From NCBI GenBank assembly GCA_903813345.2, contig CAIIXF020000001.1:10515598-10579597 (forward strand): a stretch of DNA of 64,000 nucleotides. Reading direction: 5' to 3'. This document shows, one piece after another, positions 1 to 64,000 of this stretch. The stretch's first letter is position 1; each line of letters begins with the position of its first letter. The DNA comes from Owenia fusiformis. Its lineage: Eukaryota > Annelida > Polychaeta > Sabellida > Oweniidae. The notes under the pieces were generated by a model. That model saw only the letters and a program-made list of their open reading frames with translations. It was not told where the DNA came from and searched no databases. The translations under genes and the position numbers were made by a program.

Positions 1-3000
1 GTGATTGTGGACCAATTAGTTTCGTCTCGATTGTAGAATTTGACTCAGCTGGTTTTGTCTCAAACCTATTGCTATTATAAGTCGGGTTCATGTAACGTTG
101 ATGTTGTATTACTTTCTGCCTTACAGCTTCTTCTAACATTTTGGGTTTCTCAGCATTCGGACCGGAGCCAGTTGAAGTTACATTTTGTTTCACATACGAT
201 GTCTTTGCTTGTTGTTCTTTGTTGACAGACGTGACTTTCTTTGAAGACGATGATTGCTTTTGATGTTGCAGTTTTTGTATTTGGGATTTAGTCGAAGTTG
301 AAACGGGTGATGTTTGTGGTGTCGCAGCCCTGGCTCGTTTCTGTATCTTTCTAACTGCGGTCTGTGAACCGTTAGATGTGATAGTTCGTCTGGCTGTTGC
401 TGGTGGAGTAATACCAACAAAGTCCAACGGAGGCTTCTTAGAACCATGGGGCGACATTTTAGACTGAAGCAGTCCCCTATTATCCAAAATGGTCGACCCG
501 TTTACGAACGATCCATTTGATTTACCCCCGTATTGTGTGCTTCCAATTGAGGGAACCATAGAACCATTTCGTACCAACTTTTCCGTCATACGAGACTGCC
601 TCCCTTCAGACCCCATCATTTCATTGCGGAGGTCAGTCTTGAGACTTCTACCCCTTGGGGCATACATATGCATGTGTTTCGAAAAAACTGACTTATCGAG
701 AGGTGTTGGCTCTCTTTTTATCATTCTTTCTTTGGCTGCGGCTCGACCCATACGGCTGAAATCAAAATATGGAAATATTCATTTATCGACAAAAGGAATT
801 ATACAAGAGTCATTGAAAGAACAATATCTATAATTCTGAACCTCAACGACATCATTATAATTTAATTCATATAAAAATGTGACAATTTCAGCATCGATTG
901 AATTTATACAATATCAAGGCTTAAATATAACTAGATTCACTATTGATGGTGCACCATATATTACTGAGAAAATACTTGTCAAAAAGTGTCTCACTTTTTT
1001 GGGACACCCGATATATGTACAGGGTGGTCCAAAACATACGAGTGTCCCATTTTTTGGACCACCCTGTATACTGTTAATAGACGTATCCAATCATACATAC
1101 ACATTTGGTAATTTGATATGTGAAGATATTATTCGGCACCATGACAAAAGGTGATATTTAAATAGTCTTTACTGTATATAGTGTATAAAGATATAACCTA
1201 CCACCAGCAACAACAGATACACAACATACATAGCAGCGCCAACGCTGCAACACCAGCAGCCACTCCAATTATGATAACTGAAGTAAAAGGGGAACAGAAT
1301 CATCCCATGTCTTTTTAGATAAGCCAAGAAATACCAAGACCAGTCAAGATGACAGAAACGTGTGTAATAAAATGACAGGAAAATTGTACATCAAATTATT
1401 AATGAAAATTAGTAAATTTTCAACACAACATATTATTTCTTGATTTATGGACTTACTTAATTCATCAGAGTCTGTCATTGTACCCCCGTTGTCTGTTGCA
1501 AATGGGGAATCTGTTGTTGATCTAGCTACTGCAATATGAAATTGAAATTAGCACGACTGATGCAAAAAGCGGAATGTAATTAGAAAGAGGGAAATCCAAA
1601 AAAGGAAATCATCTCTACTTTTTGCAGACGAAGTTTCTTAAAATCTCTCAGTTCTTTCATTATATCACCCTGCTTATACTAGAATATCAAATACGGTGAA
1701 TATATCAATTCGGTACTTATATTTGTTCGTATATATTCTCCTATTCGTGTTTATACGAGGGGCGATTAATAAATATGATCGAAGATATTGGTCCATTGGA
1801 AGTGTCTGTGAATTAAAAATGTTATGGTATATTATTTTTTAATTTTTTATTTATTTATTTTAAAATATTGAATATCATCACATAATTAGAAATCTACCTG
1901 GAGTTGTAGTTGACTCTGTTGTAGAGGATGAATAACCTGGGGGTCCTGAAAACATATGGAGTAGATGTGTAAAATACAAACATTCATGTCCTTTTAACAA
2001 CCAGTAGATTGTATATACCCAAGTTGAAAGTAAGATTTGAGGCCAATTGAAAAACTAATGCACAACTAAATCAGACAAACAAATTAATTTTGACACCCTT
2101 TTCATTCGTTCGACTTCGCTTGGTCTTCATCATAGTTCATAACTGCACAACGTGCACATATCAGAAAAGGAAGACAAAGACAGTCAATAAGTTTCTCATA
2201 TCCAGATGAAATATGTTTGTTTGTAAAAAATCTCAAATGAATGTCTGGAACAACTCCACGGAAAAACTACTAAGGATGTTTTACAAATACTTTATTTACA
2301 ACATTGATCGCCAACGACTTTATGACTTACTTATACACGTTGGTAAGGTCGACGACCACAATCCATTTAGGAGGCAAACTATTTCAGGGGAGCCATCTAA
2401 TACAAACCCAGAGTTACAAGCATATACGACTTTACTTGACAGTGTAGTTGATGTATAACTACGATATCCATTCACAATTAGTGGAGGGACGCTACAGGTT
2501 GTTACTGAAACAAAAAATAACAAAATGGGTAAAGTGATATTCGAAGGCAAGGGGAGCTGGTAAATATCTTATCGGGTACATGCTTCCTCGTGTGCAATTT
2601 TTAGTAGTCAAAGACGATATTTGTTGCAAATGGGGTTTTTAATTACTATTATGTTGTTTGTTTTCACCCAACGCAACCCCCTTTATAATACCCATGTCCT
2701 GGTGGATAAGCTTACTAAGTGTATCTCTGGTTGTTGTTGGTGATATTGAGGTCGTAGTAGATGAAGATACAGATGCAGTTGTAGTGGCTGATGGAGATGG
2801 TGTGGTGGTGGCAGTAGTTACTTGTTCAGCAGTTGTTATTGCCTCCCTTGTGGTGGTGATTGATGGAACTGTTGAAACGGTTGTCGGCTGTTCACTTGTA
2901 GTGGTAACCATTTGAGTTGTTGCGGCAACTGTAGTTGTAGATGGTACAACAGTGGTCGTTGTCGATGTATCTAAAATTTATGAGAATATACCATTGTAAT

Positions 3001-6000
3001 TTATGTTACACCTTTGATCTACTTGTTTTAAATTCGACAAAACAATTCGCAGCAGAGGTTAGGTGTAACTGTTGGAAGAGAAAAGGAACGGGCTTTTGCT
3101 GACTTTCCTGATACCATGCTGATACAAGATGGTATTCGAAGGATGGTTCTTCACGAGAAGGTTATATTAAGTATAAATGACATTCTTCAAGATCGGGCTT
3201 CACTGACTGACAGCAAGCAAACAAGCATTGAAATACCATTTGGACGATAAAGTATGTCTAAAAACATTTGGGTACCGTTTTTAGTTTTTATATACATGTC
3301 ACCTCTGATTCTTCATTGAGAGCAATCAGTTACATGTACATCGGTCACATTTATAATACTAAATTCTTTGCTCACCAATACATATGTTATTAGGTATAGA
3401 CCACGTGTATACATCACAACCTAATGATGGCGTAGGAAATACAACAGTGGTATTGTACTCAAATCCTTGGTCACACGTGACAGCTTGTATTGTCCCATTT
3501 GAATCAGTTGTGGCAACTCCACCTGGAAAGTTGACGTTTTCAGCGACGCAACCAACCGCTGAAATAGAAAAGAAAGTGCGTGTATGTATATAGGAATCTA
3601 AATATGAAGCACAATTGACAATAATCTTAAATGAATCAAATCAAGATATCCGTATGAACCCCCAAAACATAAGTGATGAATTGACCAATTCGTAAATGGG
3701 CAACACACATGTAAAAAGTGCCAACCAGTCATTAATACCTGTTACATTGAATTGTTGCAATACAATCCTTAATTCGCGATAGAGACTCCTCATCAAACAT
3801 GCATGATCCATCTTGTTAATGATGGGTTAACAACCCCTTTAATTCAATAATCAAAAGCATGCCTTAGAATCATGCATAGCACCACTGCTCGCATGGATAT
3901 ACTTTGTCTTGTTATTGCCAAAGGTGACACTACATGCTGAGCTTTAATTTGTATAAAAGTTGATGGCAAATGTTATAATAATTCTATAAATGAAAGAAGT
4001 GTCTCATACCTGTTAAATAAAACCAAATGTTGTTGATGGAGGTTAAATCACTCTTAAATTGCAACAATATTAGTTTGTTCCCGTTGTATGCAAACGTTGT
4101 ATTTTCAAGATCGGTTATCCTTCCGGTATACTCCTCTAGAACAGTACCCTTAGTGGGATGAATAACTTTGAGGCTGTCAGAGGAACTAAGGTCCATGTCT
4201 AGTATTCGAAGTAAGATAGTTTGACCAGGTTTTACGGAGATCTCAACGGTAACGAGGTTTGCAGCATTACTCGGGACGTTGTACAGGAAGTTAACATACT
4301 GCTCTACTGGTCCATTCAGTCGTATGTTACCATTTGATGGAAGTCGTTTTACGGTTGCATCTAATAGAAATAATTCATAAAGCATTAAAGTCGACATTGA
4401 AAATAAAAAACAATTGATCCAAAAGCTTTTGAATCAAGTATGACGGATAGAGTAAGTTGATAATTACGTTTTGCAAATATTGTTACAAAAAATGAAGTAA
4501 AGTCCAATTTTTAATTCTATATTTCGACATGAATATATCTTCAAACACCTTCACCCCTCCTATTTTGTTTAATAAAAACGTTGAGGTTATTATTACTACA
4601 GTACAGTAATTACATGAGATCTCGTGGGACCGCTCTATGTAGGAGGTAAGCCTTTGTCCCTTTGGTGTATACTCTGGACTATTAATGATGTAATCTATCA
4701 GGCAACAAATTCAACATAACTGGCACATTTAGAATTTTGGAATTCCTTGAGATATTGATATTGGTTTACCATTGCATTCTTCTCCAAGGATGCTGATGTC
4801 GTCAATCGATATGGTTTGGTCAGGCACGGTCGAGCGTTCGGCAACAAGGACAACCTCGAAATTGCTCGATGTTGCGGGGATGGGCGAGAAAGCTTGGAAC
4901 CAATCTCCAGACGACGTCCCCATGGTCGTTTTCACTGCTGTTGATTTAGATGAACCTAAAAATACACACATGTAGAATAAGATATGTGATACAAATAAAA
5001 AATGATTTAGAAATTTCAAATAAGTGTCTTGATTATTTTTTTCGGACTACGCGACGGTGGTGCGAATGGATTACATTTTGACACTTGAGACTCGATTTTT
5101 CGGTCAGTCCCATTAATTTCATTCGGGCTCTATATATATTCATACCTTGTTCTCTGATGTGAACAGCTACTGTGTTTGCTTGTCCATTTGTCTTCATCCA
5201 GAACAGCATACATTTTCCAGTAGACTGGGATTGTTGCATCGCACTTATCCACCATGCTTCTGTGCCTGGCTCACCATAGGCCTTCATCAAACGACCTATA
5301 AAATACGTGTAACTACTTATGATTAGGGAATATCATCATGATAAACCATGAAATCTCATTTCCTCTCAGTCCTGAGATGTTTCAGGTGAAACAGTAAGAT
5401 GCTATGAGTATAAGAATGGGAAAATACAATGACTAACATTATCCGTGCATATGACTCCAAGTTAATTTTGAATAACTACTTCCTTGTCGAATTGTATTAT
5501 GGCATGTAAAACATTGATATTATTTCAACGGAGTGGAGGCCGCGGAGCTAAGGACCCCCTTTGTTATCAATTCTTAAAACAAGTTTTTAATATTACACTT
5601 TATAATTAAAGATCCACATTTAACGCAAAAGAAACATAATGTTTGTGTTACCTGAGGATGATCTGGTCGTGTGATCAAGGCCAGTCTCTGGTATCCAATC
5701 GAAGTCATCATCAGTTGCTGTATTCCTCCAGCCACATTCACTCAACTCAAAATCACACTCTAAAATTTTGTACAGATGTTCGAAATGTCATTTTAATACA
5801 CATACGAAAGAGAAAAGTGTGAGGTTTTGACGTTGTCACAAGTTTGACATTGATACGATATATTGAGGTATCATTATCATTCATAAAGATGGAGAGGTAG
5901 GTATACATGTACATCGTGTGAGTATAACACCGTGACAAAGGTATCAATGAATATTATTATCAACATGTATCATTCTTTAGATAGGTATTTTGTGACGCTC

Positions 6001-6264
6001 ATTAATCATTAGTGCTACGTAATAATTCAAACATATTTCGTACTCTGGCTACTGGGTGACGGAGCTGAAAAGGTTATGTAATAACGGTTAGGAATAAAGT
6101 AATTAACATAGTCTAACTTCATACACAGGTTAACATTTTAATAAGTTAGTCTCCGTTAATAAAACTTTAAATAACATGGTTTTAATACTATAAAAATACA
6201 TACCCAATGCATTAATTCCAATTCCAAAAACGGATAAAAACACAAGCAATGATAGGAATCCCAT
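1..6264 (-). CDS. MAM / CUB-like / sushi / mucin-stalk transmembrane receptor-like protein (3' end outside window)
   Basis: Twelve exons on the minus strand: 6264-6204, 5759-5652, 5295-5146, 4955-4770, 4360-4010, 3558-3376, 2970-2716, 2504-2331, 1945-1898, 1528-1457, 1277-1202 and 755-1 (open at the window edge). Nearly all introns are phase 1, as in exon-shuffled extracellular proteins. Residues 1-20 are a signal peptide (MGFLSLLVFLSVFGIGINAL). Residues 21-168 form a MAM domain (CDFE..CGW, DDFDW, KCMLFW, ISIDDISILGEEC). Residues 169-285 look CUB-like. Residues 286-346 and about 432-489 are four-cysteine sushi-like modules. Residues 347-431 are a Thr/Ser-rich mucin-like stalk. The helix at about 530-552 (IIIGVAAGVAALALLCMLCI) is followed by a Cys/Trp stop-transfer. 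A tail of at least 250 residues, rich in Lys, Arg, Gln and Ser, continues to base 1 without a stop. It probably binds ligands at the cell surface; the ligand is unknown. The domain calls are firm; the family name is not assigned. Confidence 0.85.
1020..1066. mobile_element. Minimal mariner-type terminal repeat pair (47 bp)
   Basis: CAGGGTGGTCC and its inverse GGACCACCCTG stand only about 25 bases apart and are bounded by TA on each side. The same terminal sequence borders the 51.1-54.3 kb element. It lies in the last intron of the MAM-receptor gene and looks like an extreme internal-deletion derivative of that family. Confidence 0.7.
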
Positions 6265-7203
6265 AACGATTATTCAGTTTAATCTATACATCCATCATAA
6301 TTATAAAATACAATCTGATGTCGCGCCCATTCTTGACACTAGCAAGTCATCCACAACCTAACGTGTTTTAAACGTAGAACATCGTGACATATTTACTCAG
6401 TAACTTCAAGTTCTATACATTGAAATAGAATATTGTTTGCATAAAACGTTTGATTAAGGGGCCCAGGGTGTATTGACAAACACCGGATTCTAAGGATTAC
6501 TACACACTCAACTCTATGAGGCATAGTCATCAAATTGCAGTTATTCATCAAATTCAGTCTTAAATTCCAATCATTGTCCCCCAAAAATTATGTTTATGGC
6601 CCGAAATAATACTGGAAATGTAATGCATCTGAACGAAAATCGACACAGAGTCAGAATATATCCTGATTTGCTAAATAAATACATAGATTTAAGTAAATAG
6701 TAAGCTTGATTTCAATTTATTTCAATATTTACTTATTTCACGGTTCATGCTAATTTGTAATGCTCTCTCCTTTTTGATGCTTATGAAATTTATCATGGAT
6801 CTATTTTACTTTTAATAGAGTTTGTATTATCATGGACGTTTGCATTCTGATTTACAATGAGACGTTTGTATTTTTGCCATATAAAGGGCGATAGAAATAT
6901 TTTCTGAATAAAGATGGCAGGCAAATCATCCTTTGTTTATTTATACTTCTCCGATCAGGTCCCGAACGGGCGCCGAAGGGACTCGATTTTTAAATCATAT
7001 CAAATGTACATGTTATGTCATGTACATCTACATTTACATGATAAATACTTACACTTACGTTACGCAAAATCCTTTTATAAACTTTCTGGTCCAGCCGTTT
7101 TCGACAACTACATAGCCGTGATGCCCGCCGTGATAATGGTAACCGTTGCCGGAATAGGCTTAATTCACGGGGAGTAAGTCACTCCCTCTCTCTTATACTC
7201 ACT
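6265..7203. other. Intergenic, upstream of the MAM-receptor gene
   Basis: No convincing exon on either strand. It should contain the promoter of the minus-strand MAM gene. No clear TATA box was recognised. Short open frames here show no domain or splice support. Confidence 0.4.
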
Positions 7204-8162
7204 GGGTTTTCGTAAAACACCGACCGCCGACCACCGACCACCGACCAGTCACTCTCCACAGTTGGGTACATGTGGTCGGTGGTCGGCTGACGGTCTTTTA
7301 CATAAAGATGAAAAAATGCAAAATTAGAAGTAAAACTAAAACTGGGAATCCAATGACTATATTACATTTACTAGGTCGTGATTTAAAAACGTATAATTAT
7401 CATTTCAAATCACGATGAAAACGTTACATCGTCGTGGTGTGTAATGTCATAGTTTCAGTTGTTAGAAGACCAATTTCATCCTGGTAAGTCACTTTGGAAA
7501 AAACGCACGTAACATTGCATTAAGTTCATTCTTCATTCATATGAAACGCAATAACAAAAACACACAAACATCGTCGATGTTGACGTCGTATCGTTATGTT
7601 TGATTTCTCAGTTGTTATACGTCAACTGGTGAACTGCATTTGATATGACAAAAAAAGCTTTCTAATGGTGTACTGAAATGGTAAGTCACTTTTAATCCCG
7701 ACATGCGCATTCAACTAGAGTTGAATGCCCATGATCCCGATAAGAGAACGCATGTAACATTATATCGTGTTCAGTATTCAGTAGGCTATGACGATAACAA
7801 ATCATTTTTGTTTCGAAATTGTTAAATTTCAGTAAAAAATTAGGATAGATTCCCGTAGAAACGATAGGTTGGTTAATGATAGGTTAGGACCTAAGGCAGG
7901 ACAATTAATCGGGAGGAGACGGTCATGCCCAATTTGTTTGCTTGCCATTCGTTGCAAGGTACAAAATCGGTAAAAACTGTTGCCTAGTCCAACGATTGAC
8001 ATTCAAAATCAAATTATTAATATTTTAAGGCTACAAATATGTTCGGTCTTTTACATGATATGGTCGGTCTTTTACACATTTTCTTCAAACCCTGTTTTGA
8101 GGCTACCAGTGGAAAACACCGACCGGTCGGTGGTCGGTGGGGTCGGTCTTTTGCGTAAACCC
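7204..8162. mobile_element. Non-autonomous inverted-repeat element with GGGTTT..CGTAAAA ends
   Basis: The left end reads GGGTTTTCGTAAAACACCGA and the right end is its near-inverse (..GGTCGGTCTTTTGCGTAAACCC), about 36 bases of imperfect terminal repeat dominated by CCGACCACC units. Extra copies of GGTCGGTCTTTTAC occur inside near 8045-8075. No transposase reading frame is seen. No clear target-site duplication was found, so the class is open. Confidence 0.55.
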
Positions 8163-8283
8163 TCTCTATATAGGCTACAGATTAGAATATGAGATTAATC
8201 CACATGGCATAATTTGGTACCCTAACCCTGCGCGCAGAGTAGCTTATATTAAACTACCGACGATGAAGACGAAGCCCGGTTAA

Positions 8284-8808
8284 AGCCCGGTATACACCAA
8301 TGGGGCAAGTTGGGACATCCATAGACTTAACATTGCGTGGGACCTCGTGGGACCTTTTGGGAATTTGCCCCATGAAGTCCGTGGGACTCCATGGGACTTC
8401 GTGGGATTTTGCCCCATCTTGCCCCATCGAGTCCCACGAGGTCCCATGAGGTCCCATGAAGTCCCACGTGGGACTCGGTGGGACTCGATGGGGCAAGATG
8501 GGGCAAAATCCCACGGAGTCCCATGGAGTCCCATCGAGAATGAACATGTTCATTCTTTCCATGGGGCATCGTGGGATTTTCGGTCATATGACGTGTTGTG
8601 CGAAGCCCGACATACACCAATGGGGCACGGTGGGATTTGATGGGACTCCATGGGGCTTGATGGGACTCCATGGGGCACGATGGGCCGGGCAAAGTCATCA
8701 TGGTCCAATGGGACTTCGTGGGATTCGATGGGGCAAATTGGGATTCGATGGGGCAAGATGGGACTCGATGGGGCAAGTGGGATTTTGCCCCATTGGTGTA
8801 TACCGGGC
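8284..8808. mobile_element. TTAA-flanked fold-back element filled with GGGGCAAGATGGGACTC repeats
   Basis: The ends are inverted copies of GCCCGGTATACACCAATGGG, each bordered by TTAA (8280-8283 and 8809-8812). TTAA target duplication is typical of piggyBac and Kolobok families. The interior is built almost wholly from 10-22 base units such as TGGGACTCGATGGGGCAAGA in both orientations, giving many nested hairpins. A third internal copy of the terminal motif lies near 8602. Open frames on both strands are by-products of the repeat. No transposase is present. Confidence 0.75.
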
Positions 8809-8812
8809 TTAA

Positions 8813-10443
8813 GATCCATGTTTACATCATTTGTAAAATTAACACGTCAGGTCAAATGGAATCAAAAAATGACAAAGCAGAGAAGCGAAGTCGAATACGG
8901 TAATCGTTCTAAAGGCTTGGTGTTTTTCCATAAATAGTCTAATGAGAGCATCTGTAATGTGGAATATGTATGCATGAAACTTATTATACGTGTACGTACG
9001 TAGTCATCACTTATCAAGTTATCGGTGACCTTATGACAATGCAGGGGTCTCCGGGGTTTGATGTAAAGATGCTTGGTTGGCAAGCCATACAACCCAAAGC
9101 GTAATCCTGCTGACATAAACTTCCGGTTTACAAATCGCAATATTTCAAAAAAATTTGTGTTGTTATCGCCGTAATACAAAGGTAAATCATTATTATATAC
9201 TCTCTAAAACTAATGAAACTAATATCTATTTCGGGTTATACTTCACACCTATATCGGATTTGCTCCCGGTGTATCACATCATGGGCTTCGGATAGCTATT
9301 TACAGTGCTGATATATAATAATTAAGGGTGCGTTTTCAAACTAAACAGAGTGCTCCTATCAAAATGAATTTGCCTACATACCCCTGAGACTCTTATCTGA
9401 TAGATAGAATGCACAAATAAAACAAAAGTTTTGCTATTATAGGTAAAAAGTTCTCTTGAAATTTCGGAGTGATTTTACCTGTTAATTCTGTCCATGGTCC
9501 GCCATTTTTGCGGAAGTTACACTGAAACGCAAACTCCATGAAACGAAACGAAATCACTAGAAAAAACGTGGCACACATTGTGCGCATGTGCAGCAAAGTT
9601 TAGACCAATCAGATTATTTAATTATTTTGCGCACATGAATTATTTGCTTCTGAGCACTTACAAGCTTACCACAATAAACAAACCTGGCAGAGACTACCCT
9701 TAGCCTACTCCATTTTGGCGAAATTTCAGCTCAAACTCGTGACAAATGCATTATACATACGCTGGTGTGAAGCCTTGGAGACACTCATTTTGGTAAATAT
9801 GATTTATGGGGTATACTTTTCTGCAGTTTGTGTGAGTTTGGAACATTAAATGTTAAATTTCAAGAAAATATGCCAATTAAACGACTGGTCAATTAATATA
9901 TACCAGCACTGTATCAAATCTACGATTTCAGGTTATTTTAATTGTTATCCAAATACACAGAGACATATAGTCTAATAACATGTCTCTGCAATACATAATA
10001 ATGATAAGAGTATTAAGACTCAAATGAAGTCGAAACGTGAAATCGACTCCGAAACAATAAAATAGCCAACTAAACTAAATAAAAACTACATGCCAGTAGG
10101 GAAAACCCGGAACCCGGATACTGACTTTTTTAATAGTATAGTATGGTGTAGCCCGGGGGTGTAGCATAAATACTTATAGATTTCTTCTCTCTATTAGAGA
10201 CTTTCAGACCTGTGTACATATATGTGCTGACGTGTGGCAGCATCAGTGTGTCCATAAGCCAGGGCATGGGCCTGAAATACATGTATTTTGTACTTTGGGT
10301 TTTCTAGAGATTGCTGGAGAATACTGCAATCAGTGTACTTTTTGTTGACAAGGAAATACATGTATGTTTCAGAGTGGTGCATTCTAAAAGGACAAATTAC
10401 ACGTATCCCATGGATCTGATATAAATGTTCATGTACATGTAGT
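8813..10443. other. Intergenic, upstream of TMEM241
   Basis: No supported exon. Short open frames at 8862-9179 and 9393-9596 (minus) have no recognisable domain. It presumably holds the TMEM241 promoter; the transcription start was not located. Confidence 0.35.
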
Positions 10444-13400
10444 ATGCTATATTCTGGAGGAGATTGGTTGCTTGCTTTACAATACAGCATTCTGTTTGTT
10501 GCTACACAGTTTGTTAACAAAGTAAGTTTAAACTAGGATGAAGAATACATGTATGAAGAAAGGAAGTAAGTCACTTCCCCCTACGCCTCATCAATCGACA
10601 GCCAACTACTAAGAGAATATGTACATGTATAATATCCTTTTTATCATAGAAGTCATGAATATAAATTCAATAATCGCACACAGTCATCTTATAAAAAAAA
10701 TTATCACTACATATATACAAATACTGAGCATTGTATACAGCTCTTAGAGTTTAAATTGTTACTTTACTAAAACTATCATATTTACAAACTATCATATTTA
10801 CAACTATATACCTACAGTACATGTAATGTAATTTATTATATAAATGTTGCACGTCATTATTTTCAGTATGTACTATCTGTGCTGAAATTCACATATCCAA
10901 CTATATTTCAAGGGTAAGTGTAATCTGTTATTTCCAGTGTGTTTTCACATTACAATCTTATATTGAGGTATCAGCTACATGTACCATTATGGTCATGTGA
11001 ATGTAATGCTGGTCTTCAGAAAATAGTAAATTATACAAAATATTGAATATTGAATGTAAAGATAGAATTAATATTCAGCATAAAGAGGTTATATAAATAA
11101 ATGATGGATATGATAAGAGATATCCTAATAATTTCAAACTGTATTATTCTAGACAAAACTTTGACCAAAATAACAAATTATGAATATTTACATTTATAGA
11201 TGGCAGACCCTTGTAGGAGCAGTGATACTTCGTGTTCTAGCCTTGACTGGCAAGATAGACCTGGTTACATCAGATATCAGCAGGTATGTGTACCTTGTGA
11301 CATCAGATGTCAGGATGTATGTGTAGCTTTCAACGTCAGATATCAGCACGTATGTGTACCTTGTGACGTCAGATATCAGCCGGTATGTGTACCTTGTAAC
11401 GTCAGATATCAGCAGGTACCGTATATGTAGTTTTCAACGTCAGATATCAACAGGTATGTGTACCTTGTAAAGTCAGGTATTAGCCGGTATGTGTACCTTG
11501 TAACATCAGATATCAGCACGTATGTATACCTTATAACGTCAGATATCAGCAGGTACATGTATGTTTACCTGGTTACAACATATATCGTCAGATATGCACA
11601 CCTCGTTACATTTAGAGTAGTACTATAAGGGAGGGGTTTATTCTAAGGGATGATATGACATGTATGATATCTTCCCAGGGACAGGATAGGCCGTGGTAAG
11701 ATATTGTAGCATGCTGAAGAATGAAAATTAGGGAGGACCTTTTTACATAATTGTAAAATAATCACTGATTTTGTATATAAAATATTACCAGGAATATAGA
11801 ATGACCATGTTATGTTCTCCAAGTGTAGTAAACATTATACTTGCTTTTTTAGACGTTGGTTTAAACGTTATTATTTGTATCAACAAAGTTATCTGCAAAT
11901 TTGCATACATGGTACTCATCAGATATAGTAAATTGAATTGATATATCGACAGTTAGTAGATGACTTACCACGACACAGCTAGTCAAGATTTTCTTAATTA
12001 ATAATAATTTGGAACCTTGAATCTCTCACATGATGGGGTCAGAAACTTTCCTAATCATTGACGTGTAACATTTCCAAATACAGTATGTGATTCTTTATTT
12101 ACAATTTTAGGTCAAGTATTGCCCCGCACATTCCATCAATGATGACATATGTTGTTACTATATACTCGGGATCAAAGGCATTATCTTCTTTGGTGAGTTG
12201 GCAAGAATTAGTTAGGTACCCCAACTCAGGTATACCAAGATTCTCCGAAATGATGCTTCAAACAATGATAAAAGTTATTGCTCTTCATTGATTTAATTGC
12301 ACGATGAATGTCAGATATTAAGGTCAAAGTCATTAGAAGTGTAGTACTAATTGTATACAGCTTTATTATCTATGGTCATAGTTCCTATGATCTTTCAAGC
12401 ATATATGTGAACATTATAAAGTAGTTAAAATGTAGTAATTTTTTAATGTTTCTCCTGACGTACATTATTTGTACATCTTATTCATTTAATTTAGATTAAG
12501 ATGGCAACTTTGGTATGTGTTTGCACTGGACACCAGTCTTTAATCTTAGGAGTAAAATATCCAACTTCATTCAAATGGACCTCCCTTATTTTTTAAATAC
12601 CCCATAAAATATAACCTGCAATACTACTAAACGAAGTGAGTTTTGTTTTGTTAATACGAGTATCATTTGAAACGGTAAAATAACTATATTAAATTTTTAC
12701 ATTATATTATTGTTTATCACACTTTGCTTGATTGAGTTAAATATAGCAAACATGCTGACAATAAACAATTGAGTTGAGCATTTGAACAAATATTAATCAA
12801 TAACAAATGATTACCGGATCATCAAATAGATTAGTATCTTCCGTATTCTCGTGTGTTAGACAAATACGTACGTATCCTATGCTCATTTATTTGGACGAGA
12901 GAATTAATCACATTAGATTATCACACTGTAGTAGTTTATTGAACAATTATATTCAGATTCATTTGCGTCATAGTTGTGAAGATATATACGATGAATGACA
13001 TTCAAATATTCGTGTACCTTTGTGTGTCAGAAACACAAATCCTTACGACAAATTGTGAGAACAACCAAGATGTTTGTTCACATCTACCTGTATATGATAT
13101 AATTGCTCACTTTAATTATGTCCATTAATTTTACCTACAATTTTGTCACTTTTTAAAAAATTATATGAACACTACATAACTTCAAGATTAAATTGACTTT
13201 TACTAATGAACCCGGAGAAGATGTTCAAATGTAATAGCAGGTCAGGTCATGAGTAGTAAAAGTCAATGCAATCTTAACAGTTAAAGGTCACAATTTTTGA
13301 AGCTCATGTTCATATAATATCTAGAGGTGTTTTAGTAGGGCAAGGCCAATTTTTGACCCAGGGTCAAATATTACACGTATAGAGGTTGAGTTGCAATATT

Positions 13401-15506
13401 TATGGTGAGATCGTTTTTGAAAAATGTTAAAGCAAAAATTGTAGCCTGCTAGTAATAGAATAATGATATTTATTTCCAGCCAATACCAACATTTCTAGCA
13501 ATAAGTAATGCATCTGCAATATTACCAACCATATTTCAACTTGCCACACGAAAGGTAGGTGTATTTAAGTTCAGAATAAATTCCCAAATTAAGAACATGT
13601 CAACTGCAGTATCTGATAAGAACATACATTTGCATTACATATCGAGTTGCCTCGTCCAATCACAAACATAGATGAGTAGTAGTCGAGGCAGTAATTTATT
13701 AGATACCATTTTACATCGTAAAACACTTGGAGATTAAAGAATACTAGTTGTTGTTCTTTATGATTGTTGTTTTTATGTCACCACCATGAGCGCTGACATT
13801 TTGTTATAGTCTCCAACTTTCTTTGTGCATCTGTAACAAATGTCAGGTTGTGACAATTTGCATATTAATGCCTTATTAAACAATTATATCTATTTTTCAG
13901 AATCTCTCACAAATCAGCTGTGTCAAATCTGTGCTATTTGTTTTATTAACCACCATGATATGTTGGAGCGACCCATATTATACATACACATCCAATGGCT
14001 ATTTCTGGATGTTTATATTTATCATATCATCTGGGATAAAAGAAATTCTTGGAGCTTTAACAACAAAGCTAAGGTGTGTATACAACTCGCTTTTTGATTT
14101 AGATCTAAGTTCAATACATACCAGTAATAGACTCCTAATCGTTAAATTACATTGTAATTTTGTAGCAGAAGATGTTGGGGAACTTGATGTCATATTTTTT
14201 ATTTATAATTGATATCATCCTAGATATCATGTATAGAATTTAACTTTGCAATTCATTTTAACTTATATTTTATATGAATATTGTTATCCACTCTAGTTAC
14301 AATTGCCTTTAACTTGTTAATATTGAAAATGACAAAATATTTTTCTATATTATAGGGAGATTGACAAGTTGTATTGCAACTATGTCTATAGTGTTATAAT
14401 GTTGGCACCTTCAAGTTATTTCTTAGGTGAGTTATCTGTAAGTAATACACCATATTATCAAAACGTTTAATTATAGGAATTATTAATACTAGGAATTATA
14501 TGCAATACTTGTATATCTTGACAGCAGTATATTCTGTTAAAATTGTGGGTAAAATTATCAATATGTGGCACAATTTGTTGTTTTCAGGAGATGCATTAGC
14601 AGCAAGAGCATTTCCATTTTTATATTTCTACAGATTTTATGTTGGATGTGTGCTAAGGTATGTTCACTAATGAACATTTAGTAATTCCATTCAATATCGC
14701 TATATCATACAAATAAACACTAGTGTCTTTTGAAATTCAATCTTGATAAAATAAACATGCATGATAAGAAAGGACAACGTATAGTTGTGCTCCTATTTTG
14801 AAGATAGTAATATAATAGTTTACTACTTTTTTGACCTACCTTGTAGATTTAAAAACTGAATTTACAGAGATTGTGAAATTTCATTTGCAATTAACATTTT
14901 CATTTTATTTTAGTGGTGTGTTTGGCGTTTTTCTCCAAATGAGTGCAATACAGCTTGCAGAAAAGAAACTTTCCCATCTGTCATTTAACCAGTTCATTGG
15001 TGCTTGCAAAGTAAGTTTATCTATATCTGTCGATAAATAATGTTGCAAAAATCATGTCACATATATATTAACGTGTTTATAATCTCAGGATTTCTTTTTT
15101 GTTTAGATATTAACAACAACAATCTCATTTGCCTTCTTCGATATGACCTTCACGTCCAGCCATATTGCCTGGTAAGTAGTACGTAATTATACACATGTCA
15201 TTTTAGTATTCCCCACCTATGTATGCAGTATCCATACATGCAGTTTATTAAAGAATTGCAATTGGCAATTCTGCAAAATTAAGGAAAACTACACCCAACA
15301 ATAAAAACAAAAATATACACCTTAGCAATTCTGAAAAGAAGTATGGGTTAGAAAATAGGTCTGTGAAGTTCCCAAAATATTGCTGAGATTTCAGATTTGA
15401 TAATTTTTATTGCAGGATATCAATTAGTTTGATTTTGGAAGTAATCCCCAATGGTCTAGTTGAGAACACTAATGAAGAGAATGAACAAAGTGAAACATCA
15501 CCTTGA
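10444..15506 (+). CDS. TMEM241: TMEM241-like Golgi nucleotide-sugar transporter family protein
   Basis: Eleven exons: 10444-10521, 10867-10913, 11200-11283, 12111-12192, 13480-13554, 13901-14073, 14356-14426, 14588-14657, 14914-15010, 15107-15171 and 15416-15506. All phases agree and give 310 residues, close to the roughly 300 of vertebrate TMEM241. Diagnostic stretches: FVNKYVLSVLKFTYPTIFQG at the exon 1-2 join, GWQTLVG at the start of exon 3, YSGSKALSSLPIPTFLAISN across exons 4-5, NGYFWMFIF in exon 6, FPFLYFYRFYVGC in exon 8. The protein is almost entirely membrane helices, as in the SLC35/DMT fold. Family members sit in the Golgi; vertebrate TMEM241 has been linked to UDP-GlcNAc transport. 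The start codon at 10444 gives a short N-terminus before helix 1. The third exon continues into a minisatellite derived from its own 3' end. The stop is followed by sphingomyelinase about 600 bases downstream on the same strand. Confidence 0.88.
11264..11595 (+). repeat. 33-bp minisatellite made of the TMEM241 exon 3 / 5' splice-site junction
   Basis: About nine diverged tandem units of 33 bases, each like CATCAGATATCAGCAG followed by GTATGTGTACCTT. The first unit is the real end of exon 3 plus its donor (CAG|GTATGT at 11283/11284). The following units repeat both the exon tail and the donor inside the intron. Later units carry changes (CACGTATG, CCGGTATG, GGATGTATG) that would weaken the copied donors. 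Reading through the first donor in frame meets a stop in the second unit. Confidence 0.85.
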
Positions 15507-16109
15507 TGGCAGCTTCAAAAGAACATTCGGAAAATGAACTCCCCAAATTTGCATTTACATTACCATGAAGCAAAATATGGACTCGGGGTTCTCACTAAGC
15601 TTTTAGACTCCAGCAAAGATAACCTTAAGTTTTATGTTGAAAGGTATACTAATAGGATATCTCTGATTGCACATGGAGGAGGAGACACCGCGAAAATCCG
15701 GTGAGAACGCTGAGACTGCATCAACACTTTAGCAGATTCTTCACTCATGTGCAGTAAATGATATAATAGACTTGAATGTGTGTTCTCAATTGACAGATAA
15801 CACATGGTCACATGATTGACATTCATCTGAAAACAGACTATGATATATTTCTGTACATGTACAGTATACATGTTCATTTATTCAAGGTCAATGCCAAATA
15901 CAATACCACGTGGAATTGTTATCTTATCTAGAAGCTTGTTCTTGTCTTCTTAAACCATAGCCAAACTTTTAAAAACACAATTCACACCCTGTTGAGCTAT
16001 CTTGATAGATAATAAGTAGCATTGATAGTTTATGTTGTGATTGTTTGATCATTTGGTTGATCAGATTGAAACACACCTTCAACTAGTACTTCACAAAATA
16101 TCTTACTCC

Positions 16110-19100
16110 ATGATCATGATCAGTGTTCTTTTATGTGCTACTATTTTGGCAACATCCTTTGCCATACCTTTCAAGGATGGATCATTCGTCCACCCTAAAG
16201 ATATTCAGAAGGTTCCAATAGGACCGACGTCTGATGAATATGTGCGGGACCTTATGGTAAATATAGGAAAGAATGCAGAAGTTTTTGCTGATGTAGCACA
16301 CCATGCAACCTCCCAAGAAACTATTGATAGTCTTTTTGATGCGACTGAAACGATCAAAGGAGGAATGATAGATGAGCCACCTGCACTCCAAATACAATGT
16401 TTAGTTTGTGAGGTAAGACTCGGAAATTCTAGCACAAAGCAACTGGTGTAATATTTGTATCTATAAACGAATATAAGCTTTGCAAATGATGTGTTGAAGA
16501 ATATTGACAAACGAGAAAATAAACATGATACTAATTATAAATAAATACCTTGTTAAAGTTGCAAGGACAAAGGCGTATTGATTTGCAATAAAAGTTCATA
16601 TTTTATATGATCACTAAAGGGGTACTGACTGTATTATTTGTTCAAAATGATACAATAGGCTGATGGGCGTGGTTGTACATTTCCAAACCAAGTTCAGTTT
16701 TGTAAATCAACTTAGCTTTTCAAATAAATTCTCTCTTTGAGTGACTTAGTCATTTAGAGGTTTGCTTAACAGTGCATACTGATCTTTTGGCCTGAAGTGT
16801 GCTACCTGAGTCCTTACCAAATCATTCATATCATTCTCAAAATATGCTCAAAGGAAGAGTTGATGACATAGAAAAGGAAAATTACATTGAATTTTTGGAT
16901 TTGTCGAGTGAGGTTGATTGCCATGCACATAGTTTACAACTCTAAATTAGATATTTCCCAAACCACGAGTATATATCTTTCAGCAACTTATTGAGATCCT
17001 GCAAAGAGGCTTAACTGAAGCAGGAAATGACCCTGATATTGCATGGGAAGCATTGAGACCAATAGCAGAAGAGCTCTGTAACAATGTTCTTGGAGTCGCA
17101 GGCCTAAATGCTGAAGCCATGTGTCCAGGAATTATGGGCCACTATGTTCCTCATGTATGTTATTCATTCTAAAGAACTTATCATAAACACATCTAAAGAT
17201 TGGGAGTATGACCATTTTTCTCTCTCAAAGGGCATTCTCAAAGATTTGCCTGGACGATAAGGTGTCTGAACTCCGTTTCAATTTCAAGTGGGTTTTGAAT
17301 GATTTTTGTAAAACTTGGCCATTTATCACATATTCATAAAATAGATAAATGTGTTGCATACAGATCGATTAATAGAGATAAAAGAAACCTCTCCATGACT
17401 TACATTCTAACTAATAATCTAAAAGCTTCTCTAGACATTTGATGAGAAATATGCAAGAAAATGAATCTTAAGATACAGTGGTTCAGACGAAAATACATTT
17501 CAACATTTTCAAAGGTCTCACTGAAAACAATGGTCATCTCTCTAATGGTATTGAAAAAATATTGGGTTTTAGGATTTAAAGTGGACTATTTGATAATATT
17601 TGTATTTGTTGTTAGGAGAGACAAGTGTATGCATGTCATACTCACAAGTTGCTACTTTCAGCTTCTCTACATACTCCACAATAAAACAATGTCACCATCT
17701 TATGCATGCACAGAACTGAATTTCTGCGATGTTGAAGATATCAGTGCAGATGGCCAAGCGTTACCGATTTACATTAAAGACAATGAGACACCTATGGAAA
17801 GGTTTGATGATAGAAAGAAGCGACAAGCACCAGGCTCAACATTCCGCATAGCCTTCCTAACTGATGTTCATGTTGATTCCAGATATACTGTTGTGAGTGT
17901 GTGCCATTTTCGTTTCCTTAGTTTTGTCACCATTATTAAATATTTATATACTTTTTTATAATAGTTTTTGTACATGTTGTAACCTTTAATTAAAAGTTCA
18001 TTGGATCAATCTTTTATAATACCATGTCTTGGATCATGTCTAATTCCAAGATTAATTTTGTTGTTTAATTTAGGGTGCCCCAACCGATTGTGGAATGATC
18101 ATATGTTGCAGAGTTGGAGCTGACTATACAGGAGAGGTAATCTTTCGTTCTGCTTGAGTATTTAGTGACTTTGACTTGAGTTGAGTTTGCAATTATAGGC
18201 CTTGTACATTCCTAGAAAAGATTGGCCTTTTACAAGTAAATTGATACCTTGCCCGATATATCATTAGATAAGCTATAGTTGAATGGCATTATCATGAGTT
18301 GAAAGACTTTTCTGTTTATCATATATAGTGCTATATAAAAAGCAATATTTGTATTTAGTTTGTACATACACATACGTTAATATTTCCATATTCAGGGAAG
18401 CGCTGGACGTTTTGGAAGTTATTCTTGTAACACGCCTATAAGGACTATGGATTTGTTCATGCAAGGAATTGCAAACCTTGCTGAAAAGCCAGACATTGTC
18501 CTATATGGAGGTTAGCGTTAATATAATTAACAGTTACATCAATATATTCAAATAAAATCAAGTATCATAACATATCACAATTTGAAATATTTGCAGTTCT
18601 CATTTAATCTTATGATTATAATACAGGTGATGCCCCACCACATGCACTATGGGAGGAAACATTTGATGGCCAAATGCAAGCCTCTCAGGCTACAGTTGAG
18701 GCATTTAGCCGCAATATGCCAGGAATGAGAGTTTTTCCTACAATAGGCAACCATGGTGTGTATTTGAATAAGTGAATGTCATTATCGTTTGTTTTATCCT
18801 TGGGCTTTCAAGAACTTGAAAGCTGTCTTAAAACCGTATGTACAAGTTCCCTGTATGGATTGGCTGGTATGATTAGGGTTTCATTGGTGTTCTTTAAATG
18901 CTCCTTAATCTCTGCGTCTATTCACATGACTATTCTCATTTACTGAAGTTCTCACTCTCACAAAAGTTCCTTCTTCAAACTACATTTACAATTAATTCTT
19001 CCTCAGCGTTCAGAGAATGGAAGGCAAATGTGTATGTTCCAGGTTTTCCTTATATTTTAGAGACATACCCTGGTAATCTGTACTACCTTCCTCGACAGGA

Positions 19101-22100
19101 AATTCAGGACATGAATAGAATGTTTACGGAATGGTGGCGACCCTTGGCAAATTTCAGCGATGAAAATGTTAGAACCTGGCAGGCAAATGGATATTACACC
19201 ACCCTTATACGGCCTGGTCTAAGAATTCTGACGTTTAATTCAAACTATGGGTGAGAAATTCCGTAAGAAGTCACTCGAGGTTTAATCACATATGTAGCGA
19301 TGAATGCATTATTAAAGCCTCACTATGCGAATCTTCAACATTTTTTGGCAAAATAAAACCTTACTTTTGAACTTCATAGTATTTCCAAAGGATTGACAAG
19401 TACTTTATCTTTCATTAGACACCAAAAACAGGTAAAACGGGCCACATCAAAGCCTACAATAACTTATTAAAAATATTTTTGTTCTATCAAGTTTTTATAT
19501 ATTATATTTTTACTAATGTCAAAGATGGCAAAGTTGTTTGTAGTTCATGATTCATTCATTTTTATAGAAGTGTTGCCATCTTTTAAATCAAGAGTTATTT
19601 AAAAACATGTACTCTGTCAAAAATGTGCATGCACTACTAAAGAACTTCAAATGTTGTTTTCTACGTGAGTTACTTTTTTCTCGGTTCAATTTAATATTAA
19701 TGCCAATCAAACTTTGTATTATATTTGATTGAGAGTCCAAATAACATGTTTCAGTGTGATTGTTTTATCTTTTTCCTTTTAAATTAAGCATAGTGGGCCT
19801 TTAAGAGATTGTCAAAAAGACGTGACAATCTATTACACCAGCAGCTACATATATGTACCACATAATGCAAAGCGATTCCAAAAATAATTTAAGCACGACA
19901 AGATCCTTTCATACACATTTTGATCACTAAAGTAAGCCAAGGGATATATTCAGATTTTGTTCTATAAATTTCACATCAAAAATATATTTCTAGCATTGTC
20001 TCAAGTGACAATTTCCATTAATTTTAGATACACTATGAATTTCTATAACTTGTTGAATGTGGATACGCTTGAGTTAGTACAGTTGAAAACGTTTATGAAT
20101 GACACACTGCAAACAGCAAGAAATAACAACGAGAAAGTAAGTAATCAACTAAATCATCAATCTTCTACTTTGTAATGTATAGTCAAAGTGAACGTGTACT
20201 ATTGTAGTTTTATTGAACTATGGATGTACAAATACAAGTCCTCGTGAAATGAAGTAACTGCAATGGTTTTTATTGATCTATAAAACCACTTAAATGTGTA
20301 ATTAATACAAATTGACAAACAAGATTAAATTATCATGTTTTTATTTGTAAACTAGTACAATACAAAGATAAAGTACAGTCGGCATACTACGTCCTTGTCC
20401 TCGAGTATCGATGTTTTTTTTTACATTTTTGAAATAATTTCCAAAAGACTCGAGCCGGTGTCATTCTCAGGTATTACTTTACTCCATTTCTATCTGTCTC
20501 ACCCTTTGGGTGGCACTGACCCATTTCTGTCCAGTTAAAACCAACATATATGCTCTTATGTTATGTGTTTTTTCAGAAAGTAATAAATATCTGAATATTA
20601 CAATATTTAGAAGGATTTAAACTGAAAAACTGAAATAGTACCATTTTCCTTTCATAACAACATTCGAATTGTTACTATGAAGTTTTTTTTATAAATTTAA
20701 ATGATTGTAGAAGTCCATTTTTTGCTAGAGTTAAACATAATCTTTCAGTTCAAAAATACTTTACAGGCATAATGCACACGATAAGTTATAGTTTCATTTA
20801 TCCAGAATATATCTCATGTTATTTGTATTGTACTTGCAGGTTATAATGCTCGGTCATCACCCTACAGGAAGTGCTCAGAACCATTGGGGGAGGTTCTATA
20901 CAGAACTTGTCCTCCAGTTTGGTGATGTTATTGCTCTTCAGCAATGTGGCCACACCCATAGAGATCACTTCACAATGGTCAGTTGTATTTCGTGTATTAC
21001 TATTATGGTCAAATGTATTTAGTTCTGCATTTGTAGGAAGATAAAACTATTGCAGTTTGAGCAGCCAAAAACTTATGAATCAGGATGGAATATGATTCGA
21101 ATCCGTATTCGAAAACAAGTTTGATTTTATGAAGCCTTGAAATAAGGAAAAGGCAATCTTTGAAGATAAACATGTGTATGATAAATGAGGTTAATGGCAT
21201 TCCCTACACAGTGGTTATTTACTAAAGTAATAATAAAGTAATAAATTAAGCCAGTACTCTTATGATGAAATGTATCAGGGATATTTTATCTGTTAATAAT
21301 CCATTATCTTTTTATTTGATTGACCATATTAAAAGGTGATTTCATGGTTCGCCAATCTGTATATGTTTTATGTTTAGTTTGTTGACCAAACAGGACAGAG
21401 CCATGGTCAAATGTTTGTATCCCCCAGTGTGACAACATTTGGTGCCATCAACCCCTCGGCGAGAGTGTTTACCCTGGATTCCGAAAACAAACTTGTTGAT
21501 TATGATCAGTACTTTTTAGATATTACAAGTGAGTTTCAATGTTATTTGAATGGTTCAATTATTAAACGAATAGAGAAAGTATTTGAGCCCTAAACCATGA
21601 AAACCACTCAAGTTCACAAACAACTTCCTAAGCAATCAACATTAATATAAAATCCCAACTACATTAAAGATAAGAGTAAAGTGTTAAATAAAATAAAAAT
21701 GTTTATCTAAAAAAAGGCTTATCTAAAATGTTTATTATATTTACTTCCCTTTGAAGTGTTGAATTGGAAAGATTAAGTACACAAAGGAAGGGGGAGGGGT
21801 ACACAGTCTCTAGGCAAGACTTGTGGAAACATGATTTTCTTATCGTGGAAGCAATATAGAACACTGTTCGATTCATTGTACGCTATATACTCATCAAGAT
21901 TCCATATATAATTGAGAGAGTTATTTTAAAATTAGAGCGTTGTAATATTTTGGGGTCACCCTGTACAATCACTCATCTAATAATAGTTTTGTATAATATT
22001 GTAGCTGCAGACGTCAAACCAAACATTCAGTTAGCATATTCAGCAAAACAGGAATACGGTCTCCGTGACATGTCACCCTCATCTTGGCAAGAACTCACCA

Positions 22101-22416
22101 GAAGGTAAATATATGGTCCTTCCTGAGAAATAAAACTGGACGATTTTGTAACCACGTGATCGTGTATTTGTACTTGTATCTTTTCACTTTTGGGTATATA
22201 AATATACCATACATATGGAAACTTAAAAATCTAACTCGCGCTTTTTCAAATTGCAGGTTTGAGAGCGATCAGACGTTGTTCCAACGTTACTATTGGCACA
22301 GAGGCACTCGTGTGAGCAACTCGGAATGTTCAGGTGCCTGTAGAGATACTGAATTGTGCAACCTCAGAAACAGCGTGTTCAGTGAACGACAACGATGTAT
22401 TGACGCTATTCCATAA
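16110..22416 (+). CDS. SMPD1: Acid sphingomyelinase (sphingomyelin phosphodiesterase), secreted/lysosomal
   Basis: Twelve exons: 16110-16412, 16984-17154, 17662-17892, 18074-18136, 18396-18510, 18627-18755, 19016-19250, 20028-20136, 20840-20977, 21378-21528, 22005-22104 and 22257-22416. They give 634 residues; human SMPD1 is 631. It hydrolyses sphingomyelin to ceramide and phosphocholine. A signal peptide (MIMISVLLCATILATSFA) starts at 16110; an upstream in-frame ATG at 16041 would precede it. A saposin-B region covers about residues 94-180 (CLVCE, LCNN, MCPG, CTELNFC). The metallophosphatase set is complete: DVH at 226-228, GD at 295-296, GNHE at 335-338, GHHP at 457-460 and GHTH at 489-492. 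GNHE forms only if exon 7 is accepted at 19016 (..CAGAG|AATGG), which also keeps the frame. RKKR at 209-212 between saposin and catalytic parts may be a proprotein-convertase site. The C-terminal Cys-rich tail (SECSGACRDTELC) fits the family. Confidence 0.93.
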
Positions 22417-22541
22417 GCGGATTCACATATACAGATTTACAATATGGCGTTTCAATCAACAAGACAAACTATTCGGAATTTGAGATTGACTCTATTTAGT
22501 CATAGTCATATACATTATTCTTCATTTATACGTATAACATT

Positions 22542-22547
22542 AATAAA
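22542..22547 (+). promoter_or_regulatory. Poly(A) signal AATAAA of the sphingomyelinase gene
   Basis: AATAAA lies 126 bases after the sphingomyelinase stop and only 23 bases before the last base of the convergent EF-hand gene's stop codon on the other strand. Confidence 0.6.
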
Positions 22548-22569
22548 TATTGTGAAATTCTCTTAAGTA

Positions 22570-25500
22570 CTAATTTTTGGACTTGTAGTTTCCTCCTGGG
22601 ATGACAATGGCACAGCGTAGATCGTAGTTGACAAACTGATCAATCTGAAATAATTGAATAGCTAGGTATAATATTTGAGTAAATTAATAAAATAACTAGA
22701 TTGAAAGTATTTAAATTAATATCATTTATGAAAACAATAATCAGGATTAACAATTTTTTCATAACAGTTTATCCCAGCATTCTTTGTACTACTCCTTAAT
22801 CACGTGATGTCTTAGAAATCTCCCGAGATCGGGATTGATAATCAGATCTACAATAATCTGCATCATGTTAAAAGTGTTTTTATTTCAAAATGATCATGAT
22901 CAATCTGGGAAAATATAGTGTACAGACTTACCCAAAACCACTCATTAAATTGCAGGACTCCATCTTGAGCTATAACATACGAAAAAGCGATTAATTTACA
23001 TTGGATGTCTTCCATAGATACTGGTATATTTTGATTTGTGATACCTATCAAACAGTTATTTGTTTTTCAAATTTTTCACTGAATAATAGTGATGGGCTAG
23101 GTTTAGGTTCTACTCACGATCTTTATCAATTCTGCCATAGAGCCCATTGTTGACATCATTTGCCTGATCCCACACACCGTCTTCGTTCCAATCCATTTTC
23201 CTGAAAATGAAGGCTGCGTCTGCAGCATCACCTCCCTGGAAGTTGGTCCAAAACGTTGTAAACTCTTGAAGATCTACCCGAGTGTCGTCTGAAAATGATA
23301 ATTAGTAATAAACTAATGACGATGTTAATTACATATGTATTCGACTGAAAGAAAAATAAATTATTTCATACTTTCAAACGACATTATACACATGGTCGCC
23401 AAAAAGGTTTGTATTTGAAAGAACCGATAGCTGTAATTTGCATATCATGACTAGAAGATTTTTAATTCATAATTTATAACGAATCAATTTGACTTGACAT
23501 CCTAGTAAACATGACATGCTTTGCAAACAACGTTATAAATGGGGTCAACTTACTGTTGGTGTCTAAGTCATTAAAGAATGAATTGAACTCATCTCTGGAT
23601 AGCGAATCAAATCCGTCGGAATCATACTGTATCAGAATCATCATTAACCGCACTGCACGAAACACCTAGAAATGAAAATCACACAAATAATGTTTACACG
23701 ATATCCTTAAAAAAGTCAGTATTTCGTTTCGAGACTGAGGGATTAACAGAACTATGGTTATAGTCCTCCAGATAACTGCAAAGTTCTGATCAAATCTGAT
23801 CAGCTCTGGAAAACTCGTTAGTGTTTAAGTTGACAGATTATTTAGATAAGATGTAAGTTATGGGTTTGTCTTCTTGGTTTTAGTCTAGAGTGAATTCACT
23901 GTCCTCCACTCATAGACAGATTGCAGTCTGATTCAATGTATTTTTAAAGGCAAATATCTTGTGTTCTTTGAAGTATTCAAGACTAAATAAGATGTTACTA
24001 GTATCCAATACATGTACTATACTACCCAGAGACAGATATAATATTTACTCCAGTTTCAAGTTAAATATTCTAAAATGGAATATGGAGTACCAAATTTCAT
24101 TTGGTATAATTATATTTTTTGATAGAGACAATGGCCATTGTTAAAACCAAATAAACATGAGATTATTAATTTATTAGGGTAGTTAATACTTCATGCCTAG
24201 TTCACACTTCAAAACTAAGTTGAATTCAGATGTCATCTTGAAAATAGAATGAGCCTAAATGGATTACTGTCTCAAAGGGTATCTAAGTCTAGATATGTGT
24301 TATAAGTAATTCACGACTTTGAAAATGTTTTGAATACTTTTGCGCATGGGACTTCATGTTTATCCCTAAAAAATGGTTGTGATTTTATTTCATAATGATA
24401 CAAGATACTTTTATTTTTTAAAGACCAATTAAAGACCAATGACCAATTTCTGCATCTTAAACTTTCATAAAATAAATTCCACAATGATCAAATTATGATA
24501 CCTTTATTACTTAATGTAAGATGAGGTAATTTGAGTGTGGGGGAGGGTGGGGAAGTATTTTTGCATGAATTTAAAAAATGAACCACCCCCTCCCAGTCAC
24601 AAAATCCTGGCTATTGTAAGCCAAATAACATGATGAAGGCAAATGAATATCAGTCAGTCAAGCTAGTTATCTATCTAGATCACAATGTGATATTATGCAG
24701 ATAAAACTTTATTTTATTTTATTGCCTAATATATAGGAATTTGCAGGATATGAAGTTTAAGAATGGAAATGTCTACAGGGGCGTGGCCAGCTTTCAGTCA
24801 GTGCAGGGAGGGGGGGGGGGTGCGATCGCCAAAAAATTCTATTTTCAGTCAGGGGATGCGATTGTGGCATAAAAAGCCAATAATTAAGATTTACTGTATC
24901 TTGAATTTTTCAAAAATTTATGCAACTTCCTTCATAATAAATTGAGCTAGAAGCTTCAAATAAAAAGCATTCCAAAGCTCTTTTCTTCTCATGGTTATAT
25001 TTTATTGGTTATGGGAGGGGGGGGGGGTGCGATCGCCAATTGCACCCCCCCCCCATGGCTATGCCTATGGTCTAATTGAAATGTAAAAACTCTGCATTGA
25101 ACTACACGTATTAAAAGTTGCTTTCACATTCAAATAGCTGATACAGATATTCTATCTACTAGTATACTTATATGAACAGAGATATAGAATTTCAAACTGA
25201 AACATTAAGATAATCTGTTCTGTCATTGACACAATATTTATGGCCAGCTAAATTTCTGAGAATTTAATGTGTTTCAGTCGTTTACTCCTGGACTAGTTAC
25301 GTCTTTCTATTCAAATACAGATTAGGCAGAGAACGCAGTATATAATCTAGAAATATATCTAGAGCAATTCACTGACTAGTTATATCAAAATAAACCAGAT
25401 CGACCCATTTATGATTAAACTTATCTAGTAGTTCCTATATTGTGAATAAGATGAAATCGTTCGATGATTTAGAACAATGTTAAAACATATATTCATGTTG

Positions 25501-28500
25501 CCATCCCTCTCACAAAATCAATTTAATATGATTTCACTCTCGGAAATTTATTCCAAACATGTTCTATTTAATTCCGTGTGATTTATATAGACGTCGATAA
25601 AACACTACATAGCATTTTTTGTATTGCGTTGAAGTTAATTGATGATAATATATATTTATCCTATGCCAAGTAGAGTTTTAGGGAGATAAGTTGGTAAGAT
25701 ATATCCCGTATCCTGATTTTGAGGTTTCCATATCCAGAACCTCCATATCTCCCGCCATATCTCCCACTTCGGTACATATCTTCCCGCTTCGGTGCATATC
25801 TTCCCGCTTTCCGGTAAGTAGTGCAAATGTAATAAAATGACTTTGCATATGAATGATTTGTTTATTTTTATACCTTGTACTATTGAAATGGCCATATGCC
25901 CCTGAAAACTATACTTGGTATAGGATAAAGCAGTTATGTACGGTCGGTTTGGATATTGGGTTCATCCCTCGTGGGACATGCACATCTACCTTTGGTACCT
26001 ACGGTTCCTCAGGTAGATATGCATATCTCTCTCTGGATAAACCCCATATCCAAAACCTCCCAGTACATAACCCTCATTTATAATAGACAGAGTGACATAA
26101 AAAATGCCACCCATTAATTTCAGAATAAATCTCTCACAACTTGGAAGTTGAGATTTATCTCATTTTCCGCGGAGGCATGCTCTGACACTAAAGCATTTAT
26201 AATTGTAATTAAGGAAACATGTCTCTAAAATTTAGTGAGCCATTTCATCAAACTGGACATAATTATTTAATAAAAATGTGCAGATTTGACGTATTAGTGA
26301 TAATATATTCATGAGACAATTTAAATTTTGGATTAATTATTTTTAAAGTGGTCTATTATACCTATGTAGGTGTCACGGCCACAACAATGTACACATGTTA
26401 TTATGTTTTAATGAAATACCGTAAATAGATATAAAAAAAGCTATTGAAAGCAATCCAGAAATGACCCAAATAATGGCAAAGATAGAAATCCCAATTTTAG
26501 AAAATTGTATTTTTGAACATTTTTTGTAAGTAGCCTAGTAGCGAATAAAGTTTTCAATGGTTGGAAAATCATGTTGGCCTTTGGGAGCAATCTAGGCTCC
26601 ATTTATCAGCAAGTTAAGACGCAGTACTGCAGTAGGACAGATAATACGAATAGTTCCTTACTCGTCTTGCTCCCCATTTAAACTCAAAACCAACGACATC
26701 GTCTCCCTCTGAAAAAATAATAGTAATAGTTCAGAGTAGTCAAGTAGCTAAAGGGGCGTTGTCAGGATGACAAACTATAGTCGAAGCCATTGAAAATTAT
26801 CGAAGCAAAACTTTTAATGAAGAATAACTTTGGAGTTGCAAAATTTCCACAATTTTAGTTGAAAAAACGTCTGAAGAAATATATTTATGTAAACGTTGGT
26901 GAGTCACCTGGTCGAATGCCTCATGTCTGGGAATACATTTTATCTGGGCCCACCCCACCCCCCTGGATCCGCCGGTGGATGTACGGAACTTGATAGTTGA
27001 TAAAAAACTTTGAAAGCCATTTCTTTCAAATTCAAAGAGACATTTTAATTGCTACATGTACCTGGTTATTCCAAAAAGGTATTTTAGTTTGGATTTTCTA
27101 TTCCTTTGCGGTTTACATTTTGTTTGTTGGTTATCAACACATACCGTCTTGGTTTACGTCCTCCAACCAAAGCGTGACGTCATCACCGTCAATCTGGTTG
27201 TTCCCATCCAAATCTTGCAACCTAGTAAAACACAAAGGCTAAATCATGTATTGTTACTGATATTATTATTGTTCGAAAAAGTTAAAACTCGAAAATGATG
27301 TAAGACTCAAATTAATTTTCGTCCAAACTTAAAACACTAGATAGAACCTACTTCACAAAAAACTTACTTAAAATAGCTAGGGCCTTCTGCCTTGGAGACA
27401 TTGAAATCATCTGGCCAGTTAAGGGTATGGTTTACAAATTCCTCTACCGTTACAACTCCATCTCCTATAGTTAAAGCAACAAAGACGTAACTAGAACTGT
27501 ACAACCAATCAGATGTTGAACTAAATGTTAACAAGTTATTCAACGAACATGACAAATTTAAAGTAACAATTAACGGAATTTTCCTTGCCAGACCACTTCT
27601 CTCCTGATATGGTACCTTCAACCCGATATATCAATATACGTTCTATTTAAGGATAACGACAGAAATGTTTAAAAATATACTGTTAGTTTCAAGCTATATT
27701 TTAAGATTTATGACAGAAAGTGATATCATTGACTCTTCTTTTAAATTTGCATAAAGCTAGTTAATGATGCACTATTACTTGTAGGAAGAGCAAAGTCAGC
27801 TCTTTTTTCAACTTTGTCTATGATTTAAATCCTTCAGCTAATTTCTTTAATTCTAAGTCAAGCCCTGAAAATGTTTCTGCACAGAAAGTAACCTGTCTAG
27901 AAGTTATCGTGTGCTACTTTCCTATACTGTTATGGACCTTTTTTATAAAAGTTAAAAGTCTATGACATCACTTCCTGAAATGAGCAATGCATTTTGAAAA
28001 TGATCAATATTGACCATTTTAAAACATTTCCCATGTATTGCATAAAATGTAAAGTATATACATGTATATGGTTATCGCTGCCATACCCAGGAGGGAAATG
28101 GTCTGGTTAGGAATATTCCTTTAAACTTACTGTCTCCGTCATATCTGAAATAGAAACTCTCCAGCTCATGTGGCTCTGCTATATTGTCAGCGTTGAGATC
28201 TACGATATAGAACCATGTTTCTGCAAGGTCCGGGTCTGGTTGATTTTGTCTATAATAGAGAATATGAGATCTTGTTTGCTTTTCATACAAGCTGTGGCAG
28301 AATTCACATCATATATATGTGTTCATATTATTGTGTGACAAGCTCCCAAAAGAGTGCTTGTTGTTTAATATTTCTACAATTTGTTAAAAAAACCGAGAAG
28401 CTAGCTAGTATACTCTTTTATTATTTTCTTTTGTAAGGAGGCCTCTTTTATTAATTATGTCTATTTATTTGATTAGATTGACTTACCCAAAACAACCAAC

Positions 28501-28531
28501 AAAAACTGCAAGTATTATTATGGCCAACATT
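22570..28531 (-). CDS. Secreted protein with about eight EF-hand-like loops, copy 1
   Basis: Nine minus-strand exons: 28531-28488, 28249-28131, 27464-27368, 27221-27145, 26708-26662, 23665-23554, 23288-23118, 22969-22932 and 22644-22570. They give 259 residues. The N-terminus MLAIIILAVFVGCFG is a signal peptide. EF-hand-type loops in order include DLNADNIAEPHE, DGDRDGVVTVEE, DLDGNNQIDGDD, DVNQDEGDDVVG, DSDGFDSLSRDE, DLDTN.., DWNEDGVWDQAN and DKDPQDGVLQFNE. Several keep the Asp/Asn and Glu ligands; others are degenerate. It should bind Ca2+ outside the cell or in the secretory path. No CREC-type ER-retention HDEL ending is present (ends YKSKN). It is tail-to-tail with sphingomyelinase and head-to-head with a paralogue at 30019. 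I do not recognise a named orthologue. Confidence 0.87.
24800..25065. repeat. Two copies of a G-tract plus TGCGATCGCCAA motif
   Basis: A run of G followed by TGCGATCGCCAA occurs near 24806-24835 and again near 25014-25040; the second copy is followed by an inverted C-tract. It lies in the 3 kb intron 5 of the minus EF-hand gene. No coding potential; possibly parts of a MITE. Confidence 0.5.
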
Positions 28532-30018
28532 TGTTCAATATATTGTTCGTTCCGGTGAGACTGAGAATATACATTACACAAAGGAGTGCATGACATTTTA
28601 TACTTAAAGTTGACCATGGCCACAGTACCTCTTGACGTCAAAAATATGCAAGGTGTCCATTTTAATCATTTGAGATAAGATTGGTATATATTTTACTCAT
28701 GAGTAGAAATACTGGAATATATATAGATTATACAGCAAAATCGTCATTCCTTTATCAAAATTACTTCATTTACTAAAATCTGAAGGTCAAATGACGTAAA
28801 TATTGAAATGTGAGAAAAACGCCAAGCATCTTTTAATTCAAAACGTAAGTAACTGTATAGACACGTTTGCAGCTGTATCCGGTCACACCAACGTTTTTTA
28901 TCATTCACAGTCCCTTGTTCACTACAGTAACACTTAACAGGACTGCCATGTCAATAAAATGGTAAAAAGCTTACCATGTATCAAAAATGAACAACTTTTG
29001 GGTTCGCGGATAAACATTCATACTCGTTTCCCAGTTTGATTTTCAACACATCATACCTTGGAAATCCAAGATGGATAAACATTATGACGGGGTGATTACT
29101 GTTGTCAAAATTCAATTTTCGGCAACAAGGTATGAGAAAACAACATACAATATATTCTTCATTGTTATAGACAATCCCCATTCTAATGTGTTGCATGAAT
29201 TTCAAGCTTTGTATTCCTCAACTGTAAATAATTTTATACCGAACACTCTCTACGTAATAGCGAATCACTCACCGTTGAATAATAAAAACATAACATTTCC
29301 TCAAATCGTTGCTTATCTGAGTCACCCTGTACATGTAAATGTAGCTTAAGGAAAGATAAGCCAGAATTTGATGAATATTAAAATAGGTTATTGATAACCA
29401 GGGAGGTATATGCTTTATTCTAGGTACAATTGATGATATTGGATTGGCCAATAGTGTACAATAATTTAGTGTCATGTCCATATATAATCCATATGCATCC
29501 CCTCTTAAAATACTCCAGGTTACGTAGCATAGGAGAAATACAGGGTGTCTCTATCTATATTTAATTAGTCTCTTTACACCTGACGTAGATTTTGTATTGT
29601 ACGTATGTAATTATAAAGAGATTTTTATGGACACCCTGCATGTTTGTTTACTGTGTTAATAATAACAACTTTAACATCCAAGAAGGATGATAAAATGACT
29701 TCTTTAGTCCATGGGCTCTAGTCATGGATGACATTTGATCGAGGTGTCAGGGTTTAAGATTCTAATTTAAAAATATTTACCGCCATACGGACAATCAGAC
29801 ACGCTGTCTACAGTGCCTAAATATTTGTAATAAATAACTGAATATTAACATTCCTTATCACATCTTAAAAGATAACGCAGTCTTATCTTAAAATAAGTCA
29901 TTTTAATCAATTGAATGTAAATCATAAAACACGATAATTTTGAATAAAAAGGACCCAGGAATCATTGTTTTCAAAAGCATTTTTCCCTAGCTGTACTATT
30001 TGTAATTTACCGAACAAA
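28532..30018. other. Divergent intergenic region between the two EF-hand genes
   Basis: This 1.5 kb stretch separates the start codons of the two head-to-head paralogues and should carry both promoters, shared or separate. No clear TATA box was fixed. It also holds a short CAGGGTGTC-ended MITE at 29549-29638 and a fragment ending GTCACCCTGTA near 29322-29334. The open frame at 29071-29349 has no domain and looks spurious. Confidence 0.5.
29549..29638. mobile_element. Short MITE with CAGGGTGTC ends
   Basis: CAGGGTGTC at the left and GGACACCCTG at the right, with an inner inverted match around TCTCTTT/AAAGAGA. It is about 90 bases, in the divergent EF-hand promoter region. Confidence 0.6.
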
Positions 30019-33000
30019 ATGTGGACTATTGTGATACTTGCAATTGTTGTTGGCTGTAACGGGTAAGCAATGACTTTGACCCAAGATGAAATGTTTTAGC
30101 GACTAATGGGAAAATAAGAATATATATTATATCAGTTTAACTGTAGAAATTAGAAAATAATCTATAATTTGTATTCATTTTTCGGGTTAAAGGAACAATT
30201 ACAGAACGCATGACCCACATTGGATGATGTGAATTATTGCATCCCATTAACATCAAATATGAATAACGATGATTTTTTCCTAACGGTCTTCGATGTATTC
30301 ATCTACCATGGTATGAGCTCCACTGTTCTCTAATTTTTATATTTCATAAACACAAAAACATTTAAACGACATAAGATACACCAAGATATAAGTTTTTAAA
30401 AATGTTTAGTATACGCTTTTCTACGACATAATTTATAGACAAACCCAACCAGACCCGGACCTTGCGGAAACATGGTTCTTTTTCGTAGATCTCAACGCTG
30501 ACAATATAGCAGAGCCACACGAGCTGGAGAGTTTCTACTTCAGATACGACGCAAATAGTAGGTTTAAATTGATATTTTGTTATTGTCTTTTATGTAGTTT
30601 TTTTAGTTGAGGAAATGGTTGTTGAGGAAAATTCTAATGTACAATTTAAAAAGCTTACAAATGTTCTGCTTTACAATCCCTTTCCATTTTCTGAAGAAAA
30701 AAGAAAACTGAAAATTGTGGAGATTGTTTCTAAGATAAAAATTGTCTAATGGGACGCCACCCTTTCTATTGATGGAATACAAGCTTGTTAAAGTAAGAAC
30801 GATTGGAAAGAAGGATCTGTTGGACATTTTAGATAAGATACTGAATGAAATGTTGTGAAAAATTGTGACAATTTTTACGGCTGGCACCTGGCCATATATA
30901 CAATCCAGGCGCATCAATCTGACAATTTTTCAATCATTTAAATACCCAAATTGTTATTAGGTTGTAAAATGTCTTACAGACAAACTTCTTTTATACAAAT
31001 ATATTCATTTGCTCTTAAGGAGATGGCTTTATTACGGTCGACGAGTTTGTAAACCATACCCTAAATTGGCCTGATGATTTCAATGTCTCCAAGGCAGAAG
31101 GTCCTGCCTATTTTAAGTAAGAGTTCCATTTTTACATAAGAATATGTACATATTACGATTGATAAAATAAACCATAATACATTTTATGAAGCTGTAGAAT
31201 TCTGGGTATTTGTGTTCTCTGATAGGCAAAAGTAAGAGTAACAAAACTAAGTAGGTTTGTTGTTGGCTAATGGCTATATAACATGATGACGTAATTTTAT
31301 TATAAATTACATGATGTTTCTAACAATTTATATACTTAAATAATTAGAGGTTATGTCACTATCGTGGCATATATGCCCGAGGTGTCAGTGATATATGGCC
31401 CGACCTTGGGAGGGACATTGATCTCTGAGAACCGAGGGCATATGTGCCACGATAGTGACATAAACGATTTATAACATACCTATGATGATGTAGACTGGTC
31501 AGAGAGTACCGTTTTCTTATAGAATTGACAAACAAATGGTTTGAAAATGATTGAAATGAGTTTAGAAAAATTGCTCGCGCAGTTTTATCTTCGATTGATT
31601 GGTTATGATGTCAGCGCCTTGACCAATCAGAAAGTTAGCGGGCGCGGGCTTTTCAAAACTTATATTGACCCGCTGTCTTGTGTACACTTTGCACTATACA
31701 TCATCATAAGTACGTTATAAAAAGCATTATCAGATTTTTGCCTGAAAAATATGTTTTTATATTACACAAGATTGCAAGACATGGATGGAAACAACCAGAT
31801 TGACCCTGATGACGTAGTACTCTGGCTAGAAGACGTGAACCAAGATGGTAACTTTTTAATAAAACCTTGTTTTATGAGTCCCATCCTACATATTATCTAC
31901 AAAAAATAATTGAATTAACTAGGCAATCTGGATTGTTTTTCGGTTTAGTTTTTTTATTTTCCAAAATCAAAAATGTTTTATGTTTCAGATGGGGATGATG
32001 TCATTGGTTTCGAATTCAAATGGGGAGCAAGAAGAGTAAGCAGTTTTACACAAAATACGACCGCTTCTGAAAAAAATTATGTCTCAATATTTTTTCAACA
32101 TTGACTGAATTTGATTTTTGTCCAGTCGCAGTACTGCGCTTCATTATTTGATGTGTGATTTTTTAGATATTCCGTGCAGTGCGATTAACGATGATTCTTA
32201 TCCAGTATGATACCGATGGAATGGATTCACTAAGCACAGCTGAATTTGATGCATTCTTCAATGACTTAGACACAAACAGTAAAACGCCTTTGCTTCATCA
32301 CACTGTAGAAACATAACTGTTGTGAAAATTCTCTCAACATAAAACACACAGACATTTAAAAACGTACATTAAAACCTGTCTTAGTGAAAAAATCTCTAGT
32401 GAACACCTGTCTCTATATAGTGGACATTCTTCTCCGACACGTACTCTATTGACTTCTGTTTAAATCATACAAATACATGTACCAACACTGAACATTTTTT
32501 TCTCGGCAAAAATGTTCAATATACACAGATTTAAATGTAGTTCCTACTAGGAATTACTAATTTTTACAGAAATTGTTAATTTATGTACTCATATAGATGT
32601 ACATTAAGATGGTTCTATTTAGATGACACACAAGTAGACCTGTCCGAGTTTACCACATTTTGGACCAACTGGCAGGGAGGAGATGCCGATGATGCAGCGC
32701 TCATTCACAGGAAAATGGATTGGAACGAAGATGGTGTGTGGGATCAAGCAAATGATGTCACCAATGGCCTTTATGGAAGAATTGATAAAGATCGTAAGAA
32801 ATCATTTTAAAATGTCGGGGTGCATAGGGTACACAGGCTAATACTCATGCATATATGGATTTAGGGTCGACCTAAATCGTAAAATAAACCCTTCAGAATA
32901 CTGAAGCCTGAAGTTGATTCACTTTTTGGAAGGCACCGTTATGGGTTTTGATAGTCACTGGAGGCCAAGGTGCCCTTCAAGTACCTCCTAAAATGAAAGC

Positions 33001-33673
33001 TTTCTGAAGTTGGACCTTATGCCCGGAAAAGCCATATTGGCCTATGTGGAATTCGTGTAAATCGGTAATGACCATATAGTTTTGATAAGAAATAATTTTT
33101 TCAGCTGAGGACACCATCCTGCAACTTCACGAGTGGCTTTGGGTAAGTTCATTTACTTTAGTCTACCAGTGAACTGGCATATACGTACATAACCTCGCAA
33201 TGCTTATTGAATGAAGTTTATGCATATATGTATTGTTTCCACATGCAAAAACTGCAAGTTACAAGAGGAATACTTTTGGTGGTCATTTTGAAATTTTTTG
33301 GGGTTTGGTTGACTAAGGTTTAAGTTGACCAAGGGGTGGACTTGGGGTTGGGCTTGGGGGTAAGATGTCCACCTCACCATTTAGCATAAATGTGTAAAGA
33401 ATCAACATGACAACAAAAATGACACTTGCAAGGACTAGCATTGATTCAATTATTTTTTCTGCGAGTCAAGAATTTTGTAATTTCTACAAATGTATAATCG
33501 TTTTTATTTCATAATCAATTCTAGTGTCTAGTTATTGTTGGACACCAAATTCACTAGTTTATTTTGATGTAAATGCTAATTTAATAATCTTATAAATAAT
33601 TGTTTTTCAGATTGACCATTTTGTAAACTATGATGTGCGTTGTGACGTACCTTTGTCCAACATCATTCCTTAG
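30019..33673 (+). CDS. Secreted protein with about eight EF-hand-like loops, copy 2
   Basis: Nine exons: 30019-30062, 30439-30557, 31020-31116, 31771-31847, 31989-32035, 32167-32278, 32623-32793, 33105-33142 and 33611-33673. They give 255 residues. Exons 1-8 have exactly the same lengths and phases as the minus-strand paralogue (44, 119, 97, 77, 47, 112, 171, 38); only the last differs. The signal peptide is MWTIVILAIVVGCNG. The same series of Ca2+-loop motifs follows (DLNADNIAEPHE, DMDGNNQIDPDD, DTDGMDSLSTAE, DWNEDGVWDQAN, DKDPEDTILQLHE). The C-terminus ends in NIIP rather than YKSKN. Exon 2 is almost identical in DNA between the copies while the introns look unrelated. Role: extracellular Ca2+ binding, inferred. 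Confidence 0.87.
31351..31463. repeat. Hairpin MITE, copy 1 (28-bp arms, GACCTTGGGAGG loop)
   Basis: The left arm 31351-31378 begins TTATGTCACTATCGTGGC; the right arm 31436-31463 is its inverse with one mismatch. It lies in intron 3 of the plus EF-hand gene. The outer arm TTAGAGGTTATGTCACTAT and the loop GACCTTGGGAGG recur at 60749-60858. Confidence 0.8.
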
Positions 33674-33708
33674 TTTGGCACTTTTATTGTAACAAATATT
33701 TCATCATC

Positions 33709-33714
33709 AATAAA
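33709..33714 (+). promoter_or_regulatory. Poly(A) signal AATAAA of EF-hand copy 2
   Basis: AATAAA 36 bases after the stop codon at 33673. Confidence 0.6.
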
Positions 33715-34526
33715 CGATATAAGATTAGATTGAATATAGATTAGTTTTTTCCACTGCTTACATCATGGGGAGTACGAAGTATATAGGGAGAAGTATTTAT
33801 GTCACTCCCTTGATCAGCAAGTTTTGAATATCTAGTAAAACACGTTATTGTTAGATAGAATAGGCCACAAAATGAGACACCTTGCATGAATGTTAAAACC
33901 ATTTACAAAAAATATAAACTATAACCATGTTGATTACCAAAAGATGTTTTTAATAAAATATATTCCCTGTGCCGCTTGTAGTGTTTCTAAGATTCATTAC
34001 TTTTTTACACTACCACTTATCAGAAATATTATATGAAAAAATATTCAGTATGATTATAAATTACTTTATTTTGCTGCCCCGAGTGTGCCGCCCTTGAATC
34101 CATATTGTCCACAGTTGAATATTGTTTTTTGCATTAAGAAAGAGTATGTGAAGCTAGTAATAACACAAATATAATGTTGTAAAATAAAGAGTTTCATTCC
34201 AAACAATGGACATTTCCAATGCTGCAATTTCAAAAGCAGCTTTGGGCATACTACTTTTGTAGATCAAGCAAAAACAATTAATATTTGCTTTACCGTTACA
34301 ATTAACTATTTGAAAATAAGTATGCAAATGTCAAGCAAGACATTTCATGCATATACATATGTAGATGCTATTTCGAATTTCATTTATCTTGATGGTGTTT
34401 TTATTGGAAGACAACAATGAAACATACTTCGCAACATCTGATGCACATTTTCATGATGAGAACTTATGTGGTCCTTAAAGTGCCCGATAAAGTATAAAAT
34501 GCGCATGCGTCCAGGTGTTGATAAAC
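33715..34526. other. Intergenic between EF-hand copy 2 and the small-secreted-protein cluster
   Basis: No exon supported. AT-rich, without a clear repeat family. Confidence 0.35.
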
Positions 34527-34562
34527 TATAAATAGCGAAAACCCAGGGTTTGTCATCACAAG
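34527..34562 (+). promoter_or_regulatory. Probable TATA box and short non-coding first exon of member A
   Basis: TATAAATA at 34527-34534 is followed about 28 bases later by CACAAG|GTAAGC, a good donor at 34563. Member A's coding exon is preceded by a strong acceptor (TATTTTTCAG at 37951-37960), so a non-coding first exon is required upstream. Member B has the same arrangement at 47648-47704. The pairing of this donor with that acceptor is inferred. Confidence 0.45.
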
Positions 34563-35598
34563 GTAAGCCAGGACGTGTTGAGAGAACAGCTAGTGTTGAT
34601 ATTGAATTTATATGTAGCCAGATAAGTTTCCTTATTGAAATTACATATGGTTATTAGCAATACTTTGTAGGTGCTAAATAATAAAATATTTAGAGTATAT
34701 ATGAGAGAAATTGGTCATTTCGAACCTGTTGAAAAGTTTGTGGCTCTCGGCTACACCGGGGAATTTACTTCCATGAGTACACACATAAATGTGGGGTTCC
34801 CCAAGAGGTACGCGACAAGGTGACCTGGCATCAAATGTGCGACTAAATGCTACTATCGAGAAGATAAAATAACGAATACGACAATAAGTTATTGCATGTG
34901 ACAATTCCGAGCCTTCATCTCACTGAAGTATTTTGAAGTGAAAATAGGATTTTTGTTTTCATACATGGATTCAGATGAACGTAACTTTATTCTGACAACT
35001 AATCAAAACTGAACAAAATTGATTGTACGTAACAGACAATTTATTGTTTTACAATGTTTTGATTGGCTAAACGAATGAAACCAACAAATTATGACATGTA
35101 AAATGACAATTTTGAAATGTAAAATTTAAAAGTGACAAACACAACCTCCCTATCCACTCTTTGGGAGCCCTAGTAAATTAGTAATATGTACATGCAGCAG
35201 TGGTAGTGTACAAAATAATAAAAACAATCAAATGCTGTAGTAAGGGGAAGAGTGAGACAACTTACTGATTGATCTATTTGCTTTACCTATACATAAAGTA
35301 TAGTATGACATTTCTATAATGCTTTCCATTTACGTTTTGATGATGATATGTTCCTTGTATTCCTTGTAATTAATAGTTAAAAGCCATATCATATCAGCCC
35401 CTTAAACATTCTTTTTTATTATAATATTTCACAATTTTGTTAAAAAAATTGTTTACTGATTATTTGGTGAAAGGAATGACTCTGAATTTTAATGCAGAGA
35501 AGGTATTTTTCTAATGCTGTAAAAGGAATCATAATCACCAGTACTCTTCATAGAGACTGACATTGACATCAAATGAATGGTCCCTAAAAAGTTTACAA

Positions 35599-35658
35599 GA
35601 TTTTACTAGATTTTACTAGATTTACTAGATTTAGATTTACTAGATTTACTAGATTTAC
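35599..35658. repeat. Short tandem repeat, TTTACTAGA units
   Basis: About six imperfect units of TTTACTAGAT(T) in what is probably the 5' UTR intron of member A. Confidence 0.75.
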
Positions 35659-37974
35659 AGTCTACCGTAGTGTGCAGCTTATTATCACACTACCCTTTGT
35701 ATTCTAAAGCCTGTTGTTTGTAATAACACTGTTCACTCAACGTATGTTTTGTGTGTGGGCAGTCAACGATAATCATTGTTTTATCCCGGTTATATGACCT
35801 CGGCAGTTATAACAAAACCGTACTAAACGAAAAAACGCAAATAAGAGAAAGCTTTCACACACATATAAAAAATGAACTAGTCTAATCCGCCAGTATAAAC
35901 TCTGTGCTATACGCAAGGGAAAGATCAATACCCGGTGATTTCAGCGGGAAGTGGCGTTTCGTTCAGTGGATGAGCTGCGCGCGCACGCATAAATGTGATT
36001 ATCCAATATAATTAGGGGAGGGCTATTTGAAATAGTTTTTGGTCTTAGGCGCGACCCAGGGCTGATGTCTTAAGGACATTTCGTTGAAAATGAGCCATTC
36101 GGCTGATAATTGGTGAGAGTTTGCGATCTTATAATGTATAACTGTTACTCAGACACATATTTTGACACGATTCTGTTGGAAATAAGCTTTGAACCGAGAG
36201 ATATTCACGATTGATATGCACATTTTTGATTGTGCCATTGCTTTTCCATTGCACAATCCATGTATTGATAGAAGAAACATTAATAATGCAGATTGGTTTA
36301 CCTTCAATACATGGCAGACACTACATATCGGTCTATTAATACCAGTTTGTTCTTTAAATAGTTTTATATTTCCATCCACGGCCTGGAGCCTGGGTGTGTT
36401 TGTCTCTTATGTGTATGCTTGTGCATGGACTTCTAATCACTAGCAGAATTTAACATGATGCAAACTCGACATTATAACTCATGCTGTAACATTTTGACTT
36501 CGCTGGAAAACAATAGGAATTATTTTTCTTGCCAATCAATCATGAATCACAATCAAAAATGATTTCAGAATGAGCAATCAGGCAATGATCCAAATCAAGT
36601 TATAACATTATATGATATTCAGCAAGAAGTCCGGTAGAAATACAGAATATTTTAACATCAAAGCTGAAAGTTAAAAGCTAATCTGTCAATTTTCTGTCTG
36701 CAAAAGAGCGTTTACATTTGACACAATAAAAGACTGAGGCTTTGAAATCTAGGATTCCCCAGGAAAATATGACGTCATACTAATTAGCATAAGGATTTCC
36801 CTATTGGTTTGGGTCGAGCCTTGTTCGAAAACACAATCCATAAATACATGCTAATTTCTAAGGAGATAGGAAGTGTATAACGTGTTTATCGATTTTGTTT
36901 AAATATTTAATCAATTATCAAATTGTTTAAGTGGATAAAGTGGTCACACTTGCTTCAATTCATAGCGAAATCGACGGATAGAAACTGACCGAATTCCCGA
37001 TATCCTACCCCGTATTACTGTAGGCTATAAGCACAGTGACCTACAGAGGGCGCTATCACAAACAAGTACTGCACGAACCGATAAATTCCCGGGTATTGTA
37101 ACGCCCTTGCTATACGTAGCCGGGTCAGGCGCACACTTTTCGCAACTTTTCGAGTAGTATATCTCATTTCATGAAGTGCAATACCTGGTCATCTTTCAAT
37201 GATTTTCGTAAGGTATTACCCGCAGTAATAGAAGTAGAAGATATATAAGAGATACAATGTGCAATCAGAAATAACCCAAATTTTACAAATTGCCTTTTTA
37301 AAATAAAATGTTGCGACAATGTTTTACTTTTGATTTCTAAATCACTATTTGCGCAAGAAACACTATTGCACTCTAGTTTATATATTATTCCAAACCAATT
37401 CCATCAATTTTGATAAGGTTTTTCTAAACACATACTTTCATATCTCGATGGGTGTGTTAGATGTGGTTGGTGAAGTGGGAAGTTACAGATGACCATTTAC
37501 GCAAATAAAGTAGGAACATTAATTAAGTATAATTATTACACGTAAAACATAGAAATGCGCCTTCTAGATAAAAGCATATCATAATTGTTACACGTATTTG
37601 ATAAGTATTTACATTAGATTTTAATCAATCTTTATGTAAATAAATCCCAAGTGGCATTTCAAATAAAAAAACGACAAATACACAGTGATGACAAAATAAA
37701 CACACTGCGAGATTATTTTATGGACCCCTGAGAATCAGATATAGTTATCTTCAGAGCCAAGATTCTTCCACTTTCATCGTGACACGGATTCTGGTACATG
37801 TATGTCTAGTGCAGTTTTATAAAATGATTAATGGAAATAACTTCAAAGGATAAAAGTGCAGTAAAATCATTAAAGATATCATACTAAAATAATTAGATAG
37901 TAACAATCGCTAAGAAACTTGCTTAAAATGCCAGGTATAGTAGTTGTGAGTATTTTTCAGATCTACAAACCACA

Positions 37975-40900
37975 ATGAAGACGACAAACGTCCTGCTTGT
38001 AACATGCGCATTGTGCTTCATGTTCACATTAACAGAAACAAGGTCTCTTCGTAAAAGAAAGAAGAACAAAGGCTCGAGCGCTTTGAGTCTAGCGGTAAGT
38101 TGAAAACTTTTACATGCATATGATGCTCCTAAATCATTAGTAATTAATGATTCAGCAAAATATATTCTTAAAATCATAAGTCAAGGGTGGTTCCCGCTGT
38201 CGTTCCCGAATTTTTTAAAAGTATTTCCAAAAATTTTCTTCAAAATCTTCATTTCTCAATTTTCCTCCTATCTCATTTTTTCAAGTTGTGGAAAAAACTT
38301 TTTCTGGACGTCGTCCGGTATTCGGCTGCCGGTAACAAATGGCAAATAGTGACATGTTGCATGTTATATTCACAATTAAGTTATTTAAGATTAATCACAT
38401 AATCATAATCATTATTATCAATACACGTTTCATCAATATATAAACATATACACTGCGCAGTTCATTATGTTTACGTAGCTCATCATGTGATCTAATTAAA
38501 TTATCATTCAATCTTTTGGCATTATGGTATACAACTCCTTTTTCTTGGTCGGTAATTTAATTGAGTTTTACACCTCGAACAAATCATTTCCCCTTGACCC
38601 CTCGGTAAATATTTTCGCTAGGTATATAAAACATGTAGTCAATCCCTCCCATTAAATAACCTCTATCAGTACATGCACTACTCGCATGTTTGATAGTTTA
38701 GTATTTGATATGACCTTAGGTAGTCTTTTATAATGTTATTTTCTCATGATTTCTTTCGTTGTTACAAACGAATTTTGTTAAACATTATTTAGATGAGATG
38801 GGATTATTATAATACATGATTATGTTAAGGTTTCGGCAAAATGTCACTTTAAATGCTCAGGGTAAAAACAATAAATCATGTCGTTTTAGAAAAAGTATTC
38901 ATTTTGAAAAAATTGACCGCCATTCTGACCCCCAAGGCATGGTCAAGACATGTATACGAGGATTGTCCCATAAGTAATGCACTATATGCTCTAACTCTAT
39001 CAATAATTAATTGATATTTATCCATGAAATTTTCAGTAAATGTTCCTCAGAGACATTTTGATTATTCTAATTTTCATGTTGACTGATAAAACTATATTGA
39101 TGTTTAATCAAGGTGAGTTTGGGTAGGGTGGGGCAGGTTATACAGTCACGTCAAAAGGAATAAAAAATTGAAAATATGAAATAATCTATCAACAGATACC
39201 ATTTTGTGTAGCTATAAGAAGTATGCTAAAAAATACATTTTAAGATACGAAATTACTATGAGCACATCCGAGATTTAATGGATGTTTATTGCACAGTGTC
39301 CCATTTCACATTTTTTCAAAAATATTGCCTTTTGCATTTTATGTACTTTTGATGCCTATCAGGTCAAACACTTTTGGCAATTTCTTCCACTGTGACTTGT
39401 GGAGTTTTTGCCTCCCATGTTTGGAGTTGTCTTTCAGGGTCAAGTCATCTCTTTTAAATCTCTTCTGCCACCTCTTAATTGTAGTTCTATCTGGTGTATA
39501 CTCCTGTTATACTTTCTTCATGGTAGCATAAGTTTGTGTGGCTGTGAGTCCATCTGAAAAATTAGGCCACCAAATGCAAGGCCTCCTGTTATTAGGTGAG
39601 AATTGTAGCCATTTTTTGTAATTTCTTGACTGTGGCTGTATTTGATTTTGTGACTATTGAACTGTGGTATTATGACATAACAGTGCTAAATGTCATTATT
39701 TGTACTTGTTTGACATCATGCTGAATAAATTTAACAATTTCCCGAATGTTTTGATCATTTAAAAGAACGAAATATTTATAAAATAACACTTTGGATATTT
39801 TCATAATTAGAGAAATTGGTACCTGTCCCGTCCACCCCTACCCCCATGTTGCTATAGCAACCACATTAAGACTTAATATTAATGTTTGATTCTGAAACTT
39901 CAGGATATAATAGATGAAACTTCAATTGTTATATACACAAAATGTCAGCTGAATTGAAGAATATTAAAGAAAGTTAGAGCATATAGTGCATTACTTCTGG
40001 GACAACCCTCGTATATCCAATATTTAACTGCAAAGAGCGTGTTTGAATTCTGAGTTCTGAGAACATTTTGATTAGCAATTAATATGAATACACGGATTCG
40101 GAATCACCATATCGTTCTCAGTGTTTCGGTTTTAACATTAATTTCTACAATCCTGATAAACATGTCTACAACTGACATTAACCGGACTATTCAGATCCAG
40201 AATTTTAAATATCACTCCAGATTCGATAGTTCTATTATAAACCCCACTGACTCCATCAGTGCTTGTGAACGTAAACTCATCGGTCTTCAAAATATTACAT
40301 TTGATGATGATCTCACTTGGGGTGACGTTTATAGGAAAAACAGTCGTGTTGGAAAGGTGGGCACTGGAGCCCAGAAAACCATTGCAAAATTGAGGAAAAT
40401 GTCGCAATTATCATTCCTTTTCGCAACAGAGAGACACACTTGAAACATTTCCTGAATTACATCCATCCATTCTTGCAGAGACAGATGGTTTCTTATAGGA
40501 TAATTGTTATAGAGCAAAAGGAACCAATCATATTCAACAAGGCATCATTAATGAATATAGGATTTAGAATTACTTCACAACTAGAAAACAGGTATTCTTG
40601 TTTCATATTCCACGATGTCGATTTGTTCCCAGAGAGTGATTTGAACATTTACTCTTGTCTCAACGGTGCAGTAATACACTTTGCTGAATTTATAGACAAA
40701 CACAATTATACATACCCCAGGTTCAGACTAACAGGTGGAGTTATCTCAATTGACAAGCGCGTATTTCAAACCGTCAACGGGTACTCGAATAGATATTGGG
40801 GCTGGGGTGGAGAGGACAAAGATTTCTTTCATCGTTTGGAAGAGAATAACATTAAAATCATTCGCTGTGAAAATGATACTCAATGCCGATACACCATGAT

Positions 40901-43900
40901 AAAACACAAACGGGACACAGGGAGTCCTAAGAACAAAGGGTTTACGATAATGAATAAAAATGAACAGGACACAAACACCGGTGGGATTACAATTGTCAAC
41001 TGACGTAAACCAAGTAGACACATTGTTTGTGTCTGAAAAACGAACTAAGATTAGCATATTTGGTGGATTTGCAAAAATGATAACAGTAAAAAACATTTAA
41101 GGAGTATCTAACATTTTAATAAATTGACTGCGACTGGAATGTAGGGGGAGGGGAGGGGGTTAAAAAGCGCAGAAAAATTATATGACGCAACTTCTCTCAA
41201 GGTTCCAGTACACCATTTCAAATGTGACCGTGTCAGCCTTAAGAATATGGCGGGATGTTATCAGTTATTACACGTTTCAGCATGTGATACGGGAAATATT
41301 CCACGAAAGTAAAAATTGTATAACCACGAAAGCGTAGCTTGAGTGGTGATACTTTTTTACTGAGTGGAATATTTCCCGTATCACATTCGCTGAAACGTGT
41401 AATGACGATTTTATCACATACTATGTAGAAATCTAGTGATTTGATTGGTAGCTTTCTTTGTCGTTCTTACTTCTAGTTCCTCAAATGACAAATTCATCAT
41501 TTCTAATAAATAGTAACATAGATAGGAAAGTATAGAATGAAGTTGTATGACGGCATTTCGTTACCATAAGACAACGTGTGGTACATGTGCTCGTATCATA
41601 TGAAATTTATGTGATTCGGGAAATACGTCATAGAAAGCAACCAATCAAATTATTAGATTTCTACATAGTATGTGATAATAACGGATATCCACTTGTTACA
41701 AAGTTGTATAATATTATCAAGTTGATCACCAGTTTGTTTGGCGAAATACATTTTTAATTTGAAAACTATATTTTCGTGTATTTTTGCTAAATGCCATTTG
41801 AGATCGAGGGTGATTTTGAAAACAAAATTAGATAATTAGTTATTTCCCCAAAATTGTTCTTGGACAGTATTTTGTCACACATCATTATTTGAGATTGAAG
41901 GAGTGGTATCGATATGGTGAACTTTTTGAACACGCGTTTCTCTTAAACCAGTCATCAAAATATTCTGAAAATTTTACACATCGTCAATTTATATAATTAA
42001 TGATCATCTTTTGGATGGTAACATTATAATTTGAAATAAATATATCTACTTTTCTCTATACTGTTTTAGAAAACATATCGGACACTTCTTTTGTTGGTAT
42101 CATATGTTCGGAATGAAATGAAACATCTATCCGAACCTCATTGGAACAAAAGGACATAAACACAACGTGTTTAGGTCTATCAATATTGTAATTGTACAAA
42201 GGAAAGTTTGATTGATTCTAAAAAAGTATCTTGTTTATGAAATAAAAGGTTTATCTTAATTTTTATCCATTTTGGGGGGTTTTGTTTTAGGTTTTTGCAT
42301 ACTTTTTGTAAAATCAACCAAAATTTCCTTTGTTTCACTAGAACATTGAGAGGTCCAAAAAATGTTTTTCCAACAAGGTTCGGAAAGACATTTTACTTCA
42401 TTCTCAAGATTTGGTAGAAAGGAACAAAAAACAATTGCACTAAAAAACAAAAAATGTTACCAAAAACAGTTATAAAAAATATATATAAATAATTTTTGCA
42501 TTAAATTGTTGCCAATCAGTCAACATTACATAAATGACCGTGTTTTTACAAAATGTTTTCAATAATTGGTTTAAGAGAAAAACAATGTTGTATTCAGTTC
42601 ACCATATCGATACCTATCCTTTCACACTTTTCATGTATACCAGCGTTTCGACCAATTATTGTTGATGTAAAGTGTCGGAATTGTTGATTAATGAATCTTC
42701 AACATAAATTATATCGTATGTTTTTTGAATCATTTCCTACATAACATCATAGTACTATCTACATGTATGTTACATTCTGTGAATTGCAAGATTTTCCCCG
42801 GGCATGAACGCTAGATAATAATTTGATGTGAAGGTGATCATGTTTCAGCTTACCTTCGACGCGTTGGGCAACCTGGTGTGGAAAATAGCGGGGGACAAAA
42901 AAGTTACACGTAAGTGATATCAATTCCTGGCAATGGCCAGGAAATAAGAGGTTTACTATTACTGTATAGTGAATCCCCTTTATTTTACCGCATATGCCAA
43001 AATAATGATTGGGAGTATATTGGGAGTATATATACGGGGAGTATATATTGATTTTGCCAAGAAAGAAACTATGATATCTGAATGAGGCTACCCAGAAAGA
43101 TGCCCATGCCATTATGAAACTCTCCTATTAATGAACTTGTTCCCGTGATATCAGTGTACTGTAATTGCAATTGTAAAATGGGTCTCGACAACCTATTTCA
43201 TTTATCTTATCACATACTTAATATAGGATAAACCTCCATCCATATGATTGATCTCCTTCACGGAAGTATGATTGTTATAATAATCCTAATACACAATAGT
43301 TAAATAGACAATTATAAGAACCGTAGTTCAAATCAAGAAAGGTATGACTCTCCCGAGCGCACATCCTTCATTTAAGAACGCAGTGTTAATCAGATAGCTA
43401 TTATGACAAATGTGCACCATACAATGACACATCTCGTACTTTTTATGCATAAACAGCATGTCACGTATCATCTCATTTCCACTACCATGTTTCTGTCGAA
43501 TAATTAATTGTACTTTTTATCATCATTTCAGGTTATAATGCTCAAAAAAGAAGTAAGTACAGTCAATTTTAATTGTGTCGTCCGACCCATAGTCTCAAAC
43601 TAAACAGCTACACCCCGGTCAATTGATTCAAAAACCCCAGCCTCTCATTCTTTCAAATGTGAAGACTTGTCAATTTTCTCTCATATGGTTAGCTTTTGTA
43701 ATCGCTCAGTTAACAGAAACACACACGTTTACATATATAGTCGGTATATATCTTAAGAATTCCAATTTATTTTCAGAAAAGATTATACAAAAAAATCCTT
43801 TTTCGTTTGTGGATGAGGACGAGGAGGATAAGCCTAATACTCCAGGTAATTCGACCTTGATTAATGACATTGAATTAAAAAGACAGCTGAATTGGACAAC

Positions 43901-44747
43901 CTGTAGCGTTCTTGCCCTATTGTACCAAACCACATTTTGCTTACATGGGCAGAATTTTCATTAATGTTCACCTTTTCGGCGATAGTTTTTATTGCTTTTT
44001 TGTTCTTTGTTATGCCAGTATAGTATTTACCTAATTAAATGCCAAACTTGATTTACCGTTTATCTTTCGTTTGAGTTCTAAATAAGCTTTGAAAAAATGC
44101 AGTTGATAGATTCTTTTAAACAATCCATTTCAGAAATTGTGATAAAAACCGGCGAAGAGGAAACTCCAGGTATGTTTGATATTTAACAACAATCATGTTC
44201 TAGATCATTGATGTAAATAGCCAACAAACAAAAAGTAGGATAAAAAACCCTAATCCTAGTAATCATCTCAATTTCATGTCGTTATTTAGAGATTCAAGGA
44301 AGATGGGTTCTAAATGTTTTTATGTTTTCAGAAATTATAATAGTACATCCCGGCTCTAAAGAAAAGCCAGGTAAAAGAATCTTTAATCGAAGATGAAATT
44401 GACATTGTAACTCATGTAAAGTCACACAGTCTTTTTGTCAATTATGTTTATGTTTAATACCAAAAAAAGTTATTAACACTTTTGATCACGGCGTTAGGAT
44501 GAGCCCGTGAGACCAAACAATCGGTTTGTTATTGAAATTTCGGATAAAGTCAAGTTTAAGTTATGTTTTTGGAATGACTGATAATTTCACTCACGGCGAA
44601 ATATACCTACAGAGACATTTCCTAATCACAAACACACGATAAAAATTTGGAAACACCAATGATTCATTTATAGAAGAGGAGTCTTCTCCAGCTGAAGAGG
44701 AGGAAAACGAGAATGAGGAGGAGAAGGAGGAGGAGGAAGAAGAGTAG
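37975..44747 (+). CDS. Small secreted charged protein, member A (acidic tail)
   Basis: Seven coding exons: 37975-38094, 42849-42909, 43532-43552, 43777-43845, 44134-44169, 44332-44370 and 44674-44747. They give 139 residues. A signal peptide (MKTTNVLLVTCALCFMFTLT) is followed by a basic run (RSLRKRKKNKG). Exon 2 encodes LTFDALGNLVWKIAGDKKVT, exon 3 is the 21-base microexon (YNAQKR), exon 4 encodes KKIIQKNPFSFVDEDEEDK. Exons 4, 5 and 6 each end in a phase-1 Pro-Gly join (NTPG, EETPG, EKPG) with EIVI/EIII starting the next two, so they look like duplicated modules. Exon 7 is almost all Glu. A 5' UTR part of the exon begins at 37961. Intron 1 (4.75 kb) contains a mariner remnant, a galactosyltransferase-like copy and several MITEs. 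Members B, C and D share the exon plan. Function unknown; a polyanionic tail could bind Ca2+ or basic partners. Confidence 0.78.
38955..40014 (-). mobile_element. Degenerate mariner-like element
   Basis: Inverted ends ACGAGGRTTGTCCCAKAAGT near 38956 and 40013, with about 40 further matching bases (..AATGCACTATATGCTCTAACT) and TA at the borders. On the minus strand around 39400-39530 a helix-turn-helix-like piece reads TPDRTTIKRWQKRFKRDD followed by KHGRQKLH, typical of the N-terminal part of mariner transposases. The catalytic region is not recognisable. It ends about 70 bases before the galactosyltransferase-like copy. Confidence 0.75.
40084..41003 (+). pseudogene. Intronless beta-1,4-galactosyltransferase-like copy with one frameshift
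   Basis: Two overlapping frames together resemble a beta4GalT. The first (40084 to about 40355) gives a type II membrane anchor (IVLSVSVLTLISTILINM) and stem. The second frame, from about 40355 to the stop at 41003, gives GGHWSPENHCKIEENVA, IIIPFRNRETHLKHFL, HDVDLFPE (the DVD metal site), LTGGVISIDKRVFQTVNGY and WGWGGEDKDFFHRL. These are the conserved family blocks in the right order. The frame changes near GGAAAGGTGGG at about 40352-40362. The C-terminus stops slightly early compared with the family. The lack of introns in an intron-rich genome suggests a retrocopy. It sits in the sense direction inside intron 1 of member A. If the shift is a sequencing error the gene could be functional. 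Confidence 0.75.
41256..41406. repeat. Hairpin MITE with TTACACGTTTCAGC arms
   Basis: The left arm from 41263 (ATTACACGTTTCAGC, then GATACGGGAAATATTCCAC) is the near-perfect inverse of the right arm ending near 41404; the loop is about 50 bases. In intron 1 of member A. Confidence 0.75.
41411..41685. mobile_element. MITE with about 50-bp terminal inverted repeats
   Basis: TTATCACATACTATGTAGAA at the left and its inverse at the right (ending GTGATAATAACG). The inner part ATTTGATTGG..GCTTTCT is also inverted. It is directly next to the preceding hairpin. Confidence 0.75.
41905..42614. mobile_element. GGTATCGATATGGTGAAC-ended transposon, copy 1
   Basis: The terminal inverted repeats GGTATCGATATGGTGAAC at both ends are followed by TCTCTTAAACCA-type sequence. 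The interior around 41960-42060 matches, inverted, the right half of the copy at 55154-55499. No transposase seen. In intron 1 of member A. Confidence 0.75.
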
Positions 44748-45182
44748 AACATTTGCTATGGTGACAACTTTCATTGGAGATAGATATGACGATGTGTGTT
44801 TACTCATCTTTCGCATGACGAGATGTGAATCTCAGGAAAATGTGGCATTTGTTATATAATGTTTTCTAAATAGGATCATCGAATACAGCTTGAAAGTAAA
44901 TATTTATCATCAATGTTTTGTTTTATACAAGAAATGTAAACGATTGTATACTTGTTAATGATCAGGTTATCCAATAAATTAGGTACGAGCATCCCGTAAA
45001 TCTTTTATTAGATAGATAAAACATTTCATATATTCTTAAGATAGTTTTAACCCATATTGTCAACAAATTCAACGTTGTTCAATTTGTCAATGTTGTCCGC
45101 AAATGTAGCATTACATGAAGATTTGCGCTGGCGCTAATCTTCCGTTGTGTCGTATTATCGATTTGTAACAGTCGTGTGGTAA
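44748..45182. other. 3' region of member A and intergenic
   Basis: AATAAA at 44973-44978 is the likely poly(A) signal of member A. No exon seen after it. Confidence 0.5.
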
Positions 45183-45370
45183 AAGCTTGTATTAGCGAAT
45201 GCAACTAACGCCTATCGGCTACCGGATAAACCTTATATTTTACAGGCAACTCATTTAAATATGAATAGTACCTGCCACTATTCAATTCATATCTATATAA
45301 TGTTGGTCATAAAATAGTAGGTCAATATGGAAGCTGCTAGCCGTTAGTTGCATTCGCGAATATAGGCTTA
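45183..45370. mobile_element. MITE with GCGAATGCAACTAACG terminal repeats, copy 1
   Basis: The left end (AGCGAATGCAACTAACGCC) and right end (CCGTTAGTTGCATTCGCGAA) are inverted matches; 188 bases in all. The interior has TTTAAATATGAATAGT and CCACTATTC, which recur in copy 2. Confidence 0.8.
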
Positions 45371-45414
45371 ATATTACCACCTGCGTTTTACAAAGTACTA
45401 GTAGACGTCAAATA

Positions 45415-46938
45415 GATTTAGCGTGTATTCGCAAATGCAACTAACGCCCGTCGGCTACCAGTGTAAAAGAGTAGGAGGTCCTATCAAATTATGGTCCTAC
45501 TCTCCATTGATTTATATGGTGACCTAAATACAACTCTTTCCCTTATTATCTTATACACAATCAGGGCCAGGAAGGGCCGTTTAGAAAGGGGGCCATAATC
45601 CCCAGGGTACCATAATTTTTTTCACACCTGATAACCCTACTATCACACCAAACTAGTTCTCACTACGTTCTCGAAAACGGGCTTCAACTGTGTACGAACG
45701 GACTGGACCTACTAAGAACCGTTTGGGATCTATTTACAAACTTCATCGAACGTACTCGAACGGGTAGGTCCTCTAGAACTTAGACAATGCTCAAAATTTT
45801 CTCGTGGTCGTCACGTTCTACAATTAGAACGAGTGACAACGTACTAACGACGAGCTGGACGTACTACGAACGGAGCCGTCGTACTTCAATCCTACTAGGG
45901 ACGTTTTAACAACGAGTTGAACTGTCTGAGGACGTGTTGAGAACGAGGTAGAACTTATTGCAAACGGGTTTAAACTGATTAAGAACGTATTTAACACTGC
46001 TTATGAACGAGTTAGCAAAAATATAGCTATCACACCAAACAAGTTGCGACTGCGTTCTTCAAAACTGGTTTTAAACTGTGTGCGAACGGAATGAACGTAG
46101 CTGCAACTTTCTAAGGTCTATTTACGAACTTTATGAACGTTCTCAGACGGGAATGTGATTTTAGAATTTTGAATCGATTTAAAATTCGATGGCGACCATA
46201 CCGTTCTGTAATCAGGTCATGTTGACCTTCTAGACTAAGGGACGCGTTCTACGACGTTGCACACCGACGTGATGCGACCTGAACGAACTGCGAACTAGAT
46301 GGACGTATTGAAGACTGTTTAAGAACGAAGAAGCTAATTATTTCAGACATATTTCCCGACCACAGCCAGATTGAGCCCGTTTTACGACGTTTTCGTAGGA
46401 CTAGCAAGAACGGGTAAGAACTAGTTTGGTGTGATAGGGGGGTTAACCTGCTATTTTATGGGCAACTCGTTTAAATATGAATAGTGCCATGCCACTATTC
46501 CATCCCTAATTAAAGGTGCAACAATTAGTGCAGGGGGGGGGGGGGGGGGTCATTCAACGAACTTCGACCAGTGTCAAAATATATTTAATTTTGGATATTT
46601 CATCAAGACTAACATAATATATATTTTCATTATCTACAATGAACCCCCTGGATGAACATTATTTTAGCTGATATTCCTCTCGAAACGTGGTGGATCTTAA
46701 AAATCTATAAGTGAGACTCCCTTTATAGAAGCTTTGAACTGAATTTACACTTCTTAATGCTGAAATTGATAGTCTGTACATACATTTTAAGAAAATAGGT
46801 ATGTCAAAGAAGGTTTTAGCTCAGAAAAAGTAAAAAATTTCCAATGTTCTCTCTACAGTCCTTGTTGCCCCTTTAAATGTGTTAGTTATAAAAAAGTAGG
46901 TAGCCGACAGGCGTTAGTAGCATTCGGAATATAAGCTT
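45415..46938. mobile_element. MITE with GCGAATGCAACTAACG repeats, copy 2, interrupted
   Basis: The left end lies near 45421-45460 (CGCAAATGCAACTAACGCCC) and the right end at 46896-46938 (GGCGTTAGTAGCATTCGGAA). Between them sits the 45635-46442 element plus a G-tract of about 18 at 46532. The shared TTTAAATATGAATAGT block is at 46468. Confidence 0.65.
45635..46442. mobile_element. TTAA-type element with CCC..CTATCACACCAAACTAG ends, nested in the MITE
   Basis: The inverted ends (CTATCACACCAAACTAGTTCT) are bordered by ATAA on the left and TTAA on the right, suggesting piggyBac-like TTAA insertion with one decayed site. A third copy of the end motif lies inside at 46026. The interior is dense in GAACG/CGTTC words at irregular 10-25 base spacing. 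No transposase frame. Confidence 0.65.
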
Positions 46939-47647
46939 AAATTGATGAGAAATTCAAAAGATTTATTCCCGGCGCGTGTACCTAGGAAGGTAATAGGAAG
47001 TGCAGGGTCACGTTTACGTGAAAGTTTCATATCATGACCCCCAGAGATTAATGTCCTCCATCAATTAGGTTTTCCAGTGACCCAATTACGAGTATTCTCC
47101 TTATACCTTTGTACTCAACTGGACAATCAATCTCTACCAAGAGGAGAACTAATCCCAAGACGAACATAATTCTACACGTCCACGTACAAGTTGTATTCAA
47201 GACGTGTAGTTATTCACTGACAATTAAGATTACGCTTTAAATTTGAAAACCAATTTGGGTGTAACGTTTACACATTCAATTGATTATGGCGATTGTGGTG
47301 AGATTTACTGTTTTTGGTGTTGACAATAGCCTTCGATTTGTTATATCGTCAAGGATACAGTTCTCGTGTGCAATTCACAAGAACCTGTTTGCGAATCTGT
47401 ATTGAGGTCGGTCGATTACGAGGCCTTTGAACTGACTTTTATTAATCGAGTGAATAACATAAGTTCTTCAACGATATGCTTTAATTTTATTTGTAGACTC
47501 TTATTTAAATAAACAATAAACAGCACTTATCCCAGGTAAATTATCCTTGAGGAAATGACCATGGTCAGAAGCGCACAAACCAATCACAATATCACCATAG
47601 CAACCGTTTCGCCTATTAAAGTACTACTTAAGGATTCTTAAGTTTTT
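46939..47647. other. Intergenic upstream of member B
   Basis: No supported exon or repeat family. Confidence 0.35.
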
Positions 47648-47704
47648 TATAAATACATACTGTGGATTACACCAGATATTCATCCTTCGTCGGAAGGCAC
47701 CAGG
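47648..47704 (+). promoter_or_regulatory. Probable TATA box and non-coding first exon of member B
   Basis: TATAAATA at 47648-47655; a donor GGTAAG follows at 47705. The coding exon of B is preceded by the acceptor TTTTCAG ending at 48517, so an upstream exon is needed. Confidence 0.5.
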
Positions 47705-48532
47705 GTAAGTTTGCTTTCTTATTTACGTTTACCAAATATAGCAAACCAGCACTATATTCTTTGTAAAGAAACACGATTCCAAATATAATATTTACGAACT
47801 AATACACACCAATGTCACAGAGATTAAATGTACATTCATGTATTTATTTGAATATAATAAATCATATACATCTTAATCATTCTGTTCCATATTTAGATGT
47901 TGTGTTTCAGTGTTGATAAATTAGTCACCTTGTTTATTTAATCTTATTTAGATTCATGAAAAAGTAATCAGGATACTTTTTTTTTCGGACCTTACTAAAA
48001 TGTTCAAAAAACTTAATTATTTCAGTCTTTTTATGAGGAAATTCTGAAATTTTCTGACTTCTGCGATGAGCCTTCAAGATATCTTGAAAGCCTATGCTGA
48101 TGCTCAGAGATAAAAGAGCTCAGTTCCTGAAGACATTTTTAAGATGACTGGTATTTATCAAAATGGCTGCCATTTGTCGTTAGAAATGTAATCTTTGCTA
48201 ACCCAATTACCAGTTGATAGATTTTATATGCTGATAACTAGGGACAAGGGAGCTCTGTTCAAGAAGAAATTTTCAAGATGCCCGTTATTTATAAGAACCT
48301 GTTTTGTTCATCGGGATTTCCTACTCCGTAGAGTTGCTGTTTTCCAGTTCAATCAACGATACCAGAAATACCCATGCCCATGCATTACAAATATATTTAC
48401 TGTTCCTTAACAGAAACATTCGTGGTGTTTGACTAGTATCACTTCAAATCTTTGTATCCTATATCTGACCCTAAAGCGTAGGAAAAGTCAACATACATCA
48501 ATTTATATATTTTTCAGATCTATTTCGCTAAA

Positions 48533-49174
48533 ATGAAGTTATCAGTAATTGGACTGTTTATATGTGTGCTGGTATGTATAGCATCCGTAGTAGAATCGTC
48601 CCCTTACAGATCAGGCGGCGGATTGATGGGTGGTGTAAGTTTATTCACTCTAAACCAAACAAATTATTAAGCATCTTTTTCATCATCACTTAATAGTCTC
48701 GTGAGTATGATGGCCAATGACGAAATCATAATTGTTTTTATAGCAGCATCAACTAAAACTTTTTTTATTTCAGTTCAAATTTACTCCAAATGGAAACATG
48801 AGGTTTAAATTCATGAATAAGAGAAACAAGAATAAGAAATCTGGAAGTAAGAGAATCTTTATTTAAACACTAAGAAAAATCGCATTTTATTTGTTATAAA
48901 TTAAGAATCGGTCAGTGACGTGATTAAATAGTTAAAATGCAGAAAATGTAATAATAAGTCAATATACGTACAAACAACATTTTTCTTCTTTTTCAGTTTG
49001 GAATCCATTTATAAGGAGTAAGTGATTATTCACATTCATCGCTTTGTACTTCCGGATCTAATTTTTTACTTTTTGAATAAAGCAAGTGCTGCTTTTACAT
49101 TAAAAAATATTTCTACTTCTTTTTTTTCAGAGCGTATTATAGAGAAAAGGCCATTTGGTTTGGTTGATGGCTAA
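48533..49174 (+). CDS. Small secreted charged protein, member B
   Basis: Four coding exons: 48533-48634, 48774-48846, 48997-49017 and 49131-49174, giving 79 residues. The 5' UTR part of exon 1 begins at 48518. The signal peptide (MKLSVIGLFICVLVCIASVV) ends before ESSPYRSGGG, closely matching ESAPLRSSAL of member C. Exon 2 encodes FKFTPNGNMRFKFMN then a basic run (KRNKNKKSG). Exon 3 is the 21-base microexon (WNPFIR). Exon 4 encodes KRIIEKRPFGLVDG and a stop. It is the shortest, most compact member and defines the family core. No known domain; secretion is inferred from the signal peptide. Confidence 0.8.
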
Positions 49175-49779
49175 GAGCTAGGTTATTGCACGCGACAGTT
49201 GAACACGAGCGGAGACTCGATGATATTTTTGACATGTCCTGGTGCAATATCTCAGGGAACCCTACATCTACGTACATGTACCACACGAGTGACTGGAGAC
49301 CATTTTGTTATATCTTTTGTATGGAATAAAAAAGGAACAGTATTTTGGTTTTATGTCATAGGTGGAGTTGGAAATTTGTAAAACAAACAATTGTTGCCTT
49401 GGCATATCAGAGTATAGCACTTAGATTACTAGCAAAAGTATGTTTATGTGTGCACTGGTACATACTTCCCATATTTGCATTAACCGAACAGATGCAACTT
49501 TCAGAACGAAATATTAAATTGCATTAAATTTTAAAAAACTTGACATCCATAACATAGAAAATAGACACCGTAAAACAATCTTTAATTTTTCAATGTCGTT
49601 CACCATCACCTAAGAGGATATTTATATCATACCATATTAGAAAACATGACATGGATTACAACACTCCTTACTTTTATGTTGCGAGTATGACTTAATCTCA
49701 CATATTTCACTATTGTCCTCAGGAAATCAAAATGAAGGTTGTGAATATAAGTATAGCGAAGGGTAGACAAATAGCATAA
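49175..49779. other. 3' region of member B
   Basis: Overlapping short open frames at 49199-49527 have no domain support. The poly(A) site was not fixed. Confidence 0.35.
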
Positions 49780-49950
49780 AAAGTATAAAATACATTCTTC
49801 TCATATAAATTACACGTATTGTAAAGTATAAAATACATTCTTCTCATATAAATTACACGTATTGTAAAGTATAAATTACATTCTTCTCATATAAATTACA
49901 CGTATTGTAAAGTATAAATTACATTCTTCTCATATAAATTACACGTATTA
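49780..49950 (+). repeat. 43-bp tandem repeat, four units
   Basis: Units start at 49780, 49823, 49866 and 49909 with AAAGTATAAAATACATTC and continue CTTCTCATATAAATTACACG. They are almost identical, so the expansion is recent. Each unit carries a TATAAA-like word. It lies between members B and C. Confidence 0.9.
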
Positions 49951-50930
49951 TAAGCAATATCTATACCTATTTAATCATGTTTATTATCAATTGTAAATGA
50001 AAACAAGGATTCGCGTTATTTCACATATTAACGGACCAGTAACTAATCAATAGTCTTGAATATGTTCATTGCAGGCAAACAAATAGTTTTTAATGTTCAA
50101 AATGCAGGATACAAGGTCAGAGTCTCGATTATAACAAATATTGAATTGTACTTATGTTAAACAACGTATGTCTTGTTTTCAGACTTTGAATGAGTGTGAC
50201 GGAAATTCAAAATTCATTCAATTTTAATTTTTATGAACAAACTAGATGTTTGTCCCTAAACGCGAGATGGTATTTCACAATATATGCACAGCCTGAAGAG
50301 CGGCCCAACGACCTTGATATTCCGTATTCCTACACTCCCGTGAATGTGACTTTAGTTTGTAAGCTACCATAGGGCAGTACAAATCCTGAATTAACTTTAG
50401 CAAAGTTTATGATGTCAAAGAACTCTCATAAATTATACCTTGGACGTGATGGATGTAATAAAACGGAGAAATTACGGTTTGAAGATAAATTCTGTGTAAT
50501 ACCATTTATGATAAGAAAACAAGCTATCCACTCGGCCGCAGGAGTATATCATTCTAAATACGATACACAAGAGAAGACGGTGAATACACGAAGGATTCGT
50601 GTTTAAGGTACTAATGTTGGGAATATTGTGCTAACAAATTTCGTCAATGATGTATAAATCGGTGTAAATACCGAGAGTATGTTAATCTTTATACATAAAG
50701 GAGGACACAATTCTTCACGGGAGTCGAAAGATTTATTGATTAATAAATAAAAATTGGACATAAATTAGAAGCACTAAGGATGAATCTTAAATTGGCATGC
50801 TGGTACCCGACGTCATACCTTTTCTATTTCACTTTGACTTTACAATGGAGTTTCTTTAATATCAAGGATTGAAAACAAAACCAGGACTAGTCTATCATTA
50901 TATTTTCTCCTTATGTTTCAGGCTCGCACG

Positions 50931-53900
50931 ATGAGTCTATCAACCAATGTGCTTGTTCTATGTTTGGTGATATGCTTAGCAATCGTAGTAGAATCTGCCC
51001 CTCTCAGATCAAGTGCACTGTCGGGTATGGTAAGTCAAAGAACTAATCCAAATGTTATCCATCCCTTTGTTAGAAATTTTGATTGATTATATGCACTATA
51101 TTTATATTCATGTCATAAGTACATGTACATCTAATTAAAATAGATGTATGTACAGGGTGGTCCAAAAAATGGGACACTCGTATTTCCAAAATAAATATTG
51201 ATTTTCTTGATGAAAACATGTCATGTTATATACCAGTGGATAGGGAATTTACTTATCTTTAATTTGGTATATCATAAGTTCAAATTTATTATAATGTCTG
51301 TCAACCAGCGTCCGTTATATAAATTATGTCATTTTAGTTTCAAAACAGGTTTTCCAAAACTTGTAAAAAACAAGTTTTTTGTCAACTTTATGTACACAAA
51401 CAGACGTTTAATATGTCCACCATTTTGATCAATTATAGCCCTCAATTCTGACCTTAACTGGTCAAAAACATCATTAAAATTCTGTTGAGACAATGAATTC
51501 CACTTCTCAACAAGTCTATCCGTAATAAGGGACTGAGTAGATGTAAGGGGTTCACGGTAAACCAATTCTGTTAGTTCTCCCAATACGTGGTAGTGGGGGA
51601 CGTTGACATCGCATTATCCGATTATGTTGTTTTTAGACCATTCTGATATGAACTCATTCTCGAATCATTATATTTTTCAACAAGATGGGGCGCTAAGCAA
51701 TAGATCTCACAAGAGTGTCAAATGTTTAAAGGAAAATGTGCCTAAATTCATCCCCCTAATCACTGCCTCCCCAGATCACACGATCACCCGTCTGCGACTA
51801 CCACGTATGGCAAGAACTAACAGAATTGGTGTACCATGAATCCTTTACATCTATTCAGTCTCTTGAGGACAGAATTGAATTAATGAGAAGTGAAATTCAT
51901 TGTCTTAACAGCATATCAATGATGCTATTGGCCTGTCTTAGTTTAGGCCAAAATTGAGGGGTACAATTGATCAAAATGGTGGACATATTGAACGTCTGTT
52001 TATGTAAATAAAGTTGACAATAAAACTTGTTTTTGCAAGTTTTGGAAAACCCGTTTTGAAATGAAAATGACGTCATTTATATTATGGACGCTGGTTGACT
52101 GACATTATAATAGATTTGAACTTATGATATGATCTAAAGTAAAGGACCTTATAAGGGAACGTCATGTGAAGAATCATATCAAAACTATTACCAAAAATTC
52201 ACTACGTAAATCTTCATCATCTAGATCTTTTTGGCGAACCCTCCAAATGTTTAATGCTAAAAGTAAATTCCCAAATGAAATCATTGACCCATTTAACCCC
52301 AACTCTACGATTGACGACCCCAAACTAGTTTCCCATACGATTGGCAAATATTGGGCAAATGTCGGACCCAAAAGTAGAAACCCCAACTATGTCAAGACCA
52401 ATCTGTCTGATGAACTAAATAAACTTGAAAGTGAAACCAAATTTTTTTGTAAAGGTAGGCGTCTGGAAGACAATATTTTCACTCTTAAAGGTATATGTAG
52501 TCTCCGTAGGGATAAAAATCAAAAGACTTATCTAGCTTTCATCGATATATCGAAAGCCTTTGACGTTATTGACCGTGAACAACTCTTTATATCTCTTTGG
52601 AAGAAAGGAATCCAGGGCAAAGCCTGGCGTGTATTGAAAAATCTATACGCATGTGTCAAAAACAAAGTTATATTTGGTAATTTTGGTAGTGAATGTTTCG
52701 AAGTTGAATCTGGCCTAAAACAGGGATGTGTACTCTCACCTACTCTATTTACTGTAATTATGACCGATTTGATTGACAGCCTGATCGAAAATGATATGGG
52801 TATCCCTTTCAAAGATCTAACTCTACCCGCATTGCTTTTTGCAGATGACATCGTCCTCACAGCTACCAGCGAATCTGATCTCTGTAGAATGCTTGATATT
52901 ACAAACGAATTTGGTAAAAAATGGGGGTTTAGTTTCAGCTCAAAAAAGTCTAAAGTTATGATCATAGGTGGAAAAGTTAACAAACATAAAGTTTGGAAGC
53001 TTGGTGAGCTCTCCCTCAATGAAGTAAAAACATATAAGTACCTTGGCGTTTATTTTGACAAAACACTGAAAGACTCGCACCATATTAATAATATTCTTGG
53101 TTTAAAATCAAAAAAGCTCAAAGGTTATATAACCTCAACCCTCAACAAACATTGTAATATCCAACGAATTCAATTTGGTAACACCATGTATAATAACATG
53201 TTCCTTCCTTCAATATTGCATGGAGCAGGAGTCCTCCTTCCAAACTCAAGCGAAATGAAGAAAAATTTAAAGTCGTATCAATACCAAGCTGGTTTATCCA
53301 TTCTTAGCCTTAAGTGTTCCCCAGCTTATGAAGCCCTTGTCTGTGATATGGGCTGGCGTCCAATTGAAAAGATCTTTCAAAAACGTCAAATCGACTATTT
53401 CTGCTATCTAAAGAATAAAAACTCTCAAACCCTAGTATCAAAGGTTTTATCTGCCCTCTTGGAATCATATTCAATAAATAAAGAATCTAATTGGAAGTAT
53501 GTTTCTAACATAGCAAATATATTAGTGCACCATGGGCTCGATAATAAATTGAATGTTAATTTTGAAGAATGGTACTCATCCTTTCTCAATATTTCCAACG
53601 AAATTACTACTAAGGAATTGTTTTCATCAATTTGCAACCGGCCATCCCTATCCCTTTATAGAAATGTTAAGAGACATGTCTTTCAAGAAGAGTACCTAAA
53701 AAACCCATTCAACTTCCAAGGAGCAAGACAAAAATTCTTAGCCAGGTCGGGTTGCTTTAAATTAGAATCAGACCTTAAAAGGTGGAATAAAAGTGATGGC
53801 TTTTGTAAATTATGCCCCTCCAATTCTTATGACTCTATGTCCCATCGCCTGTTCCTTTGCCCCGTCCTCCAGGATAAAAGAAACCTATTCATTAACAATT

Positions 53901-56743
53901 TAATCTCTTCATGTGACTTTGCCCTTGTAGGTGAATACTTATCAGCGAGCCTTAATGATAAGCTACAATGGATTATTGGTGATTCACTTTACATAGGCAC
54001 ATGGGGGCAGGACCAAATAAATAAATTTGAGAAATGTGTTTACGAATTTTTAAAGGAAATGTATTTTTAATGATTTTAACCTATTGTATGTATGTATTTT
54101 AGTCTCTTTGGATGCACACTAAATTTTAGTAGTGCCGCTGTTGTAAAAGCGTTTTATCCTAATAAATAAATAAAAAAAAAATAAAAAAATATACGAAATT
54201 AAAGATAAGTAAATTCCCTATCCAGTGGTATATAATATGACATGTTTTCATCAAGGAAATCAATATGTATTTTTGAAATACGAGTGTCCCATTTTTTTGG
54301 ACCACCCTGTATATATTCATTAATGCCTCACACCATATATGATATAATACAATAGTAATGCAATAGATTGAAGTCAATTGTCAAACACAAAACATTTCAT
54401 AATTAAATTTAGTAAGAACAAGGAGTCATGTTCATTTAGTTCATGAATAAATGAACATGACTCCTTGTTCTTACAAGTTGATTGCATATGCAATTATTCA
54501 TGCTTATAAGAACATATAAAAATAGACCAAATTAACAGCTATAGTGAATAACTGGGGGGAGGGGGGTACATGTTCAACTATAATTTATTCTACGTGGACA
54601 ACGGGTTCCGGGTTTGACTACATCTGGATTCACAAGGTTTCGGTTGTTCCAACTCATTCTGTTGTTCCTAGACCCAGTGATGGTTTGACTATTGAACAGA
54701 TATCACCATCCAGATAATGTTATATGTGACACTCATTTTTTTTAATGGGAGGTTGAATTAATATTGACAAAATAAGTCATTTTTCAATATTTACAGAATT
54801 TCCACCAAATTCACCACATTCAAATGAGGTACACCTTTGATACACCTGGTATGTTTCTAAATCCAATATTACATTTCAGATCAATTTCACGAAGGATGGA
54901 AAGATTAAGTTCAAGTTCAAGGATAAGAAGAACAAGAGAAAAAAGTTTTTGGGTGAGTAAGTACTACAAATAAAACATGACTGAAGGCGCACTTGAAAAT
55001 CGCCATTTTGTAAACAATGATTTAAGTGATTGGTTTGATTGCCGCAAATTTGCCGCACGCCGAAGAAAATACTATTTCCAATGCTTTTGACATAGAAATT
55101 GTTGTAGATACCAGTAGTACTATTATAAGCATTCGGTATCAAGCCAAACGATAGGTATCGATATGGTGAACTGAATTCAAAAATATTTTTCTCTTATAAA
55201 CCAATTATTGAAAACATTCTGTAAAAAACACGGTCTTTGATGCAATGGTCACTTTGTGTCATTTTGTTCAAATGATGTTCGGATAGATGTTTCATTTCAT
55301 TCCGAACATATTATACCAAGAACAAAACGGAGTCTGATGTATTTTCTAAAACAATATAGAGAAAAATATATCATTTTTTCAAATTATATTGTTACCATTC
55401 AAAAGATGACATTAAATTGACGATGTGTAAAATGTTCAGAATTTTTTGCTGACTGGGTCAAGAGAAATGTGTGTTCAAAAAGTTCACCATATCGATACCA
55501 ATCCTTTAAATGAAATGGGACAAAATCCAGTCTCTAATAGTCCATAAGAATGTCAAAGGGTCAACATCTAACCTGTAATCAACAATTCACAATAGTTATC
55601 AGCTGGAAACAATGCAAAAGCTTGATTCGGTCCCTTTTTTGTCAAAGCCGGATCCATCTTAAAGCATGAAGTTAAGATATACGTATGTAAGAGCTTCATT
55701 TATTATCTGTCATGTCCTAAGTAATATATTTTCTCTTTCAGCTTGGGATCCTGTAAATAGAGGTAAGTTAGAGTATAAACTAGGCTACTTCTCTTTTTAA
55801 TTACTTGAGTTTTTAACAGCTACCATTGCTCGTATGTTACGTATGGAAACATACTAACTGGTAAAATGAATAGAGATGTGTAAGGTTCATGTAAAATAGC
55901 TAAAAGGTGCTGCTATACGTTTTGCTAACAATGTCACCCCGAGAGTTAATCAATAAATGACTCAAATTATGGCCAACACAGAAATCCCAATTTCAGAATT
56001 TTTTTCGGAAAACTTGATATCTCTAAAAATCTTTATCGCTGAAAGTTGTTGATCGATGCTATTCAAGTACAACAAACTTTTTTCCATTGGACACTCTATA
56101 CACACAAAAAATCACGTAGATTCCTTAATTATTGAGACAGTTATTCCAAAATTAGTGGGTGGTGTTTTTATGTCACCCTGTACCTTAAAATATGAGTATT
56201 TTCTCTACATGAAAACTTCGAGACAATTGTATATTTTCTGTCCTTGCATCGTTGCAAGACAAATACGTGCAATAATACTTAAGTCAATCGGACACTTTGT
56301 TCATGAAGGAGATATTCACTCATCAACTTCACCTTTACATAAGGAACAAAATTGTATATATATATTGCTACATGTATGAATAGCATAAAAAGGTTGGCAG
56401 TGCTACATGTATGGGTTTAGGGATGGGGGTGCATATACTGTACATTAGAAACACCCTGTATATCAAATTAATCGTTTTAATTAATCACAAAAATGTGACG
56501 TCGATAATATCAACGCTTATATTTGTGAACATTTTCATTTGATTTTGCTATTTTATTTATTATTGCATCATTTAAACGAGACCAAGTGAACAAGTGATAT
56601 ATTGAATAATCTCAATTTGACTTTTATTTGTTTTAGCATTTGTGAAAATAAAAAACCCATTCGTATTGGAAGGAACAACACCTCCACCTCAAACGACTAC
56701 AAAAAAGCAAAAGAAACGGAAACAGAAAAAGAAACGACAATAA
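50931..56743 (+). CDS. Small secreted charged protein, member C (Lys-rich tail)
   Basis: Four coding exons: 50931-51029, 54880-54952, 55742-55762 and 56637-56743, giving 99 residues. The acceptor before the ATG (..TTTCAG at 50921) implies an upstream non-coding exon. The signal peptide is within MSLSTNVLVLCLVICLAIVV. Exon 2 (73 bases, same length as in B) encodes INFTKDGKIKFKFKD then KKNKRKKFLG. The 21-base microexon gives WDPVNR. Exon 4 encodes AFVKIKNPFVLEGTTPPP, a short Thr patch and a C-terminal run of Lys, Arg and Gln. Intron 1 (3.85 kb) holds a fold-back mariner with a LINE inside it. The exon phases match members A, B and D exactly. Confidence 0.82.
52129..54190 (+). mobile_element. 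5'-truncated LINE inserted into the mariner element
   Basis: The host element's sequence GAACTTATGATAT stops at about 52130 and resumes after an A-rich tail (54160-54188) with ATACGAAATTAAAG. In the undisturbed left arm the two parts are contiguous, so the LINE can be cut out precisely; a short ATAT may be the target duplication. The 3' end has AATAAATAAATAAA. Confidence 0.8.
52166..54070 (+). CDS. Non-LTR retrotransposon reverse transcriptase, internally deleted
   Basis: An open frame of 634 codons from a GTG at 52166; the frame extends a few codons upstream without an ATG, consistent with 5' truncation. RT block A is FIDISKAFD (125-133), block B GLKQGCVLSPTLF (183-195), block C FADD (225-228). 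A C-terminal zinc-knuckle-like CKLC..H..C is near residue 546. The endonuclease domain is absent. The EN-RT linker (FWRTLQMFN, KYWANVG) runs at residue 93 directly into FCKGRRLEDNIF, so roughly 100 or more residues holding the first RT blocks are missing in frame. It is probably not active. Host-gene context: sense orientation inside intron 1 of member C. Confidence 0.88.
   Translation: MKNHIKTITKNSLRKSSSSRSFWRTLQMFNAKSKFPNEIIDPFNPNSTIDDPKLVSHTIGKYWANVGPKSRNPNYVKTNLSDELNKLESETKFFCKGRRLEDNIFTLKGICSLRRDKNQKTYLAFIDISKAFDVIDREQLFISLWKKGIQGKAWRVLKNLYACVKNKVIFGNFGSECFEVESGLKQGCVLSPTLFTVIMTDLIDSLIENDMGIPFKDLTLPALLFADDIVLTATSESDLCRMLDITNEFGKKWGFSFSSKKSKVMIIGGKVNKHKVWKLGELSLNEVKTYKYLGVYFDKTLKDSHHINNILGLKSKKLKGYITSTLNKHCNIQRIQFGNTMYNNMFLPSILHGAGVLLPNSSEMKKNLKSYQYQAGLSILSLKCSPAYEALVCDMGWRPIEKIFQKRQIDYFCYLKNKNSQTLVSKVLSALLESYSINKESNWKYVSNIANILVHHGLDNKLNVNFEEWYSSFLNISNEITTKELFSSICNRPSLSLYRNVKRHVFQEEYLKNPFNFQGARQKFLARSGCFKLESDLKRWNKSDGFCKLCPSNSYDSMSHRLFLCPVLQDKRNLFINNLISSCDFALVGEYLSASLNDKLQWIIGDSLYIGTWGQDQINKFEKCVYEFLKEMYF
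54412..54474. repeat. Perfect 27-bp hairpin, 9-base loop
   Basis: 54412-54438 (GTAAGAACAAGGAGTCATG..) is the exact inverse of 54448-54474. In intron 1 of member C, downstream of the transposon. Confidence 0.9.
55154..55499. mobile_element. GGTATCGATATGGTGAAC-ended transposon, copy 2
   Basis: The same inverted ends as the 41905-42614 copy and about 150 bases of interior shared in opposite orientation, but half the length. In intron 2 of member C. Confidence 0.75.
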
Positions 56744-56796
56744 CAATAACAACGACATAAATTAACGAAGGATGTACTCGCTGACGGTTCATAACA

Positions 56797-56802
56797 AATA
56801 AA
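56797..56802 (+). promoter_or_regulatory. Poly(A) signal AATAAA of member C
   Basis: AATAAA 54 bases after the stop at 56743. Confidence 0.6.
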
Positions 56803-57362
56803 GAAAAATACATTTGCACAATGTCACAATAAAAAGCTTTACGCGACCGATCTAGAAATATTAAACATATCTTGAGTTAATAATACATGTTTAATTGTAT
56901 GACTGAATACCACACTTGTTGAACAAAACTACACTTTATATTTGCTTGCTTTTAATTTGCTGTAAAAAAAATAAATGAATAAACAAAAGTATTACTTTGA
57001 ACAGAGTAAGCATGCTTTTTATTAATTTAGTGCTCATGGATGAAATATATTCATTTTAGCAGAAGTATTTTCTGGGTCGCGGCGAATGGCATGATTTCCT
57101 GGAGTCTCTTCAGTTGCAATGTAACAGTATTGGGGTCGATTGGTGTTGTTCCACTACTGTCCTTGGCGGGGGCTCACTACGATACTGTACGACTCCCAGG
57201 GTCTCCTATAGAACGTCAATGGAGTGTGGTCACGAAGTGCGCACTCTATTTTTTAAAATACGAAAATGTTCAGTCTTAATTGATTCTGATCTTCATCCGC
57301 TATGTATCCCAATGACACAATCTTTACTAGTACATAGGGGTTAAGATGACTACTAGCCAATT
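56803..57362. other. Intergenic
   Basis: Two overlapping short frames (57040-57344) lack domain or splice support. Nothing else recognised. Confidence 0.35.
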
Positions 57363-58094
57363 AAACCCGTCAACCCATTGGTGGACCAAACCCGTCAACC
57401 CATTGGCCAATCAAACCCGTCAACCCATTGGTCAACTAAACCCGTCAACCCATTGGTCAACCAAACCCGTCAACCCATTGGTCAACTAAACCCGTCAACC
57501 CATTGGTTAATCAAACCTGTCAACCCATTGGTCAACTAAACCCGTCAACCCATTGGTTAATCAAACCTGTCAACCCATTGGTCAACCAAATTCGTCAACC
57601 CATTGGTGAAACAAACCCGTCAACCCATTGGTCAACCAAACCCGTCAACCCATTGGTCAACCAAACCGGTCAACCCATTGGTTAATCAAACCTGTCAACC
57701 CATTGGTCAACCAAACCCGTCAACCCATTGGTTAATCAAACCTGTCAACCCATTGGTCAACCAAACCCGTCAACCCATTGGTCAACTAAACCCGTCAACC
57801 CATTGGTTAATCAAACCCGTCAACCCATTGGTCAACTAAACCCGTCAACCCATTGGTGAAACAAACCCGTCAACCCATTGGTCAACCAAACCCGTCAACC
57901 CATTGGTCAACTAAACCCGTCAACCCATTGGTTAATCAAACCTGTCAACCCATTGGTCAACTAAACCCGTCAACCCATTGGTTAATCAAACCTGTCAACC
58001 CATTGGTCAACTAAACCCGTCAACCCATTGGTTAATCAAACCTGTCAACCCATTGGTCAACCAAATTCGTCAACCCATTGGTTAATCAAACGCG
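57363..58094 (+). repeat. 24-bp minisatellite, about 30 units
   Basis: The unit is AAACCCGTCAACCCATTGGT plus CAAC, with recurring variants: CAACT, CAACC, TAATC, GAAAC, and AACCTG or AATTCG in place of AACCCG. The variants follow each other in repeated order (for example CAACT then TAATC plus CCTG), so units were amplified in blocks. 24 is a multiple of three and the unit has no stop in two frames, which creates open frames; there is no other sign of coding. Confidence 0.95.
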
Positions 58095-59259
58095 TTAAAA
58101 AAGATAATAAGGTCAAAAGGGATATAATGATACCCAATGTTAAGTCAAAGGTGTATATTCTCATGTTTAGTCAATGCACGCTTTTGCTGCAATCTCAATA
58201 TTCTCAAGAGAAAATTCATAATTTGAATTCTACAGGGTGTCAAATGGCGTCGTACCCCCCTCCCCAGCATAAACTAGGAGTACATGATTTGCATTCTGTA
58301 TATCATTGGAAAGAGCATTCAATTCTGGATAACCCAAGATGAGTCAGGCATTGCTACATATTTTCACATGAATTTGAAATCAATGCCTTTTTATTGGTTT
58401 TGATGAAAATCCTACAAAGACTTTTTTGGTATTGATCAATACCCTAGCAACAACTCCGCCTTGAACGCTAGTGCAAATTGAGCTCATATAAATGGATAAA
58501 TTAGAGCTATTTATGGAAGCTGAAGTTGCAGAGAACAAAATATTCTAAATGTGTCATTCACAAGAACCTCAAAAGGTATTGAGATCTCTTGAGAAAAAAC
58601 ACTGCTATTGTCCACGCCCTTTTATCTTCATATCCAACCAAAAACTGGCAGCCGTGTTAAGCTGTACACATGTTGTACTTGTTTTTTATTCTGGTAAATG
58701 AATTATGACCGGGTGATTACTAGTTGGCGCCATTACGCCCCCACTAGTCTATCATCAATACATCTGTATCATACGTTTGCTTGTTAATTTCATTTTGTTA
58801 ACATTTAAATACATCAGTATATTCTGTAGGTTTTCACACAACTGGCGAGTCTCATTCTAGCCGTACCCATAACCTACTTTCTATGTTTATTGGTTCGGTA
58901 AACATTTTAATCCCATTCATTTAAATCTATCGTTCCTACATCCTTATGCAATTACTAGCATACGTACATTCCTTTTTTTATTCGATGTGATAATATATGA
59001 TAAGACAATACTCGACAGTATTTAGATATCAATCATGAGAATAAGGTGGATGATGTGAAAAGTGCATTTATTATTCCAGATGTTAAATACGACTGAGTGC
59101 GTATCTTCTTAGAATTCGGGATACTTACCAGTGAAAACCTCACCAATTAAATCAAAAGGATAATTAAGAAAATCATATTTTTTACTAATGACTCAATGAT
59201 TTATTAAGAAGAAAAAATCAACTGAACATTTTTAATAAACAGGGCTAATTAAGAACAAA
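58095..59259. other. Intergenic upstream of member D
   Basis: Holds a CAGGGTGTC motif at 58233 (a solo MITE end). No exon seen. An AG at the end of TTTAATAAACAG (59241) may be an acceptor for the ATG-bearing exon of D. Confidence 0.35.
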
Positions 59260-61549
59260 ATGAATCTAGGGTGTTGGATAATCGTGTTATTGTGCTTGTT
59301 CTTAACAACAACGCATGCTCAGGATAAAAAAGAAAAAGATAAAAAGAACAAGAACAAAAAGAACAAGAAGACAACTACTACCACAACAGCAAGTGAAACC
59401 ACAACAACAATTCCAACTACAACCGTAACAACAGCAACAATAGATAAAATTCCCGAGGATGAAGGAGAGATAATAAAGTTACGTATTCCAGGGGAACGAC
59501 GAGCTAACCGAACTATTCCTGATAGTGAATTCAAAATCAGGGTGAGTATATCCATGTATCACTCTAGTCTAACATTATTTTATTAGAGGTAACACTTGCC
59601 ACTTTTAACATTAGAAATACTGATATTGTTACAAATATATAAGTGTGCAAAATAGAGATCCAAAGTATGTTGATATTATAGAAGCAAAAAGCTAGAACTC
59701 CTTTCTGAACCTTTAAAATAAAATAATATCTCAGAACGCGAAGATGGATTCTTTAGTCGCCAACCATGAGTTCCTCACTCCCGGACATATTTCTCCACTC
59801 GCGCACCGAGTTCCAACATCGCGAACATTTTGTACATAGTACATTCGGCTACTTGGGATTCCAAGTTATATGTCAAAATGTCCAAAGCCATAGGACTCAG
59901 TCCTTTCACAGAACATGTCAAGGGGCGGGATCGCAAAGAAGTCTTCTGTTGTTGAGATCAAGTCTGCACTCTATTAAATAGTACATAAGTTTTTCAGTAT
60001 TCCAGAATTTGACACTTGCATTTCAAACAAAACTTTTTTGAAAAATCTCCAAAATATATTTTTAAGTCTTGAAAGTTGGTAAATGAATGATGAAAACATA
60101 TTTCAAATTTTACACAGGGGCTTTCACTTTCGTTTTCCACAGGCGTTTGTATGGGTTAAAAATGAAAAGATCCGTATTGTAATAAAACATATTTTTATTC
60201 TCCTTTTTTTATTCTAATTGCATCATATTAATGAAATTACCATTGTAGCAAAAAAATCAACAATAAATGTCAAAGTTGGTTCTTTATTCTGACATCTTCT
60301 CTTCATCGTACAATATGGCTGCCATTTCATGTACATAATTTAGAAACTGGGAATAAATATGAGACTCCCGAGCCTCCATTCACGGATAGTGTCCAAAATA
60401 TATTGGAATTTCTCTATATAAGTATAACAATGTGCCAAGCACCGATTATCTCAGAGTTTTAATCCATATGATACTACCCGTAGCATTGTGTTGATAGAAC
60501 ATTTAATCATGTATATAATTCCAGATTAACATCGTAAATGGAATATTGAAAGTGGAGTTGTTGGGGGAAGCAAACTCAGATATGGAGGAAATATGTAAGA
60601 TATTATATTCTGAACCATGGTAACTTGATTCGAATTCTGTTTCCTGGGCTATTAGGCTACAATAGCGTGTTAACTTAGCAAAACATTGCATGGGTTTCAT
60701 TTCTGCGGGATACGACCATGATTTGACATGACACGTATTACTTAGAGGTTATGTCACTATGACGTGAAATATGCCTGAGTTCTCCCAATATAGGCCGACC
60801 TTGGGAGGCTCTATATTTGGGCAAGAACGAAGGCATATTTCACGTCATAGTGACATAACTGATGTATTACATGCCTTTGTTCCCATGGTTACTTTGTATC
60901 AATGACGTGACGTCATGATATTATCATGGTTATTAAAGAAATCTAATATCAAAACGAGGTAAGCGGGCTATATCGGGGTAATCGGGCAATATCGGTGGAT
61001 ATAGCTCGCTAACTTTCCCATTGACTTCCATACAAATGCTTCGCTAGGTATGTAATACTAGAAGTTATTGAACAGAACAATGGACAATATGATACTGTGG
61101 TGGGAAAAACTGTTGGCCAAGTTGTAGTTCTGCTCCTTCTTAGTAACCCGAAAAAAGTTTTAATTCATATTGATGTAACTGACCCATTTGATAAACATGG
61201 ACATGTAATAGCTTGAAATTGTCTCTCATGTAGAAATACTAATTGCCGATTCAAAATCAAAAAGTGTAACTTGTACTGGCAATTACAATTACAAGATATT
61301 TCTTCTTTGATGCTTTCACCCTATAATAATCTATAATAATCAAATGTTACACACCACTTTAAGCCGACACATTTGTATAATACATAATGGGTCAAAACCT
61401 TCATATATACTTTTAATTTTGCTAAAGAATTAAAAAAAATTATGGAGATGCAGTTTAAGTCGGTCTACCAAATGTTTCCAACATGTCATGACAATGTTTT
61501 AAAAAATATGATGTCTTTTCTGTTTCAGTGTTCGACGTGATCAAAAAGA
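59260..61549 (+). CDS. Small secreted charged protein, member D (last exon not located)
   Basis: Three coding exons: 59260-59541, 60525-60594 and 61529-61549, in phases 0, 1, 1 as in A, B and C. The signal peptide (MNLGCWIIVLLCLFLTTTHA) precedes a Lys/Asn run (KKEKDKKNKNKKNKK), a Thr-rich patch, and EIIKLRIPGERRANRTIP. Exon 2 encodes INIVNGILKVELLG, matching INFTKDGKIKFKF of C. Exon 3 is the 21-base microexon (FDVIKK). A terminal exon beginning in phase 1 should follow; the next 2.4 kb is transposon-rich and I found no acceptable one, so it lies beyond the window, is lost, or was missed. Its large first exon with Lys and Thr tracts is unlike the others. Confidence 0.7.
60749..60858. repeat. 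Hairpin MITE, copy 2 (27-bp arms, GACCTTGGGAGG loop)
   Basis: Arms 60749-60775 (TTATGTCACTATGACGTGAA..) and 60832-60858 are exact inverses. The arms differ from copy 1 at 31351 in their middle, but both arms changed together. In intron 2 of member D. Confidence 0.85.
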
Positions 61550-61718
61550 GTAAGTTAGCTAATATAATTGATTAAGATAATAATGTATGACCGAAAAAGG
61601 TATTACTAACTTGCAAATGGATCTCAACAGTTATTGTCATCTAAAACTGATTAAATTATTTACTATTGTATAATTGTAAAAAAAATTGTTGGCCATCTAA
61701 CTGAGAATTTTTCATATA

Positions 61719-62060
61719 CAGGGTGGGCCAAAAAAACCCACCCCCTTGCCATTATTTCTGATAAACATTTATTTTTTATTACAAAACAAACCCACCCCCT
61801 AGCCATTATTTCTGATAAATATTCATTTTTAACATGTACACCAATAATGATATATCATTTTAAAGATAATTTGATTTGCAACAAAATGATATATAATGGC
61901 ACCATTTTCAACAACCACATATAGATATATAACCAATTATGTGACATGGGGGTCAAAAAACACCTTTTCATTTTTCATCGATTTTGCGAACAATAGCCTA
62001 TTTCTACCAACTTTTACTGTTCAGTTAAAAATTGCCACATTGTCATGAGTCCTCCATAAC
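61719..62060. mobile_element. Mariner-type end with CAGGGTGGGCC terminus
   Basis: CAGGGTGGGCCAAAAAAACC begins at 61719 after TA. The sequence CCACCCCCTTGCCATTATTT is duplicated in tandem at 61739 and 61793. No matching right end was found inside the window. Confidence 0.55.
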
Positions 62061-63267
62061 CGGATATTATATATTGTTTTCATTCATTTTTGAACCATGT
62101 AAGCTCAATAAACATGTGTATGCTTATAAAACCAATTCATTTCTTCTTCAGTCTGTCCAAATATGGCTCAATAGACCCACCCCCCGACCCATCCTCTGAT
62201 CGGATTATTCGCTTAAGACGCGGAAGCCATTGGTTGATGGCGTATAATTGATGGATGGATGCGGAAGTACCATTCAACTGCTAGTTATTCTTTCTTTTAG
62301 TTCCTCTACATCCCTCATAGGCTGGGTGTCTTTAAAGTCAAACTGTTCTAGATGCCCTCGGATATGGTAATCAACATTATTGGCATTTGGACTGTCAGTA
62401 AGCCATTTTTCCGGCTAGAGATGGTGTCATTTCGAATCTCCAAAAACTCCAAGGTAGCATTGGACCTGTGTGATGAAGCACTTTCCTATCGGAAAATGAA
62501 GTTTCTTTCACATGTTTTTTATCCTTGACGAGACCTTTTTTAACACCTCATGTCATAAACACTCAGAGTATAGTTTTGCTCCTTGTTTTGGGACTTCAAA
62601 TATACCAAGATATGTGTATTTGACACAAAATATCAATAAAATTGTGAAAATAGTAGTGCAATTCATTTTATAGCGACGCAGTATGCCTTAAACATTTCCC
62701 AAACCTATATATTTTGAGACTATCCTTTTAATACTGCGTCCCCAGAATTCATAAAAAATGGTGTTCAAGATACACTACCCATGCAAGTTATTTTTGCATC
62801 TTGGAAGCCAGCCAGTATCTGTGTGATTTTATAAAAATTTGGAAATAATTTGTATAGATAGTGTACCTTGAACACCATTTTTATGAATGCTGGGGACTCA
62901 GTATTAAAAGGATAATTTCAAAATATATAGGTCTGGGAAAGGTTTAAGGCACACTGCGTCGCTATAGAATGAATTGCGCTACTATTTTCACAATTGTATT
63001 GATATTTGGTGTCAAATACACATATCTTGGTATATTTGAAGTCCCAAAACGGCTTAATTTCAGAAATATCCCAAATTTAAATTCAAAAATGACCGTTAGC
63101 TCCGCACCCTCCGCTCATTTGCTCCGCACCCAATATTTCCCACAGGCTCTGTCTGCATAGGGTGTATTTGGACAGACTGAAGAAGAAATGAATTTGTTTT
63201 ATAAGCATACACATGTTTATTGAGCATGCATGGTTCAAAAACTGAATGAAAACAATATATGATATCC
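62061..63267. repeat. 1.2-kb nested inverted repeat
   Basis: The outer arms 62061-62164 and 63165-63267 match inverted (CTCAATAAACATGTGTATGC..). The inner arms about 62585-62779 and 62857-63050 match inverted over about 195 bases (GTTTTGGGACTTCAAATATA..). The sequence between outer and inner arms differs on the two sides. No coding frame. Probably a fold-back transposon or a rearranged transposon pair. Confidence 0.8.
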
Positions 63268-64000
63268 AATTATCACACTACCCTACCTCGATAGCGCATG
63301 CGCGAATTTTTTGGCTTTCAATCAGGTCGCTTTTAAGTATATCGACTGCTTAGTGAAAAGGTTAATACGTTTGGTGCTCGGAGTGAGTCAATATTGCTAT
63401 TCGCTGAACTTCAGTGGTGCAATAGTGAAGTCCATGTTCCAAGTTATATGATAGTTGAAGAAAGAATGTAAATAATATCGATTTAAATTTTGAAATATTT
63501 GACACGTCATAGTACACGGTACACAGCTGCAAAAGTTGATCAATACAGGGTACGAGGAATGTAAATTGTTCAATAGTACAGGGAGCGAGAAAGTAAGCTG
63601 ATTATACAGACATACTATGTCCCGATCTCATGTATATTTACGTTGCAAACAGTGAAAATAATGCTAAAAAGGCCGCCTGTTGATGCTTTGAGGTGTCATC
63701 AATTGTTATTTAATCCAAATAAAGTAAACATTATTTAGTAGATTTAGACACGGGCTTTTAGGTCGTACATGCATTTTAGTCATTAAATTAACAAGAACGC
63801 TAGATTATACGTGTTAATAGGGTATCAAATTGAAATAAAATAACGAAATTAAATATGAACACGTAAGTGATAAATTACTATCGGCTATCAGGATTAATGA
63901 CTATCCGCTATTCAGAATAATTAAAATTGCGTGAACTACAGGTAAAGAATCTTTCTATACAAGGGGCGATCCATATATTCTGATAAAAATGCAATCATTT
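63268..64000. other. Right-edge sequence, nothing recognised
   Basis: No exon, repeat family or RNA gene supported. Confidence 0.3.

What the first reader, a model, noticed from the sequence alone, without database searches (positions are those of the whole stretch)
37975..61549. Unrecognised cluster of four small secreted proteins built on one exon plan
Seen: members A, B, C and D each have a signal-peptide exon ending in phase 0. Next comes a 61-73 base exon ending in phase 1, whose product alternates hydrophobic and charged residues around a Gly (FTPNGNMRFKF, FTKDGKIKFKF, FDALGNLVWKI, IVNGILKVEL). Then comes a microexon of exactly 21 bases, phase 1 to 1 (WNPFIR, WDPVNR, YNAQKR, FDVIKK). 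In A, B and C a charged C-terminal exon follows, with a shared basic-hydrophobic start (KKIIQKNPF, KRIIEKRPF, VKIKNPF). Sequence identity is low but exon lengths and phases are fixed. I know no family of this form. Inference: tandem duplication followed by fast divergence, as in matrix, mucus or defence peptides.
Basis: partly seen in the sequence, partly recalled or inferred. Interest (0 to 1): 0.88.

Follow-up and report, generated by a model that had tools for sequence, protein, structure and literature searches.

The report
Eight-gene array of unknown secreted proteins
A probable marine worm carries a row of eight neighbouring genes for small secreted proteins of an undescribed family, each with one tiny 21-base exon in the same place; the family looks real, but its job is unknown.

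Summary
The four gene models (A-D) have canonical splice sites and the stated phases; the microexon is 21 bases, phase 1-1, in 4 of 4. Seventy kb fetched downstream gave D's missing last exon and four more genes (D2, E, F, G): eight genes, all on +; G's last exon was not found. A microexon matrix trained on the four window genes ranks the downstream ones 5th-8th of 834 candidates, at 23 bits or more against 10.8 for the next. A pattern made from all eight has eight matches in the 498-Mb genome, all here. Hydrophobic start and no cysteine afterwards: 8 of 8. Core: amphipathic beta-hairpin exon, microexon [FWY][DN]xxx[KR], exon with PF; tails vary. No Pfam family passes its cut-off. The genome is probably an annelid, so mantle is unlikely. 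Function is inferred: I favour a secreted matrix, mucus or tube protein over a defence peptide, as core charge runs from -5 to +12. No transcripts or other animal genomes could be examined.

The parts
37975..38094 (+). Gene C exon 1 (120): signal peptide plus basic stretch, ends phase 0
42849..42909 (+). Gene C exon 2 (61): hairpin exon LTFDALGNLVWKI.., phase 0 to 1
43532..43552 (+). Gene C exon 3: 21-base microexon YNAQKR, phase 1-1
43777..43845 (+). Gene C exon 4 (69): KKIIQKNPFSFV.., phase 1-1
44134..44169 (+). Gene C exon 5 (36), phase 1-1, EIVIKTGEEETP
44332..44370 (+). Gene C exon 6 (39), phase 1-1, EIIIVHPGSKEKP
44674..44747 (+). Gene C exon 7 (74): Glu-rich C-terminus and stop
48533..48634 (+). 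Gene A exon 1 (102): signal peptide, ends phase 0
48774..48846 (+). Gene A exon 2 (73): FKFTPNGNMRFKF..
48997..49017 (+). Gene A exon 3: 21-base microexon WNPFIR
49131..49174 (+). Gene A exon 4 (44): KRIIEKRPFGLVDG and stop
50931..51029 (+). Gene B exon 1 (99): signal peptide, ends phase 0
54880..54952 (+). Gene B exon 2 (73): INFTKDGKIKFKF..
55742..55762 (+). Gene B exon 3: 21-base microexon WDPVNR
56637..56743 (+). Gene B exon 4 (107): VKIKNPFVLE, then Thr/Lys-rich tail and stop
59260..59541 (+). Gene D exon 1 (282): signal peptide, Lys-rich and Thr-rich stretch, ends ..SEFKIR, phase 0
60525..60594 (+). Gene D exon 2 (70): INIVNGILKVEL..
61529..61549 (+). Gene D exon 3: 21-base microexon FDVIKK; exon 4 (..IIKEVRPFVIE..) lies beyond the window at coordinates 66447-66649 = G000:C1:10582044-10582246

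Best explanation
This is an eight-gene tandem array (C-A-B-D-D2-E-F-G, about 59 kb) of a family of small secreted proteins that no searched library holds. Shown: clean splice signals, one exon plan, eight 21-base microexons whose shared pattern is found nowhere else in the genome, a hydrophobic signal-like start, no cysteine after residue 22, an invariant G and [FWY][DN] (8 of 8) and PF (7 of 7). Inferred from sequence: each protein has one compact core, an amphipathic beta-hairpin (end of exon 1 plus exon 2), an amphipathic helix (microexon plus start of exon 4) and a PF strand, while the tails, Lys-, Thr- or Glu-rich, change freely. Inferred, most likely working: the core makes the proteins associate with each other or with a partner without disulfides, and the charged or Thr-rich tails set hydration and ionic cross-linking, so that they act as components of a secreted material (mucus, tube or cuticle). 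The gene family itself I hold at about 0.95; the confidence given here is for the whole statement with its role.
For: Gene models. Held-out matrix test: downstream microexons rank 5-8 of 834. Genome pattern: 8 matches, 8 in the array, 0 in both backward controls. Shuffles: 0 of 2000 reach the observed similarity of the hairpin strand (8 genes) or of the exon 3-4 stretch (7 genes), also without D2. Strand alternation: 0 of 5000 shuffles for each strand; helix moment 217 of 5000. Cysteine after residue 22: 0 in 8 of 8, G being incomplete. dN<dS in D/D2 (0.16/0.45) and A/B (0.43/0.92); D/D2 core differences by codon position 11/4/13 over 67 codons. Role: tails differ most between members and core charge is not constant; D scores weakly with 'New_glue' (E 2.6e-6, 27.5 bits, below the cut-off of 31) and with mucin models, which may reflect Thr-rich composition only.
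Against: No transcript, tissue or proteome was examined, so the role is inference. Strands and helix were delimited by eye before the shuffle tests. No structure was predicted. Five of the eight proteins have a net charge of +8 or more after residue 22, which fits a defence peptide as well. E/G has dN above dS (1.24/1.08). G lacks a found last exon and has a weak exon 1 donor (gttaac); F has weaker donors too (gtaatt, gtgggt).
Confidence: 0.42

Rival explanations
1. Secreted antimicrobial peptides: a cysteine-free cationic beta-hairpin plus helix that disrupts bacterial membranes; divergence driven by microbes.
For: Small, secreted, tandem, divergent; A, B, E, F and the incomplete G have net charge +12, +21, +11, +11, +8 after residue 22; amphipathic strands. 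Annelids use beta-hairpin antimicrobial peptides (PMC10745061, passages).
Against: Core charge is -2 in D and -5 in D2, and C after residue 22 is -10, so cationicity is not a family trait. No BRICHOS hit and no cysteine. dN<dS in the two closest pairs.
Confidence: 0.27
2. Secreted variation system like schistosome micro-exon genes: symmetrical small exons are skipped or included to make variants.
For: The 21-base exon is phase 1-1 in 8 of 8, and C has three more phase 1-1 exons of 69, 36 and 39 bases, so skipping keeps the frame.
Against: Microexon splice sites are near consensus in 8 of 8 (TTTYAG/GTRAGT), which suggests constitutive use; one microexon per gene in the models of A, B and D-G; it carries conserved core residues.
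Confidence: 0.1
3. Secreted signals or gamete-recognition proteins: short-range ligands with a conserved receptor-binding core.
For: Conserved core with free tails; tandem array. One pair, E/G, has dN above dS.
Against: By eye no consistent dibasic or amidation layout; the two closest pairs show constraint.
Confidence: 0.1
4. Not a gene family: chance exons assembled by eye.
For: No transcripts seen; G incomplete.
Against: Held-out ranking 5-8 of 834, genome-wide uniqueness of the pattern, 0 of 2000 shuffles, dN<dS in D/D2 and A/B.
Confidence: 0.03

Closest known systems
Schistosome micro-exon genes (MEGs; PMC4350168, passages)
   Same: Signal peptide, small symmetrical exon, secreted, divergent proteins.
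   Different: In MEGs most of the coding region is very small symmetrical exons and they appear restricted to platyhelminths; here one fixed 21-base exon carries conserved core residues, and the host is probably an annelid.
Polychaete BRICHOS-related antimicrobial peptides (arenicin, capitellacin, HfBRI-25; PMC10745061, passages)
   Same: Annelid, secreted, beta-hairpin, often cationic.
   Different: No BRICHOS match and no cysteine after residue 22. Arenicin is the C-terminal part of a BRICHOS precursor; here the hairpin lies in the middle. One partial BRICHOS match lies elsewhere in the genome, on C4.
Secreted glue or mucin-like proteins (Pfam New_glue PF21827, Mucin PF01456)
   Same: D has a Thr-rich, Lys-rich secreted stretch that scores weakly.
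   Different: Below the curated cut-offs and in the first 60 or so residues only; the shared core has no match.

Membership tests
One gene family (the array itself) | Signal-peptide exon in phase 0, hairpin exon 0 to 1, 21-base exon 1-1, PF exon | tested here: met
   Exons 1-3 in 8 of 8, PF exon in 7 of 8; G's last exon not found
One gene family (the array itself) | Sequence similarity above chance between members | tested here: met
Schistosome MEG | Most of the coding region in small symmetrical exons | tested here: not met
   A: 21 of 240 coding bases; C: 165 of 420 if exons 3-6 are counted
Schistosome MEG | Signal peptide | tested here: met
   Hydrophobic N-terminus in 8 of 8, by hydropathy only, no SignalP
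Schistosome MEG | Alternative splicing of the microexons | not testable with these tools
   no RNA data
BRICHOS-related antimicrobial peptides | BRICHOS domain | tested here: not met
   PF04089 not listed for 4 proteins at E<=5, 5 at E<=1 or 7 cores at E<=10; the tool's filters drop most matches above about 0.1, so a much decayed domain is not excluded
BRICHOS-related antimicrobial peptides | Disulfide-stabilised hairpin (the hairpin members; helical members also exist) | tested here: not met
   0 cysteines after residue 22 in 8 of 8, G incomplete
Antimicrobial peptides in general | Kills bacteria | not testable with these tools
   bench assay needed
New_glue / mucin-like proteins | Match over the curated cut-off | tested here: not met
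   D: New_glue 27.5 bits against 31, Mucin 18.8 against 34.7

The most novel reading that the evidence does not exclude
An undescribed cysteine-free secreted mini-domain (hairpin, helix, PF strand) whose elements are divided by exons, with a 21-base exon that kept its length and phases in all eight genes while the proteins fell to 18-44% identity (D/D2 70%). It would be a new extracellular assembly module whose tails were exchanged freely to make a multi-component secreted material.
Probability: 0.4. Interest if true: 0.62.

Novelty: new variant of a known kind. Interest (0 to 1): 0.5.

Why it matters
Lineage-restricted secreted proteins are a large dark part of marine invertebrate genomes (general knowledge), and gene prediction may well miss genes built on 21-base exons and introns of up to 5 kb. 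An eight-gene array with a fixed exon plan gives a profile that can be searched in related worms, and a compact disulfide-free core that can be expressed and tested.

Tried and rejected
Genome-wide protein searches found each gene's own exons, A/B cross-matches, and weak places on C1:46.6 Mb (E 3.0) and C8 (E 7.2). They miss the cluster's own divergent members, so they do not show absence elsewhere. The microexon pattern with one mismatch gave one extra place (C11:11649185) with CTAAGT in place of the donor, so no exon; with two mismatches 26 places (8 exact, 1 with one, 17 with two) against 31 and 41 in the backward controls, so noise.

Profile search of the PDB: 11 sequences at E<=10, the best v31Bagel8 (E 2.1e-11, 46.8 bits), nvBagel4 (5.2e-6) and 'Cell surface protein' (4.7e-5). 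Each covers profile positions 3-13 only and no single stretch passes, so the score is a sum of short repeats; I take these to be beta-propeller hairpins (recalled, not from the call) and read the match as likeness of a turn, not homology.

Known-family readings rejected for D: conotoxin (22.9 bits against 25.1); for B: calcitonin (13.7 against 22.3) and CUSTOS (14.4 against 27.4). Cores: one weak hit each in Pfam (Rhomboid_N, E 0.19, 1 of 7) and NCBIfam (E 0.13, 1 of 7).

Rows dropped in the exon scans: 1324, 73966 and a second border for E, 62050, 73966, 123767, a second border for E, and 58594 among the PF exons; microexon candidates 78067 and 79104 (E), 98872 (G), 94450 (F). They did not fit in position, motif or order. 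G's fourth exon: no candidate with PF and a fair acceptor fitted. Borders were first set wrong and corrected.

Papers: three searches aimed at a described family of this form listed 10 of 2,752, 10 of 8,241 and 5 of 5 papers; none of the listed titles or abstracts describes one; listings only were seen, and most subscription papers are not held. Searches served for context.

Full report
Observation. Every inner exon border is AG..GT. Exon 1 encodes a hydrophobic start and ends in phase 0; exon 2 is 61, 73, 73 and 70 bases (C, A, B, D) and ends in phase 1; exon 3 is 21 bases, phase 1-1, in 4 of 4; A, B and C then have an exon that carries PF.

The array is larger. The window is G000:C1:10515598-10579597 in a 498-Mb assembly of 525 contigs. 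I fetched 70 kb downstream and 10 kb upstream. A first scan for exon-2-like exons with splice signals listed the four known ones, E and F, and two others that I dropped; searches added D2, G and D's last exon, and one search printed the models. In window coordinates: D exon 4 66447-66649; D2 68409-68603/71529-71598/72176-72196/73852-73964; E 75278-75379/76093-76165/78143-78163/79590-79663; F 81064-81273 (a later ATG at 81085 is as likely)/85168-85222/86424-86444/88343-88392; G 92775-92900/94683-94755/96804-96824, with no last exon found. C1 coordinate = window coordinate + 10515597. All eight are on +, each with a 21-base microexon: C YNAQKR, A WNPFIR, B WDPVNR, D FDVIKK, D2 FDMIRK, E YDYIRK, F FDMVKK, G WDPVKK.

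Is it more than chance? (1) A weight matrix of the microexon with its splice sites, trained only on the four window genes, was run over 144 kb on both strands. Of 834 AG-21-GT candidates, the four training genes hold ranks 1-4 and the four others ranks 5-8 (33.5, 30.0, 27.3, 23.2 bits); rank 9 has 10.8. (2) A 33-base pattern that covers all eight has 8 matches in the genome, all in this array, and 0 in both backward controls. The pattern was made from the eight, so that it finds them is by construction; that it finds nothing else is the result, within the limits the tool states (withheld stretches read N). With one mismatch one more place appears, without a donor; with two, noise. (3) Shuffling residues within each peptide, 0 of 2000 reach the similarity of the G-plus-six strand (8 genes) or of the 19-residue exon 3-4 stretch (7 genes; G left out since its last exon is unknown); the same without D2.

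Coding constraint. Of 28 gene pairs 27 have pS above pN; E/G is the exception (dN 1.24, dS 1.08, 18% identity). Most pairs are near saturation. The two closest: A/B dN 0.43, dS 0.92; D/D2 dN 0.16, dS 0.45. In the 67-codon D/D2 core, differences by codon position are 11, 4, 13. This is constraint, not shown positive selection. AATAAA or ATTAAA lies within 400 bases of the last exon in 7 of 7 complete models, weak evidence in DNA of 34.6% G+C.

Anatomy of the protein. Columns set out by hand over all eight: first strand h-x-h (F and G depart at one place each), a turn, an invariant Gly, then x-h-x-h-[KE]-h with the three hydrophobic places filled in 8 of 8. Microexon: aromatic, then D or N, in 8 of 8; K or R at its sixth residue in 8 of 8. 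Last exon: [IV] at column 9 and PF in 7 of 7. Alternation of the two strands exceeds all 5000 shuffles each; the helix moment is modest, 217 of 5000 shuffles reach it. I drew the strands and helix by eye, so these tests describe more than they prove. Cysteine after residue 22: none in 8 of 8, G incomplete. Highest 15-residue mean hydropathy after residue 30 is 1.50, so no second membrane-like stretch. Tails after the core: Glu-rich in C, Thr/Pro then poly-Lys/Arg in B, Thr- and Lys-rich in D and D2, Thr-rich in E, four residues in F, two in A. Net core charge: A +12, B +10, C +7, D -2, D2 -5, E +7, F +6.

What it is not. Pfam: no family over its cut-off for nine protein entries from eight genes (D twice) or for seven cores; NCBIfam one hit at E 0.13 in 1 of 7 cores. 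PDB by sequence: one match for E at E 0.095. The core profile scores well with repeat proteins called 'Bagel' or 'Cell surface protein' (best E 2.1e-11), but only over 11 positions of the hairpin and by summing repeats, with no single stretch passing; I read it as a shared turn shape. BRICHOS, the annelid hairpin precursor domain, is not found in these genes and gives one partial match elsewhere (C4, 28.6 bits against 25).

Whose genome? PF16915, annelid haemoglobin linker, has three matches over the cut-off; that this domain is typical of annelids is recalled. Size and the highest contig number in my listings at C12 fit Owenia fusiformis, whose assembly spans 505.8 Mb in 12 chromosome-scale scaffolds (PMC9977687, passages). 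The species is inference.

Working model. The microexon is not a mere spacer: it starts with the conserved aromatic-acidic pair and ends in a basic residue. Skipping it would keep the frame but cut the core, and its splice sites are near consensus in all eight, so I expect it to be constitutive. A core that keeps pattern but not letters, with tails that change freely, suggests that shape or association is selected and that the tails tune charge. That the core is basic in five and acidic in two of the seven measured speaks against a uniform membrane-killing peptide and for mixed association, as in a secreted material. This step is inference, and a defence role is the main rival.

Novelty. Tandem arrays of lineage-restricted secreted genes are a known kind (general knowledge). 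This family, its core and its fixed microexon were not found in Pfam, NCBIfam or PDB, nor in the listings of three paper searches. Other animal genomes could not be searched here, so restriction to this lineage is not shown.

Noticed in passing
window 40084-41003 +: Intronless beta-1,4-galactosyltransferase-like reading (Glyco_transf_7N and 7C on 40440-41000) inside intron 1 of gene C, split into two overlapping frames; looks like a broken retrocopy.
   Followed up: partly
window about 51152-54310: Intron 1 of gene B holds a reverse transcriptase ORF (52166-54070, RVT_1), flanked by inverted ends of a TIR-like element (ACAGGGTGGTCC...) seen by eye, i.e. a nested insertion.
   Followed up: partly
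window 57363-58095: Minisatellite of 29 copies of a 25-base unit (AAACCCGTCAACCCATTGGTCAACC) between genes B and D.
   Followed up: no
window 49780-49953: Four copies of a 43-base unit, 98% matches, between genes A and B.
   Followed up: no
window about 45640-46440; L006 about 4230-5020: Repeat family with CACCAAACTAGTT-like ends (by eye); copies in intron 1 of D2 and intron 3 of E are 89% alike over 717 bases (window coordinates 70548-71256 and 78237-78942).
   Followed up: partly
L012 about 1800-2900 + and 5650-6200 -: Series of GTCTGAATTTACGAATTTTAG-like units spaced about 183 bases, on both strands, upstream of the window.
   Followed up: no
window 44134-44370: Gene C exons 5 and 6 (36 and 39 bases, both phase 1-1) begin alike (AAATTGTGATA, AAATTATAATA) and look like a duplicated exon.
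   Followed up: partly
window 37961-37974, 48518-48532, 50922-50930, 59243-59259: Genes A, B, C and D (and D2 downstream) have an acceptor-like ..cag 9-17 bases before the ATG, so a shared non-coding first exon is likely.
   Followed up: partly
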